From the NCBI RefSeq assembly GCF_036370855.1, contig NC_088099.1, positions 76,549,218-76,613,217 of the forward strand: a stretch of 64,000 nucleotides of DNA. The letters are read 5' to 3'. Shown here piece by piece: positions 1 to 64,000 of this stretch; position 1 is the stretch's first letter; each line of letters starts with the position of its first letter. The notes below the pieces were generated by a model. The model did not search any database. It was not told the DNA's origin and saw only the letters and a list, made by a program, of their open reading frames with translations. Source of the DNA: Dromaius novaehollandiae. Taxonomy: Eukaryota; Chordata; Aves; Casuariiformes; Dromaiidae. The translations under genes were made by a program, and so were the position numbers.

Positions 1-803
1 TCTACACGATAAGATCCAAATGTTACTTCAGTGAACACAAAGATATTATGACAGGTCATGAAGACTAACCCAGGTTTAGCACGAATATTTAATACAGAGA
101 CAGCAAAATATTTCACATGTGGGTGAGAAGAAAAACGACAGTCCACAACATAGTAATGAAAAGAGAAAACAGACTTTGGGAGTAATCTGCCTCACTCTAG
201 TCCTTTTCTTTAGTCTCATAGTAAGGTATATGTGACTTTACAAAGTACACTCCAGAGCCAGGCATTCACAGTGTCACCTCAACTTAGGGCTCAGGGGTGC
301 AGGGAAAAGAAGAGTTAAGCATGAACCACTGATAAACATCATGAACTGACAGACATTTCTCAGTACGTCATTTTGATTAACTAAATTATCCCTAACCATT
401 ATTTTATCTGCCTCTCCTGGAAATTCTAATGTTTTTTTAATATGCTCTTGCAGTAGAAACAATGAAGAATTTCTATCTTTGTATAGATCAATTAATCACT
501 TCAGGACTACCAGTGTGACTCAAATGAGCTTTTAAGTCAATTTTTAACAGGTTCATTCTGAACAACAGGATTAAAAAGTCTAAATATATTTCCCATGTGT
601 CTCTTTTTACATCGCAAAACTGAAAACTAGTAAAATATGCCCCATTACATACCTATCCCCCAGAACTGTTTACATTTTCTCATGTAACATCATATTAAAC
701 CCAGAGAGCAGCTTTGCTGTGACATTCTCCATTCATTCTGCTAAAGAGAAATGTAGTGTATCCATTTCTAAAAAAAAAAAAATAAATATAAATAAATAAA
801 TAA

Positions 804-855
<52 letters not shown>

Positions 856-1329
856 AAGTAAATAAAAAACACTAATCATAAAGCATTAAATTAACTGAAT
901 TGGCCTTAAATTTGTGTGAGGAAAAGTACATCCGTATTTTCATGCAACTGACCTGTATTTTCAGTGAATATTCTTTCTAAAGAGATAACATAAAAGTAAA
1001 CCTTTCTTTTTTGTGTGTGGGGGAAGAGGGTTTAAAAGGGCGACTACCTTTTAGCAGACATTGACATATTTGCCAAAATAACAGAATGTTTCTCTGCAAT
1101 ATACTAAGACAGAACAAATGCATTGAAAAAGCCTAAGCAAAATACTATGTTAACCTCTGTTATGTGCAAGTTTGTGTTCCATCTATATTTAACATATTAA
1201 AGGATTACACCCTACCTCCCTTACCCCTTGCAAAAACAAACACAGAATTAAATGCAGTCTCTTTCCTGAAAGCCAAGAGATGGAGATTCTTGAATCTGTT
1301 CATGGTTCCAGTTCAGCTGTTGTTACTTC
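1..1329 (-). other. Probable 3' UTR and downstream flank of the zinc-finger gene
   Basis: No further coding sequence is seen. I find no canonical AATAAA on the minus strand; an ATTAAA variant lies at 441-436, so the transcript end is uncertain. The stretch holds the 770-870 microsatellite. Confidence 0.4.
770..870. repeat. A-run, (AATA)n and (AT)n microsatellite
   Basis: A run of A, then AATA tetramers, then about 20 AT units (about 809-850) and an A-rich tail. It is probably polymorphic in length and would lie in the 3' UTR or flank of the zinc-finger gene. Confidence 0.95.
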
Positions 1330-1385
1330 TTAATCTTTTTCTCTAGTTTCTATTAGCACATTGACTAATGTCTGAATATTGAGTT
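1330..1385 (-). CDS. Zinc-finger gene, last coding exon 17
   Basis: 56 nt after a strong acceptor (cccctttctag), encoding (K)[17 protein letters not shown] and TAA at 1332-1330. The sequence continues the leucine-rich pattern of the end of exon 16 (..[13 protein letters not shown]), which supports splicing over read-through. Confidence 0.82.
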
Positions 1386-4300
1386 CTAGAAAGGGGAGAC
1401 AAAAACATTTTGAAGTTACTTCACATAATACAGCATATAACATGTTCAAATCAAAGTTTTACCGTTAACAAGCCTTCCTAATTCTAGCAGAGTAAGCACA
1501 GTTTGCCTTTGTCAAAAATCACATCCAATGACAGCTATCCTATGGCATGCGCCACACCTCTTCAAATATTTTATAAATCCATTTCCAAAGAAGAATCCTT
1601 TAGTTTGAATAGTAAATCACTGTTCTTAACATTAAGGAATATTTTTGTGCTAATGGGAAAAAAAAATGTCACATAATAAACCAGCTTTTGGGTAATGCTT
1701 CCATTTTGTTATCCCTATGTTTTTGATCCATTTTGAGTAATCTCATCTACTATTAGGCCATCCACAGTTGATTATGCATGCATTCCAATACATATTTTTT
1801 TCTTTATGCTCATACACCTTCTCCCTACAGTTCCCACCCCAACAGTACAAACTCCCTGACCCTGAAATAACTGGCTCAGGATATCACATGCTAGACAGCA
1901 AGATGACACAGGAAAAACCTTTCAGTCCAAGAAAGGTGTATTCATGCTATCAGATTCTTCATCCCACTCACAACTGTATTTAGTGGTCAGGACACAAAGT
2001 CTCTTAAGAGAAGCAATTAGTGCCATTCTTCAATTGATATAGATGCTGACGGAAATGAACTCTACTCTGAAGCAAGCATACTGTCTCTGAAGCACACAAA
2101 CCACTGCTTATTCTAAGCAACTAACTTCCTATTAACAACTTTTGATATAACTCATTTTACATGAGAACTAATCACAATCTTACTTTGAAGTGCTGGATAA
2201 TATGGAGTCAATTGTTTCAGCATCCTGGTCATTGTAGGTAAATCCTTTCCTCGTAGTCTATTCAAAATGTTGGGAGTAAGACCAGCAGCATCTTCATCAA
2301 ACATCTTATCCGAGCTTCGGCACTGTTGGTAATCTCCGTATGAACAACTCCCAGAAAAGTAATAATGATGTGAACTCCAATCACTTCTGTAGTCTGACTT
2401 CTGATGCCTAAATTCCAGACACCTAGATTCCTGGTTCCACCTGGAGCTACCTCTTCCTGAAGAAGCAGAATTTGCAGAAAATATGCACGTATTCCTAGAC
2501 TCATCACCCTTGTAAGAAAAGCTTTGTGAAGGATAGTTTGTTGAGTATCTCCCAGATAAAGCATATGGGGCAGAAGAACTGGGATAGCAAAATCCTTGAT
2601 CACTTATATTCCTTGCTTTTGTATATGCTTGTTGATTCCTCCAATTTATACTTTCCCCACCATATAACATTCTGACAGGGAGATTACTTCCTCGCACATC
2701 ACTGGATATATATTCTTCTGAATACTCACTCACTGAATTTGTCTCATAGGTAGACGTTCCACCAGCTGAATTACTGTCAGAAGCAGATCTGCTGCACTGT
2801 CTCAGCCATTTTTTGACACCACTGGGAGGACTTCCAGCCTGAAGAGCGAAAGAGTCACTAAGTGCAGACATGACTTCAAAATCATTAGGTCTTAGTCCAC
2901 AGGAAGATGAACCATCATCTGTTTGGTAACTGTATGAGTTAGCAGGAGCAAATGAAGCATTTGCAGTACACTGTTCATACTGAGACAAAAAAGCTTGATT
3001 CCAGTTAGAGTTTCCTGAGAGAAAATGAAATAAAAAGGGCACTAAAAATTAGTAAAATATTAAATTACTATCTGAAAAGGCAATTGCTCTGAGGTTTCAT
3101 GAAGTGTTCTTCTCCTGCTTCCTTTATGTCTCACCCAAGTCTTGCAGCTTGTCATCCAACAGTCCTCATGTTAAACAGGTTAGAAAAGTTTTTCAGAGAG
3201 GTGCTCTTCTGAATCATTTTCATATCATCCCAGACTTCATGAGACTGAATGTAACCAGAAAAGTTTGTGTGGGTTTGTTTTTAATTTTTTCTAAATTTAT
3301 TAAATACCACCAGGGCAACTGTTTTGCAAAAGAAACTTAATTCAGTATAAGCCCCTTTTTGTCTGAGTATAAGGTGCTGAATGCATACCTAGTGGGTTAG
3401 CAAACATCAGGCTTCCTTCCTTCACTGGATTTGTAAAGCTGAATAAAATTAAAAATAATAGAATGGAAACGACTGACTAATTAAATCACTTGAACTTATA
3501 AATCATGTGAATTCCACCATATTTTGTTTTACTGTGGAAGCATCTTAAAAAAAAACAAAAAAATCAACCAGTGGAATTATCATTTGAAGACCTCTCGGGG
3601 ATTAGGATATAATAAGCACAATACTAATTAGGAATACTATAATAAGCACAATTGTGAATAGTTAAGTTAGCATGACTTATGAAGTTGACATCTTTTGACT
3701 GACACATGGTGGTAGCACATGTACACTCCATACACCACAGATATGACATAAAATGGGTTAGCTTAAAATCACATGACTTCATTACACTGAGGAAGAAAAC
3801 AAGCACTGAATCAGCTCTGCAGTTTGCAGGAAAAACAAACAGAAAGACTTTACAAAACTTAAAGTTCATAAATCCTTTAGAGAGAGACTCAAGAAAAATC
3901 TACCACAAGCTCTACTTTTGCAGCTCACCCTAAAGTCCTTTCTTATCAAACTTCTTTTTATCCTGAGTTGCAAGGGGTAGAAAAAAATGCTTAAGGCAAC
4001 CAGCAGTCTAACGAAACAAGCTAAAAATCTCTCTCATTTTACCCCTTAGCATTTCTGTCAGAGGTATTTACTCTCAATGACAAGATACTCCTCTGAAGAC
4101 AGCTTGACACACCAGCCTTCAAAACTGAAACTAGGAGGATGTTACTGCTTGGATTTGCAATAACCTCTACTACCGTGATAATGTTCATTGAGACAGAAGT
4201 GTTAGACAGTCAAGGTCAAAGTCACTAAGGCTGTAGAAAATGGTAAACTGAACTGACCCAGAAGACAGAGGCATACAGTACTCTAGCAAAGCAGCACCGT

Positions 4301-7300
4301 GGCTGGCCATAAATGTAAATTCTCACATAATCTGTGCAGTGTTAAGAGTAGACTTAAACTAGTAGAACAAAGTGCCTAAATTACCTCTGGATTTTCCATA
4401 TGGCTTATAGTGGTTTTGGATGCTTTTCCTTGATGGAAATTCACTTTCAGATATTGACATCAGTGGCCTCAGACTATTAGCATAATTAACCTAGAGAATG
4501 CAAAAGGTCAGAATGTCTGTTTTTAAACTCAAGTCTTGAGTGCTAAAGAAAAAAAACCAACAACACATACACACACAAGTTCCCCATAGAAAGTTATTAA
4601 AGCTTTATCAACAATGCAATTTTAGGTGACACTAAACCCCATGAAAGATGCTTTGCTCTGTTGTTCACAGTCACTACTTTAAGCCACAATATAGTAAACT
4701 GGTATATATGCAAAACCGGTCTCTAGCTAAGGAATGCAAAACAGAAGGCCCAACTGTTGCCTAGGATTAAGCTATCAAACGATTTTTAACTAGCTCATAA
4801 GAACTGTATTATATTCACCTGTCAAAATGTGGCACATACAGGAAACATGAAAACCAAAAAGATCCATGTCCACAGTTTAGCCACTGATAATTCATTCTGG
4901 TTTCAGCCAGCCTCCAGCCCCTTTTTTGTGAACCTTCATCAAGGTTCTCCCATTTTCAAATCCAGAACGAGTTCTCAGACCTTAAACAATTTTAAGAAAA
5001 TTCAGACTGGACACTTTCATGCTTTCTGTACTGTTTTCCAGAGGTGTGGCCTGTTATACTTGAAATCTACCAGGATACTTCAGTTTATATTGTAGATAAG
5101 AAAACTTGTCTGGAAAAAAAAAAAGTAGTTTTCACCAAACATTGTGATATTAACAATAAAAACAAAGTATTTTTTCTATATAAAAGTCAATGCCAAACTG
5201 CTAATCTTGTAGCAAGAAGTTGTAAAAGTTACATTTGCATTCAAGCTGAAGTCATTTAACAAGTCAGCAGAGTCCTGGTAACTGTCTATGAGTATACTTT
5301 AGCTAGCAACAAACACATGATAATTCGAAACTGTAGCTCTCAAAAAGGTGGTAGCATTTGCAGCAGTTCAAGAATAGAGACAGTTATTGTAGCTCAGCTG
5401 GCACAGAATAATTTATTGACACCTAGGAAATCAGTCTGAAATCTTTCAGAAAAGTGCATGCTGAATTCTGTGAATCACTAGCTGTCAGAGGCCATTAGTC
5501 ACTTTGTGCAGATTTTGCTTCTTCTCCACACCTTTTTTTGTTTGTTGTTCCTACAGCTATTAAATTTTTATGCAGAGAGGCTATGGAGGTTATAAGAGCC
5601 AACAGAAAGACAGGAACAGCTTGTCTATCTCAGTCTTAACAGATTAAAGCTCTCCAGTGGGGATAGGTAAGAAAGAGTTATCCAGACATTCACAAAAGAA
5701 AAGTGGTACATCCAAATTTAATAGAGCTATCAAGCAAGGGATCAGCTGCAAAAGAAGGATGACAAACAGACACCATGAAGCAAAATGGAGTCCAGAACAA
5801 GGGGGGGAAACACATGCAGAAGAAAACAAAACAGATGGGAGGTGATGAAGAACTTTAACAGAAGTGTGCAGTGCAATTAATGTATGTGATACTTCGAAAT
5901 CAGAAAATAATTTTAAGCATATTTAACTGGGGGCTTTTGACCTATGTCTGAACTGCTACCGTTTGACAGGTTGTTAATACAGTTAGTTCAACCACTCCTT
6001 TCTTCCCCATGGCAAAACCACTACAACTCTGGTCAAGAATAAGATACTTACTGCTGCTTTCTTTTCACAAAAGGCCTTCAAAGCTTCTGTGAGTTCCTGC
6101 GTAATATGAACGACAAGTGTGGCTTCCGAGCCTGAAGTGATGTGAAAAGTCTCCTGTTGAATTGAAAAACATGGTAAGCGTCATGCACAAACGGATCAAA
6201 GTTATACAATGATTTTGTTATCACCAATTAATTTATATTATAACAAAATATACGTACACATATATGAACAAATAAAATTGTGAACGCAAAACAGGGGAGC
6301 CCAATAAGAGGTAAACCGTAACAGTTGATGTCTGTGCCAATCTCATACTGTCAATCACGAGCATTCTGTTGCACACGGAGAAAGGGATGAGTCCTAAATT
6401 TACATTGTATATGTGGAAAACTGACTAAAAAGTAAGCTTCAGCACCTTCAAATGCCTTTGACCTCCCTACTTTAGTAGCAACAAGATGAAAGTTGCCACT
6501 ATAATCTTCCCATTCGTAATTTTGGGAAGCAGAGATATCAAAGATATTTATATAATTGTACAAAACATAAAACAATCATAGTTATCTGTCTTCCTAATAT
6601 TCAATCAAAGAGAATGATTAATAAGTATATGAAGTTGAAAGTGGCAACAGTAAGTTTCAGGAACAGAGGTAGTTTTATTCCACAAGGAAAAACTGTGAGT
6701 CCTGTCCATCAGATAAAGTGTCTACCAAACATATTCTGGTGGTTTGTTGATTATCCTGCACTGCAAAAACTTGCTTTTTCTATATCTCTTCCTAAAGTCA
6801 CAAGTACAAGTGAAGTACACAAGTCAAGTGACACACCACAGAATATTAACAAAAAAAACCCAACAAAACAAAAAGTTGGATGGTGACGAAGTGCACTTAA
6901 CAAATCAAAACATTCTACATGTGATTTAAGAATAGAAACAATTCATATTCAAATTAAATTTTGCAATTGCCTTATGTACAAAATTTAAAGAAACAAGTCT
7001 TACATGGAATAAAATGGCAAAGACAAATGGACAGATTTTCACAATATAAATCTAAAAGACAAAGCAAGCCTTACTATACTACTGCTAAAAGCAACTGAAC
7101 TGACGAAACTTCTCTACTCCAGCAGCAGCAACTGTGCTCTAGTATCATCCAGTTTCACCTGGCTGTCCAGTTTTGCAACAGCAGCACTAGTTACAGCACC
7201 ACAGGCAGCAAGATTGGAATAGCTCCTGTCACTCAGCATGTCAACAATCCCATTAGATAGCGGCAGCAGACAGCAGTACTGCTGTTGCTCAAGTGTCAAA

Positions 7301-10300
7301 TGTTATGCTATAGCTGCACTAGCTTTTCAAAGAGCAAAGTCCATAAAAATATGACTTAGAAATTAATGTTGTCTTCAAATGAGTTTGATCAGTAATGACT
7401 CCTTCACAGGTTCACTGCTTCATACCAGTAAAACTGCACAAATGTTAAAACTTACCAAATTCTGATCACAATTATTTTACCTACATACCAAGAACTCTAG
7501 AGCTTTCTGTTTCCGAATGGGATCATTCTGTAGGAACACAGGAAGATGAAGAAAAATTCAAAGACTTAATACCACACAGTATGTGTTGCGTCATTTTGTA
7601 CAAAATAAGAGTTTTTAATCTTTTATCCAACAACAAAAGCAACACAGAGAAAAGATAGTATTTTTAGGTCACAGCAGTCAACATATAATCTTAGGCCCTC
7701 AGCAGATAGCAATTAGGCAACGGTTACTACAAATACAACCACATTACTTCCATTATTGGGAAGAACACATTTCACTTCTAAGCTATACAAATTAATACAA
7801 CAACGTTATAGATAAGCATACTGAGGCTGGGGGTATTTAAAACTTCTACAATATCACAGTGGCAGCTAGATTAAGATTCTTGAATTCTCTTCCTTGAATC
7901 GACTTTGGACAACTGGGCAGCCAGTCACAGATACACAGAGAAACTACAATTGCAAGGTCAAATAACACGTGTCTGTTTTGATATGTGCTGCCTGGACATG
8001 CTTTTTAAGAGGTTGACATTTTGAAGTGCTGAAATACTCTAAAGGCATGGAGGACTGAATCACTCCCAGAGAAACAAGTCAAAAACATTATGCTTTACAG
8101 CATTATGATATAAAAATCTGTTACTTCAAGGCATGCTTTAAGTCCTAAAGCAAGAATGCACTTCAACACCTAGCAAAGAAAGAACCAGTGATGCAAGAGA
8201 ATTATAAATTGATGTTTTCAGAGCACAGCAGCTACTTCTGTCCTACCAGCTTTTCAGTACATCTGAAAAAGAGACAGCCATACTATACATAGCCATCTTC
8301 CCAGGAATCTAGACATCTGAGGCAGTGAAATACCTTTACAAGGCAAAACAAACAGCTCTGGACAGCACATTAGAACAAAATAAAGGTGCACTGGTCAAAC
8401 CGAAATAGATTGCAAAAAATCTCATTAAACTTAATTTAAACCAGGACATGTTTGCACACAGCAATTCATATATTTAGCTAAAAGCTGGAGTTAGAATGGC
8501 CTTAACTCTCAAACAAGCTTGAAAAGCAATGGTTTGGTTGAAACCAAGCCACAGTACAAAGACAATGTCTGATATAACTCTGATGTCTGATAAACTTGAG
8601 AAATATTTCCCACTACAGGCACATCTTTCAAATGTTAAGATAGTAGGAGAGCCAAGGAAAGTCTCTGTTTCAAAAAGATATTCAAACTAGTGAAACCGGC
8701 TGTAAAACAACCAAATGTAGCAAGCCTGAGGTCATGCACATTGCCAAACTATGTCTTCATTAGAAAGGAAAGTTTTATAAAGGCTGATTCAACTCAGCAT
8801 GCCCCAAATAGATGTGATGTTGCATATTTGCCTTGTGCTCCTGCCAGTCACCACTGAGGGTCTTGCCACAATTACTAATCTGCAATTCAGCTACCCGGCC
8901 GAATCATATTTAGTCCCATCTAAATAAAGATAGCAATAGTCTGGAGGTTTCCAGACAAGACAAATCGCAACTTTATGTAACAACCCACTAAGGTTCTTCC
9001 ATTGGTCATTATTTCTGCTGCATGAAAGCCCTATTGGCAGGTATCCTTGTTGGGCTTCTTTTCTGTTTTCTGTCTTGAACACTGCCAATTCCCTCCATAC
9101 CTGAAAGAGCCATCTTTTCTAGGCTTTCCTTACTCAGGTCCAACCTTATCTTAAAAAAAGCCAGGCACCAACTTCCAGCTAGCATAGCATCTGACCAGCC
9201 TGAGGCCTGAAAGAGCAACTCATTACTACAGTACACATCAGATTGCAAAGTACCTCTCTGGCACCAAGATAAAGATAAAACAGTTCTCTATATTCATACC
9301 CAGTGCTGTTTGGGACGGACACTACAGAGACTATTTGGGGCTTTGAGTTAGAATAAAAAAGGATTTTTAATCTTTAGACATATCAGAAGATTTAAAGCAA
9401 ATTCTCAGCATAAAACACTTGATCTGAAAACAGGCAACACAGAAGTGGAGCGTGCAGCTTAATGTGGGCTTTAGCTGGCCTGCAAACATTTACGTCTCAG
9501 GCTCCCAGTCATTTTGAACTGGAATTATGAAAGCTCAAATTGCAATATTCACTCCCCCTGTGCTGAAATAAACACAAAGGTCAGATATTAGCTCAGATAT
9601 TTTGCTTCCTAAAATGGGATTAATAAAATGGGAAATAAAGCCAAAGACTAAAAGTTATTCAGAAAAAAGAAGAGGACCACAAGGAAACTGCTACAATATA
9701 TGACATTTGCAGAATTACTACCTGCTACATACCTCACGCTTATAATCATCTTCCCACCTTAAAAAGAAATGAAAATATTAAGATGCATTCTAAAGGTAGG
9801 TTTATTCATAAGCATCTAAGATCAAAATATTTCAATTTTCAAATTTACATCACTTCCCAATATAAGATTTTTTTTTTAATATGGCATATCTAAAATACTA
9901 TATTTCTAAAGGTCCTTATTCTGACTAACTTTTAAAGAGATCAGTAGTACCGATGAGCTTCTTTACATACAAGCTAAAGAAGATGACTAAAGTAATGGTG
10001 ATTTTTTCTCCCTATAAGGACAAGGGTGCCAACTTACTGTTTTCTTTGGGATGTCATTGCCTATGTAACACTTTGAAATTTAAACCACAATTTCTTTGTG
10101 CATGCATGCATCAGACTGCTATTGAACTGCATAACCAGTGCAATAGTTCTGAAAGCCATAGCTACTCAAAAATTGAATAAGAAATTTTACTTCAGGTTAG
10201 TTTCTGACAGAAAGACGAGAACAATTTATACAAAAGGAAGAAGTATAGTGGAAAGACAACAAAAACTCGTTTCCTCATACGTGGCAATGTTTTGTCACGG

Positions 10301-13300
10301 AAAAGATCTATTTAGTAAGTAAGGTGATCTCATAACAAAAAAAAAAAACCCTCTTGATCCCCTTGTGTGGGTTGTTTCCTCACCTTGCTTTCTTCTTTGA
10401 TAGGGCTAGAAAATTAAAAAGAATTATTAGCAACATCATAGGGGTTTCTACCATATTACTGCAATAGAAGTATTAAACAGAACAATTACTGGCCCTAAAG
10501 TGGCTGTAGTTTTTTAAAGGATGGGATTCAGTAGCCAATACCTAGGCACATAGTGCCATTTCAGATGCCATATGGCATCCATGATGAAAGGCCTATGGGA
10601 GACCTGCGCCTTTACAGCTATGCAGTATATACATTAGAGCATTTAGGCAACTGTATAACATATACATATAACATGTATAACAAGTTAGGCAACATGTATC
10701 CATACAGACACAAGTCAGTATGGATTGAACTTAGGTGGGCATGTCTCCTACATGCAAAAAGTGAAAAGCTTTTTTTCTTTTTTTACTGCCAACTCATCAG
10801 TGTTCCTCAATGCAGCATATGTTCTAGCCCTCCAACAGGTTATGAAGACTACAATGACTAATAATCTCTCTTGCCAGCACAAGACTGTAACCATGAAGAA
10901 GCAGCATAAGCTCCATAAAACAAGGAAGTCTGAATGACAGTAGTTATGCCTCAGAGGATCAGATATTGCATGATCACTATTTCTTAAGTACTTATCAGCA
11001 CATATGTTCCAGGATAACCAACAGGACAAATAACAACTCTCAAGACAAATGACATCTTTGCCCTACAATCTGTGGCTGAAATGTTTGTGTTGTGTATCAA
11101 TCACCTAATGTTGAACAAATGCTGATCAGCTGCAACTCTTGTTTAGCTCTTCTTAGCTACACTGCAGGTCTCAAAATTTCAAGTGTAGGGAGAGAAACTG
11201 ATGGCCATCATTTCACAGAAGAGATCCAATGAAGTAAAAACGATGGAAATGTGGGATGAAAGGGACATCTGCAGCTAGAACCACAGAATCATTACAAAGT
11301 TGAGGTTGGAAGGGACCTCTGGAGGTCATCTAGTTCAGCCTGAGAAGTAAGAGAAAAGTACTGTAAAGGTGATAAGCAGAACACCCAACAGAAATCAGAC
11401 TATTAACTGTAAAATAAGAACACTGAAAATTAGAATGATTAGAATTATACAATTTGTGCTGTCTTTCTAGTAAACCTCCAAAATTCTCCCCATTTTAAAA
11501 GATGGGTGGAGACAAGGTGGTCAGTGGTCATCAGTGGTTGGACTCCTCACCTTACTCAAGCTAACCACTGAGGTTCTGCTAACTTTGACAAAAACTAGCT
11601 TCAGTATTAGATCAGGCTGTTCATGCCCTTGTGTCCAGTTGAGTTTTGTAAGTCTTCAAGAATGGTGATTTCCCACCTTTCCAGGCAGGCAGTTCAAGTG
11701 CTAGGCCACTCATTATGCTCATGATTTTTTTTTTTTTCCATGTTCAATTAATTTCCTTTATTGCAACCTGTGAATGTTGCCTTTTGTCTTTTCTATGCAT
11801 ACCTTCAAGAAGTCTGGCTCCTTCTCTGTAGCCACCCTTTAGGTAGTAGGAGACAGCAATTAGATCCCTTCCTCAGCCACTGCCTTCTCCAGGTTAGTAA
11901 GACAGAAGTTCCCTCAGCCTCTTCCTACATCATATGCTCCAGTCTCTTCATGCTATTTCTACCTGGCGAGTCCTCTGCTGATTCTTTCCTCACCCAAATT
12001 TCATGTGCATGCAGGATGGTATTTCAGAAGCAGCCTTGTAAGTCCTGAGCAGAAAAGGAAAAAGCCTACAACCTTCCCTCAACCTACTGACTATGCTCAT
12101 GCTAATGTAGTCTAGTATGACGCTAGCTTTCATTACAGCAAGGGCAAATTGCTGATACATATTCATATTATTGTATATCAAAATCTGCAGGTTCCTATCT
12201 GAAGATTTGCTCCCTAGCCCATCAGTATCCAGCCTGTATCCAGCGGAAGGTTGCTCCATCCCAAGTGTAGGACTTCACATTTGTCTGTGCTGAACTTCAG
12301 GAGGTTCCTGTCAGCCCATATCACCAGCTTGCTGAGGTCCCTCTGAATGGCGTTCTCGCCCTGCACCATGTATCAGGCTTTCCCCCTAAGCTGATGCCAT
12401 CTGCAAATTTGACAGTCATATATTCCATCACATTATCCAAGTCGTTAACTGTCTTCAGTAAATCCACATGGGCTGCTCCCACTCATCCTTCTTGTCCTTC
12501 ATGCACCAGTAAATGACCTCCGTGAGGGCCTGCCTCAATCTTCCCAGGGTCTGGGTCAGCCTGTAGTTCCCTGGATCCTCCTTCTTCGCTTTCTGAAGAT
12601 AAGCATGACATTTGCTTTTTTCAAGTCATCAGGGAACTCCTTTGATCAGCATGACCTTCCAAAGAATGTAGAGAGCAGCCAGCTCCCTCAACACCAGATA
12701 CATCCCATCTTGTTCCACAGTCTTGTACATGTTCAGTTTGTTACTCCCTAAACTGATTTTCCTCTACAACACATAATAATATTCTCCCCTAAACTCTGCA
12801 ATGACACAAAGAGACCTGGGAGCAGAGCTTACCAGTAAAGACCAAAGCAAAATAGGCAAATATCTCAGCCTTTTCCATGCCTATCACAAGGTTATCTGCT
12901 CTACTCAGCAGGGGGTCCACATTTCCCTTTTGCTGCTGTTATATTAGGGGACTGGAGCATCTCTCCTATGAGGAAATGCTGAGAGAGCTAGGCCTGTTTA
13001 GCCTGGAGAAGAGAAGACTGAGATGTTATTAACATATACAAATATCTTAAGGGAGGGTGTCAAGAGGATGGGGCCAGACTATTTTCAGTGGTGCTCAGCG
13101 ACAGGACAAGAGGCAATAGGCACGAACTGAAACACAGGAAGTTCTATCTGAAGAAAAACTTCTTTACTTCAAGGGTGACAGAGCACTGGAACAGGTCGCC
13201 CAGAGAGGTAGTGCAGTCTCCTTCTCTGGAAATATTCAAAACCCACCTGGACGCAATGCTGTGCAACATGCTCTAGGTGACCCTGTTTGAGCAGAGGAGT

Positions 13301-16300
13301 TGGACTAGATGATCTCCAGAGGTCCCTTCCAACCTCAACCATTCTGTGATACCTACAGAAGCCTTCACATGGCCCTTACATCCCTGTAACCTCCAACAAA
13401 GCTTTGGCTCTCTTAATGCCATCCCAAATACTTCTGCAAAGCTTATAAATTTCTTCTTCATAGCCCATCTCTGCTTCTGCTCTCTTCCTTTTTGCTTCCT
13501 TTTTGCACGTAAGCCCAGCTAGGAGTTCCCTGTTAAGACACACTAGCCACCTGCCCACCCTTTTTCTTGCATGTCAGAATAGATCATTTTTGTCCTGTGA
13601 GGCGGCTGTCTTTGAAAACTGATGAGCTCTTTTGGGCTTCTTTTACTTCCAAGGCAGCGTTCTCAAAGGATCCTGATCACTAGTTTCCTGAAGAAGACAA
13701 CTCTGTTCTCCTGATGCCCAGAGTCATTAGTCTGATACTTGGCCTCCTCATTCCCTTGAGGATTTTAAATTCTTAGCTTCTCATGTTCATTTCAATTAAT
13801 GCTGCCATTCACCATCACATTCCTGACCACTTCTCCTCTCCTTCCAGGTAGCAGATCCAGCAAAACACTTCTCCTTGTTGGCCCATACAGCACCCGCATG
13901 AAAAACTGGCCTCGATTCACTTTTGGATTGGTTGCCCCTTGCCATTCTGCTTGCTTAGCAGATGTCAGGATGGCTAAGTTTCCCCAAGAAAACTGGGACC
14001 CTCAGTTGGGAGACTTCTTGCAGTTACAGAACTTCTTCCAGACAGCCTTGCTACAGACTGCCTGATCAAGAAGAGGGACAAACACCTACCAAGATGTTCA
14101 TGTTGTTGGCCTTCTCCCTAGCCCTGACCTGTAAGATCTCAACAACCACCAGCCTGTTCAATAGCAGGGCACTATGCAGTCAAGGTGCTCTTGCATACAG
14201 ACAGGCATTTCCAGGTATCAGCTATAACTTCAAGGAAGCAATAACTCAATCTGAAAAGCCCAGTCTGAAGTAGCAAAGTAAATCTTTGGGTTTATTTCCA
14301 AATTGCAGCTGCTATCTACAGTAGCATTAAAGTTAGTTTTTAGAAAGGAAAATATTGATATAGGCAGAATTCAGAGACTAAATTAGGCTAGAACTTCATT
14401 TGCTTTAGTACTACACTGTGCTTATATACACCCTTATACCTCTTAAAAGAGTGTTATAGTGATTTCAAGCTCATCAACTCCCTATTTTGAGGAACTGGTT
14501 ACAGAAATTACATTAAGATAGCATTTTTAATCTGAAGCCCAAGACAAAACACACATAATCTTTCTTCTTTAGAGAGTAAAGAAATACCAGAATTTTTCCC
14601 TTAAGTTATACAACAAACCAATCTCTTCAGAGCCTCTTATATGTATAAAAATGCATAACCATATCTCAGTTTTGAATATTATCTACGCAGCAGCCAAAAA
14701 ATTGGTGCTAGTCCCTACACTGCCATTTGCAAAGTGTTACTTGCTACCAGATGACCTTTCTTAATTATATCCTTAAATTCACTCTTGCTGTCAGAAGAGA
14801 GCTTTGGGCTTGGCCCAAGTGGGAGGATATGCTCTGTCAATATGACCTAGTTTGAACACATACAGCTGATAAACCAGTAAGCATGAGTTCCTTCTAAATG
14901 AATATGGTTTTTACTCCATAATGAACTTGACAGTGCCCTTACCATCTAACCAAGGCATGAGTTATTATTGAGGGATATAACACTCTCGTTCTTTCCCTCC
15001 GGTTCTTCACATCCTGCAGAAATGGGCAGGATCATTCTTTTTGGTATTCTAGTTATATATCTGAGCGTCTCTTCTGGTTCTAGAGGAAGTCAGTAAGCAG
15101 TGGTATCAAATACTTATTTCCATACAACCTCCTCCTGGCTAGCTTCACACAAGGCTGCCTACATGAAAGCTGGCATCACCCATTCTCCCTAAGAATTACT
15201 AGGATTCTGGATCGTCTTTTCTCTGGAATTTTTAACATTTTCATACATTCTTCCAGAAAATGACATTTCAGTATTACACTTTCGGACTTGTACATTATAG
15301 ATTCCCATGTGAAGAAATGCGTCCGTCCAGATTTGTACACAGCAAGGCAGATCTTACAGCACACAGACCCACTCTGCTAAGAAGCTCTATACAAAGATCC
15401 TGACCAGCAGTTCAGAGCACGGTGACCAGAATTCACAATATAGTTCTGGAGGTTTTAGAAGTTACTCAAAGTTTAGTTTGAACTGACAATTAATGGGTTA
15501 GATTACTGGGTCATATTCCATCTGCCTCCCAAAAGAGATGAACAGAACTGAAAAAAGGGTCCCTGCCACCTTATTTTGCAGACCGTCATATCATAAGGTA
15601 CAATCCATAGAAGCCATCAATGATTTCCTATCCAGAAAAGCACTGCTATGTTAGGAACCTACAGCACAATTCATACTGACCCACACTCTGGTGATCCTAA
15701 GTGGTGTTTGCAACCTTCACCCATTTCAATCAAACCTACTTTTTCCATTGTCACTACTAAGAGGAACAAAATGTAGCAAGTAGATGCTTCTTCCAGTTGG
15801 CATCTTCCAGTTGGCAGTAAGCTTCAACAGCGCATCTGCAGTAACAAGGGATATAACCCAAATCTAATGCATCAGGACGCAATTTTTGCATACGAGGGTT
15901 TGTTTTGCCATTGCTCATTCCAATGGACTTGCTAAAGAATCATACCTTCCACTTTTACCAGTGATTCAGCATTCACCTTATACTTTTTGTTGACTGAAAT
16001 TAGATGGAGACAGCTGTATAGGTTATCCAGAGAAACCCAATTCTGTATTAACACACTTTTTCAGTTTACTTAGTAAATTACTGTAGTTATCTTAAATACC
16101 TCCAGAACCACAAACCAAGGAATTAAAAATGTCTAAGAAACATTGCTAGTCTGACAATTCCCTTCTTCTCTCATTTGAAATTCATGAATGCTGGAGAATC
16201 CCTCAAAAGAAAACATTTTGTGCTGTTACTTAGAAGTTTAATGTTTTGCAAATCACTAAAACTCTGAGTTCATTTACTAATGCAACATAGGCCAAATATC

Positions 16301-19300
16301 AATTATATACGTTATATTCAAGTAATTCATAAACTTACGTGAGGTACTTGGTCTTATGCAACCTTCAATCTAGGAAGCAGAAATAGGTTTGTATTAGATT
16401 TTCTGATTAAAGTTTCAGAATAACAACTGGTGATTTTCCTTTAGTCCAGTCTCTGCTGCAACTGTCTTTAGAAAATGGATATATACTTTTATTTGCCCTA
16501 GCATAGTGTAGCCTACAATTTCACAGGTATATAATTTTGCAAGTATAAATGAAGTTTGAGAGAAAATTTGCTTGCATTTAAGAAAATTTTGAAGTCGCAC
16601 AAATGAAAAAAAAAATCATTAAAGTGAAAGCATTAAATTTCTGCAACACTGAATTCAGACTTTGAATATTTTCTACCTAAAGAAACTCTAACCTCTATGG
16701 AAAAAAAAAAATGTTGCTTATTTTTAAAGAACTTCAAGCTGTCCCTTGCAAGACTGCTGTTCTTCTCCCCAAAATTTTTGCACAACTAACTTAAGCCTTA
16801 CTTCAATTCAATACTACACGCTCTAGAAGCACACAGTAAAGTTTAACACATTTTGACAGCAGTACTTTTGAAACTTATTAGGGTCAAATATAAACACACA
16901 GATAAAAATATGCATTTACTAGGTACCCTACATTTACTTACAATTACCTTATACATTTTTAACCCTTCAGTCTTCTCTATCTCTCCTGCTATCCGTCTGA
17001 GAAATGAGACTTTGCATTCCTTTACATCTGTTGTCTTTCTCTTCATTTTATCCGGAAATTCTTTAGACTGTTGATAGAAGTGGCTTTAGCTGGTCAGTAT
17101 CAAAATTCATCACAGTATTAAAAAATTGACACATTTCACTTTTTGGACAAGTTTCCATAAAGACCAGTAAGTAGTTTTGAACATTATGAACTTGTTTTTC
17201 CTCTGTAACATAACTAATTACATTTTAACATTAAAATTGCACAAGCAGTCTTCACAACAGTACTGGAATGCTATGCAAAGCTTGCTAGCAAAAGGCAATA
17301 AACTTTGTACAATATCTAATAACACGATGGGTACACTGATGGATGAGAGAGAACCAAGACTTCTTAGGAACGAGGGCCTGAGAACCTGAGCTTGCAGGAG
17401 ATCAAAATCCTTTGGAACAGATTTGGAGGAGATACAGACATGCATCTGTGCATCATGTTTCCTCAGTAACTCACAGACTCACAACATCTCTCAGCCTCTG
17501 ATGATGTGACCCATGAAAAATCAACCATATAATTATTAGTGACTTACCACATGCATGTTTAAACTTCAGCATTAAAATAGGTATTTATTTACAAAACAAT
17601 GAAAAAGGGGAATATCTTAAGGATACTGTGATCAAAATGCATCAAAAGTACTCACAAGGTATGCTCTTCTGTGTTTATAGCCACTAAGATGTTCTATCAT
17701 AAGTGCCATTTCTGTATTAAACCCACACAGCTTGCACTCATAATGCGGCTCTTTTCTTCCTTCAAATCTGATTTCAACCACATGTTCTAATCCTGTGAAA
17801 GCAAGGGTTACAAACATCTATGCATATAGTATACAAACACTGTGGTATATATATACTGTAGACAAACATATTCTCTTCTAGGTTGCTCACTAAAAGCCAA
17901 AACTAATAAAGATGACTATTCCACTTTTGGAATTTCAACACTTCTTCTGGATCACAAGTTAAAGTTCAGACTTATTACCCACATCAGTTGAAGTTTCTCT
18001 CTTTACCAACCTTTACTCTGAAGTCTATGGCAGATTTTCAAGCTAAAGAAAACAATGTATTTCACGTATCTATTTTTCTGTCTGGGATTTAAAGAAAAAA
18101 AAAGAAAGAACCTTCCCTTCAATACATTCTTATAAGCGAACTAATGTACAAGTGTCAATCAAAAAGCAAATGAAGATAAGAAATACCACAAAAATGTCTA
18201 TATTAAAAAGAAATTACATTTAAGCTACCTAGTCAAAAATAATTTGGACAAAGCACAAGTAGGAAGACACTAACTCCTTCACAAATTGAGTAATATAAAA
18301 CCTTCCCCCAAAATCTGAAGACTTAATAGGAAGGAAAACAGATTTTTCCTTAATCTCTTTCCTAGAAATGACTGAAAGACTAGGTCTTAAAACTATTCAA
18401 AACCTCTGAGGCATTTATCTAGCATGAAAAGTTTTATTCTGAACAGTTTAAACAGCTTTATAAGCAACTTAAATGGGAAAAACCTGCAGCTCCTCGCCGT
18501 TATCATTATTTCTAGTACTCTGTATTATAGTGCTAACTCTTAACTCTGAAAATAAACTATCAAAAATTAACTGTATAAACAAGAAAGTGACAGACTTTGC
18601 TATCCAACTTCAACTTTTCTATTAAAAACACTCAGAAGAATCAGTTGCTAAGCGTCTTTTTAATATTAATATTATAGGTAGAGTAGGAAGACAATTCACT
18701 AAACAAAGAAACGCTTTTCTAATACTAGGTCATTTGCTACTTAGCTCTGCATCAGGAAGTGTATCTTCCTAGAATACCAACACATACTAGGAACGCTGAG
18801 GCCACTGACAAGGAGCATTTTTATCTTCTTGTAAGGGTTGCCTAATATAACTATTACAAAGAAAGAAAACTTAAAATAAATCTCATTGCTTTAAGTATTC
18901 CCAAAGTGAGTGAGGAAAAATGTCACTAATCAGAAAGAAACTTGTCTATCCCAACTGGAAAACCACAAAGAATCACCAGACGAGAAGTCACAAGCATCTT
19001 TGTAGAGGTAGATCTTTCAGAAAGAAGTCATCTAACAATGTCCATGTATAGAAGAGATGGCCTTTATAGTGATCAGGGTAATAAGGTAAACTTTAAAAAG
19101 GTGTGTATATTTGTAAGGTATAACCTAAAAATCATTCAGCATCAATTACAGAAAATGAAACAATATTTAAAATATCACCTTTCATTTCAAAACAAATGCA
19201 AAAACACACCATTTAGAAAACAAAAGACATACCAACTAGAGGTTCTTCTCTTTTGAGATCGTTCATAAAATCCTTCAGAGAGGTTATGTCCTTCGTCAGT

Positions 19301-22300
19301 CCTCGCTTCACTACAGTTAAAAAAAAATACACATAAAGGGATATTACACTAAATAAGTTACATCAGTACAAGCAAATACATTAGACAGTCTGCACATAAT
19401 TTCCATGATTTTAAAGGAGTTTCTAATGGAGACTTAAGGGAGACAAAATTAATGTCTTCAGGAAGCGAACCAAAGCAGCAAAAGAGGCCTTCTCACAGAA
19501 TCCAATATCCTGAGAAAATACCAACAAAATTCACATTTACAACACAGCTCATGAAAGTTCTCATGGAGAAAAAAAAAAGGGGGGGGGGCAGGGGGGAAAC
19601 AAACAAACAACCACAGCAGCAACAACCAAAGCACCCTCTCCCTCTCCCCCGAAAAGAACCCCTAATGCTCCTGTAGCATACACAGACTGCTTGTTAGCCT
19701 AAAGTCCAGAAATCATATTGCCTAGCTGAGAAAGAGCCAAGTGTCAGAATTCGATTGAGTTTCAAGTTTAAAGCCTAATAGAGAAGACATAACCTTCACT
19801 AATACGGTAAACTATACAGCAAACTCTTCTTGTCTTCAAGGCAGACCAGAAGCTGCAAAACCACAGTTAATACGCTACTGAACCTGAACTAGTAGTGTGT
19901 GAACCGTGGATATCATACCTTGTTCCACATTAAGTTTTAAAGGCTTGGGTTTTGCACTGTCCTAAAACACTTTTACAGTACTTCTGGTCAACTTGAAGAA
20001 CCAGCAGAGTTGAGCTAAATCTAGCTGCAGAAGAATCTCATGTATGCTTTAAGTGCATTCAGTGTCGGCCAAAATAAAACAAGTATTAAAATACATATTT
20101 TTAAGCTGAGAGAAAACTTGCAGAAGCAGAACCCATCTTCCTAATGACATAGAGCTGTATTTTAACATACTGATGAATTTCATGAGAAGAGTCATAAAAA
20201 CTGCTACACTCTTCAAATCTGAGCATACAGAAGTAAAAATACCATGAGTACTGAACAACATATTATTGTAATCTTTCCTCCTAGGATACCACGTTAGGGA
20301 CACATTATGCTTAACAGGAGGAAAAACAAAAACAAAAAAAAACATGCACAGAAGGTGTAAGATGCACAGAACACATTTGTTCTTAAATATTTGTTCCATT
20401 AGGAGTATTTTTTGCTGCCGATCAAATCACACTCCAGAACTGCAAACAAAAACATTTTGACAAAGTGCCAGCACTTATTTTATACAGAAAAGCTATTAAA
20501 CTGTGATAGAAAATAGCTGATGGGACACTTCTTACTCTAGGAATGGTGGGGGCCCATCCCCATCAAAACTTTATGAATCTCGCTAAAGTCTTTTGCTAGT
20601 GTTCTGCCTAAATAGTGAGATGCTGCAGTAGGATGCTGACAGAGGTGACATGTAACAAGATGGTGCCATGTAATGAGTTTCCAAAGATAGACTTTTACAC
20701 TACAGAGCTCTCAAGCGTTTGTGTGCCTGTGCAGTAGCTCTCAGTGGGGATTATACTGGCTATTCCCAAATCTGCAGAGACAGGCATGTAGTCTCTGGGG
20801 CCGAACATGAGAAGAGGTGTGCAGAAAAGTTAAAGGTACTTTGTAAAGGTAACTTTACTTTAAAGGTTAAAGAAAAAGTTACAAGGTAATGGCTATTTTT
20901 TCCCCATTTTCCAAAAAACTAAGTATTCTTGTCTTAATACTATATCGATAATGATTAACCCATACTGCTCTTGTTTTGTATGCTGTTGTTTTTGTTAAAG
21001 TTTCATTGCATTCACCTGCATGCATACTACAAAGCTTTCTCCTGAAATCCCCACCAGCTAGAGCTTTAGAGCCTTCACTGGTATCAGATGCATCAGATTA
21101 TCAGGAAGAAAAAAATATAACGTCTGAAGTTTGAAAATCTCTCAGTGAAAATTCCCCATAACTTCATATTTTCTTAAGTTCTGTCATCAAATAAATTAAA
21201 CAGTGCACAAAAAAAAGGAATGGCTCAAATGTTTTGTAACTTACATTGCTTCTTCCTAAATCATAATCAACCAGAGGCTTTGACTATCATTAAAACAAAA
21301 ACACAGATATCAAAGATGCATCTAAAAAGGACGTTAGCTCATTTATATTCAGCTACCTGGTCTTTGTGTTTCATACTTCCCCGCAGAACAGACTGGAGCA
21401 GGAGGACCTAAGATGACAATATGACAGTCAGACTTCTTCTGACATACTTTTATTAAGTACATAATAGATTATCCAAACAAGTCAGAATAGAATTAAACAA
21501 TTATCTTCATTTTGCATGTTTAATACTGCCAGTTTAGGTTCAGCAATAACTGTTCCATCTTAGTATACTTTCCTTTTGTAACATTACTGCTTTAAATGAT
21601 AAAAAAGAATCTTCATTCCCCCCCCACCAACACAACATACTAAACACCTACATGAATATCACAGAAGCACAGAATATTCAATTTTTATTTGAAAAAAATT
21701 AAAAATTTTATTTTTATACTGCTATCAGAAGGCACCATTCTGATTATTTTGATTATTTCGTATGAGCAGTTCCAGTGTGATAGGTGTTCAACAGATAGAC
21801 AACTTCTAGTCTAAATATTTAGAGCATAAATACAGTCCCAGAGACAATTCATTAAGTCATTAAATTACATGCAGAATAGCAAACCCACTTGCTTTCACTC
21901 TGGCTTTCTTTCCCTTGCCCCACTCTTCCCTCAAATCCCTACAAACAAACCCACCATAAGTTAGCTTTCTCGGCATTCTGTAAATTGCAGCATTCAAAAT
22001 CAACACAAATCTGGAAGTTTAAGTTAAACTACGTATTTGTCCATGCAATTCTTATTTTTGAAATGAGGAGGGTTTTCTTACTCAAGGCAAATATAACATG
22101 TTACATAATCACTGGTTCACTCCTTTTTCTGTTTACCACCAGGAACATACTGTGTTTGCACAGCATTGCTCCAGAAGCAGTTTGCAATAAAGCCTGCTGT
22201 AATGTGGTTGGGGTTTACTCATATGGTTAAGTTAAAAATCAACAGCTCCCAAAGACAGGAGATTTTTAAGGCATTTGCAGGTAGTTGTGATAATCTTTGT

Positions 22301-25300
22301 TAACAGTTAAAAATAGCAATTGTGATCTTGATGACACTTTCCATCCTCACTGGCAGTTTTGTATGAAAGCAACATTTAAGCTCTGCATGTTTATCAGCCG
22401 CATAGCTTTGTAGTTCTGTTAACAATGCAAATTATACTTTTTACCCAAAACTGAAACACAATAGTATTTTCCCTTCAAGCACATTAGATAGACTGGAAGA
22501 ACAGACTGACACGTGCGCTGAAAATGAGCTGGACTGTCAGGCTCAAAGGACAGTGATGAACAGCCTAAATTCTTGTTGGTGACTAGTAACAGAGTACCCC
22601 AGGGAGCAATTCCAGGGCCCATAATGGATAACATTTTTATCAATAACCTGGCTGAGGGCACACAGAACCCCCTCAACAAATTCAGAGACACTACTAATTA
22701 TGGGGATTAAACTGATGTCAAAGCTTTGGTCAAGCAGAACCTTGGGAACACTGAGGATTAAAGACACCTCAAGAAACTTAACAAGGAGAAACACAGAGTT
22801 CTGCACCTGGAATAACCCCCACAGATCAGCACAGGCTGGGATCTGACTGGCTGAGCTACACTGCTCTTGGATAGAACCTGACAGGTATGAGATGCCAAGC
22901 TGAATACCAGCCAAAAGCACATCTCCTCATAAACAAGGCAAACCACACACTGAGATAGCTTAGGTGGAGCACAGGCAGACGACTTACGAACACTTTTATC
23001 CTTCACTATGTGGTGCTTGTGAGGTTGTCTAGTTTCAGCCCTCCTCATCTCTCCAGCTCAAATAGAGAAACCAGAGAAGGTCTAGTGGAAGGGCTACCAA
23101 GGCAAATAACTAACGGCAAATAACTTATGAGAAGACATTAGGGAGCTGGGCTTGTCTATTCTGTAGAATGGTAGTGAAGTGGAGGGTAAGGGGTGATCTA
23201 GTAGTAGCACAAGGCTACCTGAAGGGCAATTACAAACATGATGAGTCAAACCATTTGGGGCAGTAGCTGACAGCATAAGAAAACAAACAGCAGTCAGAAA
23301 TGGTTGTTTAGGAGGCACGGATTAGATGTTAGGACAGAGTTCTCCTTTGAGACATGGCAACAACAACAGACTGGTTTACACACAGCTCACAAACTCTCTG
23401 GCCTTCAGGATTTTCAAGGCTTTGCTAGGGAAGATTAGATAACCTCAAGCAATCCTTTCCAAGTAATGATTTTTACCCAGTAAGGATACTTTACAGAGAG
23501 TCGTTATCTATTTGAACAAACAGTCCTCTCCTTTCAATATTCAATGAAGTGGTCCTGAAAACATGCTTTATGTCTATACATGTATTCATAATGCGCACAC
23601 ATTCTCACTGACTCCCAGAAATAAAACAAGTAAACTTCAAAACTTCAGGACAATTTCAGATGATGTCATTTCTGTTACTCAAAGACAACACAGATACATT
23701 GGACTCGGCCCAGTAGGCTCACTTTTGAATTCCTGAGAGGTGAAGTTAACACATTCAGTCATATGAGAGAACAGCTCAGAGGGAGGAGATAAGGCAGCTG
23801 GAGTAGTGTTCAGTCATAGCATGTATATTATTAAAATCTCAGAAATATCATCTATTCTACTCTGAACTTGGAAAAGAACTTCCAGGTTTCCTTTCTACGA
23901 AACAAGTAGCAGTAGCTTTGTACCCCAAAACCATATATATACACCAGAATGTCTGCTTGGCACACACTGAACATAGAGTGGCATGCTAGAAAAAAAAAAA
24001 AAATAAATAATTTAGTTTGCATCAGAAAGCCAAAATACTGTTCAGGATAATATTTCATTGCTGAACCCAAGGCAGAACACAGGACATTTGTGCTTTCAGG
24101 GGAGGAAGGACTCACACCCACACCTGTTAAATGCACCTTATTTTCAGATCTGATTCCTCCCCTTGACCCCATGCTATACAGAAAGATTAGATGAAGCTTG
24201 CTTCACTCATGGTGCTACATAAAGGTTGCCACATCCAGCAACTAAACACCTACAATAGACTCTTAATTGCACTTTTCATTACCTTTATATCTTTGTAGAA
24301 TTATTGCAAACATTTCTATAGCTTTCTGCACCTTCCTGTAATGCAAGAAAAATTCCACAAGCTATGCAAAAAAAAAAAAAAGCCCCTCATTAATCCACTC
24401 ATTCTTTGTGCCAAATTAATTTCACTAATAACAGCCCAGAAATTGTTTTAATAGGGTTCAGACACTGCACTATCCCTCCTTCCATCTGTCCAGATATCAC
24501 TGTACAAAAAAATCATGTGAATGAAATCCATACACTAACTGGGCTTTGATTAATTTAGTAAAGTCATAAGACTTCTGCATCCTCTCTCTTCCCACATCTT
24601 CTGCCAAGCTGCCCTCCGCCAAACTGCTTGAAAGCAGGCGAAAAAAGAAAACAGATACCCAATTCTGTTATTACCACAAAAATAATTTGTTGATAGTTTT
24701 GTCATATGGAAACTTGCATGGTATCTAGATGTCTTTTTTCCAGAAAGTAATGCTCTTCCAGACGAAACCATTAGTTCATAAACAGATGCATTTTCTGACT
24801 TAGCTGACTTGGAAGCCAACAAGATTCTACAAACAGTCCTACTGTCAGGTTAGTCACGATCATGACTTCGTGATTTCAAATAGTTACTTTTGATGGGTTC
24901 AGAGAGGATACTGAAAATTGCATTTCCCGTTTCAAAATCCAAATCACTTATCCTTTTCAAGTATGATTTATGAACAATAGCAGTATTAGTGTTATTCTCT
25001 CTATTGACAAAGGAGATTCAAAAGTGTGCAGTTTTGCAGCAATGAAGAAACTGCTGGGTTGGTGTAAAGTATTTCAGTATGTCAAATCTCATCTTTTGAG
25101 GTGCCCGTTTTAATTTAGACAGTGTACATTTCAGATATCTGTCAGATTTTGTCCCAAGTTATTTCCAAGAAGACTCATCTTTCGCTTTGGCAGCATCCAA
25201 ATGTTTTTGTCCCTGGCCACTCAAAACTCACTGGAAACTTGCTGTGGCACTTTACTCTCATTGGATAATCTGACAACATGAACATTAGAATAGGACTGCA

Positions 25301-28300
25301 AATCCAATAGCAGTAAGAGCACCCCATGAACTTATATCCTGACATGATACTGTAGTCGTACTTTACATAATGTACATAATTAAGAATATCCATGCTTTTC
25401 ATGCTCCTTTGAAAGACTTCACTACTTGACTCCACAAATACAGTTTAATTATTCTTTGGGCTAAATACACATGTATGGAAACTGTAGAAAAATTCATCAA
25501 CTATTTAAAACAAAAAATAAAGGCCAAGCAATTGGCTGAGCAAATCCAGAATTTATTCTCATATCTCAGTGACAAAACAACTGATGGATTGCCTGGATCC
25601 ACTGGCTCTTGAGGAGAACCACATATTCAAAATATCTGCAGAACCTGGAGCCCTCTTGCAGACATATTACCAGTTATACAAACAATTCTGTATTGTGGTC
25701 TCCAAAATGAAAACTGAATTGCTGTCTCTGAAAAGTCACTCAGGTGGAAAGCTTTTCCACCTGTAAAAATGAAACACACCACACAACTAAAACAATACAA
25801 ATCAACCTGATCAGCCTCCTTTGGACTAGTAAACCACAACAATTGCTTAGCGAATTGGCTTCCTGTGTCTAAATCTTCAGTGAAGCAGTATTTCACATGG
25901 ATAAAGTATAACAAAGGAGACATTAATGGTATGAATAGTTGTCTTTATAATCATTTCATATTAGATGTAAAAAGATGTTGATTGCTTCAACAAGATTATC
26001 CAGGTTTAGAACTTCCTGGACTAAAGCACACACTGCAAAGCTTTTGATATGTAGTATTTCCTGCAATGCTCAGACTCTTCCAAGAAGAGTTAGCTCTACC
26101 TCGTTTAAGTTTCACATCAAAATTCTTCCCTGTAATAATCAGATATTTGACTCTGAAAGCAGAAAATTTTAACTCTTCATGTTCTGCAAGATCCATTGCA
26201 GGTGAAGGTTCTAAATCCATGGTGTTTCTGGAGATGCAGTGGTCATAATGAGCATATCTTTTTCTAAAGATGTAGGTCTTTGCAAAAGGCTCCTCTACCC
26301 CAACACTCTGCCTTTTTACAGTCTTGCTGTCACTCCTTCTGGGCTCCTATTTAAGTCTCACTTTCTCTCCAAGCATCCTTTACGTTTTTCCTCCAAAACA
26401 AGGCTTTACAGTCCTGATGCAGTAATCTCTTCAGGAATAGCGTTTAAGAAGATTACATTCATCAGTATTGGTTTTCTGAGAAGAAATGCAAAGAAATCCA
26501 TAGAAACCTGTTTTCCACTAAATTCCAGCCCTTGGTCAAACAAATCTATTGACGTATTGTTGCTAAGGTATAAATACAATTCTAGAGTGCATTTTGAGGG
26601 GACCTACATGTTTTCAAAGCTTTGGCAGAATTTCTGACAAGCAGCCGCATTACCAGTATTCCCAGAATCAGAAGATCTGCATGCAGTGTTCATGTCTGCT
26701 GAGGCAAAACAGGACAGAATGCCCCATAATTGTTCACACACTTGAATGACATGTTTTGCACTGATATTCTGTGATCAACATCAAACAACCATAGCAGCTA
26801 GTGAAGCCCAGTCTCCTGGTAAACAGACTCTGACCAGTGCTTTTTCCTGAATCTTTCTCCTGTATTGATTCTTTTGTATCCAATAAGGGGTGAATTCAGC
26901 CTGCAACGCTTCCCTCAGCAGAGGATTAACAGCATCTCTCTTCTCTGAGCAGATGCCTATTTTCAGGAACTCTCAGTCTGGTACAAAACGTCTAAGAGGT
27001 TCAAAAGTTATTGGGGAATGGATGACAAAGCAGAGCATGTTTCTTTAAGTCATGTTTCTTTGGAAAGCAGGCTAAAAAGATTAACTAGAAATGAAAAGCT
27101 CATTTCTTGTGATGACTGACTGAATGTCTATTTTGCATTTTCATCTTCACATTGACAGAGTAGAGAGTACTGATAAAATCCATGTTCTCTGCTTCCTATA
27201 CATTCAAAAGCTATTATTTACCTAGTACAACATCATTAGAGTCTTTACAGTGAGATTTCCAGTACAGCTGTGAGCAAGTTATATTCCAGGTTTTTAGTCT
27301 CTTCCTGTAACTCTTATTTTCATTGACACATGACAGTCTGGATTCATGTTCTCAGTTTATGGGAGAAGAGGTATACTCCTACAACTGAGTTTACCTTGAA
27401 TAGGTCTTTGCTACTCCAAGTCCACATTGCAATAAACAGAGACAGAACATTCATATGATGCAGCTAGGAAACACCAGCCACAGGAAGAGTTGCAACTGCA
27501 ACAGTACTGTGATAGCCTGCTGATGCTTCTCAGTATAATGCACTGATAAGCTTTAGGCAATAAACAGATGGACAACTTGCAGACAGTACAGCCCGGGAAA
27601 GTAAGAAACTAAAATACTGACTATCCATCCCTCTACTAAATAGATATACAAATATTTATATCTGGAAACGCACAGTTGAGGTTTCATGCTCTAGCATATT
27701 TCTTTGCTCAACAGTTCATAGATAAAAATCTCAGACAAGAATTTTCAGCATATCGAAGAAAAACAGTTATAAATGCATAGATTTGGCAAATGAACTACTG
27801 GAAGAGCAACAACTGTTACAATACCCAAACAATATCTATCCTAAGAGGCTGTAAAGAATAAAGTGTTATACTTACAACAGACAGTCTTGGGTCTCAGGGC
27901 TTTCTCTTTCTTTAATTATGAAGATGCAAGTCATCCCAAAACAAAATAAGAAAAAGAAATTAATGTGTTGCACCATTTAAAGAAAAAATCCTGTACTTTC
28001 TGAATGAAGCCTTTGCAGATGAATTACAGTATAGGCCAACTTTTCCATTATCAAGTAGGAAAAAATTACAGCCCTTATGATTTGCTGCAAAAGCTGGAAG
28101 TACAGACAAAAGTATACTTGTAGTTAATACCATAAGGTTAATTTAAACAAAGCCCTGGTATTAATGGATTTTTAAGAAATGAGTATGGCTTAAAATACAA
28201 AGTCACAGGGATGCTATACAAAACATTGATTTTTGTAGGATTGAGGCTCTTAAAATCCTAAAAGCTGTAGTTAAAAAAAGAAAAAAAAAAAAAAAAAATG

Positions 28301-31300
28301 TTCCCTGACCATTTGGGGCTGACTGATCAACCTGCAGATAAGTCAAATCTCCTGAAAGTTTGCTGACAGCATGAAGAACAGCAAAAGTGGCTTTCATCAA
28401 CTGAATCCACAACAGATCACTTTTTGGCAGCATGTAAGGAAAAGAACTTATATTTCCATTTCAAAACACGGCTAAAACCAGTACTGACTCATTTCTAGAT
28501 CTTTTCAGGAATAACCACAAATTTGACATTTAAAGGAATGAACCGATATAAATGTTATCATTCCACCAGTGAGGCAGCTGTTTGTCCAGACTACTCCATG
28601 AAGTTGAGCACTATGTTCGCAGTATTCAGTGCCACAAAAAAGATGCCGCAAGTCACTGTGACAATTCAGTAAGGAGCAAGACTGACAACTACTGGCACAA
28701 TTATTAAGACTGATCCAACTACTATTTGTTAAAGAAGCCAAATAGTTGTCTTTTGTGGAGTTATAAGAAATGGAAGTCACTTAAGTTCCAGTATTGCCAC
28801 AGACAGTACATGGTGCTATATGAGCTCAGGAGGATTTTATAAATTTGGAATACAGGTACTGAGTCTCCCTTGTAGTAATGCTGCCACGACCATTTTCATT
28901 ACTCATGCTACTTGTCATTCTGCTTCAGAGTTTTACAACTAACAGCTGGTAACAGCTAACTTTTCTGAAAAGTGCAGAAAACATTAGCAACTGTGAGCTG
29001 ATGTACAAAGAGAATTTCTTCCTGACCATTCTTGAAAAATCAGATTTTGACTTTGATTGCACTTGGATTACCACTTTCATTGACATCGGAAATTGACTTC
29101 CACAGTTGAAGTTGAAAGATCCATTGTACTTCTGACTCTTTCTTGAGACTTCTTGTAACAAACAAAACCCAAATACTATACCAGGAATGAAGAGTCTCAC
29201 ACTTCAGGTAAGAAACTTATTCTCTGTCCTGAGCCATATGTTGCAAGCAAGTTACAACAGCTGTTTTTGAGTTAAGATTATGAAAAGTTAGGGTTACTTT
29301 TAACAAAGTGTCTAACCTTGAGAAGCACTAACTCAAAAACCACTGCAAACCTCCCATGCACTATCATCCATAAGAGCAAGTGCATAGGATAGTTTTAACA
29401 CAATTCAAGTTCACAAGGTAGCTAACAAAACATTGTTCCACATGCATAATTAAATATTATGTAAACATCATTTAACCCTCCTTAAATATACACACTCCTG
29501 AATCCAATCAACTAGATGCTAGCAATCTATGCTTGGAAATTGTATTTACTATAACTCTTAATGCTCACACCTTAAGCAAATCCAGATTTTTTGCAAAAGA
29601 AAACTTTTACAGTTTAAGCCTCTTTGGATCATGAAGATAAGCTGCAGACCATAGGAGCACATTATATACTTCTTGGAACAAAATGTAAACAGCATAGTAG
29701 CAAGGCAAGTTTCATATAACCAAAAATCAACTATTTCAACATTCAAAGTATCAAAACAAAAACATCCAATTAATATGCTTTTCCAGCACGGCTGATCTTA
29801 ATGCCATACCAATGAACAAAACTGCCTGTACATCAGGTGTTTTCAACCACAGGTTCTAAATTATGATAACCAGGGGGAAGACATATAGCAGAAAAGAGAA
29901 CAGAGAATGAAAACGAAGACTAACAACTCTCATTACAGGTCAGGATATTTATTCTTTGTAATGAGGTTGCAAAGTCTCAAATCTAGATTCTTTTTCTTTT
30001 GGAACACAGGAGGCATTTCTACCCTCCTGAGATACACTGGGAACGACAGGAACCTTGCATCCTTGTTGGAGCCCGAACAGTCTTCACTGTGCTTCATACA
30101 CAGCTCACAGAATAGAGATGTAACACCACTTTTCTGCTGGTGAAATATCTGCAAAGGACTGTTCTCAAAATATGCAGAAAAAGGCATTCTACGCTACGAT
30201 TTCCTCTTTAGCAAACTGTCTGAGCAATAAAGTTAAGCTGTATTGGCTAAAACAGAATAAAAATATATCATGTATACTATATTTCAGGTATATGCAATAC
30301 TTCTGCCTGGGAACTGCTGTCTCAAAAGGTCTGGCTCTTTACTCATCTGCACGAAACCTTTCATTCAATATATTCCCCCACTGCTTTTTCAGACTTGTTA
30401 CAATGAAAAGCATTAGTAAGCTCATGCAAATCATAGTGTTTTCTAAACAGTTTAACATTCAACAATTTTTCAAAGTATGTAATACAAAGTCAACATCAAT
30501 TTCCTATGAAGGCTATTTTGTCTAAGTTAATTTTCCTCCCATTATTAACCATTCAACAACAAATCCACAAAACCCAACAGTATGCAACTATATAGAGGTC
30601 ATAAGATACTCAAGTACAAGATATACACAGCCCTGGATTGTGGTTATCCCTATCCCACAAACTTATTTTTATATGTATACACACATGTAGAAACCATCAT
30701 CTTGAAGAACACTGAAGTCAGCGACAAATACAAACTCTTGGCACAAAAAAGGACCAGCTCTCAGGGATAGCATGTAGATGAATTCTAAACAGGTATACCA
30801 GGCAGAATTAAAACATTACCTAATATTTTGTCAATTAAGCACCCAAAGACTTGTTTGAGAACTTCCATGCTTAAGTTTCACATATCAAAAAATAGAAATG
30901 AAATCTACTTTACCTAATCAGATAATTAATCTAATAATCTATTCTTAGATTAAAGCAACTGCTCCAAATACTGTTAGGAAAAAAGCTGCTAAGCCTTTAC
31001 AGCAATTTCAAATGCAAATCGAAAAAGCTTCAAAAACAAAATCCAAAATAGTAACACACTAGGAAAAAAGTCACTGCACAGACTGAACATTTACCTGAAA
31101 CGTTTTAAAATTACATCTGATTTTATGAAGCAACATGTCATCTAGTCTATTCCTATCTCTCAAAAATCTTTAATGCATCCATCCAATGGGTGATAGAGCA
31201 TTCAGCCTGCAAGTTGCCAATAAAGATAGAAAACAAAAACTCAGCACTTACTTTCCTGTAAAAATGCAGATTCAGCTTAACACACCAAGTCGCTTAACAC

Positions 31301-34300
31301 ACCAACCTCCCATACAGCCAAAGCAATTCAATAGGTTTTAAGTCTGGGCTTATGCTCTATTAATGAAACCAAAAAAATACTCTGAACAAAAGTAAAATTT
31401 CTATTCAACTGTTAATGAAACTGGGTAGGATGCTTAGGCTTCCCATGAAGATATTGAGATTATTTTGTTGCATATTATTTACATATTCCCCTCCTGCAGC
31501 ATCTCTCAAGAACAGTGTATGATCTAGGTGCTATCAGTTCAAATGCACAGGGTGAGAATCAGATTGAGGGGCGGGGGGGATTAAATCTCTTTAGCTCATC
31601 AGAAGCAACATTCCTGAAGCTTGTGTCAAGTGAAAAGTTGACAAACACAGATGTTTTTATTCTTTGATTATACATAGGTCACTAAAGAAAAAAAATCAGG
31701 CTAGGTATTACAGAAGCAATGTGTTCAACACAGTTTACCTAAAAAGTACGCTTAGAAGTTCGGGAAGCAGCATCTTTCTAACAGCAGCATCAGAATGCAG
31801 AATTTATTTCTAATTAGTAATACAGAAATAAGGGTGAGGAAAGCAATCAACATAGAGACAAAACCTTACTGTATCCAGAAGTAATCTAGATAAATATCTT
31901 TGGTTATTCCTGATTTGGGTAGGTACCCAACAACTCAGTTAACCAAAAGCAATACAAAATCCATATACACGAAGTCAACTGAAGTATTCCTACAGATCTG
32001 TTACAATGTCAAGCTTAACTAGTGCAGCTCCTCTTAAAATAATATGTTTTACTTCGAATAGCTACAGGAAGCGCAGGCAAATGAAATTAGAATCATTTCA
32101 CACATGTAGCAATTCTTTTCACCTTTTTCTTGGGGTGTTCCACAGTGACTGTACTCCCACTGAGGAGCAGTCACTTCTTATGCTTTTGAAATTTTCTCCA
32201 CTGGAAGACAAACACATTTACCACTGTCATTTTAAAAACAAATAGGTAGCCAAAGGAGATAGGTGACTTGACCAAATTCATAAAAGATGGCTGGAGGATT
32301 GGCTAGTGCTGTGATTTAGGTAAAGAACTTGATCTTCTTTTCCTTTTGTTATGCTGTCAGGACAACCACCTTTGGTCTTGTTTCAAGTATGAAGAACTCA
32401 CCTGGTAAGGACCATAAACTACACTCCACTCACTACCAACATCTAGCCTGTATTGAGAAAGAGCATAAGCTCAGGACTTTTACAGTTGCTTCAGACTTGA
32501 AGATACATAAACTTCTTGTGATAGATGAATGAATTCTGACCTCTTGCAGCTAAAACATACAAGAGATTTCGTAACTTAAAGTGAAGAATTAAAGGTAACT
32601 GGAAACAACAATGATGCAATCTTGAAGAGTTATTCCTACAGAATGCAGTCATGTGAACATCAGTACTAATACGCAACCTCTAACAAGTGTCCAGTTTTGA
32701 ACTGCCTGAATCTTATCCATGATAAGTTTACAGCCCTTCATTAGATAAACTCAAGAGAGTTTGAAGAAGGATAGTCAAAATAATCTAGCTTGCATTGATT
32801 CTAAAGATTGAAACAGAAGGAAAATACATCACAGTTTTGCTAAGAAAAAAATCACTGGTTTTTCACTTTAAAAGGGAGAAACAGGAATTGCTATGGAAGT
32901 TAGCTACAAAATAAAAAGAAACAACCATGTAACTAGAAGAACTTCTTGCATCAGCAAGAACCGTTTGGTAGGGCATGAAAAATACCAGGGAACTGCACAT
33001 TTCTGTTGGATCAATAGAGAACAATAATCCTGGGGAAAAAAGTGTTTGGAAAAAATGGAGCCATTGACTTAAATAAGAGTCAATACTATTAAACAACTGC
33101 TTAGCAAACAGGTAAGGGAATGCTACTAATCAAGTCTTAAAAACTGAGAGGTGGGGAGACACCCTTCATCTACAAGGGAAAGAAAAAGATCACACAAATA
33201 CTTGAGAAAGACAGTATTGTGCTTAGTCTTTAGTGTTCCAAGAAGAATAAAATGTCATTAAGAAAACAGAGCTGGCAGCCATAGTAACACAAACAATCCA
33301 ATCTCAACAATCCTAAATTACAGAGGAAAGCATGGACAACTGACTGCGCCTCAAAACTTTGCTGACTGAGAAGGTGAAGTTTAAAAAAGAAAAAAACCAA
33401 ACAAAAATTGATTGTTAGGCAATCAGGAGCCAAAAATCTCTCTTCTCAGACTCACAGTAAATTGTCTACTGATACATACAAGCAAAAACAGTAAAACTAG
33501 AAGTTGCTTTTGAGATACTTCAAACAAATAGAACCATGTGGTATGTAGTTATGCCTACTAAACTGCTGTAGGCAGTTATTCAATTAGGAAATGATGTTAC
33601 CATACATTAAAAAATTCAAATTCCAAATAAGCTATTTTTTAGTTTACATAATGCAAATACAGGTCGGTACTAACCAAAATACAAGTCAGTTATGTGGACT
33701 TTGAACGCAGAACAGTATTTTTATCAAATACATTCAAACCTGAAATTTCCATTCTTTCACTTCCTGCAATGTCTGTGTAATTTAAACATTAACCTACAGC
33801 TAGCACACTTAAGCTTACCATCATGGTTACTGTACCTTTCAACAGCTACATGTTGTACAAAACAGTTATGAGATTACCACCTCAAAATCTTTTCTTGAGA
33901 CTTTTCAAGCAAATTGGTGTTACAGATCTACCAATGAGTTACAAAAGCACTTGAAGACATGCAAAATCAATTACTCAATTTTACAAGAATTCCAGATTTA
34001 TGATTAAATTTGCATATATGCACACAATATGGGAAAAGGTTACCTTTCTATGCTTTGCACCACGATAGTGTGACTGAAGACTTATAGAACTCATACATGG
34101 AACTTTACAAACCTAAAAAGATAAATTGAAAACATTTTCAGTTCTGCTATTACTGATCAACTACAAAATATCTGTAAGAACTGGAAACAAACCCATGTCT
34201 ACAGCAAGAATTCTCAAGGTTTTCTTTTGCTTAAGCAGCACAAGTTGCATGAAATTTAGAACAACAGGACACCACTAACATGACCAGAAGTAGCGTGCGC

Positions 34301-35134
34301 CATACCTGTAAGTGATACTTGAATACATCTTTAAAAACAACAAGTGGTATGAACCTTTTAAGAGCCTCTCCTTCACTGCTCCCTACAGTTTCTGGATTCT
34401 TAGCTTTCTAAACATCTCTGCACTGGAAAGCCAACAGAAAGAGACGATCATACAGTGCTTAGGAGAGACAGAACTATATTCTAGAATCACTGCAACTTCA
34501 TTCATTGTTACATCAAAGGGATCAAAGAAACAATGCAGGAAGTCATCTGCACTCCATTAGGAATAACAGACATACATATACAGTCAGATCAATATAAGAT
34601 ACAGATCTACAGGTATTTCTTACTATCTTCAACTAAAATACTAATACACACTTGTACTGTCTACTCTTCTTGATCTACTGCCCCACATATTTAACAGGCC
34701 AGACAAACCCACTAGAATAACACATGATTTACAAAAACGTAGCATACTATGACTCAGAGTTTCATCCTCTACAGATGAGAGCGCCTTTAAAACTGCCATA
34801 AAAACCTAACAGAGATTTAAAAGCTAGCAAGTAAGGACCATAACACTACATTTGTGACAGCTCAATTCACCACATCATAGACAACTACCTCTTAGACGGG
34901 CTACCCAAGTTCTTCTCCACATTAACAGCATCTCTCAAATACAAGTTTGCTGCACCGCAGTTAAGTTAATAACACACAAATTTCTATGAGTATAGTCTTT
35001 AATACCATAATCCTGTATTTTAGCCTATATTCTGAAGAGATATCAAGAAATTTACTCACTTCACAATAGTATATTTTTTTTTCAGATTGCAGTTTAGCAT
35101 CTTCTGGCTTAACTTCTTCATTTACAGTGCTCAT
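1330..35134 (-). CDS. Two-zinc-finger (matrin/U1-type) protein, 17 coding exons, 620 aa, complete
   Basis: I rebuilt this gene by joining 17 minus-strand exons with AG/GT borders. Lengths 75+69+35+50+34+53+78+137+120+31+22+25+39+102+106+831+56 = 1863 nt, exactly 620 codons plus stop, with every junction phase compatible. Zinc finger 1 is residues 24-46 (C24, C27, H40, H46; C-x2-C-x12-H-x5-H). Zinc finger 2 is residues 151-172 (C151, C154, H166, H172; C-x2-C-x11-H-x5-H). Residues 230-240 hold a basic patch (SKKKARW) that could be a nuclear signal. Residues 327-565 are rich in Ser, Tyr, Asn and Gly and look disordered. Residues 570-615 look helical and leucine-rich. Fingers with this spacing in other families bind double-stranded RNA or act in splicing, so a nuclear RNA-binding role is a guess. 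I do not recognise the gene. A CpG-island promoter lies just upstream. Exon 3 is the least certain part. Confidence 0.85.
2184..3014 (-). CDS. Zinc-finger gene, exon 16 (large, Ser/Tyr/Asn-rich)
   Basis: 831 nt, acceptor ttttctctcag and donor CAAA|gtaaga. It encodes residues 327-602. Most of it is low complexity (Ser, Tyr, Gly, Asn) and probably disordered. The last 33 residues ([27 protein letters not shown]) look folded. If the donor is not used, the frame runs ten residues into the intron and stops at 2152. Confidence 0.93.
4385..4490 (-). CDS. Zinc-finger gene, exon 15
   Basis: 106 nt, acceptor attctctag and donor AGAG|gtaatt, encoding residues 291-325 ([23 protein letters not shown]) plus one base that completes Gly326. 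Confidence 0.85.
6052..6153 (-). CDS. Zinc-finger gene, exon 14
   Basis: 102 nt, acceptor attcaacag and donor GCAGCA|gtaagt, encoding residues 257-290 ([25 protein letters not shown]) in phase 0. The segment is predicted strand then helix and resembles no family I can name. Confidence 0.88.
7489..7527 (-). CDS. Zinc-finger gene, exon 13
   Basis: 39 nt, acceptor ttcctacag and donor TTCTTG|gtatgt, encoding [13 protein letters not shown] in phase 0. Confidence 0.82.
9733..9757 (-). CDS. Zinc-finger gene, exon 12 (25-nt microexon)
   Basis: 25 nt, acceptor ctttttaag and donor GTGAG|gtatgt, encoding (R)WEDDYKRE. The phase matches on both sides. Confidence 0.78.
10384..10405 (-). CDS. Zinc-finger gene, exon 11 (22-nt microexon)
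   Basis: 22 nt, acceptor attttctag and donor CAAG|gtgagg, encoding (P)LSKKKA plus two bases. It supplies the basic patch. It is recognised only because the flanking frames need exactly this phase. Confidence 0.75.
11281..14270 (-). mobile_element. Degenerate CR1 LINE, antisense, split by a later CR1
   Basis: Read on the minus strand, 14270-13800 matches the endonuclease part (tract corresponding to LLDLL around 13850), 12760-12260 the reverse transcriptase part (tract for 'cagagggacctcagcaagct' near 12340), and 12060-11610 the C-terminal part. The tail 'gatgacctccagaggtccc' sits near 11330-11285. Frames are broken throughout and the stretch 11345-11600 is poorly recognisable. A younger CR1 interrupts it at 12946-13350. 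It lies in the zinc-finger gene's intron 10. Confidence 0.8.
12946..13350 (+). mobile_element. CR1 LINE 3' fragment nested in the antisense CR1
   Basis: It runs from 'ggggactggagcatc' to 'accattctgtgat' in the sense direction and includes the C-terminal reverse-transcriptase tail (frame 13088-13276: [20 protein letters not shown]). It is 5'-truncated, as usual for CR1. The antisense copy resumes directly after it (gctgttat | acctacagaagcc). Confidence 0.92.
14271..16338 (-). other. Intron 10 remainder, nothing recognised
   Basis: AT-rich intron between the CR1 cluster and exon 10. I see no exon with matching phase and no repeat I can name. Confidence 0.6.
16339..16369 (-). CDS. Zinc-finger gene, exon 10 (31-nt microexon)
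   Basis: 31 nt, acceptor cttcctag and donor TCAC|gtaagt, encoding [10 protein letters not shown] plus one base. Its phase fits exons 9 and 11. Confidence 0.8.
16948..17067 (-). CDS. Zinc-finger gene, exon 9
   Basis: 120 nt, acceptor tatcaacag and donor AAG|gtaatt, phase 0 at both ends. It encodes residues 178-217 ([22 protein letters not shown]), a strongly charged helical segment that continues from finger 2. Confidence 0.9.
17656..17792 (-). CDS. Zinc-finger gene, exon 8 (finger 2)
   Basis: 137 nt, acceptor ctttcacag and donor CTT|gtgagt. It encodes residues 133-177 with the complete second finger ([15 protein letters not shown], then RRAYL). The HxxxxxH spacing of five and the tract after it resemble matrin-type fingers. 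Confidence 0.92.
17793..22489 (-). other. Introns 6 and 7 of the zinc-finger gene
   Basis: Apart from exon 7 (19233-19310), this is intron. It contains an A-run followed by G-runs at about 19569-19597. No other structure is seen. Confidence 0.6.
19233..19310 (-). CDS. Zinc-finger gene, exon 7
   Basis: 78 nt, acceptor aactgtag and donor GTTG|gtatgt, encoding residues 107-131 ([18 protein letters not shown].. REEPLV) plus one base. It leads directly into the GLEHVVE stretch before finger 2. Confidence 0.85.
22490..23470 (+). mobile_element. CR1 LINE fragment (reverse transcriptase end and 3' tail)
   Basis: Sense tracts include 'gtaccccagggagcaattcc' (GVPQGS motif region) near 22600, 'gttctgcacctgg' near 22798, and a decayed 3' end 'gattagataacctcaagcaa' near 23433. 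Stops and frameshifts are frequent, so it is inactive. Confidence 0.8.
23471..27875 (-). other. Introns 5 and 6, partly of unknown origin
   Basis: Apart from exon 6 (24283-24335), no coding exon. From about 24900 to 27500 both strands have scattered open frames up to 132 codons, without recognisable domains and not phase-compatible with the gene. It could be a very old repeat or chance. Confidence 0.5.
24283..24335 (-). CDS. Zinc-finger gene, exon 6
   Basis: 53 nt, acceptor gcattacag and donor AAAG|gtaatg, encoding [17 protein letters not shown], an amphipathic helix. Only one frame is open, and it joins exon 7 through G|TG (Val). Confidence 0.8.
27876..27909 (-). CDS. Zinc-finger gene, exon 5
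   Basis: 34 nt, acceptor ..aattaaag and donor CTGTT|gtaagt (strong), encoding (E)[10 protein letters not shown] plus two bases. The phase links exon 4 (G|AA gives Glu) to exon 6 (TT|G gives Leu). Confidence 0.65.
30820..30869 (-). CDS. Zinc-finger gene, exon 4
   Basis: 50 nt, acceptor cttaag|C and donor TTAG|gtaatg, encoding [16 protein letters not shown] plus one base. The peptide looks helical. The polypyrimidine tract is modest (tctattttttg), but both phases match the neighbouring exons. Confidence 0.65.
31739..31773 (-). CDS. Zinc-finger gene, exon 3 (tentative acceptor)
   Basis: 35 nt encoding [11 protein letters not shown] plus two bases; the donor is AG|gtaaac. The phase fits exon 2 only if the acceptor is ..ttagaaag at 31774. 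A better-looking acceptor four bases upstream (ctgttag, exon start 31777) would break the frame. The 3' phase fits exon 4 exactly (AG+C = Ser). Confidence 0.5.
34044..34112 (-). CDS. Zinc-finger gene, exon 2 (finger 1)
   Basis: 69 nt between tttttag and AAG|gtaacc, encoding residues 26-48. It completes finger 1 (second Cys, then H-x5-H in QSHYRGAKH). The finger is split between exons 1 and 2, right after the first cysteine. Phase 0 at both ends. Too short to stand out as an open frame. Confidence 0.85.
34113..35059 (-). other. Intron 1 of the zinc-finger gene
   Basis: 947 nt between the two halves of finger 1. It contains one AHR-type response element at 34291-34297. Nothing else is seen. 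Confidence 0.75.
34291..34297 (+). promoter_or_regulatory. Candidate xenobiotic response element (TAGCGTG)
   Basis: Matches the AHR/ARNT core TNGCGTG and is followed by the preferred C. It lies in the first intron of the zinc-finger gene. A seven-base match can occur by chance. Confidence 0.3.
35060..35134 (-). CDS. Zinc-finger gene, coding exon 1
   Basis: Start ATG is at 35134-35132 with A at -3 (Kozak-like). An upstream in-frame GTG at 35152 is not a plausible eukaryotic start. The exon encodes residues 1-25, ending IYYCE, which supplies the first cysteine of finger 1. The donor GAA|gtgagt is strong and the phase is 0. Confidence 0.85.
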
Positions 35135-35624
35135 CCTGCAAAACTGGTTCACTGCACATAGGACAAAAAGTCCACTTCTTTACATATTACTTTTCGACAA
35201 ATAACTCGGAGGCAGAGAGGGAGGAAGTGTTACTCGGGTGAATTACATAAAGTAAGTTGAGTTGTCCTTTTTCAACGCGTTTCTAGGGGAAACATAAGCT
35301 CTTTCACCACTAGAACACCCTTATGACCTTAAGCTTTCCGTAAATGTAGCCCCTCATGTTTGCCTTTCTTAAAGCACTCCACGGAAACGCCAGAGGAAAA
35401 GAGACCGCCCCCCAGGGAGCACCGCCCACCCGCCGCGCACACCCCCGGTGCTGGCATCTCCCCCCGCGAGTCGCTGAAGAAGCCGAGGTATCTCGGAGCC
35501 ACTTTCACCCGCTACCCTCCAGCGTCTGCTTCAGCGGGCAATCAGCTCAGCCCCAGCCGCGCGCACACCTGCCGGCACGTCCCTAGCGGAGCCGGGAACA
35601 ACAACCACATCCGGGACCTCCTTT

Positions 35625-35636
35625 CGTCACTTCCGC
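35625..35636 (-). promoter_or_regulatory. ETS/CRE composite site (GCGGAAGTGACG)
   Basis: On the minus strand an ETS core (CGGAAGTG) runs into a CRE half site (TGACG). This arrangement is typical of CpG-island promoters bound by GABPA and CREB/ATF. Confidence 0.6.
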
Positions 35637-35724
35637 TTCCTAAGAGCAACACCGTGACCCGCTGAAACCGAAGCACTTGGAGGAGCGTGCTCTTCCAGCA
35701 CGTGAAAGTGGCCCTTTTCAATAG

Positions 35725-35767
35725 CCAATAGGAAGAAGCTACCATGCCCTAGCCAATCAGAGGCGGG
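35725..35767. promoter_or_regulatory. Two CCAAT boxes and a GC box
   Basis: CCAAT at 35725-35729 (agccaatagg) and 35753-35757 (agccaatcag), 28 bases apart, both fitting the NF-Y consensus, then GGCGGG at 35762-35767. NF-Y pairs at about three helical turns are typical of strong constitutive promoters. Confidence 0.6.
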
Positions 35768-35799
35768 AGCAGCTGGTGCGAGATGATTTTTAAGGTGCC

Positions 35800-35806
35800 T
35801 CGCGTG
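35800..35806 (+). promoter_or_regulatory. Candidate xenobiotic response element (TCGCGTG)
   Basis: AHR/ARNT core TNGCGTG inside the CpG island, next to the CCAAT/GC boxes. The base after it (G) is not the preferred A or C. CpG-rich DNA raises the chance rate. Confidence 0.35.
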
Positions 35807-36049
35807 GCGGGCTGCTGGGGTTTGATTTTTCTCTTGTGGAGTGGTGGCAATGTGGGGTGACCGTCAGGGGTGGGCGCTCGTCGCTGGGGTGCGCGTGCGG
35901 GGACGTGCCGCCTGTCTCTCCCTCTGTCTGTGGCTTTGTTCGAGCGTGTTCGGCTGTAAACTAACCCTCCTGTCTTTATACTGGGGGCTGCCGTTGTAAA
36001 AGATGGAGGAAAAAAATAATTCTGCACGGTTTTAATTTAAATGCAAATA

Positions 36050-36055
36050 TTTATT
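36050..36055 (-). terminator. Distal AHRR poly(A) signal AATAAA
   Basis: AATAAA on the minus strand, followed 20-45 bases downstream by a T-rich tract (attttttcctcc), so cleavage is expected near 36025-36035. Other AATAAA copies on this strand, for example at 37503-37498 and near 38670 and 41830, could give shorter 3' ends. Confidence 0.5.
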
Positions 36056-38401
36056 TTAAAATGTTTTCACTTTACACTTCAGATTGGTAATAAATGTAAA
36101 ATATAATTTAGGAAATGCACTTGAAAGTTCCTTGTAAAAGCAGACTGAGGAAACAGTACAAAAACAAATATAAAAGTGCACCTGTTTTAACAAAATTCCG
36201 AAATATAAAATCCACATTTTACTGCCTGTTTCAATTAGCCTGCTATTGATATATTTTGAAGTCTATTACAACTATTGTATACAAAGCAGCATAGTTGATG
36301 GGGTTAGGTTATACACTGTGAAAAGAATTGTCATTATTCATTTTGCCCTCTCAGGAGCTGTTTGATTCACTACCCCAAAGTAGCCATTTACAGTAAAATT
36401 TTGTGTGCCTGCTATCTGCTTGCATAAATAGATTAGCTTTAAAAGTAGTAGGCTTGCCTGAATTGCATGCATAAATGCACACATTACATGCACAAATTGT
36501 TGCTTTTTCAAATAATGTTGATGTAGTTATGTTCTCTTCAGAAACGTGCCCTTAAATTTGGGATCATACAATACCCTTTTGACAGAAAAAGCAGTTACAT
36601 CAAAAATGCTGGTAGATCTCCATGCACTTTTTATATGATCTTCTATTGTGTTACTTTAAGGGGAGCAGGTCTGGCACTTTCAATAGATGGATTATTAGCA
36701 GATTTTGATAGTAGATTATACCCCTTTTCAAGATGAATTATATTATTTTTACTGATATTTTCCATGTGCATTTCCGTAACAGTCAGAGGCCTTCATATGA
36801 AGTCAGACTAAAACTTCATAATTGTTCTAATCTCAAAACCTAAAATGGACTCACTGAAAACATTGCACTGTACATTTTGTATAATGCTTCCATACCCTTC
36901 TTAAAGATATATGTATATATTAAAAGTGCAGTCACACAGCAAAAGAATAAGTACATGTAGAAAAAGAATGAGAGAAGCAAAAGAGAAAATGGTTTCCTGG
37001 ATTTCTGAAAACAGACACCAGGTCTAAACACAAAAGAATTTGTCAACACATACTTGCAAAACTAAACTGCTGGTGGTAACTCAGTTTCTTGGCAGTACAG
37101 CCTCCTCAATGGAGTATGTTCCTCTAGCAAAGTGACTTTGTTTTTTTAAAAGCACAGCTGTAGTACTCTAAGACTTTTTTCAGTACCTCTGTCTTGTTAG
37201 AGGGGTGGGGGATGTACAGGATTGCACTTTTGCATAACATTGCTCTTTTGGCAAAACTTTAAAGTAGAAATAAAGCTATAGAGTGAGAAAGCAGAAAAGA
37301 GGGAGGACAGAAAGTACCATCCTGTAAAGGATTACAAAGGTAGAAAAGGTTGAGGGAGAAAAAGGAAGAGCTTTTAGATAGACACAACCAACTTTAGGGA
37401 AGAAAATGTTCTTTGGTTATCTTAAGAAGCTGCTTAGGTGTGAGGAAGAACCCTTTCAGAAGAGGGAAAGTTATTAACTATACAGAGGAAGAATCTTTTT
37501 ATTTATGATGCGAGTAGAAAGGAGATTGAATGCTCTTACCGAGAAGTGAGATAATTTTTACCATTTTCAAGCACTTTTGTAGAAAGATTAAAAAAAAGGT
37601 TGCTGGTTGCCTCTTGAAAAATATCCTTATCTCGGGTTTTAAATGAATGAAGGGAATACATGGATGATGCAAAAGAACGAAAATGGAGTGCAGAGGGGGA
37701 GAATAATAGGATAAAGAAGGGAGAAAGCAAGATGTGACTTAAAAAGGAGGAAAAGTGGCAGAACTCCTATGACACCCTTCTGTGCAAGATGGGAAGCTAG
37801 AACAGAACTTCGCTGTAGTCTTTTAATTAATTAACTACACAAATTGATGAGAATAGCTAAGTAGCTGGTGTTCTTTAGATTACATTATTGTCAGGTTTTT
37901 ATATTTTCCTCATGTTTAGTCTTTGGAATAGCATAATTCTGCCAATATAAATATGAAACTGGAAGTTCTTATTGTTATGCAGCTGTCAGTGGAGCTCTAT
38001 TGCACCCTGGAAATCATGTTCAAGCTGCAGAGTTAGAACACCAGCTGGATGATTCAGCAAAAATGACCAGCAACAGAATAGTTAATGCAGACACTGATTT
38101 TTTTTTTCAGCATTTCCAAGACTAACCCTAGGAATGGAACAAGAGCACTTCATGAGTCCCAGAACGATGTTTTCTGCCTGACTGAGAAATACAACTTAGT
38201 GTTGAATTACCTCAAAACTTGTTTTCAAGGAATTCTTCTCAGCCTGAAGAGCTATACTTTCAAATTTACAGGAAAAAATAAAGACATGATTTTAGATTAC
38301 AGAATTACTGACAATGGGTGGAGAAAAAGTATCACAGAATGCATCCACCTTGACAGCAGTAAATCTCTCAGGGTGATTTCTTCTCTCTCCCCCCAACCCC
38401 T

Positions 38402-38414
38402 CCCCCCCCCCCCC
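38402..38414. repeat. C-run
   Basis: Thirteen C in a row after a CT-rich stretch, in the inferred AHRR 3' UTR. On the mRNA it is a G-run. Confidence 0.9.
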
Positions 38415-41400
38415 AAATCATCTTAACAATCTTCTTTTACTTCCCACCAAACCCTCCACCCAAAAAAAGCCAAAACACAGACAAGTGCACTGATCTCCAT
38501 ATGGTTTTTAAAAAACCAAAAAAGTAGTACTTTGTGTTTTTAATATTGTTTTCAGCAGATCACTGATGATTTTGTTCAGTACTATTAACTTAAATATACA
38601 TTTCAAACGAAATTTAAATTTATACCTAAATTCAAACTAAATTTAAAGAAACTGGAATCCATCCCTGTTTATTTCCTGACATAATTTGCAACTGTGTAAC
38701 ATTTGTAATATGGTAACACTTTCTTTTTTTTATCAGTGTGCATTCAATATAACCAGAAAAGTTGTTGGTCATATATACTTACTTCAGATGTAAAGGTATC
38801 TGAGAAAAAATTTATAGGAGTAAAGCCAACATATTTATAAGGACAAGAGCATATGCCGTGTGTATTCAAAGTACAAAAACATATTTATCAGCATGGTAGT
38901 GACCATGAACATAAGCCAGTTATAGCCCCCTTGCATGAGTCTCCTTCAGCTAAATGAAAATCTTGTGATTACAACCTGAGCTTGGCCACCTTGCAAATCT
39001 CTTTTCTTTCAGGGTGTGCATGTTACAGAAGTCTGCATCACTTGTGACATGATTTCACATAGCACTTTGCAAGGATTAAAAGGGAGGAAGAAACTCCAGG
39101 GCTTCTAGTGTGAAGTTTTCTACAATCTGGTTTAGTTTTTTTGTGTCCATGTAATCAGAAGAGTCTTTTCTTTCCATTTTGAATGTTCAAGCCAGTGAAC
39201 AGAAACAAAGGAGGAGAATAGAACAGGAAAAAAAAAGGTAGAAGAAAAAAATACTCCAAAGACTCTATTCCTCCATCTTTCTGAGTTGGGGTGTTTTAGT
39301 TACATGACACTCTCATGAAGGAAAATGAGAACGCTATTCTTTTCTCCTCTTCCTAAGGCAATGTAGGCATTCATAGACAGAGAAAATTAGGCCTTTTAAC
39401 TATTTCAGTTGAAACATCATAAATTGTTAAGACAAATTAATAACTTTTGTAAAATAACTACAATGGGTGAGGTTGTCTTCCTTAAGTTCCAATATGGCTT
39501 CAACACAAGGAGTTAAGAAAGGCTTCTAGACAGCAGAAGCAGATTTTATCCCACAGAATATTCCTTGCCTCAGGCTTGGTGCCCTCCACCTAAATATTTT
39601 AAGCACTAGGAATATCAATTGCACATGCCCTGTCAATCTCAATACCATATCAAAGTTCAGCACCAAAGGTCTTAATGAATTTACTGAGGCATAAATGTCA
39701 GACCTCCCTATGCCATCCAGAGGAGTCTGAGTTCTAAGGATTTTAAGAATGCATCATTGTATTCTAATGAAGGACAATTAAAATATAGATATATACTTTG
39801 CATTACCATGTTACAATCAGGTAGTAGGAAGTAAGTATTTCCTACAAAGAATTTAGGGACAGTCCTTTGATCTCCCATTTCACTATTTAAATCTGCAAAC
39901 TGAGGACCAACCAAAACCAGCCCACGCCTCGCACACTGCTGCCCACACTCCAGAATTTCAAAAGAATACTCTATTTTGGTGTCCAAAAAGTCTAAAGTAC
40001 AAATATATTATTGATAGTGTTATCTACAATGGAGAGCTGCCCCAGTTTCAGCCACTGGCATAACTGCATCTCACCAACCTTAGAGGAAGAAGGAAAATCC
40101 ACTCTTTGTACTGCACAAGTTTACCCCTCGCCCAGATCAGGACAGGCTCCCAGGTAAAAATAACGGCTTACAATGGTGTACCTCATTTGGACTGGCACTT
40201 GTATGGTGTCCACTGACAGCTAAAATTAGGCCAAATTCTCAGTGAAGACAAGGCCTTAAACAAGCTTTAGCACTGATGATAGTCTCTGTTGTTTGTGGAT
40301 TAAGTAACTCTTAGAGCGACACACACTTTCAGGGATTTTAGAACTGTTCACCTTTCATACCAAAAAAAAAAAAAATCAAACTAAAACTCCAAATTAAGGA
40401 GTTAATACTGTCTCAACCTCTGGAGAGTTCATAGCTTAAGAAGTCTGAAAGCTATCATCAGTCAGGTATTACAAAGTATCAGGCACACACTGGAAAAAGA
40501 AAGGCATTTCCTTTAGCCTGAATACTCCGAGTTCGAATTAGGCGAGCATTTGACTAGGCTTTGCTTCTGCAAGAAGATTTTTTTTTTCACTGTTGTTAAA
40601 ATAAATACATTGGGAGGCTCCTAAAACAGACTTTAGGGTAGTGCTTGGGGGAGGCACATACCAGCTCATTAAGTGTAAAAGCTAAGCACCACTGATTGAA
40701 AACATCTTAAACCCTACTTCTCTGTTTTGAAGGTTTTTTAAATAATACCAAAGCAACAACAACCATTAGGAAAAAGTAACAATTTAAAACAACTGCTCTG
40801 CCTTTCATGCTATTTACTGATCAGTTTTCATGAGTTCATTAATGTCTGCATACAAAAAGGTTTTAAGAGATTCAATCAGTGACAATTTAACAGAGTACAA
40901 CACAAGGTCATATATCAGTCCAGACTCAATCCAGGGCACGTTCGGGGCAAGGAAAAATGTGAGAATGAAGGAATTACTTCTGTGTATTAAAAACAGATAA
41001 CAAGAGATTCTTTTTTGCTTTCATTTTCTCTGTTCTTTCCAAGTGGTGCAATATACCAAGTGCTTACAAGGAACTGATCTTTGTTTACCAGCAGCAGTGG
41101 TTAGTTTTTGTCCAAAAAGAGGATAAGCTGCCAATCTTTTCATAAACCCAGTTCTTAGATGACTGTTGCATGTGTGTCATAACTTAGATTAGAAGGAATT
41201 CCATTGATAAATAACATATTTTTTTCATATGACGATAAAACTTGGCAGCAAAATAAATGGAGCAAATTCAAGTGTGATGCATAAGATAAATTACCTTGTA
41301 TTTTTCTTGGATTCAGATTTTATGGAAACATAAGGAAGCTAACTTGAGTACATTTACACAGGCAGTAGCCAGCAGATGACATCTCGTTTTTAGCTATACA

Positions 41401-44092
41401 TTCATTCATCCTCCTAGAAGGAGGTTACATCTCATATAGCAGATTAGATTCCCTTTCATGCAAAAACTTCAGCAGCCCGTACAGATTGAAATGTGGAAAA
41501 CATGGCTGGTTTTGTTGGGAGCATGAGAAAAATCACTCCAACTGACATATACCAAAAAAAGCCTTAGAGTAGATGGCGTTATGTCAACAAAACAGTCTTT
41601 TTTCTGTATAGGAAAGATCTTTAAAGAGCTTCTGTTGTTAGTGTAAGCTACCTCTGCACTGGAGAGAGAAGACTTGCTGGTATAGTTCTCCCACTGTAGT
41701 TATGCCAGGAAGTACTTTCATGCACAGATAAGAAATTCAGTGGCACAGTCCTTTACTAAGTTGCACCTGGTATGATCATTTATATCTGTGCGAAATGGCA
41801 TCAGCATTTCCTGATGAAGATGGTAGTGTTTTATTGTAAATTTACATTTATATGTAAATGACTACAGCAGGCCTGCTAAACCAGGCCCAGGCACTCTAAT
41901 TCAGAGGGGTATCACAGTGAGTCCAAGAGTAATTAAATGAACAGCGTTTTAGCAGTCATGTTGGCATGTCCTCCACTTGACCCCAGCCATCTATTCCCAT
42001 GGTACACTGACTCCACACTATACACCTCTGCTGGGCTAGCACACGCGTGTAGCTGCACAGCAACTGGATTGCGGAATGTAGTAAGATTCACGACACAACC
42101 CTACAAGGTCCTGTGCTGTCACAGAAGATGGTATGGCACAGAGAAATAAGCACTGCTGTTGCTGAATGTTGAACTATGGCCTGAAAGAGCTAGTCTGCGA
42201 GAGTCTAAAAGGAACTACTGCTCTTATTTTTGTAGATAATGGATCAACAGAGAGATTTTGCAGCGCCACTGATTTATGACAGTCTTAGCCTACAGTGGTA
42301 TCCAATTTGCTTGCCCAGAACTATTTGTGTGGTTGAGCTTAATTAAATTTATGTAACATGAACACTGACAGACCAACTTGCAGTGTAAATTTCACTCTCA
42401 CAGTCTCATCTCTGAAAGGGGTCTGATGTTACATGATAGCTACTGGTAAGCGTATCAGGAGAAGAATATGAAGCCTGTCTCAAGTAAGAAGCAACATGTA
42501 GCCAACAGGCAGTAGATTTACCTCAGACAGAAACAAGACTTTCTCATGGGTTAGTTATGGTCAGATGAACTAGGGCAGATCTGAGCTACCGTACGATGTT
42601 ATTAACCTTGCTGTCCACTCTTGCCTTTTTGCAGGGAATTTCTGCAGGACACTTATCAAAAGGTACGTGTGTAAGTTATCTCAACCATTTCAGTGTAAAA
42701 TGTAGTATTTCAGATTAAACTGTTGTTCATAAGCACTTAACTGACATGCAGGGAAAGTATATATTTCTGCAAACTCTAATGTACAGGCAGTAACCTCTAT
42801 CAAAGACAGACAACAGTCTTGGAGAAGAGCAGCCTCCTGAGTGCCACTCCCTCTGCTACCACATAACTGCTCCCCTGCCTGAAAACTGTGCTTATCCCAT
42901 ATACTTGTAGCATTAAGGAGAAGTTTATGCCACTCTGCTGGCATGTAAAGCCATGCCCTCAGTGGGTAGTAAATACAAAAATGAATACATTATAATTACT
43001 TATAACATTTTGAAAATGAAAACATTCACTAAACGCCTTCTTTTAAAAAGCACATATACATCTAAGCTTTTTTAAAATGTGTTTTTTATATATGTGAAGG
43101 TGATGTGAAGTTGAAATAGTGCAATTTTAAAACAAAAGTTAGTGCAGGAGTTAAACAACAAAAACATAACAGAAGTCTGGGGGGGGAGGGGCTCTCAGCA
43201 GAATTACATTGCTGTCTAGGTACAAAGGAAAACATGGATCTGTTTTCAAAAGCATCAATATGGTTACATCCAGTTGGCTTTTAGTGAGGTTAACATTTTC
43301 TTTGGGGACTGCAAGTGGGAAGCTTTTAAAAATACCTAATTTTAGTGTGGGACTTTTGATGTCAGGTGACAGTGATTAACTAACAGGCTATCACTCCAAG
43401 AGATACCATCAAATAGAAAAGTGCATTTCCTTTGTTACTGTTACAAGTAAAAGGAAGAAAAATAATTCGGGAAATATTTTCTTCTCATGTATATTTAACA
43501 GCACTTTGTAACTCATTTATAAAAGTGGATAACACCCCATTATTTGGTCTCTCAAACAGCAACATGAAAGGCCAATAGCTTTAAAATGGAAACATATGTT
43601 TACTAAAACATTACTATTGTCAGGGAAACTAGGGAAAAACTTCAGTATCTGAAATAACTTCCAATTCATTTTATGAAAATTACTTGATTTTAAATTAATG
43701 CTAATCTTTCAAATTAAGAAGTTGTATTTGGGAAACCCTTACCTGTTCTGACTATGTTGAGATAAAGGAATAGCTGATGCTTCTTATCAGAGTAGTTACA
43801 AATACAAACGCAAAGACTCCTAAGGAAACTCCTGGCCACATAGAAGACCATAAACATTTTGTCTTTGCACAGAGGCATCACATCAGCTTTGGTGGGGGTA
43901 GAACAAAGGCAAGAAATGGAAATAACTAGACCTTGTAAAGAAATTCAGATTGACTGTAGACAAGAGAAAGAGCATGATAAAGGCAAATTAGCAGGTACAC
44001 CTGTACAATGATTAATGATTATTTTTCTGTATCTGAGGTTTTATGTCTCAGTCTTTCCAAAGATCACTAAGAGAATGGCAGTGCGTAAGGGG

Positions 44093-44141
44093 GTGTGTGT
44101 GCGTGTGTGTATTTTTTACATATACACACATGCACACACAT
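44093..44141. repeat. GT/AC inverted repeat (20-bp stem, 9-base loop)
   Basis: Arms 44093-44112 and 44122-44141 are reverse complements at 18 of 20 positions, made of alternating GT and AC units. It lies 112 bases after the AHRR stop and would form a stem in the mRNA; the DNA is also Z-prone. Confidence 0.85.
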
Positions 44142-44252
44142 AAGTAAAACCCTTCCACTGGCTTTTAAATTTTAGTAACTCATGTAACCCAACTGGAAGA
44201 GAATCTACAACTTCTTGTTTTAACGTTATAAATATTTCAAATGTTATAAAAT

Positions 44253-45369
44253 CTATTGTAAAAATGTACATTCAGTTGTTTTATGAGGCACAGGACCTGC
44301 TAATGTATTTTCAGAGAAGTTCATACGTACTCCATTCTGTCCATTATCGGACAATGGTGGAGAATCCAGGGGCTCACGCTTGATTGCTTGAACCAAGCAG
44401 GGATTTTTGAATTCGCATTGCATTTTAAAAATCTCATTATTCTGCTCTTTCTCTTCCACTGAATTTGGGCTAGAGAACTGATTGTAGCATTCGGTATGTG
44501 ATAAGTCGGGCAAGCCTTCCAAACATGCAGAGTTCGGAGGGCAAAATGGAGCCATCTCCTTGCTCCATAAGCCCTTGCAAGATCTGTTCAGATTTAAGTT
44601 GTTGGGATGATTTGTTACAATGCATTGCCAATTATGTTGTGTATAAACACAGTGCCTTGGTTTCTGACAAGGTGAAACTTGCTCACAGAGATCCGGTTCT
44701 GTTTTAAGGTGCACTATATTGGGATAACTAAACAGCTGCTTTCTCACTGTGCCATTCTCATCCAACCAGGCTCGACTTTGTGATGTCAAGTAGTTATCAG
44801 CAATGTTTTCAGAATCAGAATCATACTCTGTTTTGATAGGCATATCCAGTGGAAACACTGCATCACAGGGAGACTCTGAGGATATTAATGATCTCTGTAA
44901 TTTCAGAAGATCTGTAGGACAGTTCTCCATAGATCGTTGTTGTAAGCCTGAGTAAGACTGGCAGCTTTCTGCACTCCCCCAGTAGGAAGGGCAAGTTGAT
45001 GTGAAACTTAAGAAACTTTGGTCTCTGTTATAGAATGATCCAACCCTTCTGTTTGAACATTCATTCATTCTGTGATTTATAGAACAAGAGCTTGAGTTTC
45101 TTAGAGTCCAACTGCTGTTTGTGGTGCAGTTGTTTTGAACACCTAAAGCTGATGTATTAGAACTGAGAGGTTCCTCTAGCATAAAACACTCATCATTTGT
45201 ATTAGGTTCAAACTTCACTTTTACATTATCTTGTTCATTTTTTACTGCTGTCCAGTTAAGATGCTTCAATTGGCCCAGCGTCTCAATGGCACTGTTATAA
45301 GAAAGTCCTTCCAGGTTTCCTTTCAAACTGGCAAAACTGCTTGGTATCTTCAGTTGCTTATCTTCTTCC
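44253..45369 (-). CDS. AHRR: AHRR last coding exon (repression region)
   Basis: 1117 coding nt, acceptor ttattgaaag, stop TAG at 44255-44253. It encodes 371 residues, Ser/Asn/Cys-rich, with VKFE (45218-45207), IKTE (44837-44826), LKTE (44708-44697) and IKRE (44384-44373). Three human AHRR sumoylation sites are known in this region and needed for full repression. It ends TECTFLQ. Confidence 0.95.
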
Positions 45370-48300
45370 CTTTCAATAACAGTAGAGAAAACCAGTCAAT
45401 CAGAGGTTTCTAAATGGATGTTTTCCGTGATACAAATGGAGTGGTCTGACATACATTACAAGTGATACTTTGAGACTCTCACACTGTGGTCTATATAACC
45501 TTTATATTTATTCAAGAGAGAAAAAGGAGTGGGCATGCATTTGGGCATGAATATGTGCACAGCTATCTTTTTGTGGCACTGTTTCATTCAAATTAAAACA
45601 TGCATCTTTTTCATTTTGGGCACACATTTCACAAAGACCTTATTTATTATAGTACTTTATGTGTAGTATGGTAACTACCTTACACTTTTATTCTTCTATT
45701 AAAAATATATCTAACAAAGAATCATTAGGAAACATAAGAACTTTCTGATTAAAGTGATTTGAGAGAGAGCTATGGGGGTCCTATATTTTGAGAGCACAGA
45801 GTTAGTTGAGAGGGAAGAAAATGCCCAATTAAGTGTCCAGAATAGTCATAAATGTTCATACTTGAGGTGGGGTATTTTTAGTCTAAATTAATTCATGTTG
45901 TCTTTCATTTCTAAGATGGTCAGCAAATTCATTTTCCCTTATCTATAGCCAAAGTAGTCACAATTAATTAAGAGTTTTGACAAAGAGAATTGCTTCAGTA
46001 TTTCTATGCTACCTACAGTAGTTTTTAGAACTTAAATTAATCAGGCAGGATCAATGTTGCAAAGCCTCAATCTCTATGAGAGCAAGAAGTGGTATCAGAA
46101 TAAGAAACCTGGCACAAAAAATTGAAGAATTAATGAGGGTTTCAGGAGGCTTTTTTCTTAGTTCACTATCAGAAACTGTTTTCCTTTGGTATGGACTCAA
46201 TGTGCAAGAATTTCCAGTAGAGGGAGTCCATGCTGTTATAAAGAGAGAATGTCCCGTTGTAATAAACGTACACCAAGCAAGGAGAATATTTTCTTTCTTT
46301 TTCTCCATGAGATATTAGATATTTTCAGCCCTCTGCTAAATATTATTGAAGTGTGATAGTCTTGAATCTATCAAATGATACAAGTTCACTGCAGAACTAG
46401 CTTCTCAGGAAATGGTCTAACTGGATTGGACAAAATGAAAAAGCAACAAAAGCTTAGATCCCAAACAAAGAATTTTGCAATGAAATAGTATCTAGTGAAA
46501 ATTCTCAAAAGAATGTATGTTTCCAGGAGGACATTTTAACAAAGAAGTATTATTGAGGATTAAAGCTATAGGGTGCAAAATGCAAAGCACTGAGTGTCTA
46601 CTGCAGACTGTCAGGAGGACAGAATTGAATAAAATCTCCATGGCCAACTCTTGTAGCACTTCAGTCTGCAGGACTATCAAACACAAGGGAATAATTTTAA
46701 CTATTCAGAGGGTAAAAATGTAACTAAATAAGCATCAAAGAGGGTTTTTAATTACACAGAAAACAATTTAGAAATAGACTTGAATATAAGAAACAGCCAC
46801 TTTAGATCGGCTTCTCTTCTGTTCCTGCCCTCACATGGAAAGATACGGTTTCTACCCTGACAGTAAAGATAAGGAGTTCCACCACCTTCAGGGAGGAGGT
46901 CCTCTACTATTCACATGGATCCTGGGAGATATGCTGTCTGCAAAAGATACCTACTTAGAAGTTCAAAGACTTTTTTTAAAATCTATCTCTTGTACCTGTG
47001 AGGCATTCAAAAGAAAAAGAATACAGATAACAGTCACATTCTTTCCACAGGGCCAGATGGTGGCTATCTATATCTCCTGGCCCTTGCTCATTCAATCCAT
47101 TCTCCTATCTCTTCCCTCACACCAGTCTGAAAAGATACCTCCACAGGGCCCACAGGAAATGGAAGAGACAATCCCATGGCGAGGAGGAAGACGACCCTAT
47201 TTGGGAGGAAAGTGGAAAACCAGATGGAGAGGTCCTTTTTGAATCCAAATCTGTGGGTATAGCTTCCACTCCAGGGCTAGAGCCTACAGTCACCTGCAGT
47301 TTAAGCATCCCTGTTTAGATTATGCTGAAAGGTATCTCATAACATCTGCAACTAAAAACATGAGTTCAGCTGTCATCCATAAAAATAAAAAAAAGCTTAA
47401 CATTATCACATGTTAAAAAACCAGAAAGACCAGGACACTAAATCAGCAAATAGCTTCAGCAGCAAAGTAAAACAAAACCCCCAAATAAGTTTTTGTGCAA
47501 GAAAATCAAAACATTCTAGTAATCAAGCATTTTGGTTTTGAAATACTCTGTTTTAAAATATATGTGTTTAACTTTAGGAAAAAAAAAGTAGAAAGAAAAC
47601 ATTATTTAGGATTGTAACAGCCATTTCATATGATCCAAGACAAAAATGTATGCAGGAGATGTCAAAAATTTTCTATTAATTTTTCCATTTATTAAGTAAA
47701 ACAAGATCTTCTCACACAGCTCTTGTCTTAGGCCACTACAATCCTTTTAAAGATCGCAAACATAAAGAATACATTTGATTTTTCATGAAATATGGAACTG
47801 TTTTCAGTATGAGAAAATGTACTTACTTCAACATTTGCTGTTGGGCAAGGACATACTCTGAACAACCGCTTCGATACAGAAGCTGAGTGTTAGCTTGAAC
47901 CCAGACCCAGTGATCTTCATTTGTTTGTACTTTGACTAGAGAAATGCCATTTTCTCCATTATTCCTTGCTACACAATTTAAAAGAAAATACATTTTAATA
48001 CAAGCAGTATTTAATATCTTTGGTGAATGCTCACTAGTTTTTTTGTTGCCCTGGAATCATCAGCACAAGAAAGTGCAAGCCAAAATATGTCACAGAACTA
48101 GGCAAACCACACAAAAAAAACAATTTTTGAAAAATCTAATGGGGCAGTTAAAAACCCTCGAACCAGGGATTTTTCATTATTATTAGTTCATTATCATTTT
48201 TCCCTCTCTGTAATAGACCAGTGAGAAAATCTTAATGAAAAATGGGGCTACGACAGAGAAATGGTTTTAAAGAAGTTAAACATTTCTAGCTGGTGCAACA

Positions 48301-51300
48301 AAAACCTCTATGGAAGAAGAAGTTGCCTATTGGAGAAGACTTACCATAAAAATTCTATCTGTTGCAAAATCTGAATTACAGCATAGACTCTCATAATATT
48401 GCCAGACCCAAACACTGGAAAAGCATGAGTCAAAGCCACAGGCAAATCATGAGTTTTAAAGACAATAAATTTGAATCTTCCTTCTGTTCCCTGATCTTCG
48501 GGGGAAAGTGGCATTTGTGTCACATTTTCCTCAAAGAGGAAAAGATCCTTTATTATTGATTAAGATTTACACATAATCTTGTAAAATGCAATGCTGTCAT
48601 TTTAAGAAAGCATATATTGAGTATTCTTTTTATTATGATTATTAATCTAACTGTAAAAATGGCATTTCTGAAATAGACTGATTCAATACTATCTTTTGAA
48701 GTGGACTTTTTTTTTTTTTTTTTAAACAGAAGGTGTGTTAGAGATTAAAAAAAAAAAAAGCAAGCATTGAGACCAAAAGTTTGAAAACTTAACAGGTGAA
48801 AAGAAAAGGCAAAGTTCTGTCTCCATAAACTGTATATAATCCAGACGTACTTAAAGAACACACCTTTGATTTGGTTTTCAGCACTCTGTAACACATTAGG
48901 GAAAGCTGCACCTTCATGATGACTGTTTCTTCCATATAATTCTGCTGCTTCACACAGACCTGAATTAGCTTTTGAACTGCAGCTGCAGAGGACAAATTGT
49001 GGAAAATTCCTTGTCAGAGAATGACAGTACAGTAAATTCACAAACTGAAAGATGTGATCTTCAAGCTGTCAACCATTAACAAAGACCGATAGTTTAAATC
49101 TGTAATAATCAACATGAAATATTTGTCTATGTTTCCTGCATCGTATGGATGGTCAAGCTAACGTATGACTGGAATTCTGCATTTAATTATGAGGAAGAGT
49201 TATCTTTAGGAACATTCTGCTCACCACTTAACTATTTCCAGAATAGTAATCTTCAGCTTGAATTGAGACAAACATTATATATATTTGGCTCTGCCTATCC
49301 TAGGTATTTACATCACACTCACCAGCAATGCATTGAAGAGTTAGCATGACTGCAACTTGCAATAATCATTATATGATTTTAATGGATTTCTTCCAATCTT
49401 TAGTTCAAAATGCATATTAGGGCTGGTAAAAGGTGCAAAGCCTGTGACACTGCTTTCCAAAACTCTCTGTTTATAAAGACCAACAGAAAAGAAATGCCTA
49501 TATGAATTTCCCCACCATCACTGGCCAGCACGCTTCAGGCCTGAACCAAAGGAAACGCCAAAGTTAAATGCATACTTCATTCTTCTCAGCTATTAAATTC
49601 TAGGCCACAGTCCAGTCAGTTAATAAAACTTAAAGTAAAGCACCTCTCTTCTAGGAGCTGAATTCTGATCATTAACTAATTTCACCTGGGCTACTGAAAA
49701 GCTAGCAGGTGGAAATGACTTTTGATCACCACTAATCAAACTCTGATCCAAAAGCCTGCATATTCTATTATATCAGACAATTCCAACAATTTAGTTCTTG
49801 TCAAAAAAAATGTATGTGCTAGAACCAAATTAGATGTGTGGATAGTAAATCCACACATACACAAGCATATTCTGATTAAAAGTCAGATTATGATGCTGTC
49901 AGTCACACTGATGAGCATTTTACTTCACAGCAATAGAAGCGCATGTGCACACACACACATTCAATTTTCTCATTTTTTCCTTTCTTTTATTTACTACCAA
50001 AATGGCCAAGTCCTAGTAATTGTGCTATTGGAAGTTATTGAAGTTTGAAAACTCTCAATAAATTTTTTTTTTCTTTTCAACTTCTATAACTAGTAGAGTG
50101 AATTATTGCTTTAATAACTTCTGAAGGCTGGGAAGAAGAATCCAAGTAAGCTACTCACTTTCCTAAGAAAGTGTTTTTAAGTAGAGAGTTATTTATCACA
50201 ATCTGTGCTTTTTACATGCTTAATACACATTAAGCCCATAGTATAGTTTGTTATATACTAAAAGATTAATTTGAAAATACTTTGTATTCACTCCTGCTGC
50301 ATCATCAGCTTTGTGTTTTGCTTTCAGAAGCAGGCTTTTCATCTTCATCTCTGTCACAGAAGGCAGAAGAAGTGGTACCACTATGCAGAATAAGGACAAC
50401 TGAGGTGGTAATACTGTTCCTGATGAGGACTTCTTCCTTTGTCCAAAAAGAAACTTTAGTTTGCCTTGAAACTGCATTGTCTGTTATATAAAAAACACAA
50501 TAAAGCTATCATAAACATTACTGTATAAAACATTTAAACATTTAACATTTTAATATTTAAAATGCTAATATGATCTATAGACTGTGATGTTTAAATAACA
50601 TTGAAGCTAGTTTTGAAACAGAGAAAAGCCTGGAATTTCATTATCTTCATACAGTTTAAACCACACAGTTTCAGAGGCATGGTGAGTGGAGGCACTATCA
50701 ACAGTAAAATGAGAGATTTGAGGCTGTTTTTTTTCCTCCTATGTGCTTAAAGTAGAAGTTCTGCATTATGTTCTATTTGCCAAGACTAGAAGCTTATGAT
50801 GGTGCAAACAGCTATTTCCTGTACACCTCAGTCTGAGGTTGGAACTACTTTTTTCCATGCTGTGTTCTCTCCAGTAAGATGATTCCTCTTTCCTTGTACT
50901 TTCTCTGGGAACTATGTGGACTGGCACCCAACCCAAGGGCTGTGCTGGAAGACCCCAAGAGAAAAGGCATATCTCAAGATAATCAGAAAGAAAGTACATA
51001 GCTTGGAAGGAACCATCTAGCCCTGTCTCAAATCTCCATATAAGCAGAAGGCAGAGATCAGGAGAGGATGGCTCTTCAAGGGGCTCTTCCCTCTCTGATC
51101 GGAGTTCTCCTTCAGAGCAGGTTCCTACAGAATGCTCTGTATTACTGTTGATACTAGAGAAGCTAATAAGCTAGCCTGTAGGGTAGATGTGACCCATCTC
51201 ATCATCCTTTCACCAGGATGGTTTATGCTGCAATTCTGTTTCCCTTGGATTGCCTGGTTAAGGATGGAAGGTTGCTAGCTGCTTTGCCAGGAGCTTCATA

Positions 51301-54300
51301 GAGATGCTCCCAGCTAGGAAAACAGTAGAGGGCAAAGCGTTCAGGACAAATCTAAACTTGCAGACCTTTGCTATGCCTGCACTGGCAAGTTAACAGCCTC
51401 CTCTCAGTGAAAAAACTACCTACCACAAAATGACCAAAGAAAACTAAGACCATTTGAGTTTGGCATTTTCCTGACTGAAATCAGGATGCAGAAGTGACCA
51501 ATTTGTACATATACTCAGATCCATAAGCAAATGAGCACATAAGAGAGAAGTTGCATTTTCTTCTCTCTTGCTATTTTTGTCTCTTATTTTCTTTGCACAT
51601 ATCTTATTTTGTCATAAAAAGAAACAGGACTGAACTTTATTATAAGCAAATCAGGCAGTGATTTCTAGAAATAAGCCACTCCTCTTCTAGCAAGAATAAT
51701 TAAGCAGTATATAAGAGACATTCCAGTTCTGTTTTTTATTATTAAAGGGCCCTTTACAAAAGTTGAAAATCAATAATTATTATTCTTGTTCTTTAAAGCG
51801 AACACTTCTCTTGTGCTTAAATATTAATGGTGAAAATCAGCTGGCCTCCCTTGTGCTTGGCCTCATACAAATGGAGAACAGATGCTATCCCAAAGAGCTT
51901 AAAACATGAAAGTTTCTTGATTCTTTCAATTTTAAATATTACAGCCTTTTTTTCTTCTATCATTCTTTATATGTAATCAATAAATATCTTTAGGTATTTC
52001 TTATTGTTCAGCAAATAAAAAGTGTGTCTTCATGACTGTTTTATGTTCATTCATTGTATATTTATGTTCAAATATCTTTCATCTGAAATAATTTAAATCT
52101 GTATGTCATGATTACAGTTCTCTATGCAAAATTATACTTACAAGGAAGCCAGAAGTACTGTCCAACAAGCACCGAACTCGACAGATGAAACAACGAGTTA
52201 AGAAGGAAGAATAATCTGTTGTCATGCTGTCATTCTCTTGTGCTTTAAACAATTTACTGAGAATATATTCTTCTCCTATAAACAACAGTGGAGGCAATAT
52301 ATGTCAGATCACACTAAAAAAGAATGAAAATTTACTGTACCTACTTGAACAAATTGTTATGGGAATTGCTAAATATTATTTTATGGACGGGTGAATATTA
52401 AATTAAATGATGTAAACAAACCTGCACATGCTCTACCAAAAGAAAAAAGGAAGGCTCTATAATAAGATTCAGGTGAGTTTCTTCAGGAACTTTGACTTTT
52501 TTATTTCCTGAATTTTTGTGATTTTTAATGGTGCAAAACAGAGTAACAGATGTTACTGCTTCTGAGATCAGAGATAATACATTAGAAAAAGGAACAAAAT
52601 AAGGAAAAATGCTAATGCAAGAAAAAAGTTAACGGTGGCTCATTAGTTAATGTTCAGCTGTTGCCTCTTTGATTTTTGATGAAGCATTTGCCAGTTTTGG
52701 ACTACAGGTGCATAGCTTTCGAAATACTTATTTCCCAAAAGACACACCCAAGTACTTGTACAGAAGTATGAACTCAGAAAATGAAATTTTCTGCTATATA
52801 TAACTTAGGACAAAAATTCCAAATGTTTATAACTTTTTATAATTTGAAATCTTCATGCACATTGTTTCATTTGTTTTCTCTACACTTCCTGCAAAATTTT
52901 GCAAAGTTCTTCAGGTTTCCATAAGGACTCATGCAAAACACTCAAGCTGCGAGAGATTCTACCAAAGTTACACACCTGTGTTCCTCATGAGTTCATAAAG
53001 GCTACTGAAGGACTTCTTGCAAGTTTTTCCCCCATCTGGAAAACTAATTGCTTCCTCACCTTCTGGTGATCAATAATTCTTTATAAAGTTAACATTTTCA
53101 ACCCCATAGTATTTTCTGTAGTCATGATTCCAGCTTTACGCTTCTTGTACAAAGGAAAAACTTTCTGCACATGTCCACCTGCCATCCTAGGAAAATGCAG
53201 CCTCGGGATAAAATATTGCTGAACCAACTTTTTCTTCTGAAGTCTCCTAGCCACATAACTGTGCATGGGAAAACAAATGGCAGAAAGGGATATCACTCCT
53301 GTTGTATTGTACAGAAACTTGTTGCATGGGTTTTTTTCATGATTAAAAGATACTAATGTCCTGATCAGTGTGAACAAAAGGTTGGTAGGATGAACACTGA
53401 TGATGTTCATTCTGAGCAGATGATAAGAATATCCAGAGGTACATTAGAGAAAAATAAATATCAACTTTCAAGCATCACACCACACACTACCTTTGTAAGT
53501 GTCAAGGATCAGGAAGAAACTTCATCTATGGGACAGTAACTTTATAAATGGCCACTATGCAGCTTTCCACTGAAGATTCTGACTTGATGTGGAACAGAAA
53601 TAGGAGTAGATGGAGTGCAAGTCTGACTTTGTATAGTGATGCCTACCTGTTTCTGTCTGTAATTGCTGTCCAGATAACATCTGGGGAGGGTTCATGGCCC
53701 AGTGTAGTTGTCTACAGAAATCCTGGCGATCATCCACATGAATGTAATCATATATGTTTTGGTGCATTACATCAGTCTGAAACAATTGCAACAAGGAATG
53801 TTTAATCTGTAAGCTTAGTGGGGCAGAGACTTATCTTTTGGTTGATACTTTCCTTAAAATAATGGCTGGTGTAGGATACCTGCAGAGCAAAGACTGCTTG
53901 AGGAAAGTTACTTCAGAGGCCCCTGTTTTTCATGTCTGCTTTTTATCTTAACATCCCAAGATGACTATTTTTATCCTTAACTCTTTTAATGTTTGTGCAT
54001 ATGCAAATGTGAGTAATAAAAAAGTCCAACCAGCAGCTGGCTACTAATGGTATCCCTCAGGGATTGATACTGGGACCAATATTGTTTAATATCTTAATAG
54101 GTGATGGGATAGAGTGCACTCTCAGGAAGTTTTCAAAGGGTACCAACTGGAGAGAGCAGTTGATATGCTGGAGGACTGCTATGCAGAGGGACCTTGACAG
54201 GCTGTAAAAATGGGCTGACAAGAACCTCATGAAGTTCAACAAAGGCAAAGTCCTGCATCTGAGACGGAATAAAACCATGCACAGTATAGGCTGGGAACCA

Positions 54301-55481
54301 ACTGAATAGAAAGCCATTTTGCAGAAAAAGGCCTGGGAAACTGGGGTGCGTGTGTGGGCGTGTTAAGATGTTGAATATGAATGAATGCGTCCTTACAGCA
54401 AAGAAGGCCAAACTTCTGTTGGGCTGTATTAGGAAAAGTATAGTCAGAAGATTGAGGGAAGTGGTTCTTTCCCTCTATTTTGCACTTACGAGACTGCATC
54501 TGGAGTACTGTATCTAGTTTTGGGCTCCCCAGGAAAAGAAAGATATTAACATACTGAAGTGAGTCAGGAGAGGGCTATCAACAAGGTTAGAGGGCTGGGG
54601 CATATGATTTATCCTGAGGAGAGAGAAGAACTGGGTTTGTTCAGCCATAAGAAGAAAGGCTTTGGTGAGAACTTACTGCTGTCCGCAGCTACCTAATGAG
54701 AGGATGTAGAGAAGACAAAGCCAGACTCTTCTCAGAGGTGGACAGTGGAAGGACAAGAGGCAACAGACAGAAGTTGGGAAATTCTGACTTGATATAAGGG
54801 AAAGCATTTTTACAGTTAGGATGGTTAAACACTGGAATAGGTTGTTCCGCAGACATTGTGGAATCTCCATTCTTGGAGATATTCAAAACTTGACTAGACA
54901 AGGCCCAGAGCAAGCTGCTTGAACTGGATCTGCTTTGAGCAGGAGGTTGGTCTATATGACCTCCAGAGGTCCCTTCCAACTATATCATTCTGTAATTCTG
55001 TGACTTTACAATATATATACTATGTACAGGCAACCAGTCTACAATAGCAGCATTTTATACTAGAATTGAAAGGAAATGTTTAGCTAAATCTTATATTTAT
55101 AATAGATCATGTTTCTATTAACAAAAGGTTTACAAAAGCAAATTGTCTCCTGCAACATTACAAGGAATTCATCTTCACCTATCAGCTCAAAAAAAAAAAA
55201 AAAAAAAACAGTCTGACATAGCATAGTAAAATAACTTAATTTCAGTTACAGGCAGCAGTAGAAGGACATGGCAAAACAACACAACACACAGCACTGGATT
55301 TTAGAGAGCCAGTTAACAGGAATGACTACAAGGAAGTCTTTACAAAATCAGTGTAATATTAAGCATTCTAAATATTTGTTAGTATATTTACCTGATGAAA
55401 GCCTAGATAGTCCACAATAGTTGATGATGCATAAAATATCATTCCCTCTGCACTCACCACCAATACAAAACCATTCAGTGA
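44253..55481 (-). CDS. AHRR: Aryl hydrocarbon receptor repressor, 3' seven coding exons (5' incomplete)
   Basis: Seven exons of 90, 130, 134, 200, 113, 142 and 1117 nt join in matching phases to 1926 nt, 641 codons plus stop. Visible residues 1-74 are PAS-A ([13 protein letters not shown].., [21 protein letters not shown]), followed by the conserved [11 protein letters not shown] and [13 protein letters not shown] tracts. The carboxyl half has [15 protein letters not shown] and a terminal CTFLQ, as known in AHRR and not in AHR. No PAS-B ligand-binding domain is present, which is the hallmark of the repressor. AHRR competes with AHR for ARNT and response elements in the nucleus, and its gene is induced by AHR. 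The bHLH exons are not in the window. Four sumoylation-type motifs lie in the last exon. Confidence 0.94.
47827..47968 (-). CDS. AHRR: AHRR exon f
   Basis: 142 nt, acceptor aattgtgtag and donor TTGAA|gtaagt. It encodes [34 protein letters not shown] and LAQQQML. The W-V-W-V-Q tract resembles the end of a PAS-B domain in AHR, a remnant of the ancestral domain. Confidence 0.88.
48864..48976 (-). CDS. AHRR: AHRR exon e
   Basis: 113 nt, encoding [26 protein letters not shown]; donor AAAG|gtgtgt. The acceptor is one of two tandem ctgcag repeats, so a start at 48982 (two more residues, frame kept) is equally possible. Confidence 0.82.
50281..50480 (-). CDS. AHRR: AHRR exon d
   Basis: 200 nt, acceptor tataacag; encodes [17 protein letters not shown].., [20 protein letters not shown] and a lysine-rich tail. 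The donor ACAAA|gtattt is weak but is the only one whose phase fits the next exon; GGA|gtgaat nine bases upstream would break the frame. Confidence 0.88.
52142..52275 (-). CDS. AHRR: AHRR exon c
   Basis: 134 nt, acceptor ttgtttatag and donor CTT|gtaagt. It encodes [13 protein letters not shown].., then [20 protein letters not shown], the segment linking PAS-A to the repressor-specific part. Confidence 0.95.
53647..53776 (-). CDS. AHRR: AHRR exon b (PAS-A)
   Basis: 130 nt, acceptor attgtttcag and donor ACAG|gtaggc. It encodes [29 protein letters not shown], the most conserved part of PAS-A. Confidence 0.96.
54020..55004 (+). mobile_element. CR1 LINE, 3' part with complete tail
   Basis: It starts with the region after the reverse transcriptase active site (ggtatccctcagggattg) and runs to 'ggtcccttccaactatatcattctgtaattctgtgac'. 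Recognisable tracts include 'gagggaccttgacaggctg' region at 54187 and 'ggagtactgtatctagttttgggct' region at 54501. Many frameshifts. Lies in AHRR intron between exons a and b. Confidence 0.92.
55189..55208. repeat. A-run of about 20
   Basis: A homopolymer between exon a and the CR1 copy; no adjacent SINE or retrocopy body is recognisable. Confidence 0.85.
55392..55481 (-). CDS. AHRR: AHRR exon a (start of PAS-A)
   Basis: 90 nt, acceptor cccttctttag and donor CATCAG|gtaaat, phase 0 at both ends. It encodes [27 protein letters not shown]. The same exon is 90 nt in AHR family genes to my knowledge. Confidence 0.95.
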
Positions 55482-55609
55482 CTAAAGAAGGGAAATAAAA
55501 TAATTAAAAAGGTCATCAGAATTTAAAGAGTTAAATGTTATACAATTTAATAATTTCACAAACGTTCTAGTCAGGTCTCTTAAAAAGATTTCAGATACAA
55601 ACATAATAC

Positions 55610-56085
55610 AAACATGGCCAGACCAGACTATGCCAAAGGTCCACCCAATTCCAGTATCCTGTCTCCGATAGTGAATCCCCAGGAAAGAGTGCAAGAAAAA
55701 AGACAAGACTGTGGTGCTATTTTTCTAGAACATTCTTCCAGCCACCCACTACACTAGTGCTTCCTTTGTCTTTTTATTTTAATAACATTTGGTGGATTTT
55801 TCTTCCATGACTTTGTCCAATTGCATTTTGAAACCATATGAACTTTAATACCCCCAAGCTCTTGCACCAATGAATTCCACAGCTTGGTATAAAGTAGAAG
55901 AACGTGAAAGCAAAGTAAAGAATTTTGTTCTTTCTGAGCCTGCTGCTTCCTATGTTCATTTGATGTCTTTTAGTTATTTTACAGGAAGAGACAGTGAACA
56001 ATTGATCTCCTTTTACGTTTTCTGTATGTAATAGATATGAAACAATCACACTCCACAGAAGATGGGCATCACATTTTTCTGGAGG
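55610..56085 (-). mobile_element. Ancient CR1/L3-like LINE 3' remnant
   Basis: Tracts such as 'ccaggtatcctgtctccgata'-like sequence at 55651-55671 and 'gaattccacagcttg' at 55871 match the antisense 3' end of an old amniote CR1/L3-type LINE known from turtles and crocodilians. It is strongly decayed. Confidence 0.6.
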
Positions 56086-59000
56086 CATATATGAATTTTA
56101 TGTAAATTTAGTAAAATAAGGTGCTTTGATCATAAGTTTAACAGTCAGGCATGTGCTCTAAATTGACTCAGATTTTCAAATTTTTCTCAAGTGTGATACC
56201 AGTCTTCAAGACTCTATCTGAATGGCTAATCAGCTCAATAGAATCAGAGTCTGGGCCTATGAGATGTTACGTTTATAGAATATTATCTTTTAATTGCAAA
56301 AGAAAAGAACAAATACATATAGCATATATATAGCCTTATTTTTGGTAATTCAGAATTAAATTGCTGGGATTTAAACAGTATAAATTCTTTGAATCTCCTA
56401 TGCGTTTTGCCTGAACTATGTCTCCTCTCTTAAGACATCTGATTATATGACAAACAAAGCTCTAATCCAATGTTTTGTATTAAAATTGTAACTTACTGTA
56501 TAATAATATACTTATTGAATACATTCCTATTCATAATATGAATATATGAGGCTTTGGTGATACTGGGTTTCTTACAAACATTGTTGTAGTTTCTGTACCT
56601 TCGCAGAAATACTTTTTTTCTTCCCTAGAATGAAATAGTGGATAACAATCTGGAACACGCTCTTTTTCCTTTTTAACTTGAATAGTGGTTAGGGTGACTA
56701 ATTACAATGTAATCAAAATACTGTTATCCTCTTTAACATTTGAAACAGGCATTAATTCACATAAGTTTAATAACAAGAGTCACCTACTTTTTCTCTGCTT
56801 TAATTTAAAACATTAAATTCCATAATAATTGCTTTGAATCTATATATATTGATACATATACGTAATACAATAATCTCCAGCAAGAAAATTAAGTAGGTGT
56901 GTGGTATTTTCCTCGTAGTAACGGCTCTGAAATTGCACTTGTATTTTAAAGTATGGCTATTTTCGTAAGCTCTCATAAAATACATACATAGCATAATTCT
57001 ATAAAATGCAATAAACATAAGAAAATAGGCAATGACTATTTCACTGATACAGACCAGCACTTAGTCAAGAAAACAGCTCAATTCAGTATCACGGACTCAG
57101 TGAGGCAAGGAAAGAAACAAGAAAAATCTAAAATTAAAACTATAGCTTAAATTAAATATATTACACAAATATTAACATCCCTCATGCTGCATTCAGACTG
57201 ACTGATTTTGCCTATCTCACCTTAAAAAAGATTCACTAACATATCTTCACTACAGTAGGCCTGCATTCCAAAGGTAGATTAGATGATCCTTACATGTGAT
57301 AGTTTTGAGATCTTTTGAGATTACAGTTTAAATAGTTGTTGATGAAATACTGCTATATTATTATTATCTTTGTTTTACCTTTCACTCAATTTATGGTTCT
57401 AGTGACACGTATATTAATCCTGAAGCACAATGAGGGCAGATTTTCAATTGCTCAGTAACCAGATACACTGACATACTTTTGTGAGTTTGGTTCTCTTTCA
57501 GGTTCCTAAATAAGGACCAGATTTTCAAGACTGCTTAAAGCCTGTTCCCACTGTGACAATGGCGGGCAGAATTTCAAGAGTTCAGTGTACAATAGCCGAC
57601 CTCCTCAGAAGATTTGGCCCCAGTCATAAATGTAGAGCACCTTTGGAAACTTGACCCAGTGAGACCGTCTATGGCTGTGCCTCAACGAACCTGTGAAATG
57701 GTGACTGGGGAAATCTAGTAATAAGACTGCAATGGCATCAGAAGAGCAGTTACAGCAACTGATTTAATCAAATCTATGCTAAGCAGGAATCAGCTGTAAG
57801 AATAGTTAAGGGCAAACAGCATTCAGCTTCAGGTCAGCCCAACAGATACAGATCCTTTTCAGAATGAATGTCATCTCCGACTAGGTGGATTAGTGTTCAT
57901 CACTGTCTACTATTCAAGCACAAATGGTTGTTGGACTGGTGCTATCTTCTGTTGGAAATAATGCCCAAATTCATCCCAGCACCTCACCAAGCATAAGAGA
58001 TTGTGTCAAGATTTCTATGTCTTCACATCTGTGCCTTTTCACTGTGCTGAGAGGAGCCTCTGTGGATGGCATCTGTCATATCCATTTACAGTAACTAGTG
58101 GAGACAAGAAAGCATTTTTGGCATCTTGTCTCTTTGGACTCTTCTTCACAGCAATGAAACTATCAGTGACATGATGCTAGGAATTTTATTACATTTTGCA
58201 CATCTGCAAAAGATCACACGACTTTTAATTTGGACAGTCTAAAAATTTCCACAAAGATAGCCATGTTATATTTAAGGGGGCTCCTTCACACAGGTGTCTA
58301 TTGCTGTTAATGTGCACGTTCCAGAAGACCTTCACTTCATCCTACACAACTGAGGCAGCTAGAAATTAAGAATATTCTTTAAAAGTTCATAGTGTATGAA
58401 TAATTAATGTACCAAGCCATGTCTGGGAGGACTTAAATTACTGCAAGATCTGAATATGATCATAGAATCTCAGAGAGTATCATACTGATTATCATTAAAA
58501 TGCACAAATGCACCTTCCATTGTCTTGCAGGAAAGCTGGGGGTTTTTTAACACCTGTAGGAAGTAGACAGGGGTAGCACCTGTCTTTGCCAAATATGGTT
58601 TTTATAAATCAAGAAATAAACACGCATATTCTAAAATGAATCTTCTTCATCCAACATAATGGGCACATTGTCTAGGCATATGTCTAGGCCCCTAGGAGAT
58701 CCGTCACTACCTTTAAAAGGTAAAACTTGCTCGCCCACAATGGAACATGGGCACAGTCACAGAGCTAGAGTGGGCTGGACCCAGAGCAGAGGTTTGTAAG
58801 AATGGGAAGGGGAAATGGGACCATGTGTATTCCTAAGCATTCAGAACAGTGGATTGGCAACAGTGCATACATCTGTGAGGTTGCAGGAGTTATTAAAGAA
58901 GGGTGGGAGAGTCTGCTGCAAGAGGAGAGAAGTGGAGGAAAAGTTCAAGGAGCCATGTGTTTATGTTAAGCCAGAACCGAGGATGGATTCGAGCAAGCTA

Positions 59001-62000
59001 TTTAGATGAAGAGAAATATAAACTTTCCCCCACTTTGTTTTTGTTTTGTTTTCAAAATGCTGACGTCCTTTTCTGAGTTAAGATCTCTTAACTAAGCATC
59101 TTCTGGTTTTCATGACCCCAAGCACAGACATCAGATGCTCTGCCTTGCAGGCAGGGAGACCAAAATCCACTTCAGTGCAGCAACAACTTTTATGTAGCCA
59201 CATAACGCTTTTGGGGATTAACAAAAATTCCATGTGTCTAAACCTCATTTTAGCTGGGTAACCTAAAATATGACAAGCTGAACATGCAGTCAAATTTCAA
59301 ATCCAGTGAGTCTTATCCAAGACTGCAAACGTTTCTATTTTATCAATATTACCCCAAAGCTCTGTACAGTATGAAACCTGACATCTGTAGCAGGTGACTC
59401 TGAACAGAGTCATAGCTGGGCTGAGATATACACTTAGTGTATATAGTTGGGGAAAAGGAGGAGAGCATTTGCTAGCACAGCTCTGGGACCCCAGAGCAGG
59501 GTAGTAATGATTGCAAATTAGTGTGACAAAGACCTCTGCTGAGTTCTCAAACAAATATCTCAGGTATCATATAAAATTCCATCTTCAGACCCTGCACAGT
59601 AACACTGCGTAGGGATTTTCCATTATTCTGGCCAGAATCCTGATGATTTGTTATGCTGAATAGGAGACAAGAGACAGCTTCAGTCCATGAGAATGAAATA
59701 AAAATGATCACATCTCTCTTATTTTAAGTTATGAGGTCTCACATTTCACAGGACAACCAAGTATATGGCTCCATTTATGATTTTAAACATCTTCAGTTTC
59801 TGAAATGAAATTCTGGCTCTGAGTTTTCTCTCATTCCTAGTGTATGGGAGACTGCAGCGGTGTGCTATGTCAGAACCACGGCAGCAATTTGCCTGAATTA
59901 CCACCTTGGAGAAAGAAAAGGGGAAGAAAAGATGAGGCTACGGACCGGCTTTACATCTGCACAGTTCAAATTTCCTAACGTAGGCACTTGAGCCAGGGAG
60001 TAAGATTCTGTCTAGTGCCTGTTGCAGCTCTGTAAAGTACACGTCTGCCTAAGCCAAGGAGAGGATGGCACAGAGGAGTAAAGAGCAGCTTTTCCCATTT
60101 CAGCCTATTCCATTGTGTAGAATACTGAAAAGCCTAAAGCAGGGCTCTTGGATTTAGGGGAAAATAACCTAACTTCACAGCTCAGTGTCTACAGGATTTT
60201 CACTGTGTACAACTAATGTGTTTTACCAGTAAAAATCCACTTGCATCCTACGACATTTTTTAGCAATTTGTTAAGAATACTTACATGCACACACATACAC
60301 ACACGAAGATTTTACTGTGGACATTAGAACTTTTGCAATGAAAAACAACTCTGACTTCTAATCTGTAAAAGCACATGGTTGTAAACTGCCATTTGGTAAA
60401 CCATATGGATTCAATGACAGATGGAATTTCTAATCCAGGATAATAGCTGAAACATGCGAGACAGACTTAAGTATGCATTGTGAACATTTGTTTGTTTGTA
60501 TTTGGCTTTTTAAAAACACTTACATGAGTTTTCTACATTGTATTTTAAAAATGAAATCATTTTTTTTTCCAAATGGAAAAAAAAGAGTTTGGCACCAGAC
60601 AGGGGTCTGTGTTCTTTTGAAAAACATGTATATCCAATTATGTACTCACGAAAAGCTGCACCTGCTACTGAAACAAAAAACAATTAATCTGTCAGTTCAA
60701 AGAAAGTACAACATTATTCTGGTGCCTGCAGTAGCTGTGAGATGAAAGTTATCAGTTCCTTCCATTAAGAAGTTTTAGAAATATTACTAATAAAAAGGTT
60801 CTCTTTGGGAATGAAGGCAAATATTTTGAGGAAGATAGGACTTCCTTTGGCAAGATCCTTTATATATCCTGATATTTTTAATGGTCCCATAGCAGAAAAT
60901 CAGCCAGTAAATACTTCAAAGATATTTTGGTCAAGGTCATGGCATAGTAAAAATAAGAAATAAAAAAAAAAAAAAAGAACAAGTTCCAAGCCACATTTCT
61001 CTTATTACTCTTCCTTGAAATAAAGGAAAATTCATAAGCATTAGGTCTCCAGAGACCATGTTACTATGGTTACTAAAGTACAACAGTCCAGGCCTGCAGC
61101 CATGCCTTGCTTTGAACAGATTTTCAAGTCACGCAACTTTGGTACTAAATTTCCAGGGTCAACTGGCTTGCAGTTTATCTGGAACAGTTTCATTTAATAG
61201 TGTATTGCTGGGTTTTGCGTCCTATGCAGGATGGGGCCATTTTCTGGTGATCTAAATAAGTAACTATTTAAAGACTCTGGAAATGATATACTCATTCTTG
61301 TCTCTCTTTCACACTGATATCTTATGAATATTAGGAGGAAAATGCAGACAGTTAATGTGTCTTCTGTCTTTAACTGTACTGTTTAATGAATCAGTATTTC
61401 CTTTCACTGGTGTTTTTAGGATTCACAATTACTCTTCTCAAAAATCAGTCTGGAATCCCTAAGATTCTCTTTATAAACCGAAAAAATGAAACTTTTGTAG
61501 AACCCTGAAATAAAACTTAGCATAAAAGACCATTCAAAAATATTGCACCTAGTGACATCAGAATATGGCCTTTGCTCAACAAATACAGTCTCTTACCCCT
61601 CCAGACTCTTATGTATTTATTTTGCATCTACAAAGCAACCTCAGAGGAATATTTGTGTGAGCAAGCACTATTCGGAGCAAGGGGGGAGTGGCAAAATTGT
61701 TACTAGCATTCAGTTTTGATCAAAGACTTGCATGTACTGGTTAATTTTTAGGCAAAAGAAGCAACACAGCAAACAAATTTCTATCACTTGAGCCCATGGA
61801 GGAAGTAAATCCTATGGGCCAAAGCCTACAGCCCTGAGCTTATGCGGGAAGCCTTTTCCTCTGAAATGTTAGATCAGATTGGTTTTCACAGACAGCTGTG
61901 TGCAAGACAGTGGAAATGATGAAAATAAGGGTGAATTCGCAGTGGCAAATGTTTCTTTTCAAATACAGCAAAGTACGTACATATGATCATTAAACACCTT

Positions 62001-64000
62001 TCATTCTTCTTGTCCCAGATAAAACTACGTTCACGTTCCTTCCTATCTGCCTAGCCTGGACATCATTTCAGGGTCCTCAAAGACAACACTGAAATTTACA
62101 GTCTAGTGCTGTGTTACTCAGAACAATGAATGTCAGGGAAAAGTTGCAAAGCATCATTCACATCCTAGGAATATTTTGAACTCTGGCCCTCACATTTGCT
62201 ACTGGATGGGACAACCGTGCCATCTGAAAGACAGGGAGGATCATGAGCAATTCAGTCTGTGAAATTTCTTATTATTCCATTCTTCACTATCATATTACTT
62301 CAATAGAGGAATTTGACCAACTTCAGAGATATTTGCTTATATATATGCCTTCAATCTAATGAGGGAGCTGGATCCTCAAGAGACAAAACCAGCCTCATGG
62401 AAATCAGTTAGGAAAATACAAGTCATTGCGCTGTGGTAATTGTGAGCTATACTTTTAAGAAAACATAGTAGTTCCCTGGAGAGTGAGACTGTAATGTGTG
62501 CACACATGTAAATACATCTCAAACCGTGGTAATACTGATTTTGATATGCCTGATATGTATTAAGCATTGGACACAACCAAGAACAAATTTGCTTTTAGAG
62601 TTATTTTGGTGGCATGGTGCACAACTATAAATATAATTTTTCCTTTCTTACACTTTCCTTCCAAGCTAAACTTTTTTTAACTAAGCTTGCTTGGTCTGTG
62701 TCAAGTCCTTGCAGTAGGGCCTCTCTTCTTGTTATATGTATTAGCTGCTGGCCTCCAATGGGGCCAGGCCCTCAAAAAAAGCCACTCTGACAAAGATGGC
62801 ATTGAGAAACAAGAGCTATATATAGGCTGATGTGAAACATTATTTGACTCTGTATTTACAGAAAGATAATATAGCACATTCCAGAAAGAGATACATGCCA
62901 ATTGAAACCAATTGTTTTTACAAGTAGTAAACACTGAAAATTAGAACACAGACTATATGCTACATGCTTCCAGAGCAGAGCAATACTAATGACTAATAGC
63001 TTAAAGACAGATTAGGGCAAGTTTTTTATCTGTTGCTGCAAAAGTAAATTCATAGGTGACACTAAATACCTCAGTAAAAATTTGTTACATGGCATGCTTG
63101 TATAGAAAAAAATTACACCAAAAATGTTTTTGGCAAGGTTTGGGGGATTTTTCATATCTAATTGTGAAAAACCATGATTCTTTTCTTCATATTAACAATT
63201 AAGGTTTTGTATGGGAAGTCACTATAGGAATATTACCTGAGAGTAACGACATTAAACAAGGAAAGGGAAATTACTATTTATAGTAATCTAAAGCAGCATT
63301 TCAAACTATGAATTCAAAGATCTTCAGCCAAAAAACACATTTTATTTATTAATACATACATATATGTATGATGATTACTGCATATGCTAATGAGTACTTG
63401 GGTGAGTAAGACATCATTTACAAAAGCAATTATCATAAAAGGATACTAAAATCTGATGTAATTTTGTACATCTGTTTCATTGAGTCTCCTCATCAAACAT
63501 GATGTTGAATATAAAAATTAATGTGTGCTCTTCCAGTAATGGAACCCTACTTTCACAAATACTGGGCTCTGGACTACACTTGGAAATAGAAACAACCTTT
63601 ATAGTGATTTATACAGTTTCAGGTTTCATTTCCTCAAAAGCAGGTGTTATATTCAGAGATGGGAGGAAAGCTGGGGCAATATCATATCTTCAGTGCAAGT
63701 TTAGCCTTTCATTCTTTCTGAGTTCTGCAGCTGCTTTTGGCATTTCAGTCTTCCCTTCAACACTTTCAATGCAGAACATGCAAGCCTAATTAATTCCACT
63801 TGCAAAGATTCAAAAGGAAGCATTAATTGCTCACTACTCTGCACTTGTGATAACAAATTCAGTTAAATAGCCTTTGTACAATTTCTAAAAATGTAGTGAG
63901 GTTACCCATTATTTTCCACAGAAATAATAACACTGAAAAGTCTTGAATATTTATTCAATGTGTTGGAAAATTAGCCATATGTAAGTATCAAATGTCTGGA
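56086..64000 (-). other. AHRR: AHRR upstream intron (5' exons not found)
   Basis: I searched for the exon encoding the end of the bHLH and did not find it. The stretch is AT-rich with short runs (A-run at about 60961) and one candidate response element at 61130-61136. Nothing else is recognised. Confidence 0.6.
61130..61136 (-). promoter_or_regulatory. AHRR: Candidate xenobiotic response element (TTGCGTG) in AHRR intron
   Basis: On the minus strand TTGCGTG followed by A fits the preferred AHR/ARNT site TNGCGTG(A/C). AHRR is known to be induced by AHR through such sites, some intronic. A chance match is possible. Confidence 0.35.

Follow-up and report, generated by a model that had tools for sequence, protein, structure and literature searches.

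A putative zf-met/JAZ-type two-finger gene between PDCD6 and AHRR in Dromaius novaehollandiae

Introduction

In humans, the AHRR locus has received much attention in connection with smoking and the dioxin response. Several described groups of finger proteins are relevant to a gene beside it. ZFR and matrin-type proteins, like AKAP95-type proteins, have paired fingers with U1/matrin spacing together with low-complexity regions. The uncharacterised 'si:ch211' proteins of fish are long and carry a matrin-type finger. Excerpts from two papers contain 'si:ch211' gene names of fish (PMC6631549, PMC4880927). For ZNF346 (JAZ), an excerpt of a further paper reports that the finger binds the backbone of double-stranded RNA (dsRNA) without sequence specificity, and that in DRG9, the rice homologue of ZNF346, a disordered region is needed for condensation (PMC10957929).

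In this study, a stretch of 64,000 nucleotides from Dromaius novaehollandiae (hereafter the window) was analysed, in which a complete two-finger protein gene had been predicted next to AHRR. The gene found here resembles ZNF346 and the zf-met class in that its first finger scores above the Pfam cut-offs and has the spacing CxxC-x12-H-x5-H. It differs from them in having only one Pfam-recognised finger and in its Ser-rich tail. With the ZFR/matrin-type and AKAP95-type proteins it shares paired fingers of the U1/matrin class and a low-complexity region. However, no nucleotidyltransferase-like DZF domain, as in ZFR, and no RRM, as in the Matrin 3/RBM20 type, was recognised by Pfam in a 506-aa joined query or in the exon pieces that were scanned. 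The fish 'si:ch211' proteins have a matrin-type finger in common with it, a likeness that we treat as a lead.

Results

A minus-strand gene model was rebuilt independently of the earlier exon list, and it runs from an ATG at 35134 to a TAA at 1330-1332 (Table 1). Judged from the letters of the DNA, the protein-coding gene at 1330-35134, between PDCD6 and AHRR, looks real. An open stretch of 298 codons lies on the minus strand at 2152-3048. It is longer than the longest open stretch in each of 60 simulated windows, whose dinucleotide frequencies were matched to the window (mean longest 136.5 codons, maximum 191). The sole longer open stretch in the window, with 380 codons, is on the same strand in the AHRR span, and the third longest has 150 codons. 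A CpG island of about 35.2-36.1 kb is located just upstream of the start codon. Between 35201 and 36100, the GC content was 0.48-0.66 and the CpG observed/expected ratio was 0.79-1.02 in 300-base windows, and the ratio of the whole window was 0.18. An untranslated first exon would be expected within this region. The original prediction of a two-finger protein gene beside AHRR is supported by both fingers and by a minus-strand model of 15 exons.

Table 1. Coordinates of the predicted gene, its putative promoter region and the longest open stretch on the AHRR side (positions of the window).
Feature	Coordinates	Strand	Remarks
CpG-island promoter region (putative)	35200..36100	-	GC content and CpG observed/expected; acceptor tttgtcctatgtgcag before the start-codon exon
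Coding exon 1	35060..35134	-	ATG at 35134; donor gtgagt; completes the zf-met finger once spliced
Coding exon 2, remainder of finger 1	34044..34112	-	splice score 15.5
Stretch needing at least one small coding exon	19311..34043	-	phase 0 in, phase 1 out
Exon, phase 1 to 1	19233..19310	-	coding score 9.6; splice score 11.4
Exon with finger 2	17656..17792	-	CxxC-x11-H-x5-H; splice score 16.5
Exon	16948..17067	-	coding score 9.6; weak acceptor at 17067 (3.8)
Exon	16339..16369	-	splice score 17.4
Exon	15946..15993	-	splice score 13.4; phase compatible on either side
22-nt exon, LSKKKA	10384..10405	-	splice score 20.5, highest among the 12 scored
25-nt exon, WEDDYKRE	9733..9757	-	splice score 18.5
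Exon	7489..7527	-	splice score 15.7
Exon	6052..6153	-	splice score 15.0; coding score 9.1
Exon	4385..4490	-	splice score 16.2
Exon, acceptor uncertain	3389..3424	-	acceptor 3424 scores 3.3
831-nt exon, Ser/Asn/Tyr-rich	2184..3014	-	inside the 298-codon open stretch
Last exon and TAA	1330..1385	-	acceptor ctcccctttctag, score 10.7; phase compatible
Open stretch of 380 codons within the AHRR span	44253..45395	-	no Pfam match by itself

Both finger spacings of the original prediction, x12 and x11 with H-x5-H, were recovered. Finger 1 (CxxC-x12-H-x5-H) is N-terminal and split over exons 1 and 2. When these two exons were joined, Pfam recognised zf-met with an E-value of 1.1e-9 (38.7 bits, cut-off 21.2) and zf-C2H2_jaz with an E-value of 9.4e-6 (26.1 bits, cut-off 22.6). 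Exon 2 by itself still matched zf-met (E 1.5e-6), with zf-C2H2_jaz falling below its cut-off, and exon 1 by itself had no Pfam match. The zf-met/zf-C2H2_jaz class is defined by at least one finger that exceeds Pfam's curated threshold, as finger 1 does. Finger 2 lies within a single exon, about 100 residues after finger 1 if the gap between the finger-1 exons and 19310 amounts to 88 nt. No Pfam family was found for the finger-2 region at E-values up to 10, whether it was searched alone or in context; in a two-finger protein of this class, recognition of the second finger would be expected, though membership does not require it. The strict finger spacing was expected 0.13 times per simulated window and was found twice in the window. 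With a looser finger pattern, 2 were found, compared with 2.25 expected by chance per window. The second strict-spacing match is on the plus strand at 55758-55826 and was taken for chance.

From 19310 to 1330, 13 exons are joined in phase to the TAA without an internal stop; their 1631 nt make 543 positions when the TAA is counted. Together with the 75 and 69 nt of the finger-1 exons, the 15 exons total 1775 nt. The original prediction had 17 exons closing exactly to 620 codons plus stop (1863 nt); our sum is 88 nt below this length, and two more exons would bring our number to 17. Because phase 0 at 34044 must become phase 1 at 19310, a coding piece is required in the 14.7-kb stretch between them. 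At the thresholds used, a gap of 88 nt could be filled there, with phases kept, by 84 different pairs of candidates, and at least 25 single candidate exons fit the gap at other lengths. In addition, an alternative chain with the wrong exon 14943-15013 likewise stayed open. With 84 fitting pairs and a wrong chain that was also open, the exact closure at 620 codons says little in favour of the small exons. Most exons of the chain are supported, and any of the 84 pairs could supply the remaining 88 nt if the predicted total is right; completeness of the gene is supported only in part, because the stretch between 34044 and 19310 can be filled in many ways.

The wrong chain led from 16948-17067 through 14943-15013 (DVKNRRER...) to 9733-9757. 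It was dropped because the exons 10384-10405, which has the highest splice score, 16339-16369 and 15946-15993 are mutually phase-compatible. Near the 831-nt exon, a better acceptor than that at 3424 (3.3) occurs at 3438 (7.0), yet it is out of phase. On the sequence, an 88-nt exon at 4043-4130 used with acceptor 3438 would restore the frame and could be an alternative to the exon 3389-3424.

The splice scores of the 12 accepted internal exons were compared with those of every open candidate exon between 15 and 150 nt in length. None of the 12 accepted exons scored below 10, 8 of them scored at least 14, and 5 at least 16. Over the 31.9-kb gene span, the gene's strand carries 19 candidates scoring at least 16 and the opposite strand 5, a difference that may reflect base composition. 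On the AHRR side, 17.9 kb of the same strand held 11 such candidates; this density equals that of the gene span, and the comparison stretch itself contains AHRR exons. Because the AHRR side is equally dense on the same strand, splice-site density alone is no proof of a gene, and the enrichment of strong splice sites on the gene's strand was dropped from the argument. A probabilistic exon model with fixed ends was also run. Its first version gave exons that conflicted with the large exon, and in its second version the expected number of internal exons was 12.5, 21.8 or 30.8, according to the cost set for introns. Since its exon sets were unstable, only its site and coding scores were used.

The gene appears genuinely to encode a protein of roughly 600 residues from at least 15 coding exons. 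A charged stretch follows finger 2, and after it comes the Ser/Asn/Tyr-rich tail, in which the last 294 residues contain 17.7% Ser, 6.8% Asn and 6.8% Tyr. The low-complexity part had been predicted in the middle of the protein; it sits instead at the C-terminal end. In the stretch behind finger 2, Pfam gave CENP_C_N (E 0.042) and HBB (E 0.055), both below their cut-offs and taken for chance.

The neighbouring genes were sought in 90 kb on each side, among the open stretches listed there, of at least 90 codons (at least 75 in one piece). On the low-coordinate side, PDCD6 was recognised on the plus strand from a single exon, which matches PDCD6/ALG-2 structures with an E-value of 6e-38. Beyond PDCD6 is EXOC3, also on the plus strand (Sec6, E 4.3e-45), and past EXOC3 is an axonemal dynein heavy-chain gene of the 2/5/8 class on the minus strand (E 2.3e-11 and 1.3e-18). 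On the other side, AHRR lies on the minus strand. Its PAS exon at 53558-53830 matched the AHRR structure 5y7y with an E-value of 1.1e-21, the next-best structure being AHR (E 1.2e-11); the Pfam PAS family was matched at E 8.8e-4, below its cut-off. The 380-codon open stretch is presumably the last large coding exon of AHRR. The local order is EXOC3 > PDCD6 > < gene < AHRR, and the gene stands tail to tail with PDCD6. It had been said that PDCD6 and EXOC3 flank AHRR in mammals. This holds in part here: PDCD6 is the nearest recognised gene past the finger gene, and EXOC3 follows beyond PDCD6.

The 506-aa query used in searching for relatives contained the later rejected exon 14943-15013 and was without four later accepted exons. 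No relative was found with it in viral contigs, prokaryote genomes or plasmids, the viral and genome contigs being searched with 234 corrected residues as well; this is as expected for a vertebrate gene. In the bird's own genome (1.47 Gb, 271 contigs), all six matches of the query at E <=0.001 fall inside the window, one of them spanning the rejected exon, and no second or processed copy was found among the best 8 candidates scored. Both the size of this genome and its CR1-like repeats point to a bird. Rfam gave 0 matches at gathering scores. Among PDB structures, ZNF346 came closest to the joined protein, with an E-value of 0.51, and this weak match spans only the finger and the residues directly after it. 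For the finger-2 region, the best PDB match was a phage coat protein (E 0.12), which was taken for chance.

Discussion

We consider it likely that the locus holds a real zf-met/JAZ-finger gene whose product would bind RNA and regulate its processing or stability. By analogy with the class to which finger 1 belongs, the protein most likely belongs among the dsRNA-binding proteins of the zf-met/JAZ type. Transcription would start from the CpG-island promoter, just downstream of the 3' end of AHRR. The H-x5-H fingers would grip structured or double-stranded RNA by its backbone, as is reported for ZNF346. The disordered-looking Ser-rich tail might, again by analogy, gather the protein into ribonucleoprotein bodies. 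Such a protein would control how RNA is processed or how stable it is by binding to it, and would not be a sequence-specific transcription factor.

Whether the gene is new is a different question. We think it somewhat probable that vertebrate annotation already lists the gene under a predicted name (for example, as uncharacterised or as a zinc finger matrin-type LOC entry) and that it also occurs elsewhere in mammalian genomes, so that nothing has been lost. It is generally known that automatic annotation nearly always catches bird genes of good quality and that the zf-met class is common in vertebrates. However, among the papers listed on the neighbourhood, none deals with such a gene, judging by titles and the opening of the abstracts. 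On balance, the zinc-finger gene adjoining AHRR is probably ordinary among vertebrate genes, though uncharacterised. An existing annotation fits the mechanism proposed above and competes with the claim of novelty only. If the gene is merely unnamed, it is another uncharacterised finger protein, with an exon structure that is now mostly laid out.

Another explanation, which we regard as doubtful, is that the gene is specific to birds, reptiles and fish and that mammals lost it during a rearrangement of the PDCD6-AHRR interval. The sole support for it is indirect and comes from the local order EXOC3 > PDCD6 > < gene < AHRR, compared with the human order PDCD6 > AHRR > EXOC3 >. If this human order is right, the comparison would place a rearrangement breakpoint close to the gene. 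It is unlikely, in our view, that the gene represents a conserved non-mammalian family of RNA-binding proteins at the PDCD6-AHRR junction, with finger 2 in a module outside Pfam, that disappeared from mammals with the rearrangement. If birds and reptiles have kept the gene while mammals lack it, an RNA-binding regulator would be missing at the AHRR locus, and the gene would mark the rearrangement there.

That the gene has decayed, with the finger exons and the large exon surviving and the transcript broken in 34044-19310 or at weak acceptors, seems very improbable: the 14.7-kb stretch without convincing exons, the weak acceptors at 17067 and 3424 and a finger 2 without Pfam recognition speak for it, but the 831-nt exon is open, 13 exons are in phase and the finger exons are stop-free.

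The reading that we prefer is that of a real zf-met/JAZ-finger gene with a Ser-rich tail. Judged by eye, the terminal segment of this tail may be helical.

Flanking signals and repeats of the two-finger gene

The AHRR transcript may end right at the promoter of the next gene, the two-finger gene, because polyadenylation-type signals (Table) adjoin the CpG island taken as that promoter. Further AATAAA/ATTAAA-type signals are present farther up.

The same CR1-like open stretches occurred twice in the flanking DNA fetched on the AHRR side (L019:5747-7509 and L023:6561-8329), approximately 40 kb apart and in opposite orientation, and their translations were identical over the portions compared. 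This identity and inverted arrangement suggest a recent insertion pair or an inverted duplication. Both copies are possibly within AHRR introns.

An intron of the two-finger gene holds, at 11990-14150, fragments resembling the CR1 retrotransposon ORF2, which we take to be CR1. Candidate-exon scoring found exon mimics among them, such as 12833-12935 and 13380-13529. A 71-nt candidate exon (Table) was phase-incompatible with the exon chain of the two-finger gene, and is possibly an alternative or decoy exon. Downstream of the gene lies a long TA microsatellite (approximately 808-851).

Table. Sequence features in the window
Feature	Position	Strand	Remarks
Candidate exon, 71 nt	14943-15013	minus	excellent splice sites; translation of 23 residues (not shown)
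AATAAA and ATTAAA signals	36036-36055	minus	directly at the edge of the CpG island of the two-finger gene
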